In this document: positions 1 to 64,000 of the stretch, piece by piece | How positions within the stretch are numbered: position 1 is the stretch's first letter | Layout of the letters: each line of letters starts with the position of its first letter | Assembly: GCF_026130045.1 (NCBI RefSeq) | Contig: NZ_JAIBNX010000005.1 | Coordinates: 33,637 to 97,636 of the forward strand | DNA: 64,000 bases | Reading direction: 5' to 3' | Source: Micromonospora sp. CPCC 205371 | GTDB taxonomy: Bacteria > Actinomycetota > Actinomycetes > Mycobacteriales > Micromonosporaceae | The notes under the pieces: generated by a model | The model's input: the letters and a program-made list of their open reading frames with translations, nothing else | Told to the model about the DNA's origin: nothing | Databases searched by the model: none | Program-made: the position numbers and the translations under genes

Positions 1-133
1 GGGGCGACGAGCGTCCGGCTCGGCAGCGTGCAGGTCTGGCTGCCACGCCCCCGCGATGTGTCGGTGGAAGCCTGCGGCGGCCGTCGCCGTCGCGCTGCTG
101 CGCGAACTGCGCGGCGGGACAGAGGCACCGTAG
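1..133 (+). CDS. 3' tail of an unidentified upstream gene (partial)
   Basis: The window opens inside a coding-like stretch. The last ~20 codons in frame 2 (residues ending LLRELRGGTEAP) have strong G/C third positions and end at a TAG at 131-133, two bases before the GTG of the caspase gene. The first ~25 codons look more coding-like in frame 1 (LGSVQVWLPRPRDVSVEA), so a frameshift near position 75 is possible. In actinobacteria the gene just upstream of such caspases is often a small partner called EACC1, but too little is visible to assign this fragment to it. The product is not recognised. Confidence 0.3.
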   Translation, partial: GRRASGSAACRSGCHAPAMCRWKPAAAVAVALLRELRGGTEAP

Positions 134-135
134 CC

Positions 136-1638
136 GTGCGCCTGCCCGATCCCGACCGTTCCCGCGTTCTACTGCTCGGCGCGGCGCACTACACCGGCGG
201 CCTGCCCGACCTGCCCGCGGTCGGCAACAACCTGCGCGCCCTGCGGCGGGAACTGACCGACCCGGAGGGCGGCGGCCTGCCCGACGAGCGGTGCCAGATG
301 GCGCTGGACCCCGTCAACGCCGGCGAGGTCGGCCGGCTGCTGCACGCCGCGGCCGTCGAGGCGACCGACCTACTGTTGGTTTACTACGCCGGTCACGGGC
401 TGGTCGGCGGGCGCCGGCACGAGCTGTACCTGAGCCTCGGCAGCACCGACCCGGCCCATCCCGAGTTCACGGCGCTGCCGTACCGCGCGGTCCGCGACGT
501 GTTCCTGGACAGCCCGGCCGCCAACCAGGTGATCATCCTCGACTGCTGCTTCTCGGGGCGTGCGCTCGACGGCGCGATGTCCGGCGACGGGGGCCTGATC
601 GGCCAGATCGACGTCGCCGGGTCGTACGTGCTGACCTCCGCGCCCGCCAACAGCACCGCGCAGGCGCCGGTAGGCGCCGAGTACACCGCCTTCACCGGCG
701 AATTGGTGCGGCTCCTACGCGAGGGGATCGCCAACGGCCCGCCGATGCTGTCGCTCGGCGAGATCTACCGGCACGTGCGGGCCGCCCTCCACGCCCGGGG
801 GTACGCCGCGCCGCAACAGCGCAGCACCGAGGTGGCCGACCGGTTGGCTATCGCCCGCAACCGGTACGGCCGTCCCGCGCCGCCCCCGTCCGCCCCGCCA
901 AAGTTCGACCTCAACGACCTCTTCGGCAATGGCACGACGCCGGACGGGTCCGGCGGCGGCAAGAGCTTCTCAGACCTGTTCAGCAACATCTTCAGCGGCG
1001 GCCGGCCCGCCGCACGCGGGCGCGACATGGAGTGCACCGCGAACCTGGTCTTCCGCGAAGCAATCCGCGGCGTTACGCTGCCGCTCACCGTGCGGACTCC
1101 CACGACCTGCTCAGCCTGCGAAGGCTCCGGCGTCAAGCCCGGCACCCCACCGTGCGCCGCCTGCCGCGGCACTGGCCTGATCAAGACCTCGACCCTGGAC
1201 GAGCCCTGCCGGACGTGCGGCGGCGTCGGCATCGACGGTGAGGCATGCGGCGACTGTGCCGGCACCGGGGAGGTAACGGTGCAGCGCACCATCAATGTGC
1301 GGTTTCCTGCCGGAGTTGCTGACGGGCAGCGTATCCGGCTGGCCGGCAGGGGCGAACCAAGCCCGAATGGCGATTCGCCCGGCGACCTCTACGTCCTGGT
1401 TCAGGTCGACGCCGACCCCGTGTTCCAGCGCACCGGCGACGACCTGGTGACGACGCTGCCCATCACAGCAGCGCAGGCCCGCAACGGCGCCGACATCAGC
1501 GCGCCGACGCTGGACGGCAGCGTCAAGCTCCGCGTCCCGCCGGGCACGCCTGACGGGCGGGTGTTCCGCGTGCGCGGCAAGGGGGTCACCGTCCAGGGCC
1601 GCACGGGCGACCTGCTGGTGCGCTTGGCGGTCCGCTAG
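136..1638 (+). CDS. Caspase-like protease fused to DnaJ zinc-finger and C-terminal chaperone domains
   Basis: I chose GTG 136, which gives an N-terminus MRLPDPDRSRVLLLG typical of actinobacterial caspase-family proteins; a longer GTG start at 28 is possible but reads through low-complexity arginine. Residues about 5-250 form a peptidase C14 fold, with the catalytic His in YYAGHG and the catalytic Cys in DCCFSG. A Gly/Phe-rich linker (GGGKSFSDLFSNIFSGG) follows, then four CxxCxGxG zinc-finger motifs (CSACEGSG, CAACRGTG, CRTCGGVG, CGDCAGTG), then the two beta-domains of a DnaJ C-terminus. There is no J domain, so it should not stimulate DnaK in the normal way. The chaperone half may present substrates to the protease; that is inference. 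It is convergent with the next gene. Confidence 0.85.
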   Translation: MRLPDPDRSRVLLLGAAHYTGGLPDLPAVGNNLRALRRELTDPEGGGLPDERCQMALDPVNAGEVGRLLHAAAVEATDLLLVYYAGHGLVGGRRHELYLSLGSTDPAHPEFTALPYRAVRDVFLDSPAANQVIILDCCFSGRALDGAMSGDGGLIGQIDVAGSYVLTSAPANSTAQAPVGAEYTAFTGELVRLLREGIANGPPMLSLGEIYRHVRAALHARGYAAPQQRSTEVADRLAIARNRYGRPAPPPSAPPKFDLNDLFGNGTTPDGSGGGKSFSDLFSNIFSGGRPAARGRDMECTANLVFREAIRGVTLPLTVRTPTTCSACEGSGVKPGTPPCAACRGTGLIKTSTLDEPCRTCGGVGIDGEACGDCAGTGEVTVQRTINVRFPAGVADGQRIRLAGRGEPSPNGDSPGDLYVLVQVDADPVFQRTGDDLVTTLPITAAQARNGADISAPTLDGSVKLRVPPGTPDGRVFRVRGKGVTVQGRTGDLLVRLAVR

Positions 1639-1653
1639 GACGCCCGCGTTGGC

Positions 1654-1670
1654 GCGACGAGTATCGTCGC
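1654..1670. terminator. Hairpin between convergent genes
   Basis: A perfect 7-bp inverted repeat GCGACGA / TCGTCGC with a GTA loop lies between the convergent stop codons of the caspase-DnaJ gene (1638) and the replication-relaxation gene (1723). It has no T tract, as is common in high-GC actinobacteria. A bidirectional terminator is the simplest reading. Confidence 0.4.
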
Positions 1671-1722
1671 AGGTCCGCGCGAACGACTGCCCACTTGTGG
1701 TGCCGACTCGACGTGGGAAGTG

Positions 1723-2604
1723 TCAAACCGCGGTCGGGCCGAGGACGAGCACTCCGTTGCGGTAGTTGGGGTTGTCCAGACTGTTGGTGCCGTGGAACGC
1801 GGGCAGTTGTTCCAGGCGTACCCGGTGGTGGCCGTCGCCCGGGAGCCAGACCGCCTCGGCTGGGTTGGTGTCGTGGGTGGCGGTGGCGGTGGGCACGTCG
1901 GCGTACTCGGTGTGCAGCAGCCGGTGCAGGTGCTCCTCGCGGATGGGGCTGGCCAGCCAGAACAGCACCGGATAACGCGGCCCTCCACTGCGGACGATCT
2001 TTCGGTAGCTGACGAGCTTGGCGACGACGCGGGTCAACGGCTCGCTGCCGGTGTCGGCCTCCAGCCAGAACCCCACCGTCCGCTCCCCCACCGTCCACAG
2101 GCCATGCCCGTCCGGGTTGAACATGACTTTGGTCTGGAACGCCTTGGTGGCCGCCTCTGACCACCAGCGCACGAGGTTGGCGTGCGGTTGCCGGCGGGCG
2201 TGCTCGGCCAGCCGGACGAAGAACTCGTTGACGGTGAGCAGGTGTGTCAGGTTCGGGTTGGCGGACAGGCGGGCGATGCGCTGATTGCTCGCTCGGGCGG
2301 TGGGTTCCGGGTCGGCGCGCGCGGCGGCCTGGGATTGTTGCCCCTCGTGGCCGGGGGCCCACCGGTAGGGATCCGGGCCGGTGCCGCCTGCGGGCCGGGC
2401 GAACCGGAACCTGTCCAGCAGGCCGAGGCCGTGCAGTTCCCCGAGGCGATGCCGGCAGGTGCGCGGTGCGTGGAAGAACAGCCGCGTGATGTGGTCGGTG
2501 GTCAGCACCTGGTGGTCGTCGAGTAGTCGCATGATCTTCCGGTCGCGGCCGGTGATGTGTGGGTAGATGGCCAGCAGGCCATGAGCGGGTCGTGTACGAG
2601 TCAT
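1723..2604 (-). CDS. Replication-relaxation family protein
   Basis: This 293-residue protein has the winged-helix N-terminus of the replication-relaxation family found in actinobacterial conjugative elements: HITGRDRKIMRLLDDHQVLTTDHI, then LFF and a region rich in RHRLGELHGLGLLDRF. The C-terminal half is the usual mixed alpha/beta part of the family. Family members are thought to help replication or nicking of the mobile DNA. ATG 2604 is supported by the family-typical N-terminus. It is the last gene of the leftward transfer cluster, about 215 bp after the coupling protein gene. No catalytic relaxase was found nearby, so this may be the DNA-processing protein of the element. Confidence 0.75.
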   Translation of the reverse strand: MTRTRPAHGLLAIYPHITGRDRKIMRLLDDHQVLTTDHITRLFFHAPRTCRHRLGELHGLGLLDRFRFARPAGGTGPDPYRWAPGHEGQQSQAAARADPEPTARASNQRIARLSANPNLTHLLTVNEFFVRLAEHARRQPHANLVRWWSEAATKAFQTKVMFNPDGHGLWTVGERTVGFWLEADTGSEPLTRVVAKLVSYRKIVRSGGPRYPVLFWLASPIREEHLHRLLHTEYADVPTATATHDTNPAEAVWLPGDGHHRVRLEQLPAFHGTNSLDNPNYRNGVLVLGPTAV

Positions 2605-2755
2605 GAGGCATCACCCCTGGTGGAGGAGGAGTCCCTTTTAGGGAGTCTGCATGAGTTGATCTTTCTTCTGGACCCGACCCGGGCCGGCATACGGCCTGGT
2701 CAGGCACCTGTCAGGATTCGTGTGGTTGGCTCCGCTGGGGGGTCCCGTCGTCGGC

Positions 2756-2770
2756 GCCCCCCGCGGGGGC
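2756..2770 (-). terminator. G/C hairpin downstream of the coupling protein gene
   Basis: GCCCCC-CGC-GGGGGC forms a 6-bp all-G/C stem with a 3-base loop, inside an 80-bp run of G and C tracts just after the stop of the leftward coupling protein gene. It may attenuate read-through into the replication-relaxation gene. The low sequence complexity makes this weak evidence. The same 2605-2818 interval also holds one copy of the CCTGTCAGG element motif at 2707-2715. Confidence 0.3.
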
Positions 2771-2818
2771 CCCCCCTGCAGGCGGCCAGGGCCTCCCCGG
2801 CCGGGTGGGGGGTCCTCG

Positions 2819-5279
2819 TCAGGCCGTGCTGTTCATGCGCCGCCGCATCGCGTTGCGGGCCACCTGTTGCATCGGTGGTTCCTCACCCGGCGGGGGGTGG
2901 GCGGCGGCGACCTCCTGCCGGATCGCGGTGGCCTCGCCGACGATCGGCGTCGGCGGGTTGGTGGTGAAGGTGAACGCGGGCAGTTCCCGGTTGCCGACCA
3001 GCAGCCGGGCGGCGGCGGTGTAGATGTCCAGGTGCGCCAGGTCGTGCTCGTCGAGTTCCGGCTTGGTGTGCCTAGACAGCTCCCGGGCGTCGCTCGGGTC
3101 GACGTTGAAGACGATCTTCGATCGGGCGTTGGCCGACAGCGCCGCCGCTGTCTCCTTGGGTAGTTGGGCCAGATTCTGATGTGCCAGGACCAGCCCGAGA
3201 CGGTAGCCGCGGGCCTCGGCGAGCATGTCGTCGACGCTGCCGGGCAGGGTGAGGAAGTTGTGCGCCTCATCCACGTATAGGCAGGCGTCCTTGCGCTGGT
3301 TTTCGGGGATCGCCGTGCGGGCGATGGCGGCCTGCCACACCCGGGCCACGATCAACGAGCCCAGGATGCGTGAGGTCTCCTCGCCGAGCTGGCCTTTGGG
3401 TAGCCGGCATAGCAAGGCTCCGCCGTCGAGGATGTCGCTCATCCGGAACGAGCTGGTCGGGCTGCCGATGACTGCCTTGGCGAAGTCGCGGAGCAGGAAC
3501 TGCCGCAGCCGGGCGAGGACGGGGGCGATGACTTGGCCTCGGAAGTTCTCGTTGATCGAGTCGTACCAGGTCCAGAACCCCGCGAGGCCGTCCGGGTCGT
3601 CCAGGTCGACGGTGTAGCGGCCGCGGAAGGCCCGGTCCGACAGCAGCGGCGGCACCAGGCTCAGGGTCGAGCCCGCGTGGCGCATCAGCGTCAGGCACGC
3701 CACCCGAAGGGTGTCGTCCATCCGCGGACCCCACTGCCGTTGGAAGATCTTGGCGAAGATACCGACGAGGTTGTCCACGGCTAGGTGCGGATCGTGGGTG
3801 TCTTCGAGGGGGTTGAAGTGACCGGGATTGGGCTGGTCCGGATCGATGAGCACGATCCGCTTCGCATGCGAAGCCGGAAGGCGGTCGAGGACGTCGGTGA
3901 TCAGGTCACCGCGTGGGTCGATGACCACCGTGCCACGGCCGGCTTTGATGTCGCCGACGATCATGTTGAGCAGCAGGGTGCTCTTGCCGACGCCGGTCTT
4001 GCCGATGATGTGCATGTGTTGGCGGGCGTCGACCACGTTGAGGCCGACGCTGTGGTTGCCGATCTGTGAGCGGCCCAGCACCTTCACCCCGCGTCCGCCG
4101 GAGGGGACCTGCACGGGCGCCGGCATTGCCTTGGCCCGCGCCCGGTCCAGGCCGGGCACCGCCAAGTCCTGCGGCAGCGCGGCCATGGCCGCGAGTTCCG
4201 GGACCGTGGTCAGGAATCCGCGCCGCAGCCTTCGCCCGGCCAGGCTCGTAACGGGGGCGGGCATCTTCATACGCCGCAACCGGTTCGGGCCGGTGTAGGC
4301 CGCGCTCGCTGCGGCGAGGGTGTGTCCCAGTCCGGCCAGCCGGGCGTGGATCTGGTTGGCCCGTTCCGGATCCGGCGGCCGGGACTCGGGGTCCATGGCG
4401 ACCGCGTACCGCACCGCGATTTCGTAGTGCGGGACCTTGACGGCCTTGTCCACGACCGTGCGCGCGTCGGCCGTTGCCACCGGGTCCCGGACCTCCGGCC
4501 GGAAGCTGGGGTGGGCGGTGGCGCGGTGTCGGGTCGGTCCGGGGACGAACACCTCGACCAGCCACAGGATCGGATCGATCGCGGCCCGTGCCAGGCCGGA
4601 AACAGCTTGGGCGGCCACATCGGGCCACCCGGCTGGGTTCGTTGCTGGTTGTTGCCGCCGATCGTCGCGCCAGGCGGACCCGGCGGGCGGTGGCGGGCCG
4701 GGCCAGGACTTGGACGCAGGCGTGTTCGCAGTGGCGAACCTCGGCTCCGGCGGCGAACAGGGCACGCAGCGGGTCGGCGTCGTGTTCGGTACGCAGCGGC
4801 AGCGTGTCGGCCTGCTGCGGCCAGTGCGCCCCACCGACCTGGTCCGCGACGTCGAACGGAATCGGCCGGCCGGCGTCGGTAGTGGTGACGGTGGCGGCGG
4901 GCCACGCCGCCCGCACGGCCGCTTCGACCGCGCCGGGCGGCACGGTGCCGGGTACCCAGACGCGGATGTTCAACTGGCGGCCGGTCCAGGTGTACTCCCA
5001 CGCCAGGTGCGGGATGCCGAACACTCGGCGCCGCCACGCCGAAGGGGTGAGAACGCCGACGATGGTGGTCCAGAACGCCGCCGCCGACTCCACGGTGACC
5101 TCGGGCGGGGCAGCGATGGTGACCCAGCGGGCGCCGGCGGCGAACCGCCTGTGCCGCCACGCAAGCGTCTGGTCGCGGCCGAACACCGTCGCGACCATGG
5201 CGATGGCGGCGACGAACGTGAACCACGGCCGCGCAGCCACCCACGCCCACGCGTCGGAAACAATGGTTGGGGTTGGCAT
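2819..5279 (-). pseudogene. VirD4/TraG-type conjugative coupling ATPase, interrupted by a frameshift
   Basis: The intact product would be about 819 residues. The N-terminal part, from ATG 5279 (MPTPTIVSDAWAWV, one membrane helix), runs to about 4660 in one frame. The rest, from about 4640 to 2819, is in another frame and carries the ATPase: Walker A IIGKTGVGKSTLLL, VVIDPRGDLI, Walker B-like CLYVDEAHNFL, and the sensor region LAHQNLAQLP. The two frames meet between ARPATARRVRLARR and NPAGWPDVAAQ. The family is normally one polypeptide, so this is either a real one-base indel that inactivates the pump or a sequencing error. The coupling protein brings transfer DNA to the secretion channel. Its start overlaps the VirB4 stop (ATGA), so the reading of the N-terminal start is secure. 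Confidence 0.75.
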
Positions 5280-7051
5280 CAGTTGGTCTCTCCGATCCCG
5301 GTCACGGCCAATTTGTGCTCGCTCCCCGAGGCCAGGCTTCGGAACGGCACCCGGCTACGGCCCGCAACCAATAGACCCTCGCCTCTGGATGCCGACAGGA
5401 GCATCCGGGACTCGCCGCCGGTGAGGTTGAACGCCTCCGCCACTGCGTCGATGGACTGGGTGGATTGGCGCATCAGCACCTGCGTGGCCGCGTTCGCGAC
5501 CACGGCCAGGCCGAGGTCGGTGGACAGCACGTCGGCGGCGTCCTGCGTGATGACACACAACCCCGCCGACCGCTTGCGGGCAGCTTTGGCCATCCGGAAC
5601 AGGAACCTCGCGCCCTCGCCGTCGCGCATCAGCAGCCACGCCTCGTCGACCACAACCAACCGCCGCCTGCGGCCTTGCGACCGTGCACTCGAATCCGGCT
5701 GCGGGGTGTCGATCCCGGACCAGATCGAGTCGAGAGCAAGAAGGGTGCCGACGGTGCGCAGCTGGTCGGGCAGGTGCCGCAGCGACCACACCACCAGGTG
5801 CCCTTCGGGCCGGGTGGTGGTCGGGCCGTCGAACAGCGAGCTGAAGTTGCCGCTGGTCCAGGGCGCCAGCCGGGCGGCCAGCTGCGCGGCAGCCGGGTCG
5901 GTGTCGGCCCGCAGTGTGGCGGCCAGGTCGCGCAGCAGCGGAGCCGGTCGGCTCCAGGTGCCCGGATCGCTGGTGATCCCCGCCTTGGCATAGGTGGAGG
6001 TGATCGCCCTGTCCAGCGCGGCCCGCTCGGTCGGTGGCGGTGCCGCGCCGAGCATGACCGCGATGAGGGTGTGCAGGTACAGGCCGCGCCGGGTCAGGGT
6101 GTCGGCCCGCTGGTCGTCGGGCACATCGAGGGGGTTGATGCGTACACCGGGTTGCCCCAGCTGGACGACGGTGCCGCCGACGTGTTCGGCCAGGACCGTG
6201 TACTCGTCCTCTGGGTCGATCACGGCCACGTCCACGCCCTGATACAGGCTCCGCAGGACTTCGAGCTTGACGAAGTACGACTTGCCGGCGCCGCTCCTGG
6301 CCAGGACGACGGAGTTGTGGTTGTCCTGTGCCCACCGGTTCCAGATCAGCACCCCGGGCGAGGTGGTGTTCACCCCGTACAGCACGCCCTCCGGCGGCAC
6401 GACCAGGCCGGGCGCGGGGGCGGCGAGGTCGGCCGAAGCCAAGGGGAACGCCGCGGCGAGGGCGGTGGTGTCCAGGATGCGGCGCATCCTCAGCGGGTCC
6501 ACGCCGACCGGCAGGGTGGCCACCCAGCCCTGGTGATGGCGGAACGTGGCCGGGGACAGATCGAGCAGGACCGACGCGGCGGCCGACTTCACCCCGGCGG
6601 TGACGGCGGCCAGCTCGTCGAGGTCGCGGCCGTGGACGGTGACGTAGATGCCGGTGTCGAACAGCTTCGCCGCGCCGCGGGCCACCCGCTCGGCGAGGTC
6701 GGCGGCGTCGGCCGCGGCGGCGTCGGTGCTCGGGTCGCCGAGCCGGCCCTGATCGGCGTCCAACCTGCGGGTCGATTCCAGGCGTGCGCGCTGCTTGCGC
6801 AGCATCGGCGCCGCCGTCTGTGCCGGCACCGGGGTGACATGCATGGCGACGTCGACACGGCCGGGGTAGGACAGCAGCGGGTCCAACCAGGCTGGGCCGA
6901 CCTCGGCCGGGTAGCCGGTCACCGCGAACGTCGCGCTGTATCCGTCGCCGACCTTGACGTGCCAAGGGGTGACAGACAACGCGGCCGGGGAAGGCATCTG
7001 CTCCCCGGCCGCACCGGCCGCCTTCCTCTTGTACGCGTTCAGTTTCATCAT
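5279..7051 (-). CDS. VirB4/TraC-family secretion ATPase
   Basis: This 590-residue protein is the energising ATPase of the conjugative type IV secretion-like channel. Walker A is LARSGAGKSYFVKLE near residue 255 and Walker B is RRLVVVDEAWLLM near 468. Next come the helix AKAARKRSAGLCVITQDAADVL and the C-terminal RGEGLLVAGRSRV segment seen in VirB4 proteins. It lacks an obvious membrane segment and presumably docks at the inner face of the channel. The start ATG 7051 overlaps the stop of the upstream PrgI-like gene, and the stop overlaps the start of the coupling protein gene, so the three are translationally coupled. The frame is intact, unlike that of its neighbour. Confidence 0.9.
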   Translation of the reverse strand: MMKLNAYKRKAAGAAGEQMPSPAALSVTPWHVKVGDGYSATFAVTGYPAEVGPAWLDPLLSYPGRVDVAMHVTPVPAQTAAPMLRKQRARLESTRRLDADQGRLGDPSTDAAAADAADLAERVARGAAKLFDTGIYVTVHGRDLDELAAVTAGVKSAAASVLLDLSPATFRHHQGWVATLPVGVDPLRMRRILDTTALAAAFPLASADLAAPAPGLVVPPEGVLYGVNTTSPGVLIWNRWAQDNHNSVVLARSGAGKSYFVKLEVLRSLYQGVDVAVIDPEDEYTVLAEHVGGTVVQLGQPGVRINPLDVPDDQRADTLTRRGLYLHTLIAVMLGAAPPPTERAALDRAITSTYAKAGITSDPGTWSRPAPLLRDLAATLRADTDPAAAQLAARLAPWTSGNFSSLFDGPTTTRPEGHLVVWSLRHLPDQLRTVGTLLALDSIWSGIDTPQPDSSARSQGRRRRLVVVDEAWLLMRDGEGARFLFRMAKAARKRSAGLCVITQDAADVLSTDLGLAVVANAATQVLMRQSTQSIDAVAEAFNLTGGESRMLLSASRGEGLLVAGRSRVPFRSLASGSEHKLAVTGIGETN

Positions 7052-7935
7052 GTGCTCCGCAGGGTGATCGGGATGCCGGGCACGGCCCGAGGGCCAGGCA
7101 CCGGCGGGGCAAAAGGGTCGACCGCGGCCGCGAGCGCGGCGGTCACGGCCGGACCGTCCAGGGCGATGGTCTCCACGCCGAGTCCGGACAGCGCACGGGT
7201 GGCGGTGTCAGCGGCACGCTCGCCGGACACGACCACGAGGACCTGCCGGCGCAGCGGGTCACGGGATGCGTCCAGTTCAAGCAGGAAGGTCGCGTAGTCG
7301 TCGGCCGCCTGCTCCAGCGCCGGGTGCGGCAAGCGGGGCGCGTTGTCGGCGATGGCTTGGGCATACCCAGTCAGGTCGTGCCGGTGCGCGGAAACGACCA
7401 GCTGCGCCGGCCCGGTCAGCGAGTTGAGGAACCGGCCGAACCCGTCGAGGAGCCCGGCCTGCTCGACGCCGGTGCGTAGGTGGATGTTGGTGGTGCCGCA
7501 GGCGATGACGACCCGGTTGCCGCCTTCGCTGGTAAGCACTCCGGCTGGGCTGATCGCGGTGACCGGGGACCGCAACGGCGCGGGCAGCACCGGCTTTGCG
7601 GCCACCGCGGCGACCGAGGTCGCCCGCGGCTGGCCCGGGGCCAGGGTGCGGGGCGTGCGGGTGAGCACGAAGGCGTGCTTGAGCCACACGTCCAGGGGCA
7701 GGCCGTCGCGGCGGCCGAGCGCTATCACCACCGTGGCGGCGGCGATCGGCAGGCCGAGGATCAGCCACACCATGGGTGGCAGGGCTTGCCCGTAGGTGCG
7801 GTAGAGACCGAACCCGGCCAGCCCGACGCCGCCGAGGATGGCCAGTTGCCGGAACGTCAAACCGAACGCGATCTTGTCGGCCGCGCCGATGTTCGCGGGC
7901 ACCATCGCCCGCGGAACGTCTTCTGTGGTTTGCAT
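7048..7935 (-). CDS. PrgI/SCO6880-like inner-membrane transfer protein
   Basis: ATG 7935 is preceded by a clean GGAGG six bases upstream, so I use it instead of the longer frame that runs into the TrbL gene. The 295-residue product has a short cytoplasmic N-terminus (VPANIGAADKIAFGLTFRQL). Two membrane helices follow at roughly residues 30-70 (AILGGVGLAGFGLYR and MVWLILGLPIAAATVVIALG). The remaining soluble domain ends in PGIPITLRST. This is the arrangement of PrgI-family/SCO6880-like proteins that sit beside VirB4 in actinobacterial conjugative elements. It probably anchors the VirB4 ATPase at the membrane; that role is inferred from position. Confidence 0.75.
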   Translation of the reverse strand: MQTTEDVPRAMVPANIGAADKIAFGLTFRQLAILGGVGLAGFGLYRTYGQALPPMVWLILGLPIAAATVVIALGRRDGLPLDVWLKHAFVLTRTPRTLAPGQPRATSVAAVAAKPVLPAPLRSPVTAISPAGVLTSEGGNRVVIACGTTNIHLRTGVEQAGLLDGFGRFLNSLTGPAQLVVSAHRHDLTGYAQAIADNAPRLPHPALEQAADDYATFLLELDASRDPLRRQVLVVVSGERAADTATRALSGLGVETIALDGPAVTAALAAAVDPFAPPVPGPRAVPGIPITLRST

Positions 7936-7937
7936 TT

Positions 7938-8912
7938 CTAGCCTCCGTTGAGGAAGACACGGCGTAGCCGCCGGTAGTGGTGGTGGGTGTGCGTGCTCAT
8001 GTCGACGCGCTGTGCGGGCGCGGGGACGCGGCGGAACATGTTGCGGGTCAGCGATTGCACGGCGACCGTGCGCAGCACGAGCCCGACCGCGTTGCTGCTG
8101 TTGCCCTGGTGGGTCACGAACTTGCGCATCAGGCTGGGGATCTTGACCGTGGTCCACAGCACGACCACGACCAGCAGCAGGTTGACGATGTCCGAGCCGG
8201 GCAGGCCCAGCAGCACCGGCAGGCTGGAGTTCGGGTCGATCAGCAACTGGATGCCGGTGGAGAACACGATCGCCTGCAAGGTGGCGGTGCCCAGGCAGCC
8301 CAGCAGGGTGCGCCACCACAGGGCGGCGACCGGCTGGGTGTAGGGCAGGCAGTAGCAGGCGAGCGCGAGCGGGGCGAGCCCGGCCAGGATCACCAGCACG
8401 CCGACGCGCACGAACCAGCCGAACAGCAACGCGAAGAATAGGAACACGACCAGCAGCCCGATGATCAGTGCGAGCAGTGCGGTGCTCTTGTTGGTCAGCG
8501 CGGCCACGACATGGGTCTTGGCCATCGACACGGCCTGGCTGGTCGGCGCGGCGGTGCCGACCATCGACACCGTCAACGCGTTGGCGACCTGAATGAGCAC
8601 CGAGCACAGTGGAAGGGCGAAGTTCGAAAGAATGACCCCCACCACCAGGCGTGGCACCAGTTCCTTGACGCCGTACCGGATTTCGACGCTGTCGCCGACC
8701 ATGGTGAGGATCCCGGCGGTGATGATGGCCAGGATGTAGCAGGCGTTGACGACCAGCGCGGACTTGCCCGCGATGGTCTGGACCTGCGGCAGGACGGTGA
8801 CGTCCGGGGACAGGAACACAGACGAGGTCAGGAAGGCCAGCAGCCCGCTGAGAAGGTCGACGACCTTCTCAGCGAGCCAGTTGACCATGCCGTTCATCAG
8901 CCGGTCGACCAT
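7938..8912 (-). CDS. TrbL/VirB6-like polytopic channel protein
   Basis: This 324-residue protein is strongly hydrophobic, with about six to seven membrane segments. They include the clear blocks ACYILAIITAGILTMVG, LVVGVILSNFALPLCSVLI, ALIIGLLVVFLFFALLFGWF and LLLVVVVLWTTVKI. A positively charged tail with HTHHHYRRLRRV follows. Order and size fit the TrbL/VirB6-type proteins that form the membrane core of conjugative channels. It lies two bases upstream of the PrgI-like gene and eleven bases downstream of the pilin-like gene, in the same leftward operon. ATG 8912 is the first codon of the open stretch that leaves an amphipathic start before the first helix. Confidence 0.75.
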   Translation of the reverse strand: MVDRLMNGMVNWLAEKVVDLLSGLLAFLTSSVFLSPDVTVLPQVQTIAGKSALVVNACYILAIITAGILTMVGDSVEIRYGVKELVPRLVVGVILSNFALPLCSVLIQVANALTVSMVGTAAPTSQAVSMAKTHVVAALTNKSTALLALIIGLLVVFLFFALLFGWFVRVGVLVILAGLAPLALACYCLPYTQPVAALWWRTLLGCLGTATLQAIVFSTGIQLLIDPNSSLPVLLGLPGSDIVNLLLVVVVLWTTVKIPSLMRKFVTHQGNSSNAVGLVLRTVAVQSLTRNMFRRVPAPAQRVDMSTHTHHHYRRLRRVFLNGG

Positions 8913-8923
8913 GGTGGTGGCCT

Positions 8924-9220
8924 TCAGCCGCCGAGGATGCCTTGCAGCACCTGCAAAATCACCGGTGCGAGCACGGCCAGGGCGTAGCCGATCAGGGCGG
9001 ACTTGAGGTTCGACTTGGCCTGCTCGGCCTGAGCCGGGTCGCCTCCGGCTGCCATGTAACGCAGGCCGCCGATGACCAGGAACAGGGTCGCGACCAGGGC
9101 GAGGATGCCCATGATCCAGCCGGTGATGCCGGCAATGACCTCGCCAATGGTTTTAGGGGCGGCCAGCAGCTGCGGGACGGCACTGGCCAGGTCAGCCAGA
9201 ACAGAGATAGTGGTGTGCAT
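8924..9220 (-). CDS. Small TrbC/VirB2-like pilin-type membrane protein
   Basis: The product is 98 residues, from ATG 9220 with GGAG seven bases upstream; a GTG 15 bases further up has no such site. It has two membrane helices, ITGWIMGILALVATLFLVIGGLRYMA and SALIGYALAVLAPVILQVLQGIL, separated by a short polar loop GGDPAQAEQAKSNLK. This two-helix layout with a charged loop is that of TrbC/VirB2-type subunits and of small actinobacterial transfer-cluster proteins. It sits directly upstream of the TrbL-like gene, a common arrangement. The assignment rests on topology and context, not on a signature residue. Confidence 0.65.
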   Translation of the reverse strand: MHTTISVLADLASAVPQLLAAPKTIGEVIAGITGWIMGILALVATLFLVIGGLRYMAAGGDPAQAEQAKSNLKSALIGYALAVLAPVILQVLQGILGG

Positions 9221-9461
9221 TGCGCGGCTCCACAAAGGTGGTGGGCCGCCGCGGTGGGGAACTAGTCACAAAGGACAGTGCGGGACCGGTTGGGGGCGCT
9301 CCTCCCTTGCCGTTTGCGAAGGGCTCGATGTCAGTACGCCGTCGCCGAAGTCCATGCCGGTCCGCGAGAATCCTGTGGCCGCCGGTTGTTCCCCACCGGG
9401 CGGGCATGCCGTGGATGGCATGCACCGCCCAGATCTCGACTGTCAGCTCAGATGAACTCAT
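9192..9461 (-). CDS. Possible small protein ahead of the pilin-like gene
   Basis: From ATG 9461 an 89-residue frame (MSSSELTVEIWAVHAIHGMP...) runs to a stop at 9192 and overlaps the start of the pilin-like gene by 29 bases. It fills the otherwise empty gap between the GntR gene and the transfer genes. The N-terminal half has a reasonable composition; the C-terminal half, rich in Pro and Arg, does not look like a folded domain. I do not recognise a family. It may be spurious. Confidence 0.3.
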   Translation of the reverse strand: MSSSELTVEIWAVHAIHGMPARWGTTGGHRILADRHGLRRRRTDIEPFANGKGGAPPTGPALSFVTSSPPRRPTTFVEPRNAHHYLCSG

Positions 9462-9517
9462 CCGCGACCTATCTGAACCTGTCGCAACCTGACACGCCCG
9501 ACCGCGCCCGGCGATTC

Positions 9518-10003
9518 TCAGTCGTGCCAATGGCGGCTGGTGGAGTTGTCCGTCTCACCTGCGTGATCCATCAGATCGCCAGCCAGATAGCTCGCCAGCC
9601 GGCGGATCGCGGCGGCGACATCAGTGACATCCGGTGAGGTGTACGCGTCAAGGTCGTCGGCCAGCTGGTGGCAGCGGCTGAGAGCGACGGCCAGATGCGC
9701 GGTGTACGACGCTTGTTCCGCGCACCGTGTACAGCCTGAGCGCGCGGTGGACCTGGTAAGCCGTGCCAGGGCATCGGGGCGTACGAAGGTACCTCTGCCC
9801 ACGGCGCCGTAGGTGGCACCGCGCACCTGAAGTTCCCGCAACGCCCGCTGCGCGGTCATCCTCGACACGCCGTGAAGGTGGGCCATCTCGCGGGCGGACG
9901 GCAACTGCTGCCCCGGCAGTAGCCGGCCCTCGCGGATCTGAGTCACGATGTCTTCGACAACCCGGGTGAACAGGGAACGGGAGTCGGGGGTCCAGTTACT
10001 CAT
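9518..10003 (-). CDS. GntR-family transcriptional regulator
   Basis: The 161-residue protein has an N-terminal GntR winged helix: VVEDIVTQIREGRLLPGQQLPS, then AREMAHLHGVSRMTAQRALRELQ and a wing ending GRGTFV. The C-terminal part is short and contains CTRC, so it is not a normal FadR or HutC effector domain. It resembles the small GntR proteins of actinobacterial conjugative elements (KorSA-like role). It is coupled by ATGA to the upstream gene and heads toward the transfer genes, so it is likely a regulator of transfer. The repeated CCTGWCAGG motifs nearby are candidate operators, but nothing in the sequence ties this protein to them directly. Confidence 0.8.
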   Translation of the reverse strand: MSNWTPDSRSLFTRVVEDIVTQIREGRLLPGQQLPSAREMAHLHGVSRMTAQRALRELQVRGATYGAVGRGTFVRPDALARLTRSTARSGCTRCAEQASYTAHLAVALSRCHQLADDLDAYTSPDVTDVAAAIRRLASYLAGDLMDHAGETDNSTSRHWHD

Positions 10004-10755
10004 CGCACGACACCCAACGTCATCGGACGGCAGGTGGCGGTGAGGTCCCCTGCCAGAACCGCTTTAGCGACGCGCCGTTCCGCACGCCGCCGTCGCATGC
10101 GCAGCGTCGGCGCGGGCACACCGGTCTCGGTAGCGAGCTGTTCGATCAGTGTGTCACCGAAGCGGGTGCCGGCGATGAGCTCGGCCTGCTCGACGGTGAT
10201 GATGCCTGCCGCGGCGGCCCGGCCGAGGATCAGTTCCGGATGCCCGTACGGCAGCGCCGGTGACCGGGAGCCGGTCGGCAGATCGTCCGGCAGTTCCTCG
10301 GTCGGTTCGGCTTTGACGACCGCGACTCCGGCCCGCCATGCTGACCAGCAGAACCGCAGCCACAGCCTCGGCGGTTCCAGCGGTGCGTGCTTGAGTGCGT
10401 GCAGGAACCCCGCGAGCAGTTCGGAGTCGATGTCGTCGGCGTGACGCGTGTAGGCGCTGCCGATGCGGGCCGCCATGTGGGTCAAGCCAGGCAGCGCGAC
10501 CCCGACCGCGCCGACTACCCACGCCGGCCCCCATTCGCGGGCGTGGTGGGCAAGCTGCCGCCACAGCGCGTCGGTGGTCTCGACGTAGTGCGGTACGCCG
10601 ATCAGCAGCTCGCGCAGCTCGTTGAGCGGCAGGGTGCGGTTCGGCAGGCCCGGCACCGGGCGGGCGTCGAAGGCTAGCGGTGCCGGTTCGCAGGTCAGCA
10701 GCGCGAACGCGGTCTCGGCGGACGACAGCGCCGACGTAATTCTGGTGGAAGGCAT
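10000..10755 (-). CDS. Conserved element protein with a sigma-like C-terminal helix-turn-helix
   Basis: The 251-residue product starts at ATG 10755 with GAGGGG seven bases upstream. The N-terminal and central parts are helical (LWRQLAHHAREWGPAWVVGAVGVALPGL). The C-terminal part has an all-helical pattern, ITVEQAELIAGTRFG then LIEQLATETGVPAPTLRMRRRRAERRVAKAV, which resembles sigma-70 region 4 or a related helix-turn-helix. I do not recognise a named family. It is the first gene of the leftward transfer operon and is coupled to GntR. Its upstream region, shared with the rightward methyltransferase pair, holds at least six copies of a TGTCAGG-type motif. A DNA-binding regulatory role is plausible but inferred. 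Confidence 0.6.
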   Translation of the reverse strand: MPSTRITSALSSAETAFALLTCEPAPLAFDARPVPGLPNRTLPLNELRELLIGVPHYVETTDALWRQLAHHAREWGPAWVVGAVGVALPGLTHMAARIGSAYTRHADDIDSELLAGFLHALKHAPLEPPRLWLRFCWSAWRAGVAVVKAEPTEELPDDLPTGSRSPALPYGHPELILGRAAAAGIITVEQAELIAGTRFGDTLIEQLATETGVPAPTLRMRRRRAERRVAKAVLAGDLTATCRPMTLGVVR

Positions 10756-10827
10756 GGCGTTTCCCCTCGAAGAAGCCGCGCCCCGCGAGGTCGCGGGGCG
10801 TCGTGCTCTTCGATTGGGACAGCCCGA

Positions 10828-10953
10828 CCTGACACCACGAGCCTTTGTCAGACCAGGACAGGTCCGGACAGGTGATGTCAGGTTCGCGGGTGGTCTGCAC
10901 CGGGCTGTGACCGGTCCTGACAGGTACTGGGCCGGTTCGATCGGCCTGTCAGG
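10828..10953. promoter_or_regulatory. Cluster of CCTGWCAGG-type repeats in a divergent promoter region
   Basis: The divergent 252-bp region between 10755 and 11008 holds repeated copies of one near-palindrome: CCTGACA at 10828-10834, TGTCAG at 10846-10851, TGTCAGG at 10876-10882, CCTGACAGG at 10916-10924 and CCTGTCAGG at 10945-10953, plus weaker GGACAGG copies between them. CCTGACAGG and CCTGTCAGG are reverse complements. The same word is found at 2707, 9488, 12655-12688 and 12962, all outside well-supported genes. This looks like an operator array, or the iterons of an element-encoded initiator. Confidence 0.55.
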
Positions 10954-11007
10954 ACGGCACTGGGGTTACGTCAGAACGCCGTACCGGTCCCGGGGGCCAA
11001 CGCGCCC

Positions 11008-11562
11008 ATGACCGACACCAACCACAACGCGCCCGTCCCGGTTGGGGACGTGGTGCCCGGCGACCCGCCCGTGCCGATCACCGTCTGGCCCGTGCCCGCC
11101 CCACGTCACGGGGAGAGCATGTCCAACGCGCTCGGTGTGCGGCTGGTCCACGGCTTCACCCACCCAGGAGAGCTCATCATCGATCTGACCGACGGGCCGC
11201 AGCTGGCCCGAGCCATCATCAACGCCCGGCGGCGCAGCCACCTCCAGTCCCCGAAGACCGTGGGCTGGGGAAAGGAGAACGCGCCGCTGATCGTCACCGG
11301 CTGGCCGGTCGAGGCGCCCGTAGGCGAGTTCTTCGCCGCGTGCCATAACCAACTCCCGTTGGGCGGCTGCGTGGCGGTGCTCCTGCCGCACGGCGACCCG
11401 ACCCTGCCCGCCGATGTCGTGGCCGCCGCCAAGAGTGCACGGCTGGCCTACCTGCAGCACATCGTCGCCGCCACCGTCCGCGACGGCCGGGGCCAGCTCG
11501 CCATCCACACCGACGTACTGATCCTGACCCGCTCTCACATCGAGGATGGCGATGCCCGATGA
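11008..11562 (+). CDS. Degenerate methyltransferase-like protein
   Basis: The 184-residue protein parallels the true methyltransferase directly downstream. LVHGFTHPGELIIDLTDGPQ stands where an active enzyme has a HxFTxPGxxVxDPxxGSGTT motif. Its C-terminal AAKSARLAYLQHIVAATVRDG lines up with VAKSVGLVPVERCAAMLAAVRDG of the neighbour. The SAM-binding G-x-G loop is replaced and there is no SPP motif, so it is probably catalytically dead. The two genes overlap by ATGA, which suggests they work as a pair. No good Shine-Dalgarno site precedes ATG 11008. A regulatory or structural partner role is my inference. Confidence 0.6.
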   Translation: MTDTNHNAPVPVGDVVPGDPPVPITVWPVPAPRHGESMSNALGVRLVHGFTHPGELIIDLTDGPQLARAIINARRRSHLQSPKTVGWGKENAPLIVTGWPVEAPVGEFFAACHNQLPLGGCVAVLLPHGDPTLPADVVAAAKSARLAYLQHIVAATVRDGRGQLAIHTDVLILTRSHIEDGDAR

Positions 11563-12401
11563 CTGAAACCCTGCCGGTCACGTCGGTCTGGCTGACCTGC
11601 CAGCAACCGGCCCGTGACCAGCGGCGAGGCCGCTATGTCCCACAGACCTCCAGTCACCCGGGCAAGATGTTGCCCAATCTGGCCGCGCACGCAATCGCTT
11701 CCTACACCGCACCCGGGGAGCTGGTGTTCGACCCGATGTGCGGATCGGGCACCACCCTGGTCGAGGCCGTCCACCTCGGACGCGCCGCGCTCGGCGTGGA
11801 CATCGAACCGCGGTTCACCGCACTTGCCGAGGCCAACCTCGCCCTGGCAGCCAACCAGGGCGCCGCCGGTACGGCGAAGGTCGTCACCGGCGGCGCCACG
11901 AACCTGCTCGACCTGGTGCCCGCCTCAGCGGTCGGCAAGGTGGGCCTGGTACTCACCTCACCCCCGGACGGGCGCGGAACCCCCGGCCTCGTCCGGGCCA
12001 CAAGCAACGGCGTACGCAAACGGGACCACCAGTATGGGGACAAGGCGAGGGGCAACCTCGCCTACGCGGGATGGTCCCGCCTGCTCGACGGGTTCGCCGC
12101 CATCCTGGCCGCCAGCTACCAACTGGTGCGTCCCGGTGGGACCGTGGTCATCACCTGCCGCCCGGTACGCCGCCATCGCGACGACTTCATCGACCTGCCC
12201 GGCGAACTGCTGACGGTCGCGAAGTCGGTGGGCCTGGTCCCGGTGGAGCGATGCGCGGCGATGCTCGCCGCCGTCCGCGACGGACAAATCGTCCACCGTG
12301 CCAGCATGTTCGGACTGATGGCCGTACGCCGCACCCGCGCAGAAGGCATCCCGGTGCACCTAGTCACGCATGAGGACGTCCTCGTGCTGCGGCGCAGCTA
12401 A
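11559..12401 (+). CDS. Class I SAM-dependent DNA methyltransferase (TRM11/N4-type)
   Basis: The 280-residue protein has the amino-methyltransferase signature: SSHPGKMLPNLAAHAI, then motif I PGELVFDPMCGSGTTLVEA near residue 50, motif II ALGVDIEPRF, and motif IV VLTSPPDGRG near 130. VRPGGTVVITCRPVRR comes late in the chain. A TSPP motif IV fits cytosine-N4 or adenine-N6 modification in a beta-class order. There is no restriction partner beside it, so it is an orphan methyltransferase of the element, perhaps protecting transferring DNA. It overlaps the degenerate paralog by ATGA and is followed by a strong hairpin. Confidence 0.8.
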   Translation: MTETLPVTSVWLTCQQPARDQRRGRYVPQTSSHPGKMLPNLAAHAIASYTAPGELVFDPMCGSGTTLVEAVHLGRAALGVDIEPRFTALAEANLALAANQGAAGTAKVVTGGATNLLDLVPASAVGKVGLVLTSPPDGRGTPGLVRATSNGVRKRDHQYGDKARGNLAYAGWSRLLDGFAAILAASYQLVRPGGTVVITCRPVRRHRDDFIDLPGELLTVAKSVGLVPVERCAAMLAAVRDGQIVHRASMFGLMAVRRTRAEGIPVHLVTHEDVLVLRRS

Positions 12402-12457
12402 AAGCAAGCCAGGCGGAACCGACTTCCGGTGTCTTTGCCGCGGCCATCGGCGCACAA

Positions 12458-12493
12458 CGAGCGGGACGCGGCAGCTCAGCCGCGTCCCGCTCG
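12458..12493 (+). terminator. Strong 15-bp hairpin after the methyltransferase gene
   Basis: CGAGCGGGACGCGGC and GCCGCGTCCCGCTCG pair perfectly over 15 bp around a 6-base loop (AGCTCA), 57 bases after the methyltransferase stop. There is no T tract. The length and perfection make it the clearest transcription stop in the element. Confidence 0.6.
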
Positions 12494-12652
12494 GTGACAG
12501 CGGCAAGGGGCCGCATGGGTACCGGCCAGTTCCCGCTGGGGCTTGCCCTGCGGACCACCGGGCCGGACAGTGCCCTTGCTCACGACACCGCCCGGCCTCG
12601 ACCGGCGCTCGGCGGTCAAGACCCCCAGCAGCGTCTGTGACTCCGAGGAGTC

Positions 12653-12690
12653 GGCTGTCAGGCCGCGTCAGGTCGACGAACCTGACAGCC
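12653..12690. repeat. 10-bp inverted repeat made of the CCTGACAG element motif
   Basis: GGCTGTCAGG (12653-12662) and CCTGACAGCC (12681-12690) are exact reverse complements. Nested inside is a second pair, GTCAGGT (12667-12673) and ACCTGAC (12680-12686). These are the same words that repeat upstream of the divergent genes near 10.9 kb, so this is likely another binding site of the same protein. Confidence 0.55.
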
Positions 12691-12940
12691 CGCCCTCCAT
12701 GCCGGCACACGGCGATAACCTGGCACCACTACTTCTTTCCTCTTCCGTGCTGATCTGCCCCTGCCCAGTGAGGGCACCACACCCACCGCTTGCCCGGTCG
12801 GCCGCCACTCACCTCCGGTCAGATCACCACCTCATACCCCGCACGCCCAGCGCTCCACATGCCTGGGCGCGGTCGCCCCATCCCTTCGCGAGGCGGTCTC
12901 TTCCTGGTCGTCGTCTTCTTCATGCGCTGGAGACAGCGAC

Positions 12941-13106
12941 ATGCTCAAACCGGGCCAGGTACCTGACAGACGGCGACTACTCGTGCGAGCTGCCGGAGGC
13001 GGCGCAAACGGACACGGTCGAGTCTGCGCTCGGCGTCATCGCGTCGCTGTCCACGCCGCGCGTGATCGCTGCGGACGGCACAGACCACATTGTCCACGTG
13101 CCCTAA
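12941..13106 (+). pseudogene. Small element protein with a one-base frameshift
   Basis: ATG 12941 has GGAG eight bases upstream and begins ML-KPG. After about five codons the coding-like frame changes: the next frame reads RYLTDGDYSCELPEAAQTD, continues through VIASLSTPRVIAADGTDHI and stops at 13106 with strong G/C third positions. Removing one base near 12956 would join the two into a 54-residue protein MLKPG-RYLTDGDYSC.... I do not recognise the family. It is a broken gene or a sequencing indel. Confidence 0.4.
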
Positions 13107-13149
13107 CCACGCCACCTCGGCATCCCGTGCCGGAACGAAGGACAGGCTG

Positions 13150-13428
13150 ATGAGCCTCTACACGCTGACGCCCAAGCCCGACTGCGCGCGCTACACGATC
13201 CAGGTCGGCTGGAACCCCCACCGCACCTTCTTCGCCACCGTGCTCGACTTCGCCTGGGACCCGGTCACCGACCCCGGCGACGAGCCGGACGCGGTGCGCC
13301 TCGGCATCGGCGAGACGATCCTGGACCCCACCGACGTGCTGATCGCCGTCGAACCCTACGCCGTCATTCCCAACGACCTTGCCGCGAAGCTGCGCGCCGA
13401 CAAAGCCGCGCACCCGCCGCGCCAGTAG
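13150..13428 (+). CDS. Small conserved element protein, function unknown
   Basis: The 92-residue product (MSLYTLTPKPDCARYTIQVGWN...) starts at ATG 13150 with AAGGA seven bases upstream; an in-frame ATG at 13090 lacks such a site. Third-position bias is strong. It contains a beta-rich core (HRTFFATVLDF, ETILDPTDVLIAVEPYAVI) and a charged C-terminal helix. No known domain is recognised. Similar small proteins commonly sit between DNA-processing and DUF4192 genes in actinobacterial elements, and nothing more can be said of its job. Confidence 0.65.
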   Translation: MSLYTLTPKPDCARYTIQVGWNPHRTFFATVLDFAWDPVTDPGDEPDAVRLGIGETILDPTDVLIAVEPYAVIPNDLAAKLRADKAAHPPRQ

Positions 13429-13533
13429 CACCCCGCCGAGGGCCGCCACGTCAGCCCCGGACAACACCACTCAGCTCGCACCTCTTATTTCCCGGCCGTC
13501 GCCCGGCCGGATCTCGCGAACCCGCGCATCTTT

Positions 13534-13559
13534 CGGGCACGGCCGACAAGCCGTGCCCG
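13534..13559 (+). terminator. 9-bp hairpin after a small gene
   Basis: CGGGCACGG (13534-13542) and CCGTGCCCG (13551-13559) form a perfect 9-bp stem with an 8-base loop. It lies about 105 bases after the stop at 13428 and 22 bases before an AAGGAGG site (13581-13587). It could stop transcription or act as an attenuator for the next gene. Confidence 0.4.
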
Positions 13560-13598
13560 GATTCCATCCACCAACCCGCCAAGGAGGGATCCGGGGGC

Positions 13599-13883
13599 AC
13601 CCACAGCACCAACGGTCCGGCGAGCAAGCCCAGCAAGAGAACACGCCGGCATCGGCAAGTCATCCCGCACGTCCGTGCGCTGTCGCATCGCGCTCAGCAA
13701 GGCGACCGCGACGCGTCCGCCGACTTCGACCAGAGCTTCCACGACGCGGTGACCCGCTACGTCGCCGCGCGGATGCGCGACAGCGCCGAAGCCGTCCGCT
13801 GCCTGGAGCGACGGGCACTCCGGCGCATGCCATCCGTCCTGGTCGGAGCGGCCGACAGTAGGGCTGCGGCGGTGACCGCATGA
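13599..13883 (+). CDS. Small helical protein with no visible start codon
   Basis: A frame with strong coding bias reads ...RQVIPHVRALSHRAQQGD, then FHDAVTRYVAARMRDSAEAVRCL, and ends at a TGA at 13881-13883 that overlaps the next ATG (ATGA), as in the genes that follow. A very good AAGGAGG lies at 13581-13587, but no ATG, GTG or TTG follows it in this frame. The codons after it read ACC CAC AGC ACC, as if an ATG had been lost just before 13599. The start given is therefore nominal. The product is not recognised; it is alpha-helical and basic. Confidence 0.4.
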   Translation, partial: THSTNGPASKPSKRTRRHRQVIPHVRALSHRAQQGDRDASADFDQSFHDAVTRYVAARMRDSAEAVRCLERRALRRMPSVLVGAADSRAAAVTA

Positions 13884-14467
13884 CCACGCCGATTCCCAGC
13901 ATCCCCGTACAGCTGGCCGGACAGCCCACCATCGGCGGCCTTGTCGTCCCGTGGACAACCGGCCGCACCCCTGACGGCCGCTACCGGTTCGGCGCTGTCG
14001 ACCTCGACCGGCACAACCAGGCCATGACCGACCGGCTCTGTCAGACCTGCGGTGTCCCGCTCGAGGACCGGATCGTCCTCGCGATGCGCGACAGCGACCT
14101 GCGAACGCTGACCAGCCACGAGCCCGGCATGCACCCTGTCTGCGCCGCCTACGCCGCGACCGCTTGCCCCATGCTCGCCGGGCGGATGCACCACTACCGG
14201 GTCACATCGCTGGCTGGGCAACTGGCCGACCTCGGCGTCAGCTCCCACGGCGACCCAGCCGACGCGCGGGCCGGCGCCACGGCCGAGCCGTGGCAGCTTG
14301 TGTGGGCTAGCGGCTACCGCGTCTACACCCACCCGCGCACCAACCTGCTCGCGGCGATGGTGCTGCCCGAGCAGATCCTCCGCGTCCGCCGCATCGGTGA
14401 CAGCACGCCGCATGAAGGACACCGGCCCGGCGCTGCCGACTCGACCGGAGGCGAGACGCATCCATGA
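13880..14467 (+). CDS. Conserved element protein with a Cys/His metal-site pattern
   Basis: The 195-residue protein carries a treble-clef-like set of Cys and His: RLCQTCGVPL, then HEPGMHPVCAAYAATACPML. After this comes a mixed region ending in VYTHPRTNLLAAMVLPEQILRVRRIG. The CxxC...HxxC...C arrangement suggests zinc binding. It overlaps its neighbours by ATGA on both sides and is part of a run of three coupled cargo genes (13880-15179). I do not recognise a characterised family. A role in element maintenance rather than transfer is guessed only from its position. Confidence 0.7.
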   Translation: MTTPIPSIPVQLAGQPTIGGLVVPWTTGRTPDGRYRFGAVDLDRHNQAMTDRLCQTCGVPLEDRIVLAMRDSDLRTLTSHEPGMHPVCAAYAATACPMLAGRMHHYRVTSLAGQLADLGVSSHGDPADARAGATAEPWQLVWASGYRVYTHPRTNLLAAMVLPEQILRVRRIGDSTPHEGHRPGAADSTGGETHP

Positions 14468-14757
14468 GAAAGCTCTGGGCACTGCCGTTCACCGGCCGCC
14501 AGATCAATGACGCCGACCCCGGCCACGAAGGCCCGTCCTGCCAGGCATGCGCCGCCTACCAGGCTGACCGGCACCTGCGGGCCGAGCAGTCACCGATGCT
14601 GCACGACCTGCGCGGCCGGCTCTACAAGTCGCCGCACGCCGGCACCTACCTGTTCGAAGCGCGCTACTCCCGCTGGGCGTGCACCCAAGGAGCCCACAGC
14701 CCGCTCGACGAATACGCATTCCTACGCGACCGCCGCGAAGGAGAGTCCACCCGATGA
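14464..14757 (+). CDS. Small cargo protein with a CxxC motif
   Basis: The 97-residue product starts MRKLWALPFTGRQI and contains SCQACAAYQADRHL and a later Cys (RWACTQGAH). It begins within the stop of the previous gene (ATGA) and ends within the start of the next one (ATGA), so it is co-translated with both. Third-position bias supports it as real. No family is recognised, and no signal peptide or membrane segment is visible. Confidence 0.6.
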   Translation: MRKLWALPFTGRQINDADPGHEGPSCQACAAYQADRHLRAEQSPMLHDLRGRLYKSPHAGTYLFEARYSRWACTQGAHSPLDEYAFLRDRREGESTR

Positions 14758-15179
14758 CCCTGTACCTGATCACCGTCTACCACAACGACGATTCGCGGTT
14801 CCTGCCGTACGAGGACGGCCACCGGCTGACCGCCGCAGTGTCGCACTGGCGGAACCTGCCCACCGCCGTGGAGCCCGAGATGCTCGCCGACTGGGCATAC
14901 CACGTCTTCAACACGGACCTTGAGCGCCTGGAGCCGAGCCGCACTCGACCGGACAGCGAGCTGGCGTTCCTGGTCGCCTGCGTCTACCGGCTGCTCCAAC
15001 TGCGCTCGCTATCGATCGGCGACGTGGTCCAAGTCGCCACCGACAACGCCCAGACCTGGTGGCTGGCATGCGAAACCTTCGGCTGGAAGCACATCAGCCC
15101 ACCGGCGAACGTTCACGGGCAGCCGCTAACCGCCGAGAAGGTCTACCAGCACCTCAACGAACAGCGACGAACGCGCTGA
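14754..15179 (+). CDS. Conserved cargo protein, function unknown
   Basis: ATG 14754 overlaps the previous stop (ATGA); the longer frame from 14679 overlaps the previous gene fully and is rejected. The 141-residue product begins MTLYLITVYHNDDSRFLP and has a helical middle (ELAFLVACVYRLLQLRSLSI) with three Trp residues near WWLACETFGW. It is soluble and acidic. I recognise no domain. It ends the three-gene coupled run that begins at 13880. Confidence 0.65.
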   Translation: MTLYLITVYHNDDSRFLPYEDGHRLTAAVSHWRNLPTAVEPEMLADWAYHVFNTDLERLEPSRTRPDSELAFLVACVYRLLQLRSLSIGDVVQVATDNAQTWWLACETFGWKHISPPANVHGQPLTAEKVYQHLNEQRRTR

Positions 15180-15352
15180 TCAGCCGACACTCAGATTCAT
15201 CGGCTGTGCGCGTTTGACATTGTCCCTACTGAGTAACGGCCCGCGAAGAGCAACAACCACCGCGCCAGCAAGGTGCTCCATGTCACCGCGATAAGGAACG
15301 GACCTTGACCCGGCCCTGGCCGCCTGAGCCAGCACTCACACCTCGCTGGATC

Positions 15353-15442
15353 AGGTCCCGCGACCTGGGCTTGCCCGGCGTTCAGCGCCAACCAACCGTC
15401 GCCGGTCTTCCATCTGGAAGGCCGGCATCTCCATATCTGGAG
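15353..15442 (+). promoter_or_regulatory. Structured leader with the ribosome site inside a hairpin
   Basis: Three successive hairpins lie between 15353 and 15442: CAGGTC-CCGC-GACCTG (15353-15368), an 11-bp stem GCCGGTCTTCC / GGAAGGCCGGC with one G-U pair and an ATCT loop (15401-15426), and CTCCA-TATC-TGGAG (15429-15442). The last one contains the first four bases of the GGAGG that serves ATG 15449, so it would hide the ribosome site when folded. The upstream part of this gap (15180-15352) shows nothing clear. Confidence 0.45.
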
Positions 15443-15448
15443 GTCTCC

Positions 15449-15841
15449 ATGCCAGCCCGATGGCACCCATGCCTCGCAATAACCGCCAGTCGCCTGCTGC
15501 GCGCCGAACTGCGCATCGTCGAGCAGCACACCGGCTGGGAATTCGAGAACACTGAATCCATTTCGGACGGCCGCCGACACGCCAGCCGCCGTCCGCTGAT
15601 CATCGTCGGCGCGGATCTCGTCGCTCGGATCCGTAACCCGTTGTCCTGCGGCGGCTTCGTCGTCGTGGCCACACCCAACCCGGACAGCACGCAGACGTTC
15701 GCGCACGCCGAGCGCATCGGCGCGTCCTACGTCATCGTCCTGCCAGCTGCCCGGTCATGGCTGGCCCACCAACTCGTGCACGACGTCTCCGAGCTGACCC
15801 GGCGTGGCCATCCCCGCCCGACAAAGCGCCACCGGCCCTAA
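15449..15841 (+). CDS. Pseudo-receiver-like protein (Ssd/CpaE N-terminal type)
   Basis: ATG 15449 follows GGAGG by five bases; the longer frame upstream runs through the structured leader. The 130-residue product reads as a single alternating alpha/beta domain: ELRIVEQHTGWEFENTE, RPLIIVGADLVARI, GGFVVVATPNPDS, ERIGASYVIVLPAARSWLAHQL. That order resembles the atypical receiver domain at the N-terminus of the septum-site protein Ssd and of CpaE, here without the P-loop ATPase half. The likeness is by pattern only. A link to element inheritance or septum placement would be speculative. Confidence 0.55.
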   Translation: MPARWHPCLAITASRLLRAELRIVEQHTGWEFENTESISDGRRHASRRPLIIVGADLVARIRNPLSCGGFVVVATPNPDSTQTFAHAERIGASYVIVLPAARSWLAHQLVHDVSELTRRGHPRPTKRHRP

Positions 15842-15941
15842 CGGGTCGAGCTTGACCGCGATCCCGACCGGAGCCGCTGCCCACCTACGACCGCGTATCT
15901 CGCCGCGGCCTTTCGACCGTCCCTCGCATGTGGAGACTGCT

Positions 15942-16919
15942 GTGACTCACAACGACAAGATTCGTATCCGATCCAACATCGACCTCGTCGCCGTGGTGCC
16001 GTACCTGCTCGGCTTCCACCCCGACAACAACAGCATCGTGATCACCACCTTCCACGGCCACACAATCTCGTTCGTCGCCCGAGTCGACCTACCCGCACCC
16101 GGCGAACACCACGCCACCGCCAACCAACTCCTGGACCTCATCCGCCGGCAGGAACACACCGACGCCGTCACCGTTATCGGCTACGGCGCCCCCGACCACA
16201 TCGAACCCGCCATCCACACGTTCGCCGACGTCTTCGCCTCCCACAACATGCCCATCCACGACCGCATCCGGGTCACCGACGGACGGGTCCGGAGCCTGAT
16301 CTGCACCAACCCGGACTGCTGCCCGCCCGAAGGCACCCCCTACGAGCCGACCACCTCGCTCGTGGCGGTCCAGGCCACCGTCGCCGGCCACGTCGCCCAC
16401 CCGAACCGCGACGCGATCAGCGCCATGTTCGCTCCCGTGCAAGGCACCACACAGCAGCGGATGCGAGCCGCCACCGATCGAGCCGTCCGGCGGCTGGACG
16501 CCCTGTGGGCCTCCGGCGGCGAACCCGCCCTCCTACACGCCGGCGAAAACGCGGTCCGCGCCGCCATCCGATCCCACGACAGCGGACAACCACTGAACAG
16601 TCAGCGGATCGCGTGGCTGTCCGTCCTGCTCCCCCACCCACACATGCAGGACATCGCGATCCAGCTCACCCAGCCCAGCCAGGCGCACGTCGAGCTGTGG
16701 GCGACGGTGACCCGACACGCCCAACCGCCATTCGATCCGACACCGGCGGTGCTGCTGGCCATCACTGCCTGGCGGTGCGGCAACGGCACACTAGCCGGCC
16801 TCGCCGCCGAACACGCCCTCAACACGGCGCCCGGCCACCGGCTCGCCAGTGCAGTCGACACCGCGCTGCGGCACGGCATCCCCCCAGGCGACTTCGAAAA
16901 GACCCTCCGCATGCGGTAA
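15942..16919 (+). CDS. DUF4192 family protein
   Basis: GTG 15942 with GGAG six bases upstream gives 325 residues that begin with the diagnostic start of DUF4192: IRIRSNIDLVAVVPYLLGFHPDNNSIVI. This is followed by HTISFVARVDLP and, further on, RMRAATDRAVRRLDALW and a C-terminal ALLAITAWRCGNGTLAGLAAEHAL. The family is widespread in actinobacteria, both on chromosomes and on mobile elements. Its biochemical role is not known to me. It stands alone between two structured leaders, so it probably has its own transcription unit. Confidence 0.9.
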   Translation: MTHNDKIRIRSNIDLVAVVPYLLGFHPDNNSIVITTFHGHTISFVARVDLPAPGEHHATANQLLDLIRRQEHTDAVTVIGYGAPDHIEPAIHTFADVFASHNMPIHDRIRVTDGRVRSLICTNPDCCPPEGTPYEPTTSLVAVQATVAGHVAHPNRDAISAMFAPVQGTTQQRMRAATDRAVRRLDALWASGGEPALLHAGENAVRAAIRSHDSGQPLNSQRIAWLSVLLPHPHMQDIAIQLTQPSQAHVELWATVTRHAQPPFDPTPAVLLAITAWRCGNGTLAGLAAEHALNTAPGHRLASAVDTALRHGIPPGDFEKTLRMR

Positions 16920-16993
16920 ACCCGCCCGCCGCGCGGCCGTTCCGCGCCGACGTGCACGGCTTCGTCAAGCGGCTTGGCCGCTCCAGCTTCATC

Positions 16994-17083
16994 CGGCCCA
17001 CATTCTGGTGGGCCGTCGCCGTAAGTAGAGCCCGGGACGCCCGCCTAGGAAACGTCGCGTCCCGGGTTCTCTCGTGACGAGAG
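16994..17083 (+). promoter_or_regulatory. Three-hairpin leader of the GGDEF gene
   Basis: After the DUF4192 gene come three consecutive perfect hairpins: CGGCCCAC / GTGGGCCG (16994-17015, 6-base loop), CCCGGGACGC / GCGTCCCGGG (17031-17066, 16-base loop) and CTCTCGT-G-ACGAGAG (17069-17083). The last one contains most of the GAGAGGA ribosome site of the GTG at 17091. The first may end the upstream transcript. The last two could control translation of the GGDEF protein. The sequence does not match the conserved core of known c-di-GMP riboswitches. Confidence 0.45.
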
Positions 17084-17090
17084 GAATCCA

Positions 17091-17783
17091 GTGTCTACCC
17101 TCATCCGACTCGGCGCCAGCGCGGCGCTCGGGTTCATCGCCGGGCGACTGACCGCCCACCGACGCATCCGCACCATGTCCGCGCTGCTACGCATCGCGGA
17201 GTACAGCGCCGGCCACGACCGGCTCACCGGCCTACCCAACCGGTACGAGGCCGCCAAGGTCTTCCTGACCTGGGAGCTGATCGCCCAACCCACCACCGTG
17301 ATCTTGCTCGACCTCGACGGATTCAAGCAGATCAACGACAGCCATGGCCACCACGTCGGGGACGACCTGCTACGCGCAGTCGCCGAACGTCTCAGTCCAC
17401 TCGCCGCCGCACGCGATGGCCTCGCCGCCCGGCTCGCCGGCGACGAGTTCCTGCTCCTGCTCCCCACTCACAACGACCCCGACGTGCCGATCGGAGAAGT
17501 CCTCGCCGCCATCGGCCAGACCACCGTCCTACGCGGCGAGGAAGGCACCATCGGCGTCACCCCACGCGCCAGCGCCGGAATCGCCCTCTTCGACGGCCAG
17601 CACGGCACCTTCGACACCCTGCTGCACCACGCCGACATCGCCCTCTACCACGCCAAACAGCGACGAGGCGGCTTCCGCACCTACCGGCCAGAGATGCGCA
17701 TGCCCCGCAACGCCAACCGGCACGGACCACGGCTGCGCGACGCCCGCCACACCACCGAATCCGGCGGGCAGGTCAACCCATGA
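17091..17783 (+). CDS. GGDEF-domain protein (putative diguanylate cyclase)
   Basis: The 230-residue protein has a short hydrophobic N-terminus (LIRLGASAALGFIAGRL) and then one GGDEF domain: DRLTGLPNRYEAAKVFL, VILLDLDGFKQINDSHGHHVGD with the metal-binding Asp, and the signature RLAGDEFLLLLP. The first Gly of GGDEF is Ala; AGDEF variants can still be active. No RxxD inhibitory site is seen before the signature. There is no sensor domain. A c-di-GMP enzyme on a conjugative element could tune host development or attachment. The stop overlaps the start of the next gene by ATGA. Confidence 0.85.
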   Translation: MSTLIRLGASAALGFIAGRLTAHRRIRTMSALLRIAEYSAGHDRLTGLPNRYEAAKVFLTWELIAQPTTVILLDLDGFKQINDSHGHHVGDDLLRAVAERLSPLAAARDGLAARLAGDEFLLLLPTHNDPDVPIGEVLAAIGQTTVLRGEEGTIGVTPRASAGIALFDGQHGTFDTLLHHADIALYHAKQRRGGFRTYRPEMRMPRNANRHGPRLRDARHTTESGGQVNP

Positions 17784-19327
17784 ACCCCACCCACCACGAG
17801 CCGCCGCCCGCCGAGCAGCCAATGGCCTGCCGCACCTGCGCCCGCCCGCTCAACCGGCACCTCGACCTGGCCACCGGCAAAGTCACCTACCTACACCCGA
17901 TCGGAGTACGCGGCACCCAGCCGCCGCACGACCCCGACCCCGTCCCCGCCGACGAAATCGACCCCGACCACGTCTGCGACTTCTGCTTCGACCGCAAGAT
18001 CATCTACGTGTACCAGCTCCGAGACGTCGAAACCGTCCTCACCGGCGCCAACGGGCAGCTCGTCCAGCACTACGGCAGCGGCTGGTCCGCCTGCATCGAC
18101 TGCGCCCACCTGCTGGAGACGCAGGATTTGAACGGCCTGCACACCCGAGTCATGCGCCACGGCCTCGGCCGCGCCCCACAAGCCGCCGACGCCGTGAAGC
18201 TCTTCCTACAAGCCGTCATCGACGGCCGCCGGCCAGGGCGCGCCATCGCCACCACCGGACGCTGGGAACCGGCCCCACCAGCCGCCCCTATCCTGCCCAA
18301 GGTCCGAGACCGTCTCACCAACCTGCTACGCGGCCCGGACCACCTTCCCCCCGACCTCAACCATGGGGCCTTGCGCACCCTGCTCGCCGACAGCTTCGAA
18401 GCCGCGCACCTGTACTGGATCGACGACGAGTTCGCCGACATGGCCGAACACGCCGCCCGATCCCTACCCGCAACCACTATCGGCGCCACCGAACTGCCAG
18501 CCCCACACGGCCTGATCACCTGGGCACAACCCGTCGGCGACCGCCGCGACGTGGCCGCCACCTGGACCACCGGCCCGGACGGCGTGCACATCGTCGGCTA
18601 CCGCAGCGTCGGCGCCGGCCTCGAAGGCGCATCCCTGCAACGGCTACGCGAACAGGTCGGCTGGCTCACACCACGCCACCACTGCCATGCCACCACAGGC
18701 ACCACCATCGGCGCGACCGACCCCGCCGCGACACTCATAGCCACCTGGCTACTGATCTCCCAGAAACTCGCCGAAGCCACCCCATCCGAAGTGGACAGGA
18801 GCATCCGGAAGGCATACCAGCGAACCGGCCGACCCGCACCACAGGTGCGACTGGTCCGAATCCGTGGCCACCGCACGGCCAGCGATCCGACACCGTCTGC
18901 GCCGCAGCAGGCCGGTGACAGACCGGGCGTCGAGCGTCAGTACCGGTGGTGGGTGCGTGGGCACTGGCGCAACCAGCCCTACGGGCCCGGCCGCACCCAG
19001 CGCCGTCTCATCTATATCGACCCTCAACTACGATCTGTTGACCGCACTACTGGCGTGTCCTGCCGCCCGGCTATCCGTTGGGGGTCAACGCTCACCCGAG
19101 GCGATCTCCGGAGGGGTGGATGCGATGGAACACGATTCGACGGGTCCTCGAGATGTGGCGACGCTCGTGGTCGCCAAGATCGGCAGCGTTCGGCCGACCG
19201 GCGACGCGACCGTGCCGTGGGTGGTCGTGGACGGCGCCGGTGTCCGGGTCGGCCCGGTGAGCGAGTTCCTGCGCGATCTTCTCGCCTGCGGTTCGAGTCC
19301 GGTGTCGTGCCGCTCCTACGGCTATGA
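17780..19327 (+). CDS. Large conserved element protein, C-terminus probably altered by a junction
   Basis: The first ~420 residues (MNPTHHEPPPAEQPMACRTC...) have several Cys pairs (CRTC, CDFC, CIDC) and a long mixed core. They reach a segment RQYRWWVRGHWRNQPYGPGRTQRR that resembles the conserved C-terminal box of a common actinobacterial family of element proteins. Beyond IYIDPQL (about position 19025) third-position bias collapses. The frame runs on for another 100 codons, overlapping the next recombinase gene by about 200 bases. The genuine C-terminus probably ended soon after that box and was replaced when the recombinase segment inserted. Function unknown; the Cys pairs hint at zinc. Confidence 0.6.
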   Translation: MNPTHHEPPPAEQPMACRTCARPLNRHLDLATGKVTYLHPIGVRGTQPPHDPDPVPADEIDPDHVCDFCFDRKIIYVYQLRDVETVLTGANGQLVQHYGSGWSACIDCAHLLETQDLNGLHTRVMRHGLGRAPQAADAVKLFLQAVIDGRRPGRAIATTGRWEPAPPAAPILPKVRDRLTNLLRGPDHLPPDLNHGALRTLLADSFEAAHLYWIDDEFADMAEHAARSLPATTIGATELPAPHGLITWAQPVGDRRDVAATWTTGPDGVHIVGYRSVGAGLEGASLQRLREQVGWLTPRHHCHATTGTTIGATDPAATLIATWLLISQKLAEATPSEVDRSIRKAYQRTGRPAPQVRLVRIRGHRTASDPTPSAPQQAGDRPGVERQYRWWVRGHWRNQPYGPGRTQRRLIYIDPQLRSVDRTTGVSCRPAIRWGSTLTRGDLRRGGCDGTRFDGSSRCGDARGRQDRQRSADRRRDRAVGGRGRRRCPGRPGERVPARSSRLRFESGVVPLLRL

Positions 19328-20354
19328 CCTGCTGCGCTGGTTCCGGTTCCTCGCGGCGATCGAGGTGGCGTGGAACCGGGCCCAGCGCGCCGAGATACGC
19401 GACTTCGTGCTGTGGCTGCGCACGTGCCACAACCCGGCCCGCGACCGCCGCCGGCCGGGTGGTCCAGCGCTGGGGTCGGTTAACCCGCGTACGGGCAAGG
19501 CGCACCTGCGGGAGGGCTACGCCCCGGCGACGATCAATCACGCGGTGTCGGTACTGGCCGAGTTCTACGACTTCCATGTCCGCACCGGCACCGGACCGAT
19601 CGTTTCCCCGGTACCGCCCCGCACGCATCGCGGTGGGCGTGTTTACGCCCATCACAACCCGATGGAGTCCTTCCGCTTGCACCGGCGAGGCGCCTATCGG
19701 CAGAAGCAGCCCGATCTGCAGCCGCGGGCGGTTCCCGACGAGGTGCTGGCGGATCTGTTCGGCGATCTGGACTGCAACCGCGACCGGGCGCTGTTCGCCA
19801 TGTTCTTGTCCAGCGGTGCGCGCGCGGCCGAACTGCTCGGCATGAGCGTGTCCGACGTGCACCCCGGTGATGGCCGGATCTTCGTGCGCAGCAAGGGGAT
19901 GGGCGGTGTGAAGGAGGCGTGCCCGGCGTCGCCGGAGGCGTTCGCGTGGTTGGCGATGTATTTGGGTGAACTCGCCCAGGAGGGCCTGCGGCCGGAGCCG
20001 CATGAGCCGTTGTGGTGGACGCGTCGGCGTCCGTATCGCCCGTTGACCTACACGGCGTTGCGGGCGGTCCTCAATCGGATCAACGAGCGGATCGGCGCGA
20101 ACATCACCATTCACGATCTTCGTCATACCTTGTGCCTGCGGCTGGTCAATGACCCGAACATCAGTCTGGTCGATGCGCAGCAGGTGATGCGTCATCGGCA
20201 GATCACCACCACGAGCGGCTACGTCCGGCCCCGCATAGACGAGGTGATCGCGAAGGTGCACGAGCACTACACGCGACCGCAGGCGCAGGCCGCACCCTTG
20301 GCCGGGTGGCAGTACGACCAGGCCGATCTCGACGACGTGTTCGGCACCGGCTGA
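19125..20354 (+). CDS. Tyrosine recombinase, first of a pair
   Basis: ATG 19125, ten bases after GGAGG, gives 409 residues. The N-terminal core-binding domain is helical (FLRDLLACGSSPVSCRSYGYDLLRWF). The catalytic domain shows Arg in LSSGARAAELLGMSV, a His-x-x-Arg-His box HDLRHTLCLRL, and His and the nucleophile Tyr in MRHRQITTTSGYVR. It overlaps the second recombinase gene (TGATG). Two adjacent co-translated tyrosine recombinases of about 400 and 650 residues recall TnpA and TnpB of Tn554-like elements. It is the likely integrase for the element or for a small element beside it. Confidence 0.88.
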   Translation: MEHDSTGPRDVATLVVAKIGSVRPTGDATVPWVVVDGAGVRVGPVSEFLRDLLACGSSPVSCRSYGYDLLRWFRFLAAIEVAWNRAQRAEIRDFVLWLRTCHNPARDRRRPGGPALGSVNPRTGKAHLREGYAPATINHAVSVLAEFYDFHVRTGTGPIVSPVPPRTHRGGRVYAHHNPMESFRLHRRGAYRQKQPDLQPRAVPDEVLADLFGDLDCNRDRALFAMFLSSGARAAELLGMSVSDVHPGDGRIFVRSKGMGGVKEACPASPEAFAWLAMYLGELAQEGLRPEPHEPLWWTRRRPYRPLTYTALRAVLNRINERIGANITIHDLRHTLCLRLVNDPNISLVDAQQVMRHRQITTTSGYVRPRIDEVIAKVHEHYTRPQAQAAPLAGWQYDQADLDDVFGTG

Positions 20355-22306
20355 TGTCCCCGCGCTATGGCAACGTGCCGCGCACCCCGGTCAGCCGCCG
20401 CGCGCCGGAGCTCCTGCACGCGCCGGCTTCCGCGCCATCGCCGGCGGCGGAACCGAACCCGCTGGACCGCGCGGGCGTTGACGAACTGGTGCAGCAGAGC
20501 CTCACCCTGACACAGGATTCGTCGTATCGCGTGCACAACGGCCGGCGGTTCGCTACCGGGCGTGTCCTGCAATGGCTGCAAGGCTTTCCCGCCGAGACGT
20601 GGCAGGACCGGTGGCTTCTCGCCGCCGGCGACACGCAGCCGCCAGGTTGGGTGCCCGAGTTGTTCGAAGGACCGCAGCGGTGGCAGTACTTCACCGGCGT
20701 CGGCGTGCTGATCGTCCTGGGCACCATCCGCCCGTCCTACCCGTGGCTGTTCGGAAACCGGCCTCAGCACATTTACGACGCCTACCGCCGCAACCACCAG
20801 CCAGAGGCGTTCGCAGAGCTGGAACGGTTGGCGGCACTTCGCGACGGCAGCGCCACCCACGCCAAGGGCGCGTTAACGATCCTGACCCGCCTGGTCATCG
20901 TCACCGGCAGAGACCTGCGCCGGCTGCACTTCCACGACCTGGCCGCCTATGCCATGGCACGCGCCGCAACCGGCCGCTACACCACAGCGTTGGCGTTCGC
21001 CTACGACCTGCTGCGCGCGATCGGCGGGCTGACCGGCGCTCCGGCGACGTTCAAACAGGCCAACGCCCGGGGCAAGCGGACCGTCGCGGAACTCGTCGAC
21101 CGGTATCCGATCGCCCACCGGCCGATGCGTGACGTGCTCGTGCACTATCTCGCCGAACGGGCACCCAGCCTGGACTACAACTCCCTGTCGTCACTATCGC
21201 AGGTTCTCGCCGAGCACTTCTGGGGCGATTTGGAGCGGCACCATCCCGGCATCGACTCGCTGCGCCTGGCCGACGAGGTGGTCCACGCCTGGAAGCAGCG
21301 CATCCGCGTCCTGCCCGACGGCCGGCCACGGCTGCAATACGAGACGATGCTGCTGGCAGTGCGGGCGCTCTACCTCGACCTGCAGCACTGGGCGATGGAG
21401 GAGCCCGCCGTGTGGGGACCGTGGTCGGCGCCCTGCCCGATCACCGAGACCGACATGCGCGGCACCGTCAAGGAGAAACGCCGCCGCCAGGCCCGCATGC
21501 ACGAACGCACCCGCACCCTCGTGCCCGTCCTGCCCCGACTGGTCGCCGCCGCCGAGCAACATCTGGTCCAGGCCACCCGCGTCCTGGACGCCGCGCGCAC
21601 CGCCCAGCCAGGCGACGAGTTCACCGTCGACGGAGTCACCTACCAACGAACCGGTAAACCCACCAAGTTCTGGCAGCCCCACAAGCTACTCATCCGCACC
21701 ACCAGCGACCCACACACCAAGGTTGACGCCGCGATCGAGGAAGACCAGGCATTCTGGGTCTGGGCAGCGATCGAGGTCCTGCGCCGCACCGGGGCCCGCA
21801 TCGAGGAACTCCTCGAACTGACCCACCTGTCACTACGCCAATACCACGCCCCGACCGGCGAGATGGTGCCACTGCTGCAGATCAGCCCCTCGAAGACCGA
21901 CCACGAGCGGGTCATCCCCGCCGACCCGGAACTGGTAGCGGTCCTGGCCCGCATCATCCGCCGGATCAAGGCCACCGATGGGAAGGTTCCGCTGCTGACC
22001 CGCTACGACTTCCACGAACGCGCCTTCGGCCCACCGCTACCGCACCTGTTCCAAAGGTTGTCGCTCAACCGGCTGGCCGTCATCTCACCGACCTACGTCA
22101 ACCAGTTGCTGAAGAAGCTCGCCCTACGCGCCGGAATCACCGATGTCGACGGCAGCAACATTTCGTTCTCACCACATGACTTCCGGCGAGTCTTCAGCAC
22201 CGAGACCGTCAACAGCGGCCTGCCCATCCACATCGCCGCGAAGCTCCTCGGCCACCTCGACCTCAATACCACCCAGGGGTATGTTGCGGTCTCCCCGAGG
22301 AAGTGA
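20354..22306 (+). CDS. Large tyrosine recombinase, second of a pair, frameshifted near its end
   Basis: ATG 20354 overlaps the preceding stop. The 650-residue frame has a long N-terminal region and a catalytic domain with Arg in LRRTGARIEELLELT, the box SPHDFRRVFSTETV, and LLGHLDLNTTQGYVAV with the nucleophile Tyr. It stops five codons later at ...SPRK. Homologous recombinases continue as Y.AV.PEEVI.HY; that continuation is found in the next frame (22303-22707). One missing base in the C tract near 22290 explains the break. All catalytic residues lie before it, so activity could survive. Size and pairing resemble Tn554 TnpB. Confidence 0.8.
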   Translation: MSPRYGNVPRTPVSRRAPELLHAPASAPSPAAEPNPLDRAGVDELVQQSLTLTQDSSYRVHNGRRFATGRVLQWLQGFPAETWQDRWLLAAGDTQPPGWVPELFEGPQRWQYFTGVGVLIVLGTIRPSYPWLFGNRPQHIYDAYRRNHQPEAFAELERLAALRDGSATHAKGALTILTRLVIVTGRDLRRLHFHDLAAYAMARAATGRYTTALAFAYDLLRAIGGLTGAPATFKQANARGKRTVAELVDRYPIAHRPMRDVLVHYLAERAPSLDYNSLSSLSQVLAEHFWGDLERHHPGIDSLRLADEVVHAWKQRIRVLPDGRPRLQYETMLLAVRALYLDLQHWAMEEPAVWGPWSAPCPITETDMRGTVKEKRRRQARMHERTRTLVPVLPRLVAAAEQHLVQATRVLDAARTAQPGDEFTVDGVTYQRTGKPTKFWQPHKLLIRTTSDPHTKVDAAIEEDQAFWVWAAIEVLRRTGARIEELLELTHLSLRQYHAPTGEMVPLLQISPSKTDHERVIPADPELVAVLARIIRRIKATDGKVPLLTRYDFHERAFGPPLPHLFQRLSLNRLAVISPTYVNQLLKKLALRAGITDVDGSNISFSPHDFRRVFSTETVNSGLPIHIAAKLLGHLDLNTTQGYVAVSPRK

Positions 22307-22707
22307 TCCGCCACTACCGCACGTTCATCGAGCAGGGCAGATCATGCCGCCCGAACGACGAGTACCGCGAACCCACCGACCCCGAATGGACCGAGTTCCG
22401 CGACCATTTCCAGCTACGCAAGGTTGCGTTGGGCACCTGCGACCGGCCCTACGGAACCCCTTGCCAGCACGAGCACGCCTGCGTTCGCTGCCCCATGCTT
22501 CGCCTTGACCTACAACAAGTTCCGCGTCTACTACAGATCGAATCTAACACCCGCGAACGACTCGAAGAGGCCCACGGCATGCAGTGGCTCGGCGAAGTCG
22601 CCGCGCTGGAGGAAAGTCTGCACCACATCAGTAGAAAGAAGCAGCAAGCCGACCGGCTCCGCCAACAAACCGAACTCGGGGAGTCCGGCTCCACCGCACT
22701 CGGCTGA
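22303..22707 (+). CDS. C-terminal piece of the second tyrosine recombinase
   Basis: This 134-residue frame carries the tail of the split recombinase: VIRHYRTFIEQGR, then PTDPEWTEFRDHFQLRKVALGTC, a Cys/His cluster CQHEHACVRCPML, and a coiled-coil-like end (EVAALEESLHHISRKKQQADRL). In full-length relatives this zinc-like tail is fused to the catalytic domain. Here a GTG at 22303 overlaps the upstream TGA (GTGA). Ribosomes could therefore re-initiate and make it as a separate subunit, though a frameshift artefact is equally likely. It is not the TnpC of Tn554. Confidence 0.65.
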   Translation: MIRHYRTFIEQGRSCRPNDEYREPTDPEWTEFRDHFQLRKVALGTCDRPYGTPCQHEHACVRCPMLRLDLQQVPRLLQIESNTRERLEEAHGMQWLGEVAALEESLHHISRKKQQADRLRQQTELGESGSTALG

Positions 22708-22743
22708 TGCGTCTCGCGACCCGTCCGGCTGAAGCCTGACGGC

Positions 22744-23109
22744 TTACCCCTGCGGACGGGCGTTGATCTGCTCGGTGGGCGGGAGCCGCCGCACGGGTTC
22801 GTCGCCGATGGAGTAAACCTCCAGACAGGACAGATATCCCTCACCATCGACGAGTAGCACGATGCCGGCGTAGTACTCGCCGTCGCTGAGGTCAGCCGAC
22901 ACCGGTGCGCTGGACAACACTGGGGCCGGCGCCGCGGCGCGTTCCACAGCAAGGTTGACGGTCGCGCATCCGCAGCCGCATCGGCCTTCGACGGTGGCGA
23001 ACGGTAACTGCGCGCGCAGTTCGTCTCGCCCAGGGAACGGCACAGACAGCAAACGCGCCATGACGGCTCGCTCGTCGTCACTGAGCGGGCGAGGCATGTC
23101 ACCGGTCAT
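22744..23109 (-). CDS. Conserved hypothetical protein
   Basis: ATG 23109 gives 121 residues beginning MTGDMPRPLSDDERAVMARLL. A Cys cluster (EGRCGCGCATVNLAVE) is followed by a beta-rich segment (YYAGIVLLVDGEGYLSCLEVYSIGDEP). This resembles small actinobacterial hypothetical proteins of similar length that I cannot name. The start overlaps the stop of the truncated Nudix frame by ATGA. It converges with the recombinase tail, with only 36 bases between the stops. Confidence 0.6.
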   Translation of the reverse strand: MTGDMPRPLSDDERAVMARLLSVPFPGRDELRAQLPFATVEGRCGCGCATVNLAVERAAAPAPVLSSAPVSADLSDGEYYAGIVLLVDGEGYLSCLEVYSIGDEPVRRLPPTEQINARPQG

Positions 23110-23219
23110 CGCGCCGCCCTGATGGGGCAGGGGTCTTGAATCTCGAGCATGAGGACGCGGTCTTCGTCGTCGAGCAGCACAACGCGGGCGCTGGACCTGG
23201 TCTTGATCTGCTCCGGCAC
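23106..23219 (-). pseudogene. Truncated N-terminus of a Nudix hydrolase
   Basis: From GTG 23219 a 37-codon frame reads PEQIKTRSSARVVLLDDEDR, then VLMLEIQDPCPIRAAR and a stop. The R.SARVVLLDDEDRVLMLE pattern is the first strand pair of a Nudix fold, but the catalytic box is missing. The stop overlaps the ATG of the following gene, so it may survive only as a translational leader. A scar of an earlier gene is the simplest explanation. Confidence 0.45.
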
Positions 23220-23759
23220 GCGTCGACCCTACGGAAACCGCATCGATCCCTGCACCCGATTTCACGCCCACCGCAGGCCAGCTGGGCGTTCGGCAGTTGA
23301 TCAAGGCACCGAGCGCCGCAACGAAGCTAAGCCTTATCGATGATCTTCGTGGTGCGGAGAAGCGGCCCCGACAGTAAACCCATCAAAGCCAGCACCACCG
23401 TCCGCATTCTCGGCGCCAACAGGCCCCGGCCTGACGCCAAAGGCATGTAACGAGTCTTCAGCCCGCGGTGGGCGAGGTCGCCAACGACCTCGCCCACCCG
23501 CGCTGGCGAACCGGGTCAGCGAATGCGCGAGCTCCGCGCGTTCGAGGCTTCGCCCTGTCAACGGAGTACTCATAACGGCAGTGACTCACGGCCTCGTCCG
23601 ATCTTGGTCAATGTCGGGCCACCTGTGAGGTCGAACGCTACGCCAGCAGGCGATAGTTCCGCAGTTCGCGCTAAACTACTCGCGGTGGTTGCCCAGCAAC
23701 GACCCGATCGGCGCAGTCGGTCTACAGCCGCAAGGGCTCAGCGGTCTCGACGGAGCAAG
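23220..23759. other. Gene-free stretch with one strong hairpin
   Basis: No supported gene was found in these 540 bases. The only clear feature is the hairpin at 23467-23498, listed separately. Frames on both strands here have poor coding bias. Confidence 0.5.
23467..23498. terminator. Perfect 14-bp hairpin
   Basis: GGTGGGCGAGGTCG (23467-23480) and CGACCTCGCCCACC (23485-23498) pair perfectly around a CCAA loop. It lies about 260 bases beyond the stop of the leftward GNAT gene and about 250 bases before the Nudix remnant. A terminator for the STAND-GNAT operon is likely, although the distance is long. Confidence 0.5.
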
Positions 23760-24236
23760 CTATCGGATGTGAAGTTGATAGGCAGCGCGGTCCTTGCCTG
23801 GGCCCTTGAAGTCTTTGATCACGGATACCCCGTCGATGGCGTAGTCACCGGTGACGTTACGGAAGCCGAGCGATTCCCAGGCGGCTCGGGCGGCGAGGTT
23901 GTCCGGTTCGGAGGTGAGATAGATCCGGTCGCAGCCCCACTCTCGCGCCCGATCGTGTAGATGGGCTACCAAGGTACGTGCGATGCCTTGCTTGCGGTGC
24001 GCCGGGTCAGTCATGACGTCCTGAATGTACACATCATCGGGGTTGTCCTGGCTACGGAAGGCGATGATCGCGCCGGCCACCTTGCCGTCGATGAGCGCTA
24101 CTGGGCAGGTGGATGAGAACAGGCTGGCGTACAGCCAGTAGTCCGATTCGGTTCGGACCCGAATGTACGGGCTTCCAAGTTCCATTAGGCGCATTACTTG
24201 TGGGATCATCTCCACGCTGAACGTCGCTACGATCAT
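23760..24236 (-). CDS. GNAT-family N-acetyltransferase
   Basis: The 158-residue protein has a complete GNAT fold. VALIDGKVAGAIIAF is beta-4. VYIQDVMTDPAHRKQGIARTL carries the acetyl-CoA pyrophosphate loop (Q/R-x-x-G-x-A, here RKQGIA), followed by HDRAREWGCDRIYLTSEPDN and ARAAWESLGFRNVTGDYAI. The target is unknown. ATG 24236 overlaps the stop of the large STAND gene (ATGA), so the two are made together. That tight pairing suggests the acetyltransferase acts on, or downstream of, the STAND protein; this is inference. A strong hairpin lies beyond its stop. Confidence 0.85.
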   Translation of the reverse strand: MIVATFSVEMIPQVMRLMELGSPYIRVRTESDYWLYASLFSSTCPVALIDGKVAGAIIAFRSQDNPDDVYIQDVMTDPAHRKQGIARTLVAHLHDRAREWGCDRIYLTSEPDNLAARAAWESLGFRNVTGDYAIDGVSVIKDFKGPGKDRAAYQLHIR

Positions 24237-27200
24237 GAGTTTGCCGCTCTTCCCTTGCCGCGGGCCACGTCGATGAAGTTCTTGACGGCTACATCCGGTT
24301 GGACGGCCTCAACGATGCTGCGCCCCACTATCAGGACGTCCCAATCACGTGAGCTGGCAAGCGCGTAGTCGGTTGGACCGAATCCGCCAGAAACCGCGAC
24401 GGGCAACCTGGTCCAGCTCCGGACGATGCGCGCCTTCGCCAAAGGGTGCCGGCCCGCGACGCCAAGATCAATGTTGGTGGTGATACTGAAACCGTCCACC
24501 CCGACACGTTCCATATCGCGAACCCACTGTGGCGACGCGTGAAAGGCGGGTATGTCGAGCACGACGGGCACGCCGAGTCGCCTGCCGGCACCGGCGGCGG
24601 CCGCGACGTTGGCGGAGGTGGCCGGCCCAATCAGCAGCACGACATCGGCGCCGGCCTCGGCAGCCATGGCCACCTGGTCGCGTCCCCAATCGGCCGACAT
24701 CATCTCCGCTACGACAGCAACGTCAGGCACTTCGCGTTTGATGCGTTCGACGGCGTGTAGGCCGACGTGTTTGATCAACGGGTCACCGACCTCGACAAAG
24801 TCAGCGCCGGCGCCAGCCGCAGCGCGCGCCACGACAACGGCGTGGTCAAGGTCCTGCAGATCGAGGGCGACCTGCACCGAGCGTCCCTCGCGCAGGCGCC
24901 GGTATGCCTCCGAAGACGACGGACCGGATGGCTCGCGTACACCTCGCAGCAGCGCCTCGACCTCGCGGCGCACTAACCAGCTTTCGCTGCCGATCGCGCG
25001 GTCAGTCAGTGATCTCAGTACCGTGGCGGGTAGCCGGACGGCGCCGGTTCGCTGCTCACGTAACAAGGCGAATAAGGCCCGCTCCTGCGCCGGAGGTCGC
25101 TCATCTGGCGACGGCACGTCGTGCAACAGAAGGAGGCGGTTCAGCAACGTCGCAATGTGACCGGGGCAACCGCGCCAACTCTGGTCATCGGTCAGCGCCT
25201 GAATGGCGGTGGGGTCAGGTCCTCGCTGCCGATCGGATTCGGCGTCTCGGGAAGCAAGGCTCTCCAAGGTGCAGCCACGAACATGCCAGTTCTCGTCGGC
25301 CAGCAATGTCCTCAGCTGATGAGTGGTTACCGCTGGATCCAAACCACCGGCTGCTCTTCCTACAGCGGCCCGGACTTTGTAGTCAGCATCGGCGATCAAT
25401 CTTTCGAGGATTGGGCCGTGTGCCCTGTTGCTGCGTGCCCTAACATCGCCGATGCCCTCAGCCAGCGCTGCTCGAACCCGCCAGTCCGGGTGGGTGAGTA
25501 GGGTATCCAACAGGTCTGCTGGGTCGTGATCGCTGCTGACGAACACGAAGAAGTGCCGGGCGAAGAACGTGGCCTCGTCGGCGTCATCGAGGTTGGCGGC
25601 AGCCAGCAGCCTAGCGACCTGTTCGCTATCCATGCTCCGTTCTACGCACATGGTGATCTCGGTCCAGACCGCAAATCCAAATGCACGCAGCAGCTCGAGG
25701 ATCCAGGCCTCGTAGTCCTCGCCGAGCGCGGCGGCGACCAGCGGCGTGGCGATCAACGACTTCGACAGGCCAACGACGCCCTCCGGCACACACCTGCGTA
25801 CACATGCGCGTAACACCTCGGGACCTAGCCGGCCACCGACGCTGTCAATCACCATCGGCAACGTGAGGTTCGCGCTGATCGTCGGCGAGAGCACGAGCGC
25901 CGCGAGTAGATCGGATGCGTGCTGGGCGAGACGACTCACGACGAAGTCAAAGACGCCCCGCGCAGTGGCGGCCGTGGCCGCGTGTGCGGCCAGTTCGTTG
26001 AGGGCGGCGACGGTCGCCAGCGACCGCCCCCGCTGTACGACGAGATCCGATATCCGACTGGCTAGGAAGTACTCCCGCAGCACATCATGAGAAAACGTCA
26101 CGCCTCCGTCCGGCGCCACACGCAGTAAAGGAAGGCGTATCGTCAATGTTCGGGGTGGCGACCCATCGACGACTGCCTCGTCAAGGATCAGTGTCTTCGG
26201 GACCAGCTCACCGGCTTGACTCGCCGCGAGGTCAGAAAGGGCTACAGCAACGCCCTTGAGGTTCCCTCCTGACGCACGAATGATCGACGACACACAGTGG
26301 TCGACCAGGTGGTATGCGTCCACGTCGCCAGTCGCAGCGTCGTGCCCAGCGGTCTTGATCAACTCCATATACAGCGGCAGCCTCGCCAGCTGCTGAACAG
26401 GCAGTGGCAAGTCGAGAAACGATGGCTCGCCCGGCCCACGGGACAGCTGCCAGGCTCGCACCGCTTCGGCGGCAGTCCACGGTACGAGGTGATGCGAGAC
26501 CTGAGGCGTGACACCGGCGGGTGAGTAGATCGAGGCGGCCAAGACCGGATATGCCGACACGTCTACATCAGGCGGTGTTCGGATCACCAGTAGAAACCGC
26601 AATTGCGGCGACATGACCTGCCGGACAATGACATCCAGCTGCCGACCAATGGCGTTCAGCTCTTGCTGGCCTTTGACGCAGTCCAGGATGACCAAACATG
26701 GTCGGTGTAGCCGTTCACTTCGCCGTTCCAAGGTCAGGAGGGCATCGCCGTCGGTTGGTATCGACGCGTATCGCAAGATCTCGACCGGCAGGTCGGGTTG
26801 ACCGTCGCCGAGGACATCGATCGCATGCAACTGCACATCGGCATAATCGGCCAGCTCAGCCGCCAGGTATTGGACCAGCTGCGTCTTGCCGCACCCCGGC
26901 ACCCCCGTCACGACGAACACACGCGACGGTGATCTCAAGAACTCGGCGGCAATCTCGACAACGCCGGCCGGCGGCTGGTACCGCAGCCTCGATCCTGCAC
27001 CGACCCGCAACGTACTGACAAGAGACCTCGAGCGCTGCGCCGAGCCTTCCGCAAGTTGGTCTACAGCGGGCACCGCCTCGCCAGATTCGGCAGGGGAAGC
27101 TGCTGGCTCAGCAGCCGCGAGTATCGCCTCGAAACGTCGACGAACCTGGTCGGGCGCGCGCTCAAGCGTGGTGTCCAGTATCCGCTGCGTCGCCTGACGC

Positions 27201-27346
27201 AGCTTCGCTCCGGCGCCCTTGGCCTCCATATCAGCAATCGCGGAGACGCTGAGACCGGTGTGATTCGAGAAATCCCGCACGCTCATGTGGAGGGCGTCGC
27301 GAAGGATGCGGGCCTCCTGGCCCGTCCACCGCACGACAGTGACCAC
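24233..27346 (-). CDS. HTH-STAND-type ATPase with HEAT repeats fused to an OMPDC/hexulose-phosphate-synthase-like barrel
   Basis: GTG 27346, with AAGGA seven bases upstream, gives 1037 residues. Residues ~1-60 form an XRE-like helix-turn-helix (ALHMSVRDFSNHTGLSVSAI). Residues ~115-420 are a STAND/NACHT-like ATPase, with Walker A VVTGVPGCGKTQLVQYL near 150 and Walker B CLVILDC. Residues ~600-800 contain HEAT-like repeats (HPDWRVRAALAEGIGDV, DADYKVRAAVGRAAGGL, DENWHVRGCTLESLASR). Residues ~823-1037 match the orotidine-5'-phosphate-decarboxylase superfamily in its HUMPS branch: VQVALDLQDLDHAVVVARAA, DFVEVGDPLIKHVG, phosphate-loop VSGGFGP and IVGRSIVEA. The DxKxxD catalytic motif reads E-M-M-S-A-D, so the key Lys is missing. 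STAND proteins sense a trigger and oligomerise; the barrel may be a sugar-phosphate sensor or an altered enzyme. It is co-translated with GNAT. Confidence 0.85.
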   Translation of the reverse strand: MVTVVRWTGQEARILRDALHMSVRDFSNHTGLSVSAIADMEAKGAGAKLRQATQRILDTTLERAPDQVRRRFEAILAAAEPAASPAESGEAVPAVDQLAEGSAQRSRSLVSTLRVGAGSRLRYQPPAGVVEIAAEFLRSPSRVFVVTGVPGCGKTQLVQYLAAELADYADVQLHAIDVLGDGQPDLPVEILRYASIPTDGDALLTLERRSERLHRPCLVILDCVKGQQELNAIGRQLDVIVRQVMSPQLRFLLVIRTPPDVDVSAYPVLAASIYSPAGVTPQVSHHLVPWTAAEAVRAWQLSRGPGEPSFLDLPLPVQQLARLPLYMELIKTAGHDAATGDVDAYHLVDHCVSSIIRASGGNLKGVAVALSDLAASQAGELVPKTLILDEAVVDGSPPRTLTIRLPLLRVAPDGGVTFSHDVLREYFLASRISDLVVQRGRSLATVAALNELAAHAATAATARGVFDFVVSRLAQHASDLLAALVLSPTISANLTLPMVIDSVGGRLGPEVLRACVRRCVPEGVVGLSKSLIATPLVAAALGEDYEAWILELLRAFGFAVWTEITMCVERSMDSEQVARLLAAANLDDADEATFFARHFFVFVSSDHDPADLLDTLLTHPDWRVRAALAEGIGDVRARSNRAHGPILERLIADADYKVRAAVGRAAGGLDPAVTTHQLRTLLADENWHVRGCTLESLASRDAESDRQRGPDPTAIQALTDDQSWRGCPGHIATLLNRLLLLHDVPSPDERPPAQERALFALLREQRTGAVRLPATVLRSLTDRAIGSESWLVRREVEALLRGVREPSGPSSSEAYRRLREGRSVQVALDLQDLDHAVVVARAAAGAGADFVEVGDPLIKHVGLHAVERIKREVPDVAVVAEMMSADWGRDQVAMAAEAGADVVLLIGPATSANVAAAAGAGRRLGVPVVLDIPAFHASPQWVRDMERVGVDGFSITTNIDLGVAGRHPLAKARIVRSWTRLPVAVSGGFGPTDYALASSRDWDVLIVGRSIVEAVQPDVAVKNFIDVARGKGRAANS

Positions 27347-27759
27347 CTGAGCGTCCTTCCATAGTCGGCGTGGCCCGACCCCGCCACGTTACCCACTCAC
27401 GTAGTGATCGCCAGCACTGGGATCTGCCCCCAGCGCCATTGATATGGGAAAGATCCAATTGCGCGGCCTGATCCCGACGCCTCTAGAGCAGAGAGGCTAG
27501 CGGGGCCAACCCAGCACCAGCCCTTGGTATCGGCGGGCAAACCGGAACAGTACCGGAACGCAACCGGGTTTTAACCGTCCTGGCCGGACCGCAGTCTAAA
27601 TGGGTACCGGCGACCAGCCTGCGAGGGTGGCCCACCCCGGTCAACCGCTACCGCCGTGGCCTACTCACCGTCCTACACCAATAGTCCACGAGGGCTGAAG
27701 CAGCATCCGAGACGCGTGCTCAACGAGTTCTTCTCATCGTTCAGAAGGGTGTATTGACC
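27347..27759. other. Divergent intergenic region between the STAND operon and the DUF5753 regulator
   Basis: These 413 bases separate two divergent units and must hold both promoters. G/C content falls slightly. The visible feature is a three-copy ACCGG repeat with an 11-base period (27541-27570), listed separately. I see no gene. Confidence 0.5.
27541..27570. repeat. Three ACCGG repeats with 11-base period
   Basis: ACCGGAAC at 27541, ACCGGAAC at 27552 and ACCGG at 27563 are spaced 11 bases apart, about one helical turn. They lie about 190 bases upstream of the HTH regulator start. Same-face spacing is typical of an operator bound by a repeating regulator, perhaps the DUF5753 protein itself. 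Confidence 0.35.
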
Positions 27760-28641
27760 ATGCCGACGAAGCGGTCTGAGTTTGTGCAGACCATCCGGGC
27801 TCAGTTCTTGGGTCAGCGGATGCGTAAGCTCCGCGATGATCGCGGGCTGACGCTCAAGTACGTGGCCGGTTATCTGGGGGTGGAGTTTTCGACCCTCGCC
27901 CGCTACGAACGTGCCGAGTGGCCGTTCCGCCGCGACCACGTCGCGGCCCTGCTGGACATGTACGGCGTCTACGACGACCGCGAACGTGAAGCGCTGGTCG
28001 CGTTGAGTGCGAACGCCGGCCGGGCCAACCATTGGTACCTCGACGGTGTGGAGCCGGAGGCCAAGCTCGGGCCGATGCCGGACCGGTGGTGGATCCACGA
28101 CCGGGCAGAAGAGATCTGTTTCTACAGCCCGACTGTGCTGCCGGAGGTGGTGCAGACTACCGCCTATCTGGACGAGGTCATGGCAAGCGTACGTCCGCAC
28201 AAGCCGCCATCGCCCGGCGAACGCAGCAAACGCGCCCATGACATCAGCGTCCGAGCCAAGGCATTGACCAGCCGGGAGGGACCCCGGCTTCGGATTGTCG
28301 TGGACGAGGCGGTGCTGCGCCGGCCGGTCGCCGGGCGGGCGGCGTTGAAGGCGCAACTGGAGCACCTGGTCAACCTGCTTCGCATGCACCCAACTGTGGA
28401 CCTGCAGGTCTTGCCGGAGAAGGCGACCGCGCACCCCGGGCTGTACGGCGGGTTCACCATCTACCGGATGCCGCAGCCGTACCCGGAGGTGGTGTTCGTC
28501 GAGCACCTGGGCGGGGCGCTGCTGATCGAGACCGATGGGGCGGAGGAGTACAGCAAGGCGTTCAACCACCTCGCCATGGAGGTCGCGGACAGTCCAACGG
28601 ACTCGATCGCCCTGCTCAACCAGGTCAGGGAGAGGCTGTGA
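27760..28641 (+). CDS. HTH regulator with DUF5753 domain
   Basis: ATG 27760 is chosen over TTG 27754 because AGAAGGG lies ten bases upstream of the ATG and only four from the TTG. The 293-residue protein has an N-terminal XRE helix-turn-helix (LGQRMRKLRDDRGLTLKYVAGYLGVEF...LARYERAEW). The C-terminal DUF5753 region follows: LPEVVQTTAYLDEVMA, RLRIVVDEAVLRRPVAG, LQVLPEKATAHPGLYGGFTIY, VVFVEHLGGALLIE. Such genes are extremely common in actinomycetes, usually next to a small downstream protein as here; the stop overlaps that start (TGATG). It probably controls its own operon. Confidence 0.9.
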   Translation: MPTKRSEFVQTIRAQFLGQRMRKLRDDRGLTLKYVAGYLGVEFSTLARYERAEWPFRRDHVAALLDMYGVYDDREREALVALSANAGRANHWYLDGVEPEAKLGPMPDRWWIHDRAEEICFYSPTVLPEVVQTTAYLDEVMASVRPHKPPSPGERSKRAHDISVRAKALTSREGPRLRIVVDEAVLRRPVAGRAALKAQLEHLVNLLRMHPTVDLQVLPEKATAHPGLYGGFTIYRMPQPYPEVVFVEHLGGALLIETDGAEEYSKAFNHLAMEVADSPTDSIALLNQVRERL

Positions 28642-28832
28642 TGGACACACACTCGCCGCCGGCCGGCGGGCACGCGGGTCAGGTTTCGGACGTGGCGGTC
28701 ACGGTCGCTGCTGGCGCGGTGGCCGTGTTCGCCGACCAGCACCAGCTCCACATTCCACCCGAGCTTCGGGAGGACCTCGCTCGCGCGGTCCTGACCGCTG
28801 CCTGGGACCACCTGGGCGGGAATCGCGAGTAG
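28641..28832 (+). CDS. Small protein paired with the DUF5753 regulator
   Basis: The 63-residue product (MDTHSPPAGGHAG...) ends in a short helical part, LHIPPELREDLARAVLTAAWDHLGG. It overlaps the regulator stop (TGATG) and is co-translated with it. Small proteins in this position (often DUF397) are typical partners of DUF5753 regulators in actinomycetes; this one lacks the usual DUF397 WRKSS-like start, so I leave it unassigned. Confidence 0.55.
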   Translation: MDTHSPPAGGHAGQVSDVAVTVAAGAVAVFADQHQLHIPPELREDLARAVLTAAWDHLGGNRE

Positions 28833-28921
28833 ACGCAGGCTCCTGTCCGCCGTCGCTGCCGCACGGGGCGAGGCGGCGGACAGGCACCACTCACGGCATA
28901 CGGACACGGGAGAAGGTGGCC

Positions 28922-29164
28922 ATGGTGACCGTGTACGCCAGCGAACGCGTCCAGACGGCTGCCGCGCAACAGGCGCTCGACGAGCACATCACGCTGACCG
29001 CCACCGGACAGTGCCGCACCTGTGACATCCCAGGCCCGTGCCCGTGGTGGGAGGCGGCCACCGCCGCGTTCGCACAGACCCGCCATCTGCCCCGGCGTAC
29101 CAGCGGCCTGACCCGTCCCGACTTGGTCGGCGTCCGCCGCGTCGCCTTCTCCTCTCGGACCTGA
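28922..29164 (+). CDS. Small protein with a CxxC pair
   Basis: ATG 28922 with GAGAAGG upstream gives 80 residues. The pattern is RVQTAAAQQALDEHITLTA, then GQCRTCDIPGPCPWWEAATAAF, a Cys trio of the kind seen in short actinobacterial proteins that travel with DUF5753 modules. The tail is basic. No catalytic function can be assigned. It follows the regulator pair by 90 bases in the same direction and may share its transcript. Confidence 0.6.
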   Translation: MVTVYASERVQTAAAQQALDEHITLTATGQCRTCDIPGPCPWWEAATAAFAQTRHLPRRTSGLTRPDLVGVRRVAFSSRT

Positions 29165-29263
29165 CCTCGGGCGAGCCTGACCTAGGCGAGCGACGCGCCG
29201 TTGAGCGTTTCGGATGCCCGTTCCTCCCTACATTCCGGCAAATGGATACCAAGGGTGACTGAA

Positions 29264-29617
29264 ATGAACGGTCTCGGCGCCGCTGGTCGGCTCCGCGGTG
29301 ACCTCGTTGACCAGCTCCAGGCCCGCGGCCTCATTCGCACTGAGGCGGTGACGCGGGCGTTTAGGGCCGTGCCCCGGCACCTGTTCACGGCCGGCGCCGC
29401 CTTGGGGCAGGCATACGCGCCGGACGACCGGCCGCCTCCAGGCAGTGTCGATCCTGCCAGGACAAGGTCTGTGCGCCCGCGAGGCTCAGGGCGGAACGCG
29501 CGCTGGCCCGGTATGGGCGGCTGCCTCGGCGAACGCCAGAAGCGACGCGGCCCACGGATGTCCGCTGTCCAACGGGGTGGCTCCTGGTTCACCCGATCGA
29601 CGTCCGGTCAGCGATGA
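29264..29617 (+). pseudogene. Truncated protein-L-isoaspartate methyltransferase-like gene
   Basis: ATG 29264 starts a fragment whose first ~55 residues match the N-terminus of PCMT-type methyltransferases: LRGDLVDQLQARGLIRTEAV, FRAVPRHLFTAGAALGQAYAPDD. After that the frame becomes Arg/Pro/Gly-rich, loses coding bias and lacks the SAM-binding motifs. In actinomycetes such proteins are often the methyltransferase of FxLD-type peptide systems, but no precursor peptide is visible here. It is a remnant with no expected enzyme activity. Confidence 0.55.
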
Positions 29618-29702
29618 CACCACTGAGGGACACGAGCGCGTTCGGGCTGCAGTGCCGGTGTTCCGATCATCGGACGCGTCGATCAGTTAGGCGGTGACCG
29701 TC

Positions 29703-30347
29703 GTGACCGCACATGCCCGGCACCGGGGCCTGTTCGTCGCGATCGAGGGGCCGACCGGCGTCGGCAAGACGACACTGGCCGCGTTCCTCGCCCACCGGCT
29801 CGACGCGGCGGTGTTCTTCGACCCGTTCGAGGACAACCCCTTCCTGCCCGACGCGGACGCGGCCGGGCGTACCCCCGCGCCTGAGCTGGCGCTGCGCTTG
29901 GAGCTGACGTTTCTGGCCTTGCGGCTGGCCCAACTGCGGCACCTGGAGCAGGCACTCGCCGTCGACGGCGTCGTGGTCACGGACTGGCATCTGCTCAAGC
30001 AGCCGATCTTCGCCGCCACGACCTGCAAGACCATCGATGCCCTGCTGATCTCGGCAAGCTGCGACCTGTGGGCCGACTCGCTCCCCACGCCGGACGTGCT
30101 GATCGCGATGAACGCCCACGGCACCACACTGCGCGAGCGCGTCCAGCGGCGAGGGCGGTCGATTGAGGCCGACATCGACGTACGGCACTTGACCGAACTG
30201 AGCGTCGCCTTCGGCGCGGCGTTCGACCACTACCCCGGCCCGATGCTGCGGCTGGACGCTGGCACCTTCGATGTCTTCAACCCCCAGCACGTGGACCAGC
30301 TCACCGACACCGTGCGGCACGTCGCCGCAGAAAGGATCACGCGATGA
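29703..30347 (+). CDS. Deoxynucleoside kinase family protein
   Basis: The start is either GTG 29694 or GTG 29703; I prefer 29703 because AGGCGG lies eight bases before it. The protein has the dNK signature: P-loop FVAIEGPTGVGKTTLA, then FFDPFEDNPFLPD followed by LALRLELTFLALRLAQLRHL, and VVTDWHLLKQPIFA, which matches the DY.F.KD.IFA box of deoxyadenosine and deoxyguanosine kinases. C-terminally, RERVQRRGRSIEADID fits the ERS/lid region. It phosphorylates a nucleoside with ATP; the substrate is unknown. It heads a four-gene coupled cluster with dehydrogenase, aminotransferase and Nudix genes, so the substrate may be a modified nucleoside. The start of the next gene overlaps its stop (ATGA). 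Confidence 0.8.
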   Translation: MTAHARHRGLFVAIEGPTGVGKTTLAAFLAHRLDAAVFFDPFEDNPFLPDADAAGRTPAPELALRLELTFLALRLAQLRHLEQALAVDGVVVTDWHLLKQPIFAATTCKTIDALLISASCDLWADSLPTPDVLIAMNAHGTTLRERVQRRGRSIEADIDVRHLTELSVAFGAAFDHYPGPMLRLDAGTFDVFNPQHVDQLTDTVRHVAAERITR

Positions 30348-31438
30348 CCACCACCTCTTCCACGGCCACCGTCACCGGGACGACACGGCTCGGCCCGGCC
30401 TGCCGGCGGCTACTGATCACCCAACCCGGCACCGTCGAGGTGATCGCCGAGCACCTGCCACCGCTCGGCCCGACCGAGGTCTACGTCCGTACCCTGCTGT
30501 CCGGCATCAGCCACGGCACCGAGCTGGCCTGGCTACGCGGCCAGGCAGCAGCACTACATCGCACCTGGGACCCCGAGCAGCGCATCTACCTCAACGGTGC
30601 GGGCCGGGACTTTCCCGTCGCGCCCGGCTACGAAACCGTCGCCCGCATCGCGCAACTCGGCGACCGGGTCACCGGCCTCAACGTCGGTGACCTGGTGTGC
30701 CTGGACCGCCCACACGCCGACGGGCACATCCTCGACGCCGCCACAGCCACGGCCGGTCTCCTGCCCGAGGACGTAAACCCGGAATGGGCGGTGTTCTTCG
30801 TCCTCGCCCGAGTGGCGCTCGGCGCGGTCCACGACGCCGCCCTGAGCATCGGCGACACCGTGGTCATCGTCGGCCTCGGCACGGTCGGGCTCCTCGCCGC
30901 CCAACAGGCCCAGTCCGCTGGGGCGAACGTCATCGGAGTCGACCGCTACCCGCGCCGCCTGACCGCTGCCGAGCACCTCGGCATCCACACCATCCACGCC
31001 GACGAGGCGGACACCGACGTCGCCGCCGAGGTACGCCGCCGCACCGGCCCCGCCGGAGCTGACGCCGCGATCGAAGCCTCCGGCTCGTACACCGGCCTGC
31101 ACGAAGCCATCCGCTGCCTCCGCGTCGGCGGGCGGGTCGTCACCGTCGCGTCCTACCACGGCGACCAGCCCGGCCTGCGCCTCGGCGAGGAGTACCACCG
31201 CAACCGGATCACCCTCATCTCCTCGATGACCGTCAACGGCTGCCCGCAACGCAACCACCCCGACTGGAGCCTCGACCGGCTCAACGCCACAGCCCGCGAG
31301 CTGATCACCTCCGGGCGCATCCGCACCGACACGCTCATCACCCACCGGGTGCCATTCGAGCGGGCCGCCTACGCCTACACGCTGATCACCGACACCCCGC
31401 ATGACACGATCAAAGTGGTGCTCACCTATGACAACTGA
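30344..31438 (+). CDS. Zinc-type alcohol dehydrogenase-like (MDR) oxidoreductase
   Basis: The 364-residue protein belongs to the medium-chain dehydrogenase/reductase family. The catalytic N-terminal domain includes TLLSGISHGTELAWLRG and VAPGYETVARIAQLG. The Rossmann domain reads IGDTVVIVGLGTVGLLAAQQAQ with GxGxxG and VIGVDRYPRRLTAA. Several usual catalytic-zinc ligands are not obvious: the position that normally carries Cys in the C-G-T-D segment is Ser in SGISHGTE. It may therefore be a zinc-free member or use another ligand. It is coupled to the kinase (ATGA) and to the aminotransferase (11-base overlap). A plausible job is oxidising a hydroxyl to a ketone for the next enzyme. Confidence 0.82.
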   Translation: MTTTSSTATVTGTTRLGPACRRLLITQPGTVEVIAEHLPPLGPTEVYVRTLLSGISHGTELAWLRGQAAALHRTWDPEQRIYLNGAGRDFPVAPGYETVARIAQLGDRVTGLNVGDLVCLDRPHADGHILDAATATAGLLPEDVNPEWAVFFVLARVALGAVHDAALSIGDTVVIVGLGTVGLLAAQQAQSAGANVIGVDRYPRRLTAAEHLGIHTIHADEADTDVAAEVRRRTGPAGADAAIEASGSYTGLHEAIRCLRVGGRVVTVASYHGDQPGLRLGEEYHRNRITLISSMTVNGCPQRNHPDWSLDRLNATARELITSGRIRTDTLITHRVPFERAAYAYTLITDTPHDTIKVVLTYDN

Positions 31439-32564
31439 ACCCACAACTACCGCGAGCTTCGACGCCGCCCACCCGGTCGACGACCGCTACACCCCGCCAC
31501 CCTGCGGCGAACTCGACGAGATCCAGGCCGCGTTCGCCGACGGGCGACTCTCCGGCGGCGGACCCGTCCTATCCGTCTACGAAATGGCCCTCGCCGCCTG
31601 GTTCGGCGTCAAACGCGCCATCGCCGTCAACTCCGGCAGCTCAGCCCTGCACGCCACCCTCGTCGCCCTCGACGTGCGACCCGGCACGGAGGTCCTCGTC
31701 CCCGCCACCGCACCCCTGCCAACCGCGATGCCGATCCTCACCTGCGGCGCCACCCCGGTCATCGTCGACACCCTGCCCGGCTCCCTCGCCCTCGACCCCG
31801 CCGACATCGAAGCCAAGCTCACACCCCGCACCCGAGCGGCCATCACCCTGCCCTTATGGGGCTACCCCGCCGACAACCACGCCACCGAAGCGCTCCTCTC
31901 CGAAGCCCGCGTACCCGTCATCGAGGACGCCTGCCAGGCCCACGGCACCCGCGTGCGCGGACACTACGCCGGCACCCGTGTTACCGCCGGCTGCTTCTCC
32001 ACCCACGACCGCAAGCTGCTCGCCACCGGCGAAGGCGGCTTCGTACTCACCAACGACGAAGCCCTCGCCGACCGCATCGACCACTACACCCACCTCGGCC
32101 ACCTGCGCGGCCTGACCCACGGCGTCAACTACAAACTCGCCGCACCCCTCGCCGCCATCGGACTACGGCGGCTGCGGCACCTCGGCGACCAACTCCGGCA
32201 CCGCCGCGCCAACGCCCACCGCCTCGTGGAGACGGTCGCGCCAGGCGGTCGCCTTCGCGAGCTGGGGTACGGCCCCGACGACACCCCGAACTACTACAAC
32301 CTCGTCCTCGTCGCCGACCACGACGCACCCGCCGTTGCCGCGACGTTCGCCGCCGCCGGGCTGCCACCCGACTCCGTGCGCTACGGCTACCGCCCGCTCT
32401 ACCACCAGCCGATCTTCAGCAGATACGCCGCAGCCTGCCGCAACGCCGAACGACTCGCCACCACGACCTTCCAGCTCCCGGTTCACCCGGCAATGTCCGA
32501 AGCGCCACTACAGTGGGTCGCCGAGCAGCTCGCCGCCATCAACGCCAGGAGCCACACGCCATGA
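31428..32564 (+). CDS. DegT/DnrJ/EryC1/StrS-family PLP aminotransferase
   Basis: ATG 31428 gives 378 residues of the sugar-aminotransferase family. The features are RLSGGGPVLSVYEMALAAW and FGVKRAIAVNSGSSALHATL for cofactor binding, VPVIEDACQAHGTRVRG with the Asp that contacts the PLP ring nitrogen, and FSTHDRKLLATGEGGFVLT with the PLP-binding Lys. Family enzymes transfer an amino group to a keto-sugar or cyclitol. Following a dehydrogenase and a nucleoside kinase, it probably aminates a keto group on a nucleoside or sugar. It overlaps both neighbours, and its stop lies in the ATGA of the Nudix start. Confidence 0.88.
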   Translation: MTTEPTTTASFDAAHPVDDRYTPPPCGELDEIQAAFADGRLSGGGPVLSVYEMALAAWFGVKRAIAVNSGSSALHATLVALDVRPGTEVLVPATAPLPTAMPILTCGATPVIVDTLPGSLALDPADIEAKLTPRTRAAITLPLWGYPADNHATEALLSEARVPVIEDACQAHGTRVRGHYAGTRVTAGCFSTHDRKLLATGEGGFVLTNDEALADRIDHYTHLGHLRGLTHGVNYKLAAPLAAIGLRRLRHLGDQLRHRRANAHRLVETVAPGGRLRELGYGPDDTPNYYNLVLVADHDAPAVAATFAAAGLPPDSVRYGYRPLYHQPIFSRYAAACRNAERLATTTFQLPVHPAMSEAPLQWVAEQLAAINARSHTP

Positions 32565-33025
32565 CCGCCGGCATCCGCCACTTCACGGCCTCCGCGATCG
32601 TCCTCGACGACAACGACCGGGCACTGCTGGTCCACCACAACAAAGTCGGCCTGTGGCTCTACCCCGGTGGGCACATCGATCCGAACGAAGACCCCGCCGA
32701 GGCCGCCCTTCGCGAGGTTCGGGAGGAGACCGGCATCCGAACCGAGGTCATCGCCCATCGGCAGTTCGCGCACCCGGCGGTGGCCACCATTCCGCCGCCG
32801 TTCACCATCCTGGAGATGGACGTGCAGGACTCCAAGGTCGGCCCTCACCGGCACATCGACCTGGTGTACGTCTGCCGACCCGTCTCCGGCGACCTCATTC
32901 CCCAGAAGGCCGAAGTGCGTAGCGCGCGCTGGGTACCCGCAGCCGAGTTGGTCGATCTGCACACACCGGCTGAGCTGCCCGATCTCATCGCCGAGGCCAC
33001 CGGTTGGGCCAAGCTCCTGCGTTGA
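32561..33025 (+). CDS. Nudix hydrolase
   Basis: The 154-residue protein starts at ATG 32561 (ATGA overlap). It has a complete Nudix box, G-x5-E-x7-REVxEEtGI, in GGHIDPNEDPAEAALREV. Upstream are ASAIVLDDNDRALLVHHNKVG and WLYPGGHID; downstream, HRHIDLVYVCRPVSGDL and VRSARWVPAAELVDL. These enzymes cleave nucleoside diphosphates or triphosphates linked to another moiety. As last gene of the kinase-dehydrogenase-aminotransferase cluster it may trim or detoxify a modified nucleotide, as the Nudix enzyme does in puromycin biosynthesis. Confidence 0.9.
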   Translation: MTAGIRHFTASAIVLDDNDRALLVHHNKVGLWLYPGGHIDPNEDPAEAALREVREETGIRTEVIAHRQFAHPAVATIPPPFTILEMDVQDSKVGPHRHIDLVYVCRPVSGDLIPQKAEVRSARWVPAAELVDLHTPAELPDLIAEATGWAKLLR

Positions 33026-33141
33026 GCATGGACTTCCGTCTCTGATACGCGGCAGCAGCACCGGGCACCACCGTAGAACGGTTGACCACATCAGCCTTGG
33101 GGACCTCGCACCAAGCTACGCACACCGGCAGGCTGTGCCGC

Positions 33142-33327
33142 ATGTCCATCGCTGACGACCTGCGCACCACGGCGATCACTGCTGCATCGGTAGCCATCGC
33201 ACCACTGCTCAGCACCGATGACACATTAGACCCGACACTGATCGCGAAGGTAGCGGTCAACACCGCCCGCCCATTCATCGAGGACGCCGCACGCGTCGAG
33301 GACCTACCCACCGAGCGAAACACGTGA
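33142..33327 (+). CDS. Small hypothetical protein
   Basis: The 61-residue product (MSIADDLRTTAITAASVAIAPLL...) from ATG 33142 has good third-position bias and an acidic helix at the C-terminus (ARPFIEDAARVEDLPTERN). No strong ribosome site is visible. No family is recognised. It lies 116 bases after the Nudix gene on the same strand and could be the last gene of that transcript. Confidence 0.45.
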   Translation: MSIADDLRTTAITAASVAIAPLLSTDDTLDPTLIAKVAVNTARPFIEDAARVEDLPTERNT

Positions 33328-33445
33328 GGCACCCCCTGCCAGACGCACCCCAAGGCACGCCAGCGCTGCCGTCGCTACACCGGCCCCACACTCTGGTAAC
33401 GCAGAAGGCCCGGACCCGACCGGCGCATGGAGGACGCCATAGTCG

Positions 33446-33964
33446 ATGATCACGACAGGTATTGCCACCCTCGTGGTGATCCGCGGCAACTCAGGCAGCG
33501 GCAAGACCACCACGGCGCGCGAGGTACGCCGAGACTACGGCCGCGGATGCGCCCTGCTCGAGCAGGACTACCTCCGGCGGATCATGCTGCGCGAGCACGA
33601 CAGCCGCCGGACCAATCCGGTCGCGCCGGCAGCCTTCATCGCCACCACCACACGGACCGCCCTAGACCTCGGATACCACGTGGCGCTCGAGGCGATCCTG
33701 CACAGCGACCGATACGGCGCGGTCCTGCACCAGCTCATCGATGCGCACACCGGTCCAACGCACACCTCCTACCTCGACGTATCATTCAATGAAACTGTCC
33801 GTCGTCACCGCGGCCGCGCTGATTCGATCGATTTCACGCCAGAACAAGTGCGCGAATGGTACGCGTACAAGGGTAGGCGCTCACCTAGTTGCTCCAGTCG
33901 TCGCTCGTCGTCCGCCAGGACCTCGCAGGGCCGTGCCGTCGACCGTGCCGACGATCGACCGTGA
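33446..33964 (+). CDS. P-loop kinase-like protein with abnormal C-terminus
   Basis: From ATG 33446 the 172-residue product has a clear P-loop, TLVVIRGNSGSGKTTTAREV, then CALLEQDYLRRIMLRE and ALDLGYHVALEAIL followed by HTSYLDVSFNETVRRHRGR. This resembles small AAA/zeta-toxin-like or nucleoside kinases of actinobacteria. After FTPEQVREWYAYKGR the sequence becomes Ser/Arg-rich with poor coding bias. Relatives continue with a lid helix and a last beta strand, so the C-terminus looks truncated or shifted. It may not be active. Its substrate cannot be told. Confidence 0.6.
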   Translation: MITTGIATLVVIRGNSGSGKTTTAREVRRDYGRGCALLEQDYLRRIMLREHDSRRTNPVAPAAFIATTTRTALDLGYHVALEAILHSDRYGAVLHQLIDAHTGPTHTSYLDVSFNETVRRHRGRADSIDFTPEQVREWYAYKGRRSPSCSSRRSSSARTSQGRAVDRADDRP

Positions 33965-34209
33965 GTCGGCAAGCCAGCCGGTGCACCCACTCACCCCGTC
34001 CTCGGTGCGGGTTATCGGTTTTGCGCTCGCCGCGCGCAGGACGGGTACGACGAGCGAGCAGCCAGGACCGTCGATCTCCTCGGATTGGGACGACGAGCGG
34101 GCCGTAGGCCATTACGTGAGCGCCGACACCCATCGTCGCTCACGACCGGCAACCTAACCACCGCCCGCCGGCGCGGCGGCTTCACTCGTCCAGTATGGAG
34201 GTGACGGCG

Positions 34210-34476
34210 TTAGTCAGAATCTTCGATCGTCGTCTCGTCGTCGCCACGCGGGCGCCGCGTAGGTGGGCGCGAGGCCGCCCGCCGACGAACCTCGGCGGAA
34301 AACGTGCCGCTTATAAGCAAGGCCAGTTGGGCTCGCTGCTCCTCAGATAGCGGCGGAAATGTATCAACCAGCTCGCGGACATACGCCGCGGTCCGCTCCG
34401 GAGTCCACGGAGCGACCGTGGCCCCGCCACCGCTGTCCGGGGGCTCGGTCGAGCGACGCCGACGGGTGTTGCTCAT
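34210..34476 (-). CDS. Small charged hypothetical protein
   Basis: The 88-residue product begins MSNTRRRRSTEPPD and contains a helical part APWTPERTAAYVRELVDTFPPLSEEQRAQLALLI. Both ends are basic or acidic and disordered-looking. Its start overlaps the stop of the integrase remnant (ATGA), which is a common arrangement for small proteins downstream of integrases. The family is not known to me. Confidence 0.5.
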   Translation of the reverse strand: MSNTRRRRSTEPPDSGGGATVAPWTPERTAAYVRELVDTFPPLSEEQRAQLALLISGTFSAEVRRRAASRPPTRRPRGDDETTIEDSD

Positions 34477-34679
34477 CGGTGACCGTTGGTGGGGATGCCG
34501 TCGGTGGTGGTGTCAATCCAGCCACCGGTGTGCCCAGGGATGCCGTGCGCGCACGGATTCAGCGCCCGAGGATCCCGGCCCGCGTGGCCGAGCCACACCC
34601 CAAAACCCCGCAGATCGTGCGCGTACGCCGCGACCGTGTTCGGCGAACGACCCACCGCCGCCAGATGCCTAAGAACCAC
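34473..34679 (-). pseudogene. Remnant of a tyrosine recombinase N-terminal domain
   Basis: The frame reads VVLRHLAAVGRSPNTVAAYA, then HDLRGFGVWLGHAGRDPRAL, which is the core-binding (SAM-like) domain of phage-type integrases. It ends after 68 codons with no catalytic domain. The frame is open a little upstream as well, so the start is nominal. It sits exactly at the left edge of the large helicase/methylase island, so it could be the leftover integrase of the event that brought the island in. Confidence 0.5.
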
Positions 34680-34776
34680 CTGCTCAGCCTCCCATCGGCA
34701 ACCGCGAGCCAGGAGCCTCCGAAAGTGACTAACCTACCGGCTGGTCGGCCCGCGCACGACGGGCGACGATGCGGTG

Positions 34777-37038
34777 TCAGCTCAAGTCCAGTACCTCACT
34801 CATGCGTTCGAGGACGGCCGGCCAGAGGGCGGGAGCGAGGCCCGCGCGCAGCTGGTCGGCGAGGTCGACGGCGAACGCGTCGATGGCTGTTTGAGCCGGC
34901 GAACGGTGTGTTGACAGCTTTTCGTTGCCGGACGGTGGTCGTTCCCGGGCCGGCGGCGTGTCGGCGAGGTTTTCCGGTTGGGCCGTGTGATCAGGAGGAG
35001 TCGTGATCTGCACGTGAGGGTTCAGTTGCCCTGACGGGTGGCTGTTGGCGGCGTTCGCTGGCAGGGGGACGTGCGCACCCACGGCGAGGACGTGTAGGTA
35101 CCGGGTTGGCCTGGTAAACGCGACGTACAGCAGGCGATGCCCCTTGTCGTCCTCGTCGAGGATGTACTCCGGTTCGACGACGATCACGGCGTCGAACTCA
35201 AGCCCCTTCGCTTCCTGAGGGCTGACCAGGTTGATCCCTCGTCCCAGGTCACCGCCAGCGGCCGCGGCGTACCACTGGATGTCCTGGTCCCGGAGCTCTG
35301 CTTCGATTTCCTCCCTGCACCGGCCCGGACAGATGATCCCTACGGAACGGCCTTTGGCGGCGTGACTGGTGGCCGCCTCGATCGCGGCGCGGGCCCGGTC
35401 GGTGTCGCTGACCCTCTCCAAGGCGGGTGCTGAAGGTCCGTCCCTAACGATCGTGGGCGCCTCGATTGTAGGGGCCGCGACCGCCAGCAGCGGCGCTGCC
35501 AGCTCAAAGATCTGCCTTGGTACCCGGTACCCGTACTTCAGGGTTTCGATGGTCTGCGGAAGCTCTGAGGGCAAATGGGCGAGCACGTCGTCCCAGTCGT
35601 CGCGCGCCCACGGGCCTGTCGACTGGGCGATGTCGCCGACGACGGTCAGCGAGCCGTTGGCCGAGCGTCGAGACACCGCTCGCAGTTGCATGGGCGAGAA
35701 GTCCTGCGCTTCGTCGACGACGATATGGGCGTACTGCTCGCCCACGCCGTTGATGAGGTCTTCCAACTCGTCCAGCAGCAGGAGGTCCGACTGGGACCAC
35801 ACTTCATCGGCGATGCGTTCGGCGGGTCGGCGATACAGAGCGGCGATATCCCGTGCGGTGAAGTCATCGCCGGCCGCCGCTATGAGCCGTTCCCGAGACC
35901 CGAGTAGGTCGCGTAGCAGTGCGGGAGCGGTGAAGCTGGGCCAGATTCGTTCAAGGAGAGGTTCGACAAGGCTGCGAACCTGCTGTGGCGACGTTTCCAG
36001 CTGTTCCGCGACGTGGTCGGTGAGAAGCCCGCGAAATATCTGTCGGCGTTCGGCGAAGGTCCCGAGGCTGGCCTTGGATTTGGCGATCATCTGCTGCAGG
36101 TTCGTGGATGTCAGCGTCAAGGGACGTCCAGCTACGGAGGTCTGCAACGGTCGATCGGGCGGGAGCGAGCCGATCCTGGCGTAGAGGGCCCTTCGCAGAA
36201 GGCCGGCCATCCTCGCCTCGCCCTTCAGCTTGGTCAGGTCCGCGGCTTCTACGCGACCCTGTTTCACCGGTGGGTGAAGCTGGCCGATGGCCCGCTGCTC
36301 GATACCCGTGTCGCCGAGCGACGGCAGGACGGTGCGGGTGTACCGGGTGAAGGTGGTTGACGGGCCGACGATGAGAACGTCCGCGGACGATAGGTCTGCC
36401 CGGTTGTCATAAAGCAGCCACGACACCCGGTGGAGCGCCACGGCGGTTTTCCCCGTACCCGCACCCCCCTGGATGACGAGGAGCTGCTGCATCGGCGCCC
36501 GGATCAGCTCGTACTGTGCGGCTTGAATGGTCCGGACGATCTCCTGCATCGCGCCGGTGCGGTCCCGGTTGAGGTCCGCCAGGAGGGCGTCATCGGGCAC
36601 GTCGCCGGCTTCGAGTTCGGCGACCGAGGTGGACAGCTCCGAGAAGAGAATGTCGTCGAAGCTGACGATCTGGTTACCAGTACAAACGAAGGTTCGCTTT
36701 CGCCGGAGACCGCGGGAATCCTTGTGTGTCGCCTCATAGAAGGGTGCCGCCGCCGGCGCCTTCCAGTTCACGACCAGAGTCGTGCGATGTTCGTCGCGTA
36801 TGCCATGGTGGCCGATGTACAGCGTCTCGCCGTCATCATCATCCATCCGGCCGAATGCCACCGGATCGTCCGGCTCGCCGAGCTGCGCGATCAGCTTGTC
36901 AGTTTCGCGCCGTATCCGAACGGCGGTCCCGCTGTTCACCGCCGCACCCGGCGCCGACGCTAACGTCGCTCGCATCCGTTCGCGCTCGACAGCAGCTGCC
37001 TCGAAGTACCGTTGCTCAAGCCGAAGTTCCTCGGTCAA
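34777..37038 (-). CDS. HelD/HelR-type superfamily 1 helicase
   Basis: The 753-residue protein has the HelD layout: an N-terminal coiled coil (LRLEQRYFEAAAVERERMRATL) that in relatives reaches into RNA polymerase, then FGRMDDDDGETLYIGHHGI. Walker A is LLVIQGGAGTGKTAVALHRV near residue 193, Walker B is HIVVDEAQDFSPMQLRAV near 444, and the late helicase motifs are NLVSPQEAKGLEFDAVIVV and LLYVAFTRPTRYLHVLA. HelD proteins strip stalled RNA polymerase from DNA, and actinobacterial HelR gives rifamycin tolerance. Here it is the last gene of a defence-like operon, 12 bases after a kinase gene, which is not its usual setting. Confidence 0.85.
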   Translation of the reverse strand: MTEELRLEQRYFEAAAVERERMRATLASAPGAAVNSGTAVRIRRETDKLIAQLGEPDDPVAFGRMDDDDGETLYIGHHGIRDEHRTTLVVNWKAPAAAPFYEATHKDSRGLRRKRTFVCTGNQIVSFDDILFSELSTSVAELEAGDVPDDALLADLNRDRTGAMQEIVRTIQAAQYELIRAPMQQLLVIQGGAGTGKTAVALHRVSWLLYDNRADLSSADVLIVGPSTTFTRYTRTVLPSLGDTGIEQRAIGQLHPPVKQGRVEAADLTKLKGEARMAGLLRRALYARIGSLPPDRPLQTSVAGRPLTLTSTNLQQMIAKSKASLGTFAERRQIFRGLLTDHVAEQLETSPQQVRSLVEPLLERIWPSFTAPALLRDLLGSRERLIAAAGDDFTARDIAALYRRPAERIADEVWSQSDLLLLDELEDLINGVGEQYAHIVVDEAQDFSPMQLRAVSRRSANGSLTVVGDIAQSTGPWARDDWDDVLAHLPSELPQTIETLKYGYRVPRQIFELAAPLLAVAAPTIEAPTIVRDGPSAPALERVSDTDRARAAIEAATSHAAKGRSVGIICPGRCREEIEAELRDQDIQWYAAAAGGDLGRGINLVSPQEAKGLEFDAVIVVEPEYILDEDDKGHRLLYVAFTRPTRYLHVLAVGAHVPLPANAANSHPSGQLNPHVQITTPPDHTAQPENLADTPPARERPPSGNEKLSTHRSPAQTAIDAFAVDLADQLRAGLAPALWPAVLERMSEVLDLS

Positions 37039-37050
37039 CCATGCTCCTCG

Positions 37051-37995
37051 TTACAGAGATGCCGACGGTCGCGGCGCGGGCTGAGGCAGCGGACCGAGCG
37101 GCCGCCGGCAGGGCGCGGTGGGATCGTGGCCTTGTCCGTCTGTCTCGATGTCCATAGTGGCCAATGGCAGCATGGCCTCGTATACCTGCGCGGCCGATCG
37201 CGGCCGCCGGTCGGGGTTCTTGGCCATCAGCGAGGCGATCAGCCGCGCCAGGTCATCGGGCGCATCGGGCCGATGATCGACGACCGAAGGTATCGGGTCG
37301 TACAGGTGCCGGTGCACGATGGCCACCGGACTGTCCGCCGGGTACGGCGGCGATCCGGTCAGCGTCTCGAAGAGGACGCAGCCGAGCGCGTAGAGGTCGG
37401 CGCGCGGTCCGACCGTCTCGTTCTGCACCTGCTCGGGTGCGATGTATGCCGGCGTGCCCAGGGTCTGGCCGCTCGCCGTTAGCCGCGAGATCTCGGCCGA
37501 CTCCAACAGCGCCGCCACTCCGAAGTCGAGCACCTTCACCTGACCGGCCGGGGTCACCATAATGTTCTGCGGCTTGAGGTCACGGTGTACCAGCGACGCG
37601 GCGTGCGCGGTGGCTAGCACCGAGCAGACCTGGGCGCCGATAGCGGCTGCCCAGGGCACGGGGAGCTGCACGCGCTCGGCGATCAGGTCGGCCAGCACGA
37701 TGCCGGGGACGAGCTGCATCACCACGTACACGTTCCGGTCGTAGGAGCCGACGTCGTGGATCGTCGGCACGCCAGGGTGATCGAGTCGGGCGGTGACCCG
37801 CGCCTCCCGCATGAAGCGCTTGACCGCGACCTCCCGCTCGTCGTCGGCCAGGAGTTCGCGCCGGAGGAACTTGACGGCGACCGACCGCTCAAGGTTGGCG
37901 TCGTAGCCCGCCCATACCTCGCCCATGCCGCCCCGGGCGATCGGATATGTCAGCTCGTACCTATCGCCGATCCGTGCCCCCGCCTGCACCGCCAC
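37051..37995 (-). CDS. Soluble Ser/Thr protein kinase (downstream copy)
   Basis: GTG 37995 is preceded by GGGA. The 314-residue protein is almost only a kinase domain: glycine loop IARGGMGEVWAGYD, Lys in RSVAVKFLR, catalytic loop VHRDLKPQNIMV, DFG in VLDFGVAALL, and activation end GTPAYIAPEQ. The tail is Pro-rich and short, with no membrane helix and no sensor domain, unlike PknB. It lies 27 bases after the RelE-UvrD gene and 12 bases before HelD. Together with the kinase at the other end of the operon it suggests phosphorylation controls the helicase/methylase proteins, as PglW does in Pgl. Confidence 0.9.
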   Translation of the reverse strand: MAVQAGARIGDRYELTYPIARGGMGEVWAGYDANLERSVAVKFLRRELLADDEREVAVKRFMREARVTARLDHPGVPTIHDVGSYDRNVYVVMQLVPGIVLADLIAERVQLPVPWAAAIGAQVCSVLATAHAASLVHRDLKPQNIMVTPAGQVKVLDFGVAALLESAEISRLTASGQTLGTPAYIAPEQVQNETVGPRADLYALGCVLFETLTGSPPYPADSPVAIVHRHLYDPIPSVVDHRPDAPDDLARLIASLMAKNPDRRPRSAAQVYEAMLPLATMDIETDGQGHDPTAPCRRPLGPLPQPAPRPSASL

Positions 37996-38022
37996 CTGCT
38001 TCCCACGTTGGTGTGGAAACCG

Positions 38023-40197
38023 TCAGCCGCCATCTTGCTGTACAAGGCGGGCAGTCAGGAACGGGCTGGGGTTGCCGTGCCAATAAACCGACAGTTCATC
38101 GCGGGCACGGGTCGCGGCGACGAAGAGCAGCGATCGGTCTCGCTGGCGTTCACGCTGGTACCGCTTGGGGTCGCTGGCACGGAACCGGCTGATCATCTGT
38201 CGTGGCACCAGACCGTCGCTCACGCCAGCGATGATCATGCGCTGGTACTCCAGGCCCTTGAAGCGGTGCATCGTGCCGACGTGCACGCCATCAGCGCTCT
38301 TCGGCCCGTCCGGTCCGATCTCCACCACCGGTATGCCATCGGCCGCGAGTCGGGCGGTGAGATCGGCTGCCATCTCGCGGGTCGGCACACAGATGGCCAC
38401 CGACCCGTCAGATGGGTTGCCCCACGCGCGCAGCTGGTCCGCGACCAGATCGCGCTCCTTGGCGGCGGTGGGTGCACCGCGGAAGGTCGGCCGGTTGCCG
38501 CGCAGCAGGGACCGGTAGCCGGCCAAATTCTCTTCACCGCCGTCCAGGTCGTCGTACGTCTCGCCGCTCATGATCTCCAAGGCGGCGGCGAGGATCTCCC
38601 TGGTTGTGCGGTAGCTGAGGGTGAGCCGGGAGGAACGACCGCGGATGTTGATGCCTAGGCTGCCCAAGGTGACGTGGTTATCGTAGATCCGCTGGTGTGT
38701 GTCGCCGACGATGAACATGTCATCGGATCCGGATGCGACCATCGCGCGCAGCATTTTCCAGTGGGCGGCGCTGAGGTCCTGGGCTTCGTCGACGACAACG
38801 TGCCTGTACCGGTGGCGCAGGAATCCGCCGCTGCTCTCGTCCGCTGACGGCACGCTTCGAGCGGCGCGGTCCATCTCCAGCCGCGCGGCGCGTTCCGCGA
38901 CCTGGCGCCAGGTCCAGATGCCTTGGCCGTCGAGCCAGGTGGTGAACCGTTCGGTGAGCTGCCAGACATCGTCGCGCTCGATGCGGCTGAGGCTGCGGCC
39001 GCGGCCGGGCCGGCGGGCCCGGAAATAGTCGGTACGGGAGTTGAGAACCTGCCCGAGGATCACCTGCGTCCACTCCGCTGCCAGAAACTCGGCGTCCCAA
39101 CCGGACTCACCGGTCTCCACCAGGAAGTTGTGCCATAACTCAGGCACCTTGTTGTCGTCGACGACACGTTTGCCGGCACCAGCCTTAGCCTCGGCCACAA
39201 CCCGGCTGGCCAGCCGGTCCACGTTGACGATGTCGACGCGTGAGACGAGTTCCTGGCCACCGAGTGCAACAAGCCGCGTACGCAGGTCGGCGGCCAGGTT
39301 CCGATTGAACGTGGTGAGCAAGATCGGCTTGTCCACCCCGGCGGGCAGGCGCCTTGCTAGGTGTGCGACGCGGTGCAGGGCCACGATCGTCTTACCGGTG
39401 CCGGGTCCACCGCCTGCTCGGGCCGGACCGCTGTAGTTGCGCTCGACGAGTTTTCGCTGCGTCGGGTGCAGGAAGACCTGCCACCGCTCGAACGACTCGC
39501 CCAGCATGGCTTGCAGCGCTTCGTCGTCGGAGGAAACCTGCGTAGCCGGACGATGTACCGCAGCCGCGAAGTCTTCAGTGTCGACCGGCTCATCAACCCG
39601 AACCGGGTTGGTGACCTGCTCGAACACCTCCTCGTACGACTTGCCGTCGAAGAGCGCGAAAAGCACGTCGGTGGTGAGCTGGGGCGCACGGTCGAGCAGT
39701 TCGAGCAGGTCCGCCTCGGTCGTCAACGCGCGGATCTGCTCCAACAACGGCTCAGCGACACCGAGCTCAACCAGCTGCGCGTCTGTGTACGCGGCGAAGA
39801 GCGGCTTCGGCGAAGGCTGCGGCACCGGCGGCAGCACGCGCCCGACGATGCTGTCCCCGACCGGAGCGAGGTCGACCACCTCGATGCCGCCGGTGACCCG
39901 GTTGACGCGGTAGGCGTACCGGTCGAGGTTGTCGTAGACCGCACTGCGGTGTTCCACAGCGACCAGCAGGTAGTCGCGATCGGCGATGTGCAGCAGCAGG
40001 GCGCGGTAGTCGCGGTTGACCCGCGCGGACATCAGACGGGATTCGCTATTGAGGGCCTTGAGATTCAGGCCAGGGCTATCCGGGTTGTGCCGGAACTTGT
40101 GCATGAACTCGTACACCGCGCCGATGTCGGCACGGGAAAGCTTCATGATCTCTTTGTCTGCGCGGTCGAGCATCCGCAGTGTGGCCCCGGTGTTCAT
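38023..40197 (-). CDS. UvrD-like helicase with an N-terminal RelE-like toxin-fold domain
   Basis: The 724-residue protein starts at ATG 40197, overlapping the stop of the giant helicase (ATGA). Residues ~1-105 look like a RelE/ParE fold: LDRADKEIMKLSRADIGAVY, SRLMSARVNRDYRALLLHIA, YLLVAVEHRSAVYDNL, matching the Arg-x-x-DYR...GHR..VY pattern of RelE-type toxins. The helicase follows: Walker A AGGGPGTGKTIVALHRV near 267, DEAQD in HVVVDEAQDLSAAHWKML near 472, GDTHQRIYDNHVTL, and VGTMHRFKGLEYQRMIIAG. The toxin fold may bind ribosomes or RNA; whether it cleaves is unknown. This gene occupies the place where the nuclease DrmC would be in DISARM. Confidence 0.82.
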   Translation of the reverse strand: MNTGATLRMLDRADKEIMKLSRADIGAVYEFMHKFRHNPDSPGLNLKALNSESRLMSARVNRDYRALLLHIADRDYLLVAVEHRSAVYDNLDRYAYRVNRVTGGIEVVDLAPVGDSIVGRVLPPVPQPSPKPLFAAYTDAQLVELGVAEPLLEQIRALTTEADLLELLDRAPQLTTDVLFALFDGKSYEEVFEQVTNPVRVDEPVDTEDFAAAVHRPATQVSSDDEALQAMLGESFERWQVFLHPTQRKLVERNYSGPARAGGGPGTGKTIVALHRVAHLARRLPAGVDKPILLTTFNRNLAADLRTRLVALGGQELVSRVDIVNVDRLASRVVAEAKAGAGKRVVDDNKVPELWHNFLVETGESGWDAEFLAAEWTQVILGQVLNSRTDYFRARRPGRGRSLSRIERDDVWQLTERFTTWLDGQGIWTWRQVAERAARLEMDRAARSVPSADESSGGFLRHRYRHVVVDEAQDLSAAHWKMLRAMVASGSDDMFIVGDTHQRIYDNHVTLGSLGINIRGRSSRLTLSYRTTREILAAALEIMSGETYDDLDGGEENLAGYRSLLRGNRPTFRGAPTAAKERDLVADQLRAWGNPSDGSVAICVPTREMAADLTARLAADGIPVVEIGPDGPKSADGVHVGTMHRFKGLEYQRMIIAGVSDGLVPRQMISRFRASDPKRYQRERQRDRSLLFVAATRARDELSVYWHGNPSPFLTARLVQQDGG

Positions 40198-43100
40198 CGA
40201 TGTCCTCCCGCACCCGTGGTGGCGAGCTCAGCGGTCAGCTCTTCGACCGTCCACTCTCTGGCCGTGCGTACATGCCAACCAAGATCCGCGTAGGCTCGGT
40301 CACGATCAGCTGTCTCCGGATCGTCGGGCGAGCCCGCGAGCACAATAGCGATGCGGTGCTCGGGCCAGGCCAGCTCGGCCGGCCACGCCTGATCGCCGAG
40401 CTCGTAGCCGACCACGGGTGGCGGGGCTCCGCGCCGCACCAGGCTGCGCACGAGCGTCTCCAATGCGGACTCCTCCCTGTCCATGTACTGCAGCACCAGC
40501 TGCCACGGCGAGTCGCTGGCCATCTCGGCCTGTTCCGCAAGCACCTGCTCAGGTCCGGCGCCGAGCCATGAAGCGGTCTCTTCGTCCAGCGGCAGCCGCA
40601 CCCCAACGAGGCCGGTGCCTTCAGCAACGGCCAGCACCACCGGGTCGAACAAGTCCACAGTAGAAAGTGATAGTTGCCCACCGTCACCGCCCGCGCCGTT
40701 CAGGAACTGGACGATGTTTCCCCACCTCAACCAGGCCATCCAGCGCTCACGGTGGCCGTCACCGGCCACCGCTGCCGGCGTGTCGTTGGCGGCCGTCAGC
40801 GCCGACCAGGCCCCGGGCGGTGTGCGGGCGGCGGCCCCCCTTGTCCCGGGGCCAGCTGCCCGGGCCCCCGCCCGGAACAGCGCGATCTTTCCGGGTATGG
40901 CAGCCGGCAGCGGCTCCCCGCGGACCAAGGCGAGAATGCGCTCACAGACGCCGCCCGAGTCGGTCGCCGTCTTCTCCTGAGCCTGCTTGAGCAGGCCGGC
41001 AAGGGTCGCCTCGGCGCGGCTTCGCCACCGCGTCGGGTCTGGGCTGGCAAGGAAGCTCATCAGCAGGTCGACGGGGTTGGTCCAGACGTACCGCTCGAGG
41101 TCCGTAGGGTCGGCACCGCTTGCGGTCTGCCGGTACACCTCCCGCGCGGCGCGCTGGGCCTCACCGCCATACGGCATCCACCGTCCGGCGTCTCCGCTGT
41201 CCCAGGTGTCGACGTCATCCCAGGAGAGGGCAAAGACGTGGTAACCGTGGGCGCGCAGCCTGGCGCGCTTCTCCGCATCATCAGCCAGCCGATTGTACTG
41301 CGCCGATGCGTGATACTTGAAACCATCCAGATAGACCGCCACATCCGGCGAAGACGCATCGAGCCTGGTGAAATGCACATCGGGCCGGGTGCCGCGGATG
41401 GTGTTTTGCAGTCTCATCTGCCAATGCGTCACGTCCCGGCCATTCGGGGCGACAAACCGCAGGTCCGCGACGCGGGCGCCGTTCTGGTCCGTGCGCTTCT
41501 CGATCCGCAGACCAGACTGGGGCAGGCCGGCGCGCGCCATCAGCTTGTTGAGGAAACGCATCTCCAGCTCGCTCTCCACCTGGTGGATGAGCGAGATCTC
41601 ATCAGTACGGGTGCCTTCCTGGACCTGCCAGCCATCCAGCAGTCGGTTGAGCATCGCGACCGCCTCGTCCCGGCTCATCAGCGGGAACTCCTCATCGCGG
41701 GCGTACCGGAGAAGGCAGCGATGGCACGCGGGTCGGCCCTCATGCTGGCAAACGCAGCTGGCGATCAGCTGACGCGCCTGTTGCAGGATGCCGCGGAACT
41801 CCTCCGGCCGCGCCAGCCGGTGCAGGTAGCCGGTGCCTTGCGGCTGGATGTCGTAGACGACGACGAAATGACGGGTGCCGCCGCTCTGGCCGTCAGGCAT
41901 GGTGGCGCTGACAATCCGCAGGTGTGCCGGGTCTCCGCCGTACTCGGCGGCTATGCCAAGCCGGATAGCGGCGGCGAACGACGTCACCCGTTCCTGGACC
42001 ACTGCCGTGACCGCGGGGATGAGGATGCGCAGTGACTCGGTCTGCAGCTCGTGCGCGAGGATGAGATCGACATGGTTGTCGACGCCCGCCGACCGGCGGT
42101 AAGGACACCACGGCCGATGGTGCTCCGCGCCGGGCAGCACCGCCGAGCCGGACGCCTGCGCGGCAAGCTGCAGACCGGTCGCGGCAACACCGTCCACTGT
42201 GGTGCCGCCGCACGATACGCAGGTGTGGAACGTGTTGATCCGCACCTCTTCGCCCGCGAACGGCTCCGGGGCGCGGTCAAACCGCGCAGCGCCGAGGTTG
42301 AAGTGCCGGATCATCGCTTGCCGGGTGTAGTCCACCCCGAAGGTGTCACGGCTGTGCCGCCATGACGACTCGACCCGGTCGGGATCCACGTCGACCGCGA
42401 CCGTGGTGGCGTAATAGCGGCGTTCCCGGTCGTCGCTATCGTCGCGGATACGGGCGTCGTCACGCTTATCCCGGGACAGCACCCGCGTAGGCCGAAGCAC
42501 GGTGAACAGCCGGCCGTGGTCGGCGATGCCCTTGTCGTGGCAGCGCGGGCACGGTGTCGTGTCTTCGCGCGCCAGGTGGGTGCGCACGTACCCACACTGG
42601 GCGCAGACCCGCCACATCTGGTACGCAGGCCGGTCGACCGGGCCAATGTCCAGGCCGGAAATTTCATGCTGGTAGCCACGCACGTAGTACGTGTTGCCTG
42701 GTGCGATCTCCACCAGCGCTTGGCGGGCCGGCCGCTCGTACTCACGCAGTTCACTGTGGAATCGGCGGCTGCCGTCCGGCGCCTGCTCCTCCCAGGTGAG
42801 GGTGGCTTCGAGTAGCGTACGCGTGTCGATCAGCGCGTAGTTGGGAAGCAGACCCAACTCGACGAGCGTCGCATGCGCGGCAGCAGAGCCGATCTCGCTG
42901 AGCCGCCGCCGCACCGCCCGCGCCTCCGAGCGCAGGACCCGCAACTCCCGGGCGTGGTCGGGGTCGGCCGCGACCAACGAACTGGCCGCCTGATCGATCG
43001 CCTTCAACCGGTGCCGCAGATCGGCCAGGCGACTCTCCCACGCCTCCTCGGCCTCCTTGACACGGGCGACGATGCCGGTGTCGGCGAACTCCCGCAGCTG

Positions 43101-46100
43101 CGCGGCAGCGGCCGGGGTCATCTTCTCGCCAAACAGGGCGAGGAACTGCTCCACGAGACGGGAGCCGTCCCGCTGCCCGGCCTGGGCGAGGCTGGCCAGC
43201 CAACCGCTCGATCCGAATAGGACGCTCGCCCGGCGTGGTAGCGGCAGCACACCGGACAGGCGGTCGCGCGCGGCGAGGTCGATCAGATGCGCGAGGTACT
43301 GCCGGCGCAAGATCTCCACGGCAGACAGGAAGCAGCCGGGCGGGACGATCTGTCCGGCGATCATGTCTCGCGGCTCGGTGAGGTAGTACCGCTCCCGCTC
43401 GGAGCGGCCGACCAGCGTGAGCACGAACGCGTTGCCGCTGCGCCGGCCGGCGCGGCCGGCGCGCTGGACGTAGTTCGCCGGGCCGTTCGGCAGCGACGCC
43501 AGCACGATCGCGGACAGCGCGCCGATGTCGATGCCCATCTCCAGGGTTGGCGTACAGGACAGGACGTTCGGGTCGGTGTATCGGGCACCATCGCGGAACT
43601 GCCGCTCGACGGTCTCCCGCTGCGCCCGGGTCAGCATGCCGGTGTGCTCGCCGGTCACGACCCGAAACACGCCAGCGTCCAGGTAGAGCCGGCGGTAGTA
43701 GTCGGTCGCCGCGGTGTCGTCCAGCGCCGCCCGCAACAGCCCGGTGCATCGGTACTGTCGACAAGGCTGCCCGATCCAGTCACTGACCCGGTCCGGGTGC
43801 TCGGTCTGCTGCCAATGGCACGTGTCGCACCCCACCCCGGCCGCCACCGCCGCCCCGTCATCCAGCAGCGTTACGTTCAGGTGGCCGGGGAGCAACCCGT
43901 ACACCCGGTTGCCGTCCTCGGTGTCGCTGGCCGCGACGATCCCGGCGGCGGCTAGCGCGGGCAGCAGCCGCGAAAGATAGGCGGACGCCTGCTGCTGGTC
44001 CAGGCCCAGGCTGCGACTGGCCCAGTCCTGGTACCAGTTTCCGCGCGCTGTGATCGCGTCGAACTCGGACCTCGTCTTGGGTGTGGTCATCAGAAAAGCC
44101 GGGGCCGAAAGGCCACGTGGGAACGCCGGCATCCCGGCCGGCCGGCCACCCCACACCTGCCAGCGCATGCCGCCGCGCCGCAGGTAGGGCCGAAGCCACT
44201 CGTGGTAGATCGCGCCCCGGGTACGCAGGCGCTCCAACAGTCCACGTAGGAAAGCCAGATAGCGGGCGGCGTCTGGCAGTGCATCGCCCACCTCGCCAGC
44301 GCCGGTCAGGTGTACGTCGCGGCACAGCGCCGCCGCCTGCGTCGGATCGTCGAGCACCACCTCCACCGCTACCGTCCGGGTCAGCTCCAACGTCCGGCCC
44401 TGCCGGGCACGCAGCCCGGCCTCCATCACAGCCGCAAACGCCAGCCTCTCGGCGATCAACGTCCACGTCTCCCGCGTACCAGCGTCCTCGCCGGCGAGCA
44501 GACTGTCGACGCCTGGCTGGTCATGCAGGTCCGGCGGGACCACAGTGGACAAGATCTCCAGTCGCACCGCGGCGCCGATCATGTCCACGATCAACTGGTC
44601 GAGCCCCACCGGCTCGCCCGGCTGCAACTGGCTGGCCAGCAGCGAGCGCAGTGAGAACGCGTACGACCGGTTGGCCACGAACCCCGCACGATGCGCGGCG
44701 TCCTGCACGGAGTCGTTGAACAGCAACGTCTTGCGCTCAGCCGGCGCGAGCTCACCGCCTGTAAAGAGCTGCGTGATCGACACTGACGCGAGTGTGGCCA
44801 GCCCAGCACCCATGAACCGGATGCCGTGGTCCATCTCGCACGACGGGCAGCGGTCCTTGTCCGCCGCGTCGATGCCGCCCAGGTCTCCGAGCACGACGAT
44901 CGCCTCGTCGGTCCGCCTCCGGTCGCGGGCCGGGTCGAACGGGCGCACACGGCGGCCGTATTCGAGCACCAGCAGGCCCCGGTCCCGGTCCCGGACCTCG
45001 TCATCGCTGGCGGCGATGAACGCCCGGATTCGCCGCTTGTCTCGGCCCACGCTGGCCCGATAGATCTTGTCCGGATCGGTGTCCAGCTCCTGCGGGTCCT
45101 TCTCCGGCGACAGCGCCATCCAGCCCGACCGTCCACAGTGGCGGCAATAGATGGCGGGCAGCCGCTGGTGCCGCGCGTCCGCCACGACGGCGTCAATCTC
45201 GGGAGCGAACGGATCCAGGTCGCGCGGCGGCTCGCCGTACCATCCAAACGTGGTCTCGTGGCCGACACCGCGCAGCAGCCGCGTCACCGCACGCACCCAC
45301 AAGTGGGTCTCGATGTTCAGCAGTGGTCGCCCCAACACGTCCGGGTGCCGGGCCAGCGACAGCAGGCTGACAAACCGTGCCAGCGCCTTCGCCGTAATCT
45401 CGGGTCGGGTCTTCATCGCGCTGCCCCAGCCAGTGGCGTTCTTGCGCGGCAAGATGTCGATGACCTCGCCGAACGTGCGCGGCTGCGGCCCCAGTGAGTC
45501 AAGCACCGCCTTCGTCAGCGGATGCCGGCGCAACAGGCCACCGAGCCGCACCGGGTCGTCGGTGCAGTCCTCGCCGAGCAGCAACTCAGCCGCCCTAGGC
45601 ACCGGATCGCCGTCGCGGTCGTCGACCGCGGCAAGCGCCTCCGGATCGGGCAAGGGCAGGCTGAAGTCCTGCTCGGCGATAAACTCGGCTGCATCGTACC
45701 TGTCCTCGCCGACCAGCGAATCCTCGTCGAAGGCGACGCCAAAGACCTGCTCGGCAGTCTCACGAATCGCGGTGTGCCCGTCTTTGCCACCGCCCTCCCC
45801 CAACGTGGCGGACGTGGCGACCGGACACATCGTCCCAAGCGGACGGTCCGATCGGGACAACCCCAGCGCAGCGGCGAGCCGTCGCAGCAGCATCGCCACA
45901 TCCGTGCCCTGCGCGCCGTCATAGGTGTGGAACTCGTCCAGCACCACGTACGCCGGGTCCGCGCCCTCCCATAGCGGCAGGTCGTCGGCGCGCTGGAGCA
46001 GCAGGTCGAGCATCTTGTAGTTGGTGATAAGGATGTCCGGCGGGTTGCGGCGCATCTCCGATCGCTTCGTCATCACATGCGCGTACTCGATCGCGGCCAC

Positions 46101-46607
46101 GTCGCCGATGTAGAGGCCCGCGGTCACCTGACTGAGCGCTGGGTCAGACAACAGCTCATTGATCCGCTGCGTCTGGTCAGTGGCGAGAGCGTTCATCGGG
46201 TACAGCAGAACGGCCTTGACGCCTGTGTTGCCCTGCCGCTTGGCACGACGGCAGTGGTCAAGCACCGGGATGAGAAACGACTCCGTCTTGCCAGAGCCTG
46301 TGCCGGTGGTGATCAAGGTGGGCTGAGCCGGCGTGCGCAGTGTGGACAGTCGCGCGAACGCCTTGGCCTGGTGGAGATAGGGCGCGAAGTCGGGCGGCGT
46401 CCACTCCAGGTGTGCGCGCCAGTCGCCGTCCGCCGGGCGGAAGGGAGTGCGAATCCGCAGGTACGGCCCGCGGAAGATACCCTGCTCGGGGTGGGTGAGG
46501 AAGCGTTCCAGGCCATCGCGTACAGCCGACTCGGTCAGACCGAAGGTGGTGGTCAGGTACTGGGTGAGGTTCTTCCGCAGCGTGTCGGCGGCGATGGTGG
46601 GCCTCAT
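40194..46607 (-). CDS. Giant DEAD-box helicase with DUF1998 and a C-terminal nuclease-like domain (DruE-like)
   Basis: The 2137-residue protein has Walker A LITTGTGSGKTESFLIPVLD (about 98-117), DEFH in VVLDEFHTYDGAQGTD (about 221-236), SATLG, and helicase-C motifs LEMGIDIGALSAIVLASLP and YVQRAGRAGRRSG near 1050. Zinc-type Cys sets occur at CAQCGYVRTH...CPRCH and, within DUF1998, at CVCQHEGRPACHRCLLRY near 1626. Around 1735-1790 a PD-(D/E)xK/Vsr-like domain appears: RPDVHFTRLDASSPDVAVYL, DGFKYHA, and KRARLRAHGYHVFALSWDDV. Size and DUF1998 match Druantia DruE and MrfA-type helicases. It overlaps both neighbours by ATGA. Likely role: translocation on invading DNA with cleavage; this is inferred. 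Confidence 0.88.
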   Translation of the reverse strand: MRPTIAADTLRKNLTQYLTTTFGLTESAVRDGLERFLTHPEQGIFRGPYLRIRTPFRPADGDWRAHLEWTPPDFAPYLHQAKAFARLSTLRTPAQPTLITTGTGSGKTESFLIPVLDHCRRAKRQGNTGVKAVLLYPMNALATDQTQRINELLSDPALSQVTAGLYIGDVAAIEYAHVMTKRSEMRRNPPDILITNYKMLDLLLQRADDLPLWEGADPAYVVLDEFHTYDGAQGTDVAMLLRRLAAALGLSRSDRPLGTMCPVATSATLGEGGGKDGHTAIRETAEQVFGVAFDEDSLVGEDRYDAAEFIAEQDFSLPLPDPEALAAVDDRDGDPVPRAAELLLGEDCTDDPVRLGGLLRRHPLTKAVLDSLGPQPRTFGEVIDILPRKNATGWGSAMKTRPEITAKALARFVSLLSLARHPDVLGRPLLNIETHLWVRAVTRLLRGVGHETTFGWYGEPPRDLDPFAPEIDAVVADARHQRLPAIYCRHCGRSGWMALSPEKDPQELDTDPDKIYRASVGRDKRRIRAFIAASDDEVRDRDRGLLVLEYGRRVRPFDPARDRRRTDEAIVVLGDLGGIDAADKDRCPSCEMDHGIRFMGAGLATLASVSITQLFTGGELAPAERKTLLFNDSVQDAAHRAGFVANRSYAFSLRSLLASQLQPGEPVGLDQLIVDMIGAAVRLEILSTVVPPDLHDQPGVDSLLAGEDAGTRETWTLIAERLAFAAVMEAGLRARQGRTLELTRTVAVEVVLDDPTQAAALCRDVHLTGAGEVGDALPDAARYLAFLRGLLERLRTRGAIYHEWLRPYLRRGGMRWQVWGGRPAGMPAFPRGLSAPAFLMTTPKTRSEFDAITARGNWYQDWASRSLGLDQQQASAYLSRLLPALAAAGIVAASDTEDGNRVYGLLPGHLNVTLLDDGAAVAAGVGCDTCHWQQTEHPDRVSDWIGQPCRQYRCTGLLRAALDDTAATDYYRRLYLDAGVFRVVTGEHTGMLTRAQRETVERQFRDGARYTDPNVLSCTPTLEMGIDIGALSAIVLASLPNGPANYVQRAGRAGRRSGNAFVLTLVGRSERERYYLTEPRDMIAGQIVPPGCFLSAVEILRRQYLAHLIDLAARDRLSGVLPLPRRASVLFGSSGWLASLAQAGQRDGSRLVEQFLALFGEKMTPAAAAQLREFADTGIVARVKEAEEAWESRLADLRHRLKAIDQAASSLVAADPDHARELRVLRSEARAVRRRLSEIGSAAAHATLVELGLLPNYALIDTRTLLEATLTWEEQAPDGSRRFHSELREYERPARQALVEIAPGNTYYVRGYQHEISGLDIGPVDRPAYQMWRVCAQCGYVRTHLAREDTTPCPRCHDKGIADHGRLFTVLRPTRVLSRDKRDDARIRDDSDDRERRYYATTVAVDVDPDRVESSWRHSRDTFGVDYTRQAMIRHFNLGAARFDRAPEPFAGEEVRINTFHTCVSCGGTTVDGVAATGLQLAAQASGSAVLPGAEHHRPWCPYRRSAGVDNHVDLILAHELQTESLRILIPAVTAVVQERVTSFAAAIRLGIAAEYGGDPAHLRIVSATMPDGQSGGTRHFVVVYDIQPQGTGYLHRLARPEEFRGILQQARQLIASCVCQHEGRPACHRCLLRYARDEEFPLMSRDEAVAMLNRLLDGWQVQEGTRTDEISLIHQVESELEMRFLNKLMARAGLPQSGLRIEKRTDQNGARVADLRFVAPNGRDVTHWQMRLQNTIRGTRPDVHFTRLDASSPDVAVYLDGFKYHASAQYNRLADDAEKRARLRAHGYHVFALSWDDVDTWDSGDAGRWMPYGGEAQRAAREVYRQTASGADPTDLERYVWTNPVDLLMSFLASPDPTRWRSRAEATLAGLLKQAQEKTATDSGGVCERILALVRGEPLPAAIPGKIALFRAGARAAGPGTRGAAARTPPGAWSALTAANDTPAAVAGDGHRERWMAWLRWGNIVQFLNGAGGDGGQLSLSTVDLFDPVVLAVAEGTGLVGVRLPLDEETASWLGAGPEQVLAEQAEMASDSPWQLVLQYMDREESALETLVRSLVRRGAPPPVVGYELGDQAWPAELAWPEHRIAIVLAGSPDDPETADRDRAYADLGWHVRTAREWTVEELTAELATTGAGGHR

Positions 46608-49600
46608 GAGGGTTGCCAGCCCGCGTCGATGGCGTCTTGCAGGCGCTTGCTGAAGACGGCGTGCGCCTGACGGTACTCGTTCTCCCGGTCCGCCTTGTAG
46701 AACGGCGGCGTGTACCCGTCGGGCGGTGGATTCCCCTTGGGATCATGCAAATGCGCCATCAACTGCTGGTAAGTTTCCTTGGTCTGCTTCCACCCAAATG
46801 CGCTGCGATGCTCGGCGATCTTTTCTCCGCGAGCGTCGAACCAGGTCAGTGCCTCGTATCGAACCAACTGCGGAAAACGGCTTTTGTACAGCGCAGTGAG
46901 CTGGCTCGCATCGATTCCGAGCCACACCGACACCAGCGCGTCCAGCTCAACGAGCGCCGCACGGCGCGCCCGCTCGTCGCGGAGTGGCGTGCTCATTCCC
47001 CATGCCCCCCGTAACTGGCCAGAACCTGAACGGTTCAGAGCGTTGAGCCCGTCCCACTCGCAAGCCCACGACTCGCCTATCCAACTAGGCTCGAACAGCC
47101 GATACCAGAGGTCTGCATAGACTTCCGTCAGGCAATTGAGCCGTAGAATGCGAAGCAGTGCTGGCACGGCAAGTGGGTGATTCCCCGAGCCAGCCGGCAT
47201 CATCCTAGCCTCGGCCTTCTTGAAGTTACTCAGGCCTGTTATACGCAGAAAGTAGTCCAGCGGGAGGGCTGCCCAGAAGGCAGCGGCGAGAACCGTATCG
47301 ACTTCTCGCCGCATCGCCAACGAATGGACGCCGTCAATATGCATCGTTCCTGGCGGGATGATCGCGGCGAACAGTGACCTCTCCGTGTTGTACGGGACCA
47401 TAGTACGCCAGGCAAGTCGGTAGGATTCGGTATAAGGTCGCCCATCCCACAGGTCCTGCGCAGCCGTAAACCGTTCTGGTGTACACGCACGCACGTAATC
47501 GGTGGCGGGCACTCCGTCGGCGGCGAGCGCCGTAATGTCGATGAGCGGATCATAGGTTCCTGTGTTTGGAGGCTGTTTTGCAAACGGCGTGGCGACGCCG
47601 ATTTGCGGCCCGCGCAGGATGACGCCATCCCACCGCGATGGCCGGTCTAGCGCCCGGCGTATGACCCCGTCCTTGACGCTCTTGCCCTCGTTAAAGCCAG
47701 AGCTGATTCGCGGACCGAGCATTCCCAGCCGCCTGGGAACCGTAGTGAGAGCCGCGATCGCACCTTCCTCGACCACGCTAACTGGGAACAATAGCGGCGT
47801 CCGTTCCATGGGCTCGTCGACCTCGGTTCGCAAGCGCTGCCAGGTGGCCAGCCGTGCTCGGTCAACCTTGACCGCTCTCGACGAATGTGGGCGTAGGTCC
47901 CACGCCCCGTTATGCTTGATCGACGGCGCCTCGCCGGACCCATCGTGCGTAAGCGATTCCACCACAACCGTCGGATCGAAGAGCCAACTGAGGTGGAGGA
48001 ACGAGATCTCCTGTGAGCGGCCATAGATGTTCACGGAGTACTGGCGGTTCCAGTCAATATCTGGGAACAGCAGACGCCGATTCTGGAAATGCGCGTGAAG
48101 GCGGAGGTGGTGGTAGGCAGCTGCTCGCAACGGACCCTCACGGCCGCCGCTAAAATGACTGTCTGGGTGGATCAGACCGGCCGTGCCGGTCTCGGCGAGG
48201 TGATCCCACACTCGACACATGAACGCCCGGTACAGATCCAACTGAGTGCCCGCGAGCAGCGGATATGCTACGGCACCGCCGAGACTGGCACCCAGTCCCG
48301 CATTCGCAGCCAACTCGCCAAGCACGTAAGCGCGTGGCCACGGCTCCGTCATCAGCGCCGCTTGCCGCTTCTGCCGGATGCCGACCGACGTCTCGGCCGC
48401 CAGCTGGAACCACGGGTCGCACTCCGCAAGTACAACGTCCTCTTTCCAGTCGGGCCGTACCCAAGGTGGGTTTCCTACTTGGAGGTCGAAGCCGCCCTTG
48501 GAAAACGCCTGCGCGAACGTCAGCTCCCAATGGAAGAAACCCTGCTGTTCGGCGACGCCCTCAGCTGCTTGGAGCCAGGGGAAGCGGTCCGCGAGTCGGT
48601 AGGCCGCGTCCATGCCCATCAGGCCGGGCAGGACGTCCTCGTAGTCCTCCAGTTCGGACAGTGATGAGAAGTCGCTGATCAGGGACCCGGCGGGGATGTC
48701 TGAGCGGCCGATCAGTGCCTCGGCGAAGGCGAGCCAATCGTCCAGGTCCGCCAGCGGCACCTGCTTCCGAAGCTGCTCGGCCACCGTGTACTGGCGCGTG
48801 CCGGTCGGCTTGGTGGGGAGCTTGAGTTGCTGCGGAGCCACCTCCCCGAAGAGATCCTGCAACTCGAAGCTCACCGGCTCGTCGTACACGGGCATGTCTT
48901 TGACGTGGGTGACCTCGACGGGCCCGGCGGGGTACACGGGGTCTGAGCCATCGAGCAGGCCGACCTTGTCCAGCGGCCAGAACCACAGCGCGCACCACAC
49001 ATCCATCAGCGTCTTGAGCCGCCAGTACGGCGTGCCGGGCGTGGTGAGGTCGGCGAGGATCTTCTCGCGCGGCACCGCCTGCCTTACCGGCGGCAGGTCG
49101 TCGGCGCCCCAGACCTTGATGTCGCGTCGAATCTCATCTTCGGATATCTCCAGCCGCTGGCGCACGAGCTGCCACAGGTACTCGACGCGTCCGGCGAGGG
49201 CCTGGAGTCGGGCCACCTGGGACGGCTCCTTGCGCTTGCCCTTGGCCGATGGTGGCTTCCGGATCGCGCTGCGCCACTTCTTTAGCCGCTCGGTTTCGGT
49301 GGGCGCGAGTTCGCGGGCCTCCTTCTCCCCCGCGACCGCACCCCAGCCGTCTGCTGGCAGGAGGAAGTGGTGGATGGTGCCGGGCTCGATCTCGCCGTCG
49401 CGGAACGGCTTGTCCTCGGGGGCGGTGGTGAGCCAGGACTTGTCGGCGAGTTGCTCGGGCTTGTAGAGGCGCCGGGCGCCGCCGATGAGCGAGTTTCCGC
49501 GTCGCAGGTGTAGACCGAACCACGGTGCTTGCAGGCCGGGGTGCATGACGTTGAGCCACAGCGACACCTCGGCCAGTTCGACGGCGGTGCGGTTGAGGTC

Positions 49601-51517
49601 GACGCCGTAGCAGTTGTGTAGGGCGATGTATGCCTTTACGCGTTGGAGTTCGAGGTGGTACTCCTCCGGGTCGAGCTCGACCTCCAGTTCGCGGGCTTGG
49701 CGGCGGAGGTATTCGGCGGCTACCTGGTTGATGGCCTCGTTGAGGAACGCGCCGGAGCCGAGCGCCGGCTCGCAGATCGTCCAGTCCAGCAGCTCGCGGG
49801 CTGGTGTCACGGTGCCGTCCTGGTCCAGCCGGTACTTCAGGGCGAGCTGGACGGTGACCTCGGTCAGTGACTGGGGTGTGTAGTAGGAGGCGCTGGTCTG
49901 CCGGTCGCGGCCCGCGAGCCGGTAGACGAACTGGCCGGGGTCGTAGGTGACCCGGCTGCGTACGCCGGTGTACGGGTTCTCCTTGTAGACGAATACGTTG
50001 TCGTCATACTCCTCCACTTTGGAGGCTGGGATCATCCAGGAGCCGTCTTTGGCGTCGCCATTCTTGGCCACCTCGTAGAGTTGTTCGGTGGCGACGAAGC
50101 CGGTGTAGGACATCAGTCCCTCGTAGACCGCGCCGAGCTGGTTGATGCCCAGTTGGGCGTACGAGATGAAGCCGCCGCGCCCCTTCTTGGTGCCCTTGCT
50201 GAGCATCAGGCGGCGCAGCACCTGGTAAAGGGTCTTGTTCCGGAGCCGGGTGTCGAGCTTCGGCGCGTCGGGGTCGTCGGGGTCGCTGCCCGGCCGTGGG
50301 ATCTGCCATCCGATCAGCTTGGTCTTCTCGGGGAGGAAGAGGTCGGAGCGCAGCGGTTCGAAGCGGAGGCCGACGTCTTCGCTGTCCTTCTCCCCCGCCG
50401 TCTGGCCGGCGCGCGGCCGGTGACCGTCGTTCACCATTCGGAAGAGCAGGTCGAGCGACTCGTACAGGTGAAATCCGCCTTCGGCGGTCGGTGCCAGCCG
50501 CCGGTAGATCAGGTCGCCCAGGCGGGCGAGGCTGTAGCCCTCGACGTACTCGGGGTCGTTGACCGGCAGGACGCCCAGCTCCGGCCGTGCCTCGGCGTAG
50601 AGGAGGAAGAGGATCCGGTACAGGTACCGCAGCGCCTCCCGGCCCAGTTCCTTGGCGAGATCGTCCAGTTCCATGATCTCCTGCGGCTGGTGGCCGGCCT
50701 GCCGGATGCGGTCCAGCACCTCGTTGGCGATCAGCTCGACGGATACGCGCAGCCCTTCGCGTAGCTCGCTAGAGACGCCGACCGCGTGCTGCCGGGAGCC
50801 GGCGACCAGGTCGGCCAGCGGCTCGGTGCCGCCTTCTGCCGGCGGACGAAGCGAGTCGGCGCCGAAGAGCGCCGCGATGACGTCTAGTTCCTTGTCGTTG
50901 TTGCGGCCGTAAGCGATGTCGAGGCTGACCGCGAGGTAGCGCCCTTCACCCCAGACGCTGCGGTCGGCGAGTGTGATCACGCCACCGCTGAGAATGAGGA
51001 TGTACCGGGGCGGCTGCTCAGCGGCGAACAGCCAGGATGCCAGCTTGGCTCCGGTATCGATCACGGTGCCGTCGGCGAGGGTGACGGGGTCGAGAAGGGG
51101 GCCGGCGCCGGCCGGCTCCCGGGCGGCGGCGGTGTGCGCGGCCTCCCCCCAGGCCCGCCCGATGCTGCCGTGACCGGTGTTCTGCTCGGCGGGGGCGACC
51201 GGGATCTGGTGCTCGTGTCCGGCCCGTTCGATGGTGCGGACCTGTGGTTGCGGGTCGAAGCCGAGCCGCCGGAGGATTTCGCCATGCACCTTGCGGAGCC
51301 GTTCGGGGTCGTAGAGCTCCAGGTCGGCCAGCTCGGTTTTGGCGTTGAAGTAGTCCCGGCGCCAGCCGCGCAGCCCTGCCCGCGGAGTGAGCCGGCCACC
51401 CTTCTCATCTTCGGCCCACTGTTTGAACAAACCGCCCTTGAGTGTGGCCGGGAGCACCTCGGCGAGATAGTGCGCGGAGAGGTACTCGCCCCGGTTGGTC
51501 AATGATTCGAAACTCAT
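46604..51517 (-). CDS. Very large Eco57I-type adenine methyltransferase
   Basis: The 1637-residue protein has the N6-adenine methyltransferase motifs in gamma order: SASYYTPQSLTEVTVQLALK, motif I ICEPALGSGAFLNEAI near 585, CYGVDLNRTAVELAEVSLWL, and motif IV DLQVGNPPWVRPDWKED near 1015. About 430 residues separate motifs I and IV, much more than in simple methylases. A ~500-residue N-terminal region and a ~500-residue C-terminal region may bind DNA and other subunits. No clear nuclease motif was seen. Methylases of this size and neighbourhood resemble DrmMI of class 1 DISARM and PglX of BREX. It probably marks host DNA so that the helicases ignore it. It overlaps both neighbours by ATGA. Confidence 0.87.
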   Translation of the reverse strand: MSFESLTNRGEYLSAHYLAEVLPATLKGGLFKQWAEDEKGGRLTPRAGLRGWRRDYFNAKTELADLELYDPERLRKVHGEILRRLGFDPQPQVRTIERAGHEHQIPVAPAEQNTGHGSIGRAWGEAAHTAAAREPAGAGPLLDPVTLADGTVIDTGAKLASWLFAAEQPPRYILILSGGVITLADRSVWGEGRYLAVSLDIAYGRNNDKELDVIAALFGADSLRPPAEGGTEPLADLVAGSRQHAVGVSSELREGLRVSVELIANEVLDRIRQAGHQPQEIMELDDLAKELGREALRYLYRILFLLYAEARPELGVLPVNDPEYVEGYSLARLGDLIYRRLAPTAEGGFHLYESLDLLFRMVNDGHRPRAGQTAGEKDSEDVGLRFEPLRSDLFLPEKTKLIGWQIPRPGSDPDDPDAPKLDTRLRNKTLYQVLRRLMLSKGTKKGRGGFISYAQLGINQLGAVYEGLMSYTGFVATEQLYEVAKNGDAKDGSWMIPASKVEEYDDNVFVYKENPYTGVRSRVTYDPGQFVYRLAGRDRQTSASYYTPQSLTEVTVQLALKYRLDQDGTVTPARELLDWTICEPALGSGAFLNEAINQVAAEYLRRQARELEVELDPEEYHLELQRVKAYIALHNCYGVDLNRTAVELAEVSLWLNVMHPGLQAPWFGLHLRRGNSLIGGARRLYKPEQLADKSWLTTAPEDKPFRDGEIEPGTIHHFLLPADGWGAVAGEKEARELAPTETERLKKWRSAIRKPPSAKGKRKEPSQVARLQALAGRVEYLWQLVRQRLEISEDEIRRDIKVWGADDLPPVRQAVPREKILADLTTPGTPYWRLKTLMDVWCALWFWPLDKVGLLDGSDPVYPAGPVEVTHVKDMPVYDEPVSFELQDLFGEVAPQQLKLPTKPTGTRQYTVAEQLRKQVPLADLDDWLAFAEALIGRSDIPAGSLISDFSSLSELEDYEDVLPGLMGMDAAYRLADRFPWLQAAEGVAEQQGFFHWELTFAQAFSKGGFDLQVGNPPWVRPDWKEDVVLAECDPWFQLAAETSVGIRQKRQAALMTEPWPRAYVLGELAANAGLGASLGGAVAYPLLAGTQLDLYRAFMCRVWDHLAETGTAGLIHPDSHFSGGREGPLRAAAYHHLRLHAHFQNRRLLFPDIDWNRQYSVNIYGRSQEISFLHLSWLFDPTVVVESLTHDGSGEAPSIKHNGAWDLRPHSSRAVKVDRARLATWQRLRTEVDEPMERTPLLFPVSVVEEGAIAALTTVPRRLGMLGPRISSGFNEGKSVKDGVIRRALDRPSRWDGVILRGPQIGVATPFAKQPPNTGTYDPLIDITALAADGVPATDYVRACTPERFTAAQDLWDGRPYTESYRLAWRTMVPYNTERSLFAAIIPPGTMHIDGVHSLAMRREVDTVLAAAFWAALPLDYFLRITGLSNFKKAEARMMPAGSGNHPLAVPALLRILRLNCLTEVYADLWYRLFEPSWIGESWACEWDGLNALNRSGSGQLRGAWGMSTPLRDERARRAALVELDALVSVWLGIDASQLTALYKSRFPQLVRYEALTWFDARGEKIAEHRSAFGWKQTKETYQQLMAHLHDPKGNPPPDGYTPPFYKADRENEYRQAHAVFSKRLQDAIDAGWQPS

Positions 51518-54303
51518 GCGGCGTTCTCCGAAGGCGTGACGAGGACGGCGAGCACCCGCAACAAGGGCGTGCCTGAGGTCTCCAGACGATTCAGGAGGTC
51601 GTTCTGCTCGTCCACTGTGGCGTGAACTCGCCTACGGCGCGGGGCAGACAGCTCGTCGAGGAGACTGGCTTGTTCGAAGTGGACAAGGCGTTCGCGGTAC
51701 CGGCGCAGCGGCTCGGCGTTCGCCTCGGCCCACTCGTCGCGCTTCGCGGCGAGATGGTCGCGGGCCGCTGCGACAGCTACCGGCACCAGCTCCTGCACCG
51801 GACCGAGTTGGATCGGCGTGGCCCGGTTGACCATGGCTGGTCCGACGCCGGCGGCGACGAGCGCCTCGTCCATCGATGCGATGACCGACTGGTCCGGCAG
51901 ACCGGAGACGGCCATCCACTCGACCACGGTGGGCTGGCCAAGGCGGTTTCCGTACACGCCCTGGATCAGGAAGACTGGACCGTCCACATCGGCCTCCAGG
52001 ACCGGCGCTTGCTGGCGGCCCAGGCGGATGAGCACCTTGTCCACGAGCCAATCGATCATCGGGTGCACATCGCTCAGGAAGGCGATGTCCGGCCATACAG
52101 CCGCTTCGGCCTTGCGGGCGTCGTCAAGCTTCCGCTGCGCCAGCTTGCGGTCGAGGGTGACCCGTAGCCGCAGCTTGTCACGCTCCTCGTGCGCCTTGAG
52201 GTAGGAGCGCGGCAGATCCAGCAATCGCTGCACCAGATCGTCGGGCGCGAGGAACGTGATCAGCTCGTCCTCCCGACGCAGGTCGATGCGGTCTTCGGGC
52301 CTGTCGTCGTACAGCTCACGCAGCGCCACGTCGACGAAATCGCCGGTGGAGTCGAAAAGCTTGGGTACCCGCGCCTTCGGCACCTCGGCCGCCGCCGGAG
52401 CTTCGCCCACCGCCGCCATGAGGTCCGCGAGTACGTCGTATTCCGCCGCACCACTGGCGTACGACTCGTCCACGGTCTTGCCGGCGAGCAGGTCCTTGAC
52501 CAGGCGGTCCTCTTCCACCTTGGCGTCGTACATACCGGTGACGGCCTCGACGCTGCCGAGGCTGCGGTGGGCGACCTCCTCGCGTTCGAGCAGTTTCTCC
52601 GCGACGGTCCGGTCGTCCTTCGCATCCGGCACCTTCGAGGTGAGGATGAGCGCCCGGAACTGCGGCTGATGGCGCTGGCCGTAGCGGTCGACGCGGCCGT
52701 TGCGCTGTTCGATGCGGATCAGGCTCCAGGGAATGTCGTAGTGGATCAGGTGGTGGCACTGCTGATGCAGGTTGACGCCCTCGGACGCGACGTCACCGGT
52801 GAAAAGCAGCCGCACGGGGCTGCCTTCCGACTCGAACTCCTGCAGTACGGTCTGCTCGTCCTTGTCGGCCAGGCCGCCGTGCAGCACCCGCACGGCGGCA
52901 CTGCCGAGGCCGAGCCGTCCGGGCACCACCGTGGCGAGCCACTTGAGCGTTGGTACGCGTTCGGAGAACACCACCGCTCGTGTCGCGCTGCCCGGCTTGA
53001 CGCCGATCTCCTTGAGCTCGGTCACCAGGCGTTCGAGCTTGGCGGAGTCGTTATCGGACATGGCGGAGGACAGTTCGGCCAGGCGAGCCAGCGCGGCGTC
53101 TTCGGCGCCGGTGGCCTTCTTGCGGCGTTCGGCCACCGTCGCGGCCAGCGCAACGTGCGAGGACAGGAAGGACTTCAGCAGCGTGTACGGGAACAGCCGA
53201 TCCATGCCTCTTAACGGCTGGTCGCTCCACTTGCCAGCGAGCCACACCTCCGTCAACTCCGAGAAGATACGCTCCTCAGCGTCGGTAGCCACACAGTGCA
53301 GCGGCTGCGACGGTCCGCGGTCGGCCCAGCGGTCGCCGATCTGGTCGCGTACCTCCGGGCTTATCTTCGTCCGGCGCAGGTACAGGTGGGCGATGTCCTT
53401 GGCTTCGTAGTTCTTGGGATCGGCGATCGCGGCCGGGTCGAGCAACGAGATCAGCTCGGCGAACGACTCCTTGTCACCGTTGTGCGGAGTGGCGCTGGCC
53501 AGCAGGAGCGCGTCGGTCCGGATGGCCAGACGACGGGCCAACTCGTTGCGCTGGGTGCCCTTGTTGATCAAGTTGTGGGATTCGTCGATGACGACGACGT
53601 CCCAGTCGATCGCGTCCAGGTGGTGCCCGAACTGCCCGGCGTCCTTGAGGGTGTCGACCGAGATGATAGCCCGCTTGAAGTACGTGAACGGGTTGCGACC
53701 GGCCGGGATCTCCTGCTGGATGCGCTGGATGCCGGTCGAGTCCAGCCGCACGAGCGGGATCGCGAAGCGGGTCCACAGCTCCCGTTGGAACTGCTCCAGC
53801 ACCTGCTGCGGGGAGACCACCAGGATCCGGTCGCCGCGGCCGCGCCGGATCAGCTCGGCAAGGATCAGTCCGATCTCCAGCGTCTTGCCCAGCCCGACCA
53901 CGTCGGCGAGCAGGATTCGCGGGCGCAGCCCAGACAGCGCCAGCTCGACCGGCCGCTGCTGGTAGGTCAGCGGGTCGAGAAGGAACCGGTCGGATAGCGC
54001 CAGGCCGCGCTCCGAGCGGGGCAGCGGGGTGCGTCGCAGGACCGCCTCCAGGAAGAGCCGGCTGATCCGAAACCGCGGTGAGGTGTCCTGTACGAGGATG
54101 GTGTCTTCGGGCCGCATCGCGCGGACCTCGTCCAGGCCGGTGAAGAACGTCGCTTCCACGTCCTGGACGAACTCGGACACGCCGACGGCCTTGACCATGA
54201 CGCCGTCGTGGAGCGTCGGCTTGGCGGTGCGGACCAGCCACTCCTCGTCGCGGACCTCGATTCGGGTGCCGGGCGCGAACGAGCCCGACTCCACAGTGGT
54301 CAT
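51514..54303 (-). CDS. SNF2-family helicase (DrmD-like)
   Basis: ATG 54303 overlaps the kinase stop (ATGA) and begins MTTVESGSFAPGTRIEVRDE; an upstream ATG at 54369 lies inside the kinase gene and is rejected. The 929-residue protein has a short DNA-binding-like N-terminus and then the SNF2 core: YQQRPVELALSGLRPRILLA, Walker A DVVGLGKTLEIGLILAEL near 137, DESH in VVVIDESHNLINKGTQRNEL near 239, and helicase-C GDVASEGVNLHQQCHHLIHY with RIEQRNGRVDRYGQRHQ near 540. Its place directly before a giant Eco57I methylase is that of drmD before drmMI in class 1 DISARM. It lacks a nuclease motif. Confidence 0.88.
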   Translation of the reverse strand: MTTVESGSFAPGTRIEVRDEEWLVRTAKPTLHDGVMVKAVGVSEFVQDVEATFFTGLDEVRAMRPEDTILVQDTSPRFRISRLFLEAVLRRTPLPRSERGLALSDRFLLDPLTYQQRPVELALSGLRPRILLADVVGLGKTLEIGLILAELIRRGRGDRILVVSPQQVLEQFQRELWTRFAIPLVRLDSTGIQRIQQEIPAGRNPFTYFKRAIISVDTLKDAGQFGHHLDAIDWDVVVIDESHNLINKGTQRNELARRLAIRTDALLLASATPHNGDKESFAELISLLDPAAIADPKNYEAKDIAHLYLRRTKISPEVRDQIGDRWADRGPSQPLHCVATDAEERIFSELTEVWLAGKWSDQPLRGMDRLFPYTLLKSFLSSHVALAATVAERRKKATGAEDAALARLAELSSAMSDNDSAKLERLVTELKEIGVKPGSATRAVVFSERVPTLKWLATVVPGRLGLGSAAVRVLHGGLADKDEQTVLQEFESEGSPVRLLFTGDVASEGVNLHQQCHHLIHYDIPWSLIRIEQRNGRVDRYGQRHQPQFRALILTSKVPDAKDDRTVAEKLLEREEVAHRSLGSVEAVTGMYDAKVEEDRLVKDLLAGKTVDESYASGAAEYDVLADLMAAVGEAPAAAEVPKARVPKLFDSTGDFVDVALRELYDDRPEDRIDLRREDELITFLAPDDLVQRLLDLPRSYLKAHEERDKLRLRVTLDRKLAQRKLDDARKAEAAVWPDIAFLSDVHPMIDWLVDKVLIRLGRQQAPVLEADVDGPVFLIQGVYGNRLGQPTVVEWMAVSGLPDQSVIASMDEALVAAGVGPAMVNRATPIQLGPVQELVPVAVAAARDHLAAKRDEWAEANAEPLRRYRERLVHFEQASLLDELSAPRRRRVHATVDEQNDLLNRLETSGTPLLRVLAVLVTPSENAA

Positions 54304-55364
54304 CGGTGGGACCCCTCCTCCAATGTGGGCCTGCGAGCGTATTGGCGGCGCATCTTCTCGATCAGCCACCCGACATCCACCTGTGGCTCGGCGAGCGTCG
54401 GCGGCGCCGGTGTGTCGCTGCTCTCCGATCCGCCGAGGTCGACGTCTTCCGGATCCTGCTGCGGATCTTCGAGGTCCGGCGGGACGGTGAGTTCCATGCC
54501 GGGGTCGAAGGTCAGCTGGCTGACCTGGCGACGCCGGTCGAAGGCAGACACGCCGCCGGCGGTGGCCACCTCCAGCAGCCGGGCTCGGACCGCGTCCAGC
54601 GCGGGCCGGGCGGCCGGGTCGAACGCCAGCATCGCCCCGAGCAGCGGCGCCAGTTCGGCCGGCACGCCGGTCATGTTCGGCTGGTCATCCGGATCGGTGA
54701 TGCGCACCAGCAGCGCCCACGAGTTCGTCGACGGGTAGAGGCCGTGGCCGGTGAGTGCGAACACCAGCGTGGCGGCCAAGCCATAGATGTCGGCGGCCGA
54801 GGGCAGCTCGCGCTCGCTCTTCACCTGTTCGGGTGACATGTACGCCGGCGTACCCACGATGGCGCCTTGTTCGGTCAGGTAGCTGTCCCGGTCGCGTAGG
54901 ACTGCCAGACCGAAGTCGATCAATACCGGGCCGTCCGGGCCGAGGATGACGTTCTGCGGCTTGAGGTCCCGGTGCAGCAACCCGGCCTGGTGTACCTTTG
55001 CCAGCCCGTCGGCGAGCATCGCGCCGACCATGGCCGCGTGGGGCGCGGGCAATGGTCCTCGGGCGTCGACGTACTGCCGCATGTTGAGGCCAGGTATGTA
55101 CTCGACGGCGAGCCATGCTGGGTCGGCGGTGAGGTCGGCGTCTTCTAGCCGGGCGACCCGCGATCCGTACACCGTCTTGAGGTTTTCCACCTCCGCGGCG
55201 AATCGCTCCCGGACCGTCTGGTCGCTCACCAGGGGATGCTTGATGAGCTTGACGGCCACCCGGTCGGCGGTCGGCGACACGGCGAAGTAGACGTCTCCCA
55301 TGCCGCCCGAGCCGAGCGGTTTGACCAGCCTGTAACCCCCAACAGTGGTCAACTCCGGCGTCAT
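54300..55364 (-). CDS. Soluble Ser/Thr protein kinase (first gene of the helicase/methylase operon)
   Basis: ATG 55364 is preceded by GGGGAG five bases upstream, so it is preferred to the ATG at 55442, which adds an unstructured stretch. The 354-residue protein has the full kinase domain: PLGSGGMGDVYFAVS, Lys in RVAVKLIKHP, LLHRDLKPQNVILG, LIDFGLAVLRD and GTPAYMSPEQVKSER. A Pro/Asp/Glu-rich tail ends in VDVGWLIEKMRRQYARR. There is no membrane helix. Its stop overlaps the start of the SNF2 gene, so it is the entry gene of the chain. It may gate the system on infection or respond to a host signal; this is inference. Confidence 0.9.
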   Translation of the reverse strand: MTPELTTVGGYRLVKPLGSGGMGDVYFAVSPTADRVAVKLIKHPLVSDQTVRERFAAEVENLKTVYGSRVARLEDADLTADPAWLAVEYIPGLNMRQYVDARGPLPAPHAAMVGAMLADGLAKVHQAGLLHRDLKPQNVILGPDGPVLIDFGLAVLRDRDSYLTEQGAIVGTPAYMSPEQVKSERELPSAADIYGLAATLVFALTGHGLYPSTNSWALLVRITDPDDQPNMTGVPAELAPLLGAMLAFDPAARPALDAVRARLLEVATAGGVSAFDRRRQVSQLTFDPGMELTVPPDLEDPQQDPEDVDLGGSESSDTPAPPTLAEPQVDVGWLIEKMRRQYARRPTLEEGSHR

Positions 55365-55397
55365 GCGACTCCCCACTTCGCGGACGGTGGCTGAAGT

Positions 55398-55426
55398 ATC
55401 ACAGGTTGGGTGGATGCGGTGGTCAA
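55398..55426 (-). promoter_or_regulatory. Candidate promoter of the kinase-helicase-methylase operon
   Basis: On the minus strand TTGACC (55426-55421) is followed 17 bases later by TGTGAT (55403-55398), 34 bases before the ATG of the kinase. This fits a housekeeping sigma-type promoter with a short leader. The upstream N6-methylase gene points the same way and ends only 94 bases earlier, so read-through from it is also possible. Confidence 0.35.
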
Positions 55427-55458
55427 CCGGTTGGGACACCATGTTAGGTACATTTCGC

Positions 55459-57378
55459 TCACGGCGTCACCGGACCGTCAGGGCGAATTGCACCATTGGT
55501 CAGGCCATCCGTGGCATGGCGGATCAACTCCGCGCCAAGGGTCGCGACCGTGTGGAGCGCACGTTCAAAGGCGACGAGCCGGCGGTACGCCTCGCCGTAT
55601 GTCTGCTGGTCGGTCAGCGGGAGCCGGCGTACCTGGGCCCGCCGGACGTCAAACCGGAGCGTGCCAGACAGGCTGCTGGCCTGGCGTTCGTTGGCCGGCG
55701 CGCGCAGCTGCCCTGCCAGAAACCAGGGGTCGAGCGCGGCCGGATGCGTGCGTAGCAGGAAAAGATTGTGCCCGAGCAGCGGGCCCGCGTCGGTCACCAC
55801 GCGCGCTGTGAGCTGCCGGGCCATCATCGGCACGACCACATCACCGACGGCGACCGGAATCCGCTGACTGAGCCGGCCCGCGCCGCGACCGGACGCCTGC
55901 CGGCCTTCGAGCACATCTGGAACGGTAAGCACGGACGGCTCGCCATCCTCACCGGCCGGCTCACCGTCGTCGGCGCCGGCCGGTGCACGAAGCGGCCCGA
56001 GCAGCTCCAGCGCCCCCGCCCGCACCAGCTCAGCGACGGAAACGGCGGGCACGGTCGAGGCATCGGCAGCCGTGGTGTCGGGGACCAATCGGGGTAGTTC
56101 CTCCACGGCGGCGCGGAACCGGTCACGGGCGCGCACGAGGAGTTCGCCGGTTCGCTCGCCGGCAAAGGCCGGGCGCCGTCGTGCTGGAGTGAGGTCGACC
56201 TCGTCATCAAGCAGCTCGATGACCGGTACGGCCCAGCTCTCCTCGGGTAGATCGGTCGCGGCCTCCGACGCCGCCAGAGCCCGGAAGGCGGTCAGGACCT
56301 CAGCCTGTGTCTCCTTCAGCACCTTCCCCGGCGCCGCCGCGTCGACCAAAAGGACCGCCGGGGGTACAGGCGCGTCGGGCACTGGACGCCGCAACACCCA
56401 CAGATGCAGGGGTACGCCATGCGGTGCGGCGGCCCCTGCCGGTAGCGCCACCACCCCGCGGAGCGCACCACGGCGCAGCAGCTCGGCTCGGATGCGCCGG
56501 CCCGCCCGGCGGCTGGCGGCCGCGGGCGGCATCAAGAGCACGGCGCGACCGCCTGGGCGAAGGTGCGCGACCGCGTGCTGCACCCACGCCAACTCCGGCT
56601 CCGTACGCGGCGGCGAACCGTACTCCCAGCGGGGGTCGTAGCCGAGCTCCTGCTGCCCCCAGTTGGTGACGCCGAACGGCGGGCTGCACACGACCGCATC
56701 GACGCGACGGTCCACGAAGGCATCAGCCCGCAGTGAGTCGCCGCTGCGCACCTCACCGTCGGCGCCATGCAGGGCGAGCCACAGCCCGGTGAGCCGCGCG
56801 AGCTGTTCGTCGATCTCCTGCCCGTATGCGATGCCACACCCGGCCCGGACGGCCGCCCGGAGGATGCCGCCTGACCCACACGCGGGATCGAGAACGGCGC
56901 CGGTACCTGCCCCAGCCAGCCCCACCATGAGATCGGCCAGCTCATCTGGCGTGGCACGAAGACGTGCCCGTCGCCACAGTTCGTCGAAGAGCGCTTGGGC
57001 GCCTAGTTCGTCAGCGAGGGCGCCCACCTCGCGCAGCGGACCGCGCTCGGCCGTCTCACGCTGCTCGCCTCGCTCGCGCTCAAGCAGATGGGCGCCGACC
57101 GCCGCCAGGGTGGCGGCGTGGTTGCCGCCCGCCGTGGCCAGCCGCTGCCACAGCTTGTCCATCTTTGACAGCTCCGGCAGCTTCCCTTGCTCGCGGAGCC
57201 ACCGCTCGACCTCGCCAAGGTCGAACTCAGGGCTGGTCGCTGTTCCCCCGATCGGAGCTGGGAAGTCGGCGTGCCGCTTGCGCCAGTTGCTGACCGCAGC
57301 GCGGCCGACGCCGGCAAGCCGCGCGATCTCCGCCGCTGTGGTGGTCGGGTTGTTCTGCACCACAGCAGTGTTACACAC
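55459..57378 (-). CDS. N6-adenine DNA methyltransferase with N-terminal helix-turn-helix (HsdM-like)
   Basis: The 639-residue protein begins with a DNA-binding helix-turn-helix (TTAAEIARLAGVGRAAVSNW, then FDLGEVERWLREQG). The HsdM-like catalytic domain follows: motif I AVLDPACGSGGILRAAV near 166, AYGQEIDEQLARLTGLWLAL, and motif IV VVCSPPFGVTNW near 230, an S-P-P-F variant of NPPF. The C-terminal third contains DVVVPMMARQLTARVV and WFLAGQLRAPANERQASSLS, which resembles a type I specificity (HsdS) half-domain. It may thus be a fused methylase with its own target recognition. GTG 57378 or GTG 57363 could be the start. It precedes the kinase by 94 bases on the same strand and could be part of the same defence unit. 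Confidence 0.82.
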   Translation of the reverse strand: MCNTAVVQNNPTTTAAEIARLAGVGRAAVSNWRKRHADFPAPIGGTATSPEFDLGEVERWLREQGKLPELSKMDKLWQRLATAGGNHAATLAAVGAHLLERERGEQRETAERGPLREVGALADELGAQALFDELWRRARLRATPDELADLMVGLAGAGTGAVLDPACGSGGILRAAVRAGCGIAYGQEIDEQLARLTGLWLALHGADGEVRSGDSLRADAFVDRRVDAVVCSPPFGVTNWGQQELGYDPRWEYGSPPRTEPELAWVQHAVAHLRPGGRAVLLMPPAAASRRAGRRIRAELLRRGALRGVVALPAGAAAPHGVPLHLWVLRRPVPDAPVPPAVLLVDAAAPGKVLKETQAEVLTAFRALAASEAATDLPEESWAVPVIELLDDEVDLTPARRRPAFAGERTGELLVRARDRFRAAVEELPRLVPDTTAADASTVPAVSVAELVRAGALELLGPLRAPAGADDGEPAGEDGEPSVLTVPDVLEGRQASGRGAGRLSQRIPVAVGDVVVPMMARQLTARVVTDAGPLLGHNLFLLRTHPAALDPWFLAGQLRAPANERQASSLSGTLRFDVRRAQVRRLPLTDQQTYGEAYRRLVAFERALHTVATLGAELIRHATDGLTNGAIRPDGPVTP

Positions 57379-57397
57379 CCGTCAAGCACGATGTCTG

Positions 57398-57426
57398 TTG
57401 ACAGGGTTCACAAACGCTGTTGTCAT
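57398..57426 (+). promoter_or_regulatory. Candidate promoter giving a leaderless transcript
   Basis: TTGACA (57398-57403), a 17-base spacer, and TGTCAT (57421-57426) lie just before the GTG at 57434. Transcription would begin about seven bases after the -10 box, that is at the start codon itself. No ribosome site precedes the GTG. Leaderless mRNAs are common in actinobacteria, so the two observations support each other. Confidence 0.45.
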
Positions 57427-57433
57427 TGAGAGC

Positions 57434-59176
57434 GTGAAAGTACTGCACCCGACCGGGGAACCGCTGCCGCTGTTCGATCTGCCCGCAGGCGACCCTGGCA
57501 CGCCTGCGGGCGAGCCGACGCCGGCCACCTACCAGACGACCGTCTACCAGCTCGACGGCGTCACGAGCACGATCGAAGGGCTGTATCAAGCGCTCGATCA
57601 CAGGTACCTACGCGACCACGACTTCGTCGTTGAGGAGCGCCAGGTTGGCGACGCGCCGGCACTGCTGGTCCACGGTGTCGTGCCCCGTGAACGTGCCGAG
57701 TGGTGCGACGTGCTCGCCGCCCTGACCGGGCGAAGCGTCGACGTCGGCTACAGCAGCGGCGGGGGCACGCTGCTCGTGGTCGTCGACGGCCAGGTCTACG
57801 CGCTGACCTACGGCACGGTCGGCCGGCACATGGTGAACCTGGACCGGGCGAACCCAGGCTTCGGCATCGGCTTCGCGGTCCGGTCGATCGCCCCGAACGA
57901 GATCAAGCAGGTACGCCGCCGGGTGTTCGGAGCAATCGGCCGCATCGACCGCAACTTCGTACCCGGCGGGCAGCACATCCGCATGTACGGCATCGACAAA
58001 TGGGGCGAGATCGTTGGTCAAGTCTGCGGCCGCACCAGCAACCGCCGACTGACCGCGTACCGCACCACCGGCAGGCCGACACCAGTCGAAGGCAGCGATT
58101 CACTGCGCATCCACCTGGGAACCCACCCGGTCAACCTCGTGGCAGACCTCCGCGAGATCGCCCGGGTGTGCCGACAGCAGGCGCCCTACCCAGACCTTGA
58201 GTTCATCACGCAGATCCGCCCGGTCAAGGCGGGCGACCCACGACTGTCTGAGTTGGAGAGTCGACTTGACGAACTGCTGGCGATGGCCGAACCAGCCGAC
58301 CTCGGCCTCGCGGTACCGGGCCGGCTCGTCGGTGACATCGAGCGGACCGGCTCGTACCGCCTCCAGATGCCATACTCCGGCCAGCGCCCTTCACGGCCCA
58401 CTGAGCTGACACTCGCGGACGTCCTTCAGCAGACCGGCACGGTGCCCGCTGGCTCACGCTGGACCGCGCTGCGCAAGGGTCGGATCACCATGTACACCGA
58501 CACGGAGGGCCGCGACGAGATCGGATCGGCCGCAGCGTCCCACTGGATCACGGCGCAGCTCGCGTACGAGGCGAGCCAACTGCTCCTGCACGACGGCGGC
58601 TGGTACGAGATCGGCCACCGGCACCGCGAGTTTCTGCGCAATGAGATCGAGCAGATCCTCGACAGGTCATCGAGCATCAGCCTGCCAGGCTGGCGCACCG
58701 ACGAGGACGAGGAGCGGTACAACAAACGCGTGGCGGCCGACGACGATCGCTTCGTCCTCCTGGACCGGCGCTATCTGAGCATCGCCCAGCATCCCCGGGG
58801 ACGAGGCATCGAGGCGTGCGACCTGCTGGGGCCAGAGCTGGAGCTGATCCACGTCAAGCGGGCCGGCACCAGCGCGCCGCTCAGCCACCTGTTCGCCCAA
58901 GGCGAAGTCGCCGTAGACGCCTTGAAATACGAGACGGACGCCCGCGAGGCCCTGGTGGAGCTCGTCCGGGCACAGCGGCCCAACCATGCGATCAACCTGG
59001 ACTTCCGGCCGCACAAGGTCGTCTACGCCATCGCGCTCGAGTCCGGTAAGACGCTGACCGCCGACACGCTCTTCACGTTCGCACAGGTGGCGCTCTACCG
59101 TGCGGTCAAGGTGCTGCGCAACGAGGCCGTAGACGTCGAAGTCATCGGCATCCCAGTAATCAAAATGTCAGCCTGA
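57434..59176 (+). CDS. TIGR04141/DUF6119 sporadically distributed protein
   Basis: The 580-residue protein starts at GTG 57434; the long open frame upstream overlaps the divergent methylase gene and is rejected. It shows the family pattern: TVYQLDGVTSTIEGLYQALD at the N-terminus, then LLVVVDGQVYALTYGTVGRH and NPGFGIGFAVRSIAPNEIKQ. A long middle region and C-terminal LELIHVKRAGTSAPLSHLFA and VVYAIALESGKTLTADTLF complete it. The GLGF..R.....I..IR-type core is typical of TIGR04141. The family's biochemistry is unknown to me, but members sit sporadically beside restriction and defence genes, as here between an N6-methylase and a single-chain restriction-modification gene. Confidence 0.8.
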   Translation: MKVLHPTGEPLPLFDLPAGDPGTPAGEPTPATYQTTVYQLDGVTSTIEGLYQALDHRYLRDHDFVVEERQVGDAPALLVHGVVPRERAEWCDVLAALTGRSVDVGYSSGGGTLLVVVDGQVYALTYGTVGRHMVNLDRANPGFGIGFAVRSIAPNEIKQVRRRVFGAIGRIDRNFVPGGQHIRMYGIDKWGEIVGQVCGRTSNRRLTAYRTTGRPTPVEGSDSLRIHLGTHPVNLVADLREIARVCRQQAPYPDLEFITQIRPVKAGDPRLSELESRLDELLAMAEPADLGLAVPGRLVGDIERTGSYRLQMPYSGQRPSRPTELTLADVLQQTGTVPAGSRWTALRKGRITMYTDTEGRDEIGSAAASHWITAQLAYEASQLLLHDGGWYEIGHRHREFLRNEIEQILDRSSSISLPGWRTDEDEERYNKRVAADDDRFVLLDRRYLSIAQHPRGRGIEACDLLGPELELIHVKRAGTSAPLSHLFAQGEVAVDALKYETDAREALVELVRAQRPNHAINLDFRPHKVVYAIALESGKTLTADTLFTFAQVALYRAVKVLRNEAVDVEVIGIPVIKMSA

Positions 59177-59194
59177 GAAGAACGCATCGCTACT

Positions 59195-59213
59195 CACAAG
59201 CATCTTGCTTGTG
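59195..59213. terminator. Bidirectional terminator hairpin
   Basis: CACAAGC-ATCTT-GCTTGTG is a perfect 7-bp stem with a 5-base loop in the 62-base gap between two convergent genes (stops at 59176 and 59239). Its position and structure support a shared terminator. Confidence 0.55.
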
Positions 59214-59238
59214 GAAGCCATCCGATGGGTGGAGGACG

Positions 59239-62200
59239 TCAGAACAGCGGGGGCGGTGAGTGCCCATCCCCGGTGGGAAGCTTGTAGGCGCGGGGCGAGA
59301 CCGGGAGCACCGCAACTGTCTTGAGGTTTGACGTGGACACCAACCCACCCGCGCAAATGCGCGTCAGCAGATCGTCCTGTCGCGGTTCCAGCGCGACGCA
59401 TCGATCCAGGACCGTGACGATCTCTCGCAACTCGTCCGTGAGCTCGTGACCCCAATCGCGTATCGATTCGTCATCGAGAACAGACGAACGACGTCGGAAC
59501 CGCTGGTCCGCACTGCGGTAATTAAACCAGTGCCTAATCACGTGCATTCCGCCGACTTCGTAGTCCCAAACCCGCGCGTCGACCCGGCGGAGCCTTCCTT
59601 CCCCGACGATCAGCGACTCACCATGGGCCTCATATGTGATGGACTCCGGTAGATCATCGCGAGCGTAAGAGATCTCCCCCTCCACATCCGGACCATGACG
59701 GTCGACAAAATCGGAGAATTTGGGTCGCCGCCTTTTACGGTCGGCGGTACTCTCCCCGAAAGTATGTAGCCACAAGATCTCGTATCCAACTCGGACAGCC
59801 TCGTCCCATAGCTCACGATCCGATGTTAATGGTACCCGAATACCCGGATGCTCTAGTTCCCGTACGAACCGCCGAGTGTATCCGGGGTGCGCCACAATTG
59901 CCGCGACATAGGCGAGCAAGTCCGTTGCCTCGGGCCGACACCCCATCACGTCACCTAGGAAGTCGCAAAGCTCGGGAGTAACATTCGGCCTTTCTCTGGA
60001 TGTATCGCAATAGAGGGGAAAGACACGTCCGCTACGACCGTTGTAATGGTGGAGGTCAGGGATGAGATGCGTAAATGTTAGACCGGGCCCACTGTCGATC
60101 GCATGGTTACTCTGTTCGGTGATGTAGATTTGATCTGGAGAACGCACCGCCCACAGTGGCGGCCGAGGCATTACCATTAGTCGACTATCTGGCAGCAGCC
60201 ATTGACGATCAAACGAACGGTATGCGACCCTAACCGCCTCGAGGGGCGGCCCTTTTTCCTTGGCCAGCGTTCGCTTCGGCACCGCGAAGCCCGGAAGGGG
60301 GCGCACAACGCTGTCGATCTTCCGATCTCGGGACTCAGGAAGCATTTCACGGCGCATGGCTTCGCTGCTGTGGATAAACCTCCGCCAGCGCCGCTTTAAG
60401 GTATCTCTGTCCGGCGCGTAGACCCAGGTTCGACCAGTCGTCACACCCCGCGATGACTGGGGAAACAGGTCTTTCAGTCCAGGGTAGAGGTCCCACGCAC
60501 TGTCTCCTCTGGCAAGAAAAGGATCTTGCCAGTCGTCACGGCATGTCAGCCAACCTGGATCAGCCAGGCGCAACCCACGGAGGCGTGCCAGTTTGTCGTT
60601 CCGTGTGCCAGTAAGCGCTATCGTGTGGACGGTCGCCCGTGCACTCGGGTTACCCTCTCCGTAGCGAGCAAAGATAGCGATGCACAACTGCCTCCCGACG
60701 TCCACACCGAACAACCGGGTGCTCTGTTTCGGGCGGTTTCCTTCCGGTGATAATTCGAAGATCCAACCTTCGTCACAGGTTCGCCTCAAGTACTCACGCA
60801 TCCCCGCGAACGACTTTCCCTTAACGAAACTGGCTGGCGTAACAAAGGCAACAACGCCTTGCGGCTCTCTGGGATGGGCTTCGAATGCCTTCCACAGCGC
60901 CCAGCGCCAGAAACACCATGGAAGTCCATAAAGGTCGGACTCGTACCTGCCACCGCCCTGCGTTCGGAACTCGTCCAAAGAAGGACGTTTAGGATGATCT
61001 CCGGCCTGGACAGCTGTCTTGCGGCGACTCTCGATCCAGGGCGCTCTACCCATGGTGTTTTCGACGTGCGGCGGGTTGCCGATTACCACCATGACAGGAA
61101 CTTCGCGCTTGATCCGGTTCGCTTCTTGCCGTGCGCGCTCGATAACCCGATAGCCGGCTCGTAGACGGCCCTGTTGCTTGACCGGGTCCTCCAGCGCATC
61201 GGTGAGAAATCGCACCTCTGACACTGGCAATTCGGTCTTGAACTGCATCCTCATCGCCTGGTGGAGCCGAAGCTCTGCCACGGCGTAGGGCGCGGCTTGG
61301 ATCTCGAAGCCGACCAGCCGCTCTTGGAAGAACCGCCGGAGTCGTGGTGCGCGAGCGCCTCTGCCTTGCTTGTCGTCGATGGTCGCAGCTACCGACCTCA
61401 GCACCTCGACGAGGAAGGTACCAGTGCCCATCGCTGGGTCCACTACCTTCACGTCATCGTCAGCAAGTCCCCAGGGCCGCTTGAACCTGTCGCGAAGGAT
61501 TTCGTCGACGAAGTCCACGAGCGCACCTGCGACACCTTGGGGCGTGTAGTACGAACCGCTGCGCCGCCGCAGGTCAGGGTCGTACGTAGCCAGAAACCGT
61601 TCATACAGATCGGCATGGACATCCGTGCGACGATCGTCGATCGAGCTCCAGTCGACACAACCGATCACGCGGTAGAGCGTCCCGATGGTGCGAAGCTCGT
61701 CCGTAGCCTCGGTATCTGTTAACACCGCCAGGGCGCGACCCATGAGTGAGTGCTTCTTTCCCAGTAGACGGGCGATCTCGTGCACCGGTGTCTCGTCAAA
61801 AGAGATCCCGTCCACACGTGCGAGGAGGAGGGCGAACGTGACAGTTTGGGCGTAGGCATCGGCGAATCCGACGTCGTCGAGTTCAGGGAAGAGAAGATCC
61901 CGCCAGTCAGCCGCGAGCAGGGTCAGTTCCTCATGTGCGACATCCCGGAGTGGATCCGCCAAGATCGCAGCAACCTCATCGCGCAGGAGCCGACACAGAC
62001 CGGCGACAACGTTGATGAGTTCGGCAAGGGTGCGTGGCCGCTCCGGCTCCCATAGAAGGAAGTCCTCGATCAGCGCCTCGAAGGCAGACCCTTTGGGCGC
62101 GAGGGGCCGCTTGGCATCGTATAGATCCCCGTCAAGCTTGACCACCGGGCCAGCAAGTTGGCCATATTTGTAGCAAGCCCATGTCACTCCATCGGAGTAC

Positions 62201-62592
62201 AAGACGTTGGGAAGGACCTTCAGCTTCTCCCACTGCTGGCGGTCCCTCCGCTCCGGACGCTGCCAGGTCGAGGGCACGCCGCGCGCCGGTCTCTTCAACT
62301 CCACGTAGCCGACCCTGGCTCCGCCGACATCAACGGCGAAGTCCGGTCGTGCGCGGATGGTCTTCAACCGCACCTCTCCATATGGGACAGCCTTAATCCC
62401 CAAGTGCTGGCCCATCTTGCGCAAGAGTTCCTCCAGCGGACCTCGGAGCTGGTCCTCCTCCTCGCCGCCCCTACCGAGTTTCTCCGCGACGACCGCACCG
62501 AACGTCGCAACCGCGTCGGAGACGGGATCCTTGACAAGCCGCAACGCGGGAGCACGGGGACTAGCAGATCGACGACGTGCGGGGTGCGCCAT
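59239..62592 (-). CDS. Single-chain restriction-modification enzyme (type ISP/IIG-like), no helicase
   Basis: The 1117-residue protein starts MAHPARRRSASP at ATG 62592. Near residues 78-105 a PD-(D/E)xK nuclease signature reads RARPDFAVDVGGARVGYVEL, then KRPARG. The adenine methyltransferase follows, with YYTPQGVAGALVDFVDEIL, motif I VVDPAMGTGTFLVEVL near 387, and motif IV MVVIGNPPHVENTMG near 507. The C-terminal half (HHYNGRSGRVFPLYCD, GYEILWLHTFGES) is the target-recognition part typical of Type_ISP_C proteins. Classic ISP enzymes (LlaBIII) also carry a helicase between nuclease and methylase; none is present here. It therefore probably cuts near its site like a type IIG enzyme. Confidence 0.85.
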   Translation of the reverse strand: MAHPARRRSASPRAPALRLVKDPVSDAVATFGAVVAEKLGRGGEEEDQLRGPLEELLRKMGQHLGIKAVPYGEVRLKTIRARPDFAVDVGGARVGYVELKRPARGVPSTWQRPERRDRQQWEKLKVLPNVLYSDGVTWACYKYGQLAGPVVKLDGDLYDAKRPLAPKGSAFEALIEDFLLWEPERPRTLAELINVVAGLCRLLRDEVAAILADPLRDVAHEELTLLAADWRDLLFPELDDVGFADAYAQTVTFALLLARVDGISFDETPVHEIARLLGKKHSLMGRALAVLTDTEATDELRTIGTLYRVIGCVDWSSIDDRRTDVHADLYERFLATYDPDLRRRSGSYYTPQGVAGALVDFVDEILRDRFKRPWGLADDDVKVVDPAMGTGTFLVEVLRSVAATIDDKQGRGARAPRLRRFFQERLVGFEIQAAPYAVAELRLHQAMRMQFKTELPVSEVRFLTDALEDPVKQQGRLRAGYRVIERARQEANRIKREVPVMVVIGNPPHVENTMGRAPWIESRRKTAVQAGDHPKRPSLDEFRTQGGGRYESDLYGLPWCFWRWALWKAFEAHPREPQGVVAFVTPASFVKGKSFAGMREYLRRTCDEGWIFELSPEGNRPKQSTRLFGVDVGRQLCIAIFARYGEGNPSARATVHTIALTGTRNDKLARLRGLRLADPGWLTCRDDWQDPFLARGDSAWDLYPGLKDLFPQSSRGVTTGRTWVYAPDRDTLKRRWRRFIHSSEAMRREMLPESRDRKIDSVVRPLPGFAVPKRTLAKEKGPPLEAVRVAYRSFDRQWLLPDSRLMVMPRPPLWAVRSPDQIYITEQSNHAIDSGPGLTFTHLIPDLHHYNGRSGRVFPLYCDTSRERPNVTPELCDFLGDVMGCRPEATDLLAYVAAIVAHPGYTRRFVRELEHPGIRVPLTSDRELWDEAVRVGYEILWLHTFGESTADRKRRRPKFSDFVDRHGPDVEGEISYARDDLPESITYEAHGESLIVGEGRLRRVDARVWDYEVGGMHVIRHWFNYRSADQRFRRRSSVLDDESIRDWGHELTDELREIVTVLDRCVALEPRQDDLLTRICAGGLVSTSNLKTVAVLPVSPRAYKLPTGDGHSPPPLF

Positions 62593-63113
62593 GGAACCCC
62601 CTACGGCGTAACGCTGATCTCTTAGGTTGACGCCTCTCCCACGGTCACCACAACCTGCAATCGAGTGATAGCCATACGTAACTTGATCTCGTAGGCTCGA
62701 CTATTGGGCCTGTATCCAACCTCGTCGCACTCAACTCGACCGTCCGACAAGCGACGGCCACGGAGCCGCCCCACGCCAGAAAGCGGCCGAGTACCGGACC
62801 GCCAAGAGGGTGCGCATTCGCCTGCCGTGGTATGAGTCGATCCGGCGGCGGGCCGTAGTAGTCCGCGAACCAGGGTGCCGAAAGTCAGCAAAGGTCTTGA
62901 CCGGCCGGCTCCCAGGCGCCGCGGCCAGTTTCCTGGCGCACGATGTTCCCGGGCCTGGGGTTGCGCGGCGTTCGGCCTCGCCGCAGTTCACCCATTCGGT
63001 CGACGAAACGGGGCCTGTTCTCTCGCTGGTCCAGGATGGATGTCGGTCTTCCACCCGGGTAGCGTGCCGGTGTCCACCCCGGCAAGTCACGCGTTATGTC
63101 TGGGAGCTGTTTG
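62593..63113. other. 521-bp gap with no recognisable feature
   Basis: Between the divergent restriction-modification and DUF262 genes I see no gene, repeat or clear hairpin. It must hold the promoters of both. Open frames here have poor coding bias and overlap on both strands. Confidence 0.5.
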
Positions 63114-64000
63114 ATGAGCAAGCTGGGCACGATTCTCGACCAGATCGACTCGGGCACAATGTTGCTGCCTGAGTTCCAGCGTGGCTACGTGTGGAACCGT
63201 GACCAGGTACGTGGGCTGATGCGCTCGCTCTATCTCGGCTACCCGGTCGGTGCCCTGCTGGTGTGGGAAACCGAGACCGACCCCGGCTCGGTGCGCGGAA
63301 CAGGGCAGGTCGGCGGCGGTGTCAAGCTGCTCCTTCTCGACGGCCAACAACGGATCACTTCGCTGTACGGGGTCATCCGTGGCCGTCCCCCGGCCTTCTT
63401 CGAAGGGGACGCCGCCGCGTTCACTGGCCTGCGCTTCAACGTCGAGGAGCAGACCTTCGAGTTCTACGCGCCGGCGAAGATGAAGGGCGACCCAAGGTGG
63501 GTCGACGTCACGGCGCTGTTCGTCGATGGCCTGGAGCAGCAGATCGAGCGGTTGCATCGGGAGCCGGCGGTTGCACCGATGATCGTGACCTACATGACCC
63601 GGCTCAGCAAGCTGCGCAACATGCTCGAGCGGGAGTTCCACCAGGAGAAGATCACCGGGGCGGACAAGGGCATCGACGCCGTCGTCGAGATCTTCAACCG
63701 GGTTAACTCGGGTGGCACCAAGCTGTCGAAGGGCGACCTGGCCCTGGCGAAGCTTTGCGCCGACTGGCCCGAGGCGCGGGCCACCATGCGCGAACACTTG
63801 CGGGCATGGGGCAAAGCGGGCTACGAATTCAACCTGGACTGGCTGCTGCGCAACGTCAACGCCGTCGCCACCGGCCGGGCGCAGTTCGAGGCGTTGGAAC
63901 ACGTCTCGTCCGACGACTTCGCCGCCGCGTTGAGCGCGTCGGCCAAGTACATCAGTGGCTTCCTGGACGTGGTGTCCGGTCGGCTCGGCCTGGACCACAA
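63114..64000 (+). CDS. DUF262 (GmrS/ParB-fold) protein, partial at window end
   Basis: ATG 63114 with GGGAG seven bases upstream opens a frame that runs past the window edge, giving 295 residues. The N-terminus MSKLGTILDQIDSGTMLLPE, FQRGYVWN is the classic DUF262 start. LLLLDGQQRITSLYGVIRGR carries the conserved DGQQR motif of the DUF262/ParB-nuclease fold, and VVEIFNRVNSGGTKLSKGDL is the second family box. DUF262 proteins include GmrS, which with a DUF1524 HNH partner forms the type IV restriction system GmrSD against modified phage DNA. Whether a DUF1524 domain follows cannot be seen here. Confidence 0.88.
   Translation, partial: MSKLGTILDQIDSGTMLLPEFQRGYVWNRDQVRGLMRSLYLGYPVGALLVWETETDPGSVRGTGQVGGGVKLLLLDGQQRITSLYGVIRGRPPAFFEGDAAAFTGLRFNVEEQTFEFYAPAKMKGDPRWVDVTALFVDGLEQQIERLHREPAVAPMIVTYMTRLSKLRNMLEREFHQEKITGADKGIDAVVEIFNRVNSGGTKLSKGDLALAKLCADWPEARATMREHLRAWGKAGYEFNLDWLLRNVNAVATGRAQFEALEHVSSDDFAAALSASAKYISGFLDVVSGRLGLDH

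Follow-up and report, generated by a model that had tools for sequence, protein, structure and literature searches.

Which system do the genes of this operon belong to, and what is the place of the protein kinases among them? The window, meaning the whole stretch of 64,000 nucleotides of Micromonospora sp. CPCC 205371 that was analysed, carries the operon entirely on its minus strand, in the order K1-ArmA-ArmB-ArmC-ArmD-K2-HelD-like in the direction of transcription, and an eighth co-directional gene (MT) lies 94 bases upstream of K1. The features are as follows, with gene starts being predictions:

55459..57378, minus strand: MT, HTH plus N6-adenine methyltransferase (HsdM/MADS2-like), 639 aa
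54300..55364 (start 55364), minus strand: K1, Ser/Thr protein kinase, 354 aa
54321..54368, minus strand: C-terminal peptide of K1, WLIEKMRRQYARRPTL, a putative docking peptide whose motif is conserved in most ARMADA K1s
51514..54303 (start 54303), minus strand: ArmA, SNF2/RapA-type (BrxHII/DrmD-like) helicase, 929 aa
46604..51517 (start 51517), minus strand: ArmB, PglX-like adenine methyltransferase (Eco57I/N6 methylase), 1637 aa
40194..46607 (start 46607), minus strand: ArmC, YprA-family helicase with a C-terminal extension, 2137 aa
41208..41381, minus strand: putative PD-(D/E)xK/Vsr-like nuclease region of ArmC, with invariant D, YLDG and H
38023..40197 (start 40197), minus strand: ArmD, RelE-like domain fused to a GajB/UvrD helicase, 724 aa
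39904..40197, minus strand: predicted RelE-like domain of ArmD (residues 1-98; AlphaFold2 model and Foldseek)
37051..37995, minus strand: K2, second Ser/Thr kinase, 314 aa
34777..37038, minus strand: HelD/HelR-like helicase, 753 aa

Four-base ATGA overlaps join K1 to ArmA, ArmA to ArmB, ArmB to ArmC and ArmC to ArmD; the gap from ArmD to K2 is 27 bases and that from K2 to the HelD-like gene 12 bases. These coordinates confirm the seven genes, the order and the four overlaps given by the initial annotation, which took the seven as the unit and overlooked the eighth gene (MT, 55459-57378). The families that it had named (kinase, SNF2, Eco57I methylase, DEAD-DUF1998, RelE-UvrD, kinase, HelD) are supported by Pfam and NCBIfam, and by a structural model in the case of RelE. 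It had also allowed that the genes might not co-occur elsewhere, which is contradicted by the recurrence of most of the gene order in dozens of genomes; this recurrence is far from chance, and the HelD-like gene has no part in it in any genome. The window is island-like, with a type ISP gene, an integrase and a zeta-toxin-like AAA protein.

Judged from their sequences, genes two to five of the seven are a complete ARMADA type II core, ArmA-ArmB-ArmC-ArmD, in a chromosomal operon. ARMADA type II was named in September 2025 (Bell et al. 2025, PMC12458937), and the main text of that report defines it by a BrxHII/RapA-like helicase, a PglX-like methylase and a YprA-like helicase in strict order, the last with a C-terminal Vsr-type nuclease, together with a fourth gene for a GajB-like helicase with an N-terminal RelE-like domain. 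According to the same text, ARMADA II of E. coli was tested with phages and blocked them without abortive infection, and defence required the ATPase (Walker A/B) and methyltransferase (NPPW) motifs. In the window, ArmA, ArmB and ArmC lie on one strand in the required order, and the fourth gene combines GajB/UvrD matches with a predicted RelE fold. By eye, the motifs are GLGKT/DESH in ArmA, GSGKT/DEFH in ArmC, GTGKT/DEAQ in ArmD, and NPPW and GSG in ArmB. ArmA has SNF2 and Helicase_C domains (Pfam), matches NCBIfam DISARM_DrmD at 304 bits (cut-off 610) and shares 34% identity with the armA of an ARMADA II-type locus in E. coli. ArmB matches Pfam Eco57I and the PADLOC models REase_MTase_IIG (947 bits) and DrmMI (166 bits), and ArmC has DEAD, Helicase_C and MZB (MrfA Zn-binding, DUF1998 region) domains by Pfam, a PADLOC DruE match of 300 bits, and 31% identity to the E. 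coli ArmC over residues 1-1799. Gene by gene, identity to the E. coli plasmid locus, which has the same four-gene layout, is 30-36%.

Two domains of this core were followed further. ArmD has UvrD domains (Pfam) and a GajB match of 88 bits (PADLOC), and its predicted RelE domain is supported by an AlphaFold2 model of residues 1-230 that matches RelE/YoeB/YafQ toxins (Foldseek top matches to RelE, YafQ and RelBE2, best E 6.7e-5; YoeB also matched; PDB). In the C-terminal region of ArmC, the D...YLDG...H pattern is invariant and the Pfam MTES_1575 nuclease was matched in 2 of 21 relatives (best E 7.6e-6), weakly suggesting a Vsr-like nuclease; a fold search and a PDB profile search with this region gave no significant match. 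The initial annotation had rightly seen a defence-type operon with kinases as an unusual part, but it had the kinases replacing other components, and they are instead added to a complete core. Its statement that no named system has this gene set agrees with the PADLOC check it had proposed, in which the 2023 models put names to fragments only (DrmD, type IIG, DruE, GajB, PD-T4-6), and fails for the core, given the ARMADA II name. What is new here is K1 as the constant kinase of an actinobacterial ARMADA II clade; the core itself was already named. The word "kinase" is absent from the main text of PMC12458937, the preprint on ARMADA, whose figures and supplementary tables may hold a prior mention.

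K1 is a kinase by sequence (Pfam Pkinase 118 bits), with VAVK, HRDLKPQN and DFG present, and these active-site motifs are retained in nearly all K1s. To assess its linkage to the core, ArmD served as the query against 151 genomes from the family and 297 from the class, the neighbourhoods of the matches were extracted, and plasmid records were added; since this query was the window's own ArmD, the sampling leans toward relatives of that protein. The K1-ArmA-B-C-D operon also occurs on the Streptomyces plasmids L155 and L190. In the window's ArmA clade, 36 of 36 loci with a readable upstream region have a kinase gene immediately before armA in the same orientation, versus 0 of 10 loci outside that actinobacterial clade (five relatives within the family, plus G188, Tsukamurella, E. 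coli, Microvirga and Haematobacter). A kinase-motif scan upstream of nine of these ten outside loci found nothing (the Microvirga record holds only 437 upstream bases), and the 7.2 kb preceding armA in the E. coli plasmid locus showed no kinase motif. The ArmA tree has 46 rows, and one branch (99/92) separates the 36 loci with a kinase from the other 10; the distribution takes one change, a number as low as this occurring in 0 of 500 shuffles.

In a tree with 23 further kinases of four host genomes, 31 of the 32 K1s group in a single clade (96/91); the K1 of locus G120b falls outside it, and K2 is a separate group in the kinase tree. Pairwise distances of K1 and ArmA are correlated (36 loci, Mantel r 0.89; 0 of 5000 permutations); part of this correlation comes from descent that the loci share, as would be expected of an integral part. 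Several loci qualify this picture. The separation of K1 and armA reaches about 280 bases in deeper members, so co-transcription is uncertain there; in G281, armA is distant from the locus with armD and has no K1, and this armA was left out of the ArmA tree. Two genomes of one genus, G117 and G071, carry MT-K1-ArmD-K2 with the tail on K1, and no ArmA match was found genome-wide at E<=1e-60. Since these genomes retain K1 and ArmD without ArmA, K1 may serve ArmD and not the whole core.

Most K1s share a C-terminal tail motif, [hydrophobic]xx[hydrophobic]RxxYAxxxx[hydrophobic]-COOH, usually at the very end of the protein. The linker between the kinase domain and the tail is very variable in length and sequence, with a mean identity of 14%, whereas the 14-residue tail reaches 43%. 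All listed K1s have the pattern except those of G120b (absent) and G135 (variant YLRTAYTK, by eye); the G142 K1 also has a variant tail, and the tail was found again in the K1 of a further locus, G409. The window's K1 extends six residues past the motif because its stop codon comes later than in close relatives. The tail was not found near the C-terminus of 17 K2s or 23 other host kinases, nor in the three closest K1-like kinases away from arm genes (G391:C7, G260:C2 and G347:C144), and a stricter pattern run over 7447 ORFs of the loci matched K1s only. These features are consistent with a putative docking peptide.

The remaining neighbours are less constant. MT matches Pfam N6_Mtase (120 bits) and PADLOC MTase_I (347 bits) and mad2 (91 bits), has a mad1-like N-terminus, and occupies the same position in L002 (Dactylosporangium), G126, G150, G144, G147, G020, G140, G143, G310a and G282. 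It is present in 11 of 38 rows, and most K1 loci are without it. K2 (Pkinase 159 bits) has counterparts of 60-66% identity at the same position in L002, G126, G150, G144, G147 and G020, and the tail motif, looked for at its C-terminus, was not found. MT and K2 were also considered as constant parts and rejected, being confined to the closest subclade and a few other loci; they are optional add-ons of one subclade. The HelD-like gene scores below all three HelD/HelR equivalog cut-offs (334 of 1100 bits for NCBIfam motor_HelR_2, and 289 of 1051 and 265 of 750 bits) and is a family relative only. It has no match at any other locus compared; on that ground it was rejected as a system part, and it is probably a passenger. 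The initial annotation had placed HelD within the set; this gene stands outside the conserved unit, whereas MT is part of the operon in this subclade.

On balance, we favour the reading that K1 is an integral extra subunit of ARMADA II in the actinobacterial clade, docked through its tail and controlling the machinery by phosphorylation, and we consider this reasonably probable. For actinomycetes we infer a phage defence in which the core ArmA-D, likely including the ArmC C-terminal nuclease, would discriminate self from foreign DNA and then block phage DNA while sparing the host. Through its flexible linker and the short peptide at the end of it, K1 would be tethered to an ARMADA component, for which our best guess is ArmD, a reasonable one because G117 and G071 keep a tailed K1 and ArmD with no ArmA match. 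Phosphorylation by K1, on a substrate presumably within this machinery, may turn it on or off, which would resemble the role suggested for PglW in BREX type 2. Since ARMADA of E. coli functions without a kinase, K1 may have a regulatory and not an essential role. A more specific version, which we put forward tentatively, is that ARMADA is licensed by the kinase: the K1 tail could be recruited to ArmD or another subunit, and phosphorylation could gate the nuclease/helicase or the RelE RNase. If true, this would give ARMADA a layer of signalling that has not been described for it, and the tail would be a family-specific docking code. A clade-wide kinase with an ARMADA-specific tail is in itself a concrete handle on control of this recently named system.

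Other readings of K1 were weighed against this one. K1 could be linked to the clade and still act autonomously, either as an effector kinase or by regulating host targets (as with Stk2 and kinase-kinase-phosphatase modules), leaving the Arm proteins untouched. Kinase-kinase-phosphatase modules are a further kinase precedent in defence and target host proteins (PMC11341870), and the kinase domains here score best against the PADLOC PD-T4-6 and mad6 models; co-divergence with ArmA and the linkage in every readable locus of the clade nevertheless suggest a partner within the system, and the C-terminal peptide is confined to ARMADA-linked K1s, so we regard autonomy as unlikely. We see still less chance that the operon is a merger of two modules, a small system MT-K1-RelE-UvrD-K2 and an ArmA-B-C core. 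The gene content of G117 and G071, just MT-K1-ArmD-K2, speaks for it, as do other RelE-UvrD genes near a methyltransferase or kinase (G416, G001, G069b). Against this, MT is missing from most K1 loci and yet K1 accompanies ArmA-D there, and the K1s of G117 and G071, from a single genus, are nested within the K1 clade, which makes loss of ArmA-B-C the simpler account.

The last two alternatives have very little to recommend them. The chimera of DISARM and Druantia parts read by the initial annotation follows the top PADLOC and NCBIfam labels (DrmD, DrmMI, DruE), but those matches are all partial or under curated cut-offs, and the four genes jointly fit the published ARMADA II order with RelE-UvrD; the mixture gives way to a whole ARMADA II core, and we judge the chimera highly improbable. 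Equally hard to credit is that the kinases are chance neighbours within a defence island. The island-like window would allow it and the HelD-like gene does resemble such a neighbour, but for K1 the distribution inside and outside the clade, its orthology and its co-divergence contradict it; outside the closest subclade, K2 is possibly a chance neighbour.

The kinship with Druantia lies in ArmC, whose best match is to the DruE models by a partial alignment; among the eight proteins there is no other Dru match (PADLOC), so Druantia membership was rejected. DISARM class 1 shares a DrmD-like SNF2 helicase and a DrmMI-like PglX-type methylase followed by a YprA-family helicase. The initial annotation was right on this kinship and on the Druantia-like YprA helicase. 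Unlike in DISARM class 1, the helicase core and DUF1998 region are in one protein here, and DrmD is below its cut-off; membership was rejected with no match to a separate DrmB (DUF1998) or to DrmC (PLD nuclease) among the eight proteins (PADLOC), the absence of DrmC being as first annotated. As in MADS, methyltransferase and kinase genes lie near each other, and the mad2 and mad6 models are matched, but besides the short mad1-like N-terminus no other mad match was found among the eight window proteins, and the NCBIfam scores fall far below the cut-offs (MADS2 26 of 720 bits; MADS6 121-131 of 460 bits), so membership was rejected.

BREX type 2 (Pgl) likewise combines a PglX-like methyltransferase, a helicase and a Ser/Thr kinase, in its case PglW, which PMC12839542 presents as a possible sensory hub. 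It differs in that PglW is a NERD-kinase of 1400-1600 residues and K1 a kinase of 350 residues with a tail, that no PglZ or BrxC-like match was found here, and that the YprA helicase is missing from the BREX-2 parts given in PMC12839542; with PglW at 41 and 75 bits (cut-off 990), membership was rejected. The closest likeness is to ARMADA II as set out in the main text of PMC12458937: the four core genes are shared and so is their order, with NPPW in ArmB, Walker motifs in ArmA, ArmC and ArmD, and RelE-UvrD as the fourth gene. That text describes a four-gene unit, whereas here the actinobacterial clade adds a constant K1 and, optionally, MT and K2. If the role proposed for K1 is true, a shared signalling layer would link PglX-like defence systems with kinases across Pgl, MADS and ARMADA.

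Comparison of loci showed that, in some relatives, other defence genes sit in the gap between armB (PglX-like methylase) and armC (YprA helicase), as in four extracted loci (coordinates internal to each; source genome in brackets):

L037:9139-11193 (G048), HEC-05
L127:8398-11733 (G272), NsnA-B-C
L055:8095-9336 (G078), HEC-01A
L041:8145-10274 (G147), GmrSD/HEC-06-type

Inserts at this junction measure ~6 kb or larger in several loci, and the site appears to be a hot spot where defence cargo is nested.

The locus also occurs in other arrangements. Genomes G117 (L251:1015-7645) and G071 (L049/L050) carry four genes, methyltransferase, the kinase K1, the RelE-UvrD helicase ArmD and the second kinase K2, and a genome-wide search of both found no match to the SNF2 helicase ArmA. 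Two armD copies, each with ~72% identity to the window ArmD, flank K2 on either side in G140 and G143 (L045-L048).

The ATGA overlap of K1 with armA reported in the initial annotation is present in the window, where the K1 frame reads on through EEGSHR (54300-54320), whereas in close relatives K1 stops directly after ...RxTL; the overlap is therefore not a general trait.

The window holds other genes outside the operon:

59239-62592, type ISP-like methylase/specificity gene (1117 aa; Type_ISP_C, 260 bits), adjoining the operon
24233-27346, protein of 1037 residues that combines HEAT repeats with an OMP-decarboxylase-like domain at its C-terminus, encoded in a stretch of lower GC
20306-22306 and 33446-33964, an integrase of the phage type and an AAA protein resembling zeta toxin, both close to the operon

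The 1117-aa product is possibly a truncated type ISP enzyme, and the presence of the integrase and the zeta-toxin-like protein fits a mobile defence island.

On a Tsukamurella tyrosinosolvens plasmid (L157:708-25170), UvrD, helicase and DUF1998 genes lead directly and co-directionally into ArmA-B-C-D. This run is a possible natural DISARM/ARMADA array, with a DISARM-like split helicase upstream of ArmA-B-C-D.

What the first reader, a model, noticed from the sequence alone, without database searches (positions are those of the whole stretch)
57398..59176. TIGR04141 protein with an apparent leaderless promoter beside restriction genes
A TTGACA-17-TGTCAT promoter places the transcription start at the GTG itself, and no ribosome site is present. 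The TIGR04141/DUF6119 family has no assigned biochemical role that I know. Its place between an N6-methylase and a single-chain restriction enzyme supports a defence role.
Basis: partly seen in the sequence, partly recalled or inferred. Interest (0 to 1): 0.5.

Follow-up and report, generated by a model that had tools for sequence, protein, structure and literature searches.

The report
Restriction-linked DUF6119 protein, predicted nuclease
A protein family of unknown function looks, by predicted structure, like a DNA clamp joined to a nuclease, and it often sits beside or inside bacterial DNA-restriction gene clusters, so it is probably an overlooked part of the defence against viruses and foreign DNA.

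Summary
The promoter is conserved: among 28 homologous intergenic regions, TTGACA is in 27 and a hexamer ending in AT lies 17 nt on in all 28. The leaderless state is this genome's own; the other 27 have leaders with a ribosome site.

The defence reading is supported and sharpened. In 64 of 114 scored, deduplicated loci an HTH-methylase, HsdM, HsdR, DrmD-like or IIG gene lies within 10 kb. The commonest linked order is <hsdR<hsdS<hsdM<HTH-methylase | DUF6119>; in some alphaproteobacterial plasmids and an archaeon it lies inside the operon, hsdM-hsdS-DUF6119-hsdR. The type ISP neighbour is not recurrent.

A confident model (pLDDT 90) suggests an RdgC/RexA-like N-terminal part and a PD-(D/E)XK-like C-terminal domain with seven polar residues invariant in 57 relatives. 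Most likely it is an accessory DNA nuclease of restriction loci. Fold scores are middling, the literal (D/E)xK is absent, 50 of 114 loci lack a listed partner, and there is no biochemistry. Searches of the paper library found no description.

The parts
57398..57403 (+). -35 box TTGACA
   Evidence: kept in 27 of 28 homologous intergenic regions
57421..57426 (+). -10-like box TGTCAT, 17 nt after the -35 box
   Evidence: T[CG]T[CT]AT in 24 of 28; final AT in 28 of 28
57381..57402 (.). GTCAA-N12-TTGAC inverted arms between the divergent genes: back-to-back -35 boxes or an operator (inferred)
   Evidence: GTCAA arm in 28 of 28; distance between arm starts 17 in 20 and 20 in 8
57434..59176 (+). DUF6119/TIGR04141 gene, 580 aa, GTG start, predicted leaderless
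57524..58186 (+). RdgC/RexA/Iml3-like N-terminal part (residues 31-251)
   Evidence: RdgC Z 6.8 and 6.7, Iml3 5.6, RexA 3.7
58613..59173 (+). C-terminal nuclease-like domain (residues 394-580)
   Evidence: pLDDT 96.4; ten best VIA rows are PD-(D/E)XK-fold proteins (class recalled), Z 6.9 to 5.9
58709..58900 (+). invariant polar residues E426, D444, E460, D463, K475, H485, Q489
   Evidence: each 57 of 57
55459..57378 (-). HTH + N6 methylase + TRD-like C-terminus (HTHMT; TRD-like by eye), 639 aa, divergent partner; motifs DPACGSG and SPPF
54300..55442 (-). serine/threonine protein kinase, 380 aa
51514..54369 (-). DrmD-like SNF2 helicase, 951 aa
   Evidence: 304.5 bits, cut-off 610
46604..51517 (-). 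type IIG / Eco57I methylase-like protein, 1637 aa
40194..46607 (-). DruE-like DEAD helicase with MZB domain, 2137 aa
34777..40197 (-). UvrD-like helicase (724 aa), protein kinase (314 aa), UvrD-like helicase (753 aa)
59239..62592 (-). type ISP restriction-modification enzyme; neighbour, not a recurrent partner

Best explanation
The gene encodes an accessory DNA nuclease of restriction-type defence loci. An RdgC/RexA-like N-terminal part binds or encircles DNA and a C-terminal PD-(D/E)XK-like domain cuts it. It works beside type I R-M systems and other DNA-targeting systems (here an HTH-methylase/kinase/helicase/IIG island), most plausibly as a back-up or guard effector that acts when the partner restriction system is engaged or inhibited. 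Shown: the conserved promoter, the linkage, the predicted fold, the invariant residues. Inferred: nuclease activity, DNA as substrate, partner-dependent activation. In this genome the gene is read from a conserved divergent promoter whose downstream leader was lost, so the mRNA is predicted to be leaderless.
For: Linkage within 10 kb: of 79 named loci (chosen by similarity to the window) 37 have HsdM+HsdR and 44 an HTHMT; of 33 order-sample loci 8 and 11; of 21 others (19 plasmid, 1 phage, 1 archaeal) 9 and 3. Background: 84 HsdM_N matches in 150 genomes of the order (my sum of the table), about 0.2% of positions if genomes average 5 Mb. DUF6119 lies between hsdS and hsdR, ORFs overlapping, in Mameliella, P. 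albus, Actibacterium and Mesorhizobium plasmids, and in Methanosaeta; hsdS-DUF6119-hsdR also in a second archaeon. Linked and unlinked states change 16 times on a 118-row tree. The genome's other two copies sit beside hsdMSR and Wadjet JetABCD; relatives beside BREX, ietAS and pPIWI_RE. Structure: pLDDT 90.4 whole, 96.4 for the C-terminal domain; the ten best VIA rows of that domain are CdiA-CT (two), FokI, OkrAI, EcoT38I, SfsA, SduA (two), EndoMS and Can2, Z 6.9-5.9 (their PD-(D/E)XK fold is recalled); N-terminal part RdgC Z 6.8/6.7, Iml3 5.6, RexA 3.7, a shared DNA-binding fold according to the RexA paper (PMC11077077, passages). Seven polar residues of the C-terminal domain invariant in 57 of 57.
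Against: Foldseek alone gave nothing at E <= 0.001; VIA only re-aligns Foldseek's top 1000, and its Z values stay below 8, where chance arrangements occur. The (D/E)xK signature is not literal: position 473 is H in 39, C in 16 of 57. 50 of 114 scored loci have no listed partner within 10 kb. For standalone loci the PADLOC scan of near genes (104) did not clearly exceed far genes of the same loci (62). Most HTH-methylase carriers lack DUF6119: HTHMT-like matches in 149 of 397 genomes (many of them plain HsdM-like) against 33 of 397 for DUF6119. No activity data.
Confidence: 0.6

Rival explanations
1. DUF6119 is a guardian like PrrC: held silent by the neighbouring type I enzyme and released to kill or arrest the cell when a phage protein inhibits that enzyme.
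For: Embedded in the hsd operon in alphaproteobacterial plasmids and an archaeon. PrrC is embedded in a type IC locus and switched on by phage T4 Stp (passages of PMC12707154 and PMC2610378). One kind of nuclease next to many different systems would suit a guard.
Against: It also sits beside systems without HsdR and alone; no ATPase or anticodon-nuclease family was matched; no toxicity data.
Confidence: 0.25
2. It is a helper of the restriction reaction itself, or a DNA-end processing or repair factor that limits self-damage, as RdgC modulates recombination.
For: RdgC-like N-terminal part; ORFs overlapping hsdS and hsdR in proteobacterial operons.
Against: Type I restriction cannot need it in general: HsdM_N is found in 55 of 150 genomes of the order, DUF6119 in 33 of 397.
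Confidence: 0.25
3. A selfish or unrelated cargo gene that merely accumulates in defence islands.
For: 50 of 114 scored loci without a listed partner; near and far genes of standalone loci both give PADLOC hits; one copy beside integrases in a phage record; copies beside transposases or phn genes.
Against: Repeated fixed order and orientation with the HTH-methylase, and overlapping ORFs inside hsd operons in distant phyla.
Confidence: 0.15
4. The GTG is not the start, or the transcript begins upstream, so translation is not leaderless.
For: Residues 1-19 are modelled with pLDDT under 50 and the N-terminal ends of relatives are not alike, so homology cannot fix the start; an in-frame TTG lies at 57398; nearly all relatives compared have a leader.
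Against: The conserved promoter ends 7 nt before the GTG, and the upstream TTG is the -35 box itself.
Confidence: 0.15

Closest known systems
PF19614 DUF6119 / TIGR04141 family
   Same: Full-length match above both curated cut-offs
   Different: No function is assigned to the family in those libraries; the nuclease architecture and the R-M operon position were found here
EndoMS/NucS, Shedu SduA, CdiA-CT DNase, FokI cleavage domain (PD-(D/E)XK-fold nucleases, class recalled)
   Same: Among the best fold matches of the C-terminal domain; invariant Glu/Asp/Lys/Gln set
   Different: No nuclease family at E <= 0.001 in Pfam, no PDB sequence match; (D/E)xK replaced by mostly [HC]-V-K
RdgC and lambda RexA
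   Same: Fold of residues 31-251; RexA and RdgC share a fold and bind DNA non-specifically (PMC11077077, passages)
   Different: Those proteins carry no such nuclease domain (recalled); no Pfam RdgC match
PrrC in type IC R-M loci
   Same: Accessory gene embedded in an hsd locus (passage of PMC12707154)
   Different: PrrC is an ABC-ATPase anticodon nuclease (abstract of PMC2610378); DUF6119 matches neither by Pfam
Regulatory methylases with an N-terminal HTH
   Same: HTH at the N-terminus of a methylase and a divergent gene with a short shared promoter region (passage of PMC12707154)
   Different: 41 of 51 HTH-methylases in DUF6119 loci lack one or both methylase motifs by a crude pattern

Membership tests
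DUF6119 / TIGR04141 | Whole-protein score above curated cut-offs | tested here: met
   393.7 vs 27 bits; 359.1 vs 35 bits
PD-(D/E)XK nucleases | Nuclease fold | tested here: inconclusive
   Ten best VIA rows are such proteins (class recalled), but Z 6.9-5.9, under 8; Foldseek E above 0.001
PD-(D/E)XK nucleases | Conserved acidic residues and lysine in the same domain | tested here: met
   E426, D444, E460, D463, K475, Q489 each 57 of 57
PD-(D/E)XK nucleases | Literal (D/E)xK signature | tested here: not met
   Residue 473 is H 39, C 16, M 1, A 1 of 57; a migrated Glu such as E460 is an inference
PD-(D/E)XK nucleases | Metal-dependent cleavage of nucleic acid | not testable with these tools
   needs protein
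RdgC family | RdgC sequence profile (Pfam) | tested here: not met
   Only DUF6119 at E <= 0.001
RdgC family | Ring-dimer fold | tested here: inconclusive
   Z 6.8 and 6.7, rmsd 5.4 and 5.0 over 187 and 193 residues; dimer not modelled
PrrC anticodon nuclease | ABC ATPase and anticodon-nuclease domains | tested here: not met
   Only DUF6119 at E <= 0.001
DISARM (window island) | DrmD above the NCBIfam cut-off | tested here: not met
   304.5 bits, cut-off 610
MADS (window island) | MAD2 and MAD6 above the NCBIfam cut-offs | tested here: not met
   26.3 vs 720 and 121.2 vs 460 bits; PADLOC shows mad1, mad2 and mad6 among the matches; the two UvrD-like proteins and the second kinase were not scanned with NCBIfam or PADLOC
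BREX (window island) | PglX above the NCBIfam cut-off | tested here: not met
   21.6 vs 900 bits
Known defence gene lists | Listed in PADLOC-DB 2.0.0 | tested here: not met
   0 families for DUF6119

The most novel reading that the evidence does not exclude
DUF6119 is a portable guardian nuclease, an RdgC-type DNA clamp fused to a nuclease, that plugs into type I R-M, BREX, Wadjet, pPIWI-RE and other DNA-targeting systems. In actinomycetes it pairs with an HTH-(pseudo)methylase platform gene whose downstream restriction cassettes are exchanged. The pseudo-methylase would sense DNA methylation state or R-M failure and set expression or activity of the nuclease.
Probability: 0.22. Interest if true: 0.8.

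Novelty: new variant of a known kind. Interest (0 to 1): 0.58.

Why it matters
A family annotated only as 'sporadically distributed' gets a testable activity and partners. Accessory genes inside R-M operons, such as PrrC, have exposed a layer of back-up immunity. The HTH-(pseudo)methylase gene with exchangeable type I, kinase/helicase/IIG and other cassettes also suggests a modular defence locus in Micromonospora-like genomes that the defence catalogues searched here do not list as one system.

Tried and rejected
1) Chance promoter: rejected by the footprint in close relatives, although the consensus scan found nothing and only 12 of 56 wider pairs had a scored promoter.

2) Leaderless start as a family trait: rejected; relatives have leaders with a ribosome site, including L086, L082 and L081, where DUF6119 directly follows the same intergenic region.

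3) Type ISP as recurrent partner: rejected.

4) Phage origin: tblastn found one of 50,697 phage records; a pattern-based scan of viral contigs found none.

5) Enrichment of PADLOC genes near standalone copies: near genes (104 scanned) and far genes of the same loci (62 scanned) both gave defence hits. Only the first 25 families are listed in each, so no exact comparison was made; not used as support.

6) Sequence homology to solved structures: none (best E 0.2). Rows not expected for a nuclease (CD38, Mglu, decarboxylases, citrate lyase) appear from Z 5.5 downward, and too.

7) A single rigid palindromic operator between the two genes: doubtful, because the distance between arms is 17 in 20 and 20 in 8 of 28 regions. 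By eye I recognised no sigma-70-like -10 box for the HTH-methylase.

8) Rows dropped. Promoter count: seven more distant HTH-methylase loci (L180, L182-L187) left out, six of them with a visible TTGAC[AT] and none with a -10 scored; L041, L088 and L181 left out as repeats of L161, L178 and L081. In one search the window fell outside the script's rule. Linkage count: no DUF6119 ORF found by the script in 7 of 40 order-sample loci and 1 of 80 named loci; 19 of 22 plasmid records were fetched (the three others are near-duplicates). Tree: of 134 rows, 8 short ones and 8 duplicates left out, 4 rows on short contigs not scored; quick method, with several long branches flagged. Named and order sets overlap, hence the deduplicated count. 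Background uses an assumed mean genome size.

9) Papers: DUF6119, 1 paper, on wheat MADS-box genes (listing only); TIGR04141, 0; 'sporadically distributed protein' + restriction, 0; MADS defence, PrrC, RexA/RdgC and R-M accessory genes, listings only; passages seen of PMC11077077, PMC2610378 and PMC12707154. bioRxiv is not held as such.

Full report
OBSERVATION. The DUF6119 ORF runs from GTG 57434 to 59176 on the plus strand, 580 aa. TTGACA (57398-57403), 17 nt, and TGTCAT (57421-57426) precede it, leaving 7 nt before the GTG; there is no usable Shine-Dalgarno. The finding's start coordinate is the -35 box. Family assignment is firm: PF19614 393.7 bits and TIGR04141 359.1 bits, far above cut-off. 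PADLOC has no matching family.

PROMOTER. The tool's consensus scan reports no promoter because it demands A at position 2 of the -10 box. Comparison settles it for close relatives. The HTH-methylase back to back with DUF6119 has orthologues in related genomes. In 28 of their upstream regions (window included) TTGACA stands in 27, and the hexamer 17 nt on is TCTCAT 12, TCTTAT 10, TGTCAT 2 and four others once each, all ending in AT. In 24 of the 28 the gene behind it starts M-R-K and appears to be the small lipoprotein-like gene (MRKTTTLAL...) seen whole in L045, L041 and L039. The script measured 29-38 nt from hexamer to start and a ribosome site in 26 of the 27 others; L081 was cut short by an earlier ATG. 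In L086, L082 and L081 DUF6119 itself follows, still with leader and ribosome site. In the window the likeness to relatives stops right after TGTCATTGA and the DUF6119 gene begins. The simplest reading is that the leader (and the small gene) were lost, leaving a leaderless GTG gene. Leaderless translation is common in actinomycetes (recalled), so this is plausible, but derived and unmeasured. In a wider set of 56 divergent pairs only 12 had a scored promoter of this type.

NEIGHBOURHOOD IN THE WINDOW. Divergent on the minus strand is a tight run of genes: HTH + N6_Mtase + TRD-like protein (HTHMT), kinase, DrmD-like SNF2 helicase, IIG/Eco57I methylase, DruE-like helicase, UvrD-like helicase, kinase, UvrD-like helicase. 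The members scanned do not reach the NCBIfam cut-offs for DISARM, BREX or MADS proteins. Downstream are a type ISP enzyme and a GmrSD_N protein.

LINKAGE. In 397 genomes of the order DUF6119 occurs in 33. Of 40 order loci fetched, 33 had a DUF6119 ORF found by the script; 8 have HsdM+HsdR and 11 HTHMT within 10 kb. Of 80 named loci from the genome collection, chosen by similarity to the window, 79 were scored: 37 with HsdM+HsdR, 44 with HTHMT, 48 with any listed partner. Of 21 plasmid, phage and archaeal loci, 9 have HsdM+HsdR and 11 any listed partner. After removing duplicates and short rows, 64 of 114 scored rows are linked and the state changes 16 times on a quick tree of 118 rows; all 23 scored rows of the 25-row clade that holds the window are linked. 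Background: 84 HsdM_N matches in 150 genomes of the order, about 0.2% of positions within 10 kb if genomes average 5 Mb, against 24% (8 of 33) in the order sample. The commonest linked order is <hsdR<hsdS<hsdM<HTHMT | DUF6119>. In Mameliella, Paracoccus albus, Actibacterium and Mesorhizobium plasmids the order is hsdM-hsdS-DUF6119-hsdR-SprT with overlapping ORFs; in Methanosaeta hsdM-hsdS-DUF6119-hsdR; a second archaeal locus has hsdS-DUF6119-hsdR, and an Elusimicrobia locus hsdM-hsdS-DUF6119-x-hsdR. S. meliloti, Rhizobium AB2/73 and Vibrio rotiferianus show other type I arrangements. Against this, the R. ruizarguesonis, Sinorhizobium sp., S. fredii and R. gallicum copies have no adjacent R-M system in the annotation shown; five plasmid loci came without annotation.

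OTHER DEFENCE PARTNERS. The genome's other two copies lie beside hsdMSR (L036) and beside a complete Wadjet JetABCD (L060). Elsewhere DUF6119 neighbours BrxC and an Eco57I methylase (L151; one BrxA and one BrxB match came from the pooled scan that held L151's nearest genes), ietA/ietS (L076) and a pPIWI_RE island (L153). For standalone copies PADLOC hits were found among near genes and also among far genes of the same loci, so that comparison adds nothing.

REVERSE VIEW. HTHMT-like proteins are commoner than DUF6119 (E <= 1e-15 in 149 of 397 genomes, including many plain HsdM-like hits). In 10 HTHMT loci picked from genomes without a DUF6119 match, the cassette behind HTHMT is kinase-DrmD-IIG(-DruE-UvrD) as in the window in 4, hsdM-hsdS-hsdR-kinase in 2, and more diverged DrmD/IIG-like sets in 4. 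So HTHMT looks like a constant gene with exchangeable cassettes, and DUF6119 an optional partner. Of 51 HTHMTs in DUF6119 loci, 41 lack one or both methylase motifs and 31 show the HTH pattern by crude searches; the window's copy has DPACGSG and SPPF. By analogy with regulatory methylases that carry an N-terminal HTH and bind between divergent promoters (PMC12707154, passage), HTHMT may control the divergent promoter; this is inference.

STRUCTURE. AlphaFold2 with 57 sequences gives pLDDT 90.4. VIA-align places RdgC (Z 6.8 and 6.7), Iml3 (5.6, 5.4), RnlA (5.9, residues 34-139) and RexA (3.7) on residues about 31-251, and EndoMS (7.2) and CdiA-CT (5.9) on the C-terminal part. The RexA paper describes RexA, RdgC and Iml3/Chl4 as sharing a DNA-binding fold (passages of PMC11077077). 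The C-terminal domain folded alone (pLDDT 96.4) has as its ten best rows CdiA-CT (two), FokI, OkrAI, EcoT38I, SfsA, SduA (two), EndoMS and Can2, Z 6.9-5.9; I recall all of these as PD-(D/E)XK-fold proteins. Foldseek alone gave no match at E <= 0.001, VIA only re-aligns Foldseek's list, and Z under 8 is not proof. Invariant in 57 of 57: E426, D444, E460, D463, K475, H485, Q489, also W90, F143, G144, P295, W390. The literal (D/E)xK is missing, so membership of the superfamily is not claimed; the claim is that it works like one.

MECHANISM. Most likely DNA is bound or encircled by the RdgC-like part and cut by the C-terminal domain, as an accessory of R-M and other DNA-targeting systems. Whether it is a primary effector, a guard like PrrC (embedded in a type IC locus; passages) or a processing factor is open; my shares are in the rival list.

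NOVELTY. Searches for DUF6119, TIGR04141 and the family's descriptive name with 'restriction' found no paper on the family in the library held; bioRxiv is not held as such. The kind (accessory gene of R-M loci) is known; this architecture and family in that role appear new on these searches.

Noticed in passing
window 34777-57378 (-): Eight genes: HTH-methylase, two kinases, DrmD-like, IIG, DruE-like and two UvrD-like helicases. Parts recur in related genomes (L208, L209, L211, L213) and those scanned do not reach the DISARM, BREX or MADS cut-offs: a candidate multi-gene defence system.
   Followed up: partly
L206-L215; window 55459-57378: HTH-(pseudo)methylase as a constant gene with exchangeable restriction cassettes behind it; 41 of 51 copies in DUF6119 loci lack one or both methylase motifs by a crude pattern.
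   Followed up: partly
L159-L179, L045, L041, L039: A small lipoprotein-like gene (MRKTTTLAL...) is the usual divergent neighbour of the HTH-methylase in close relatives, behind the conserved promoter; role unknown.
   Followed up: no
L060:10848-17673: Third DUF6119 copy of this genome next to a complete Wadjet JetABCD.
   Followed up: partly
L192, L193, L196, L197, L204: SprT-family metalloprotease gene directly after hsdR in type I operons that hold or adjoin DUF6119.
   Followed up: no
window 59239-62592 (-): Type ISP gene has lower third-position GC (0.67) than the large genes around it from 34777 to 63998 (0.78-0.87), suggesting recent arrival.
   Followed up: no
L077:7692-9401: DUF6119-like gene beside integrase genes in a Pseudomonas phage record: possible phage-borne defence cargo.
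   Followed up: no
window 63096-63998 (+): GmrSD_N (DUF262) protein running off the window edge, next to the type ISP gene.
   Followed up: no
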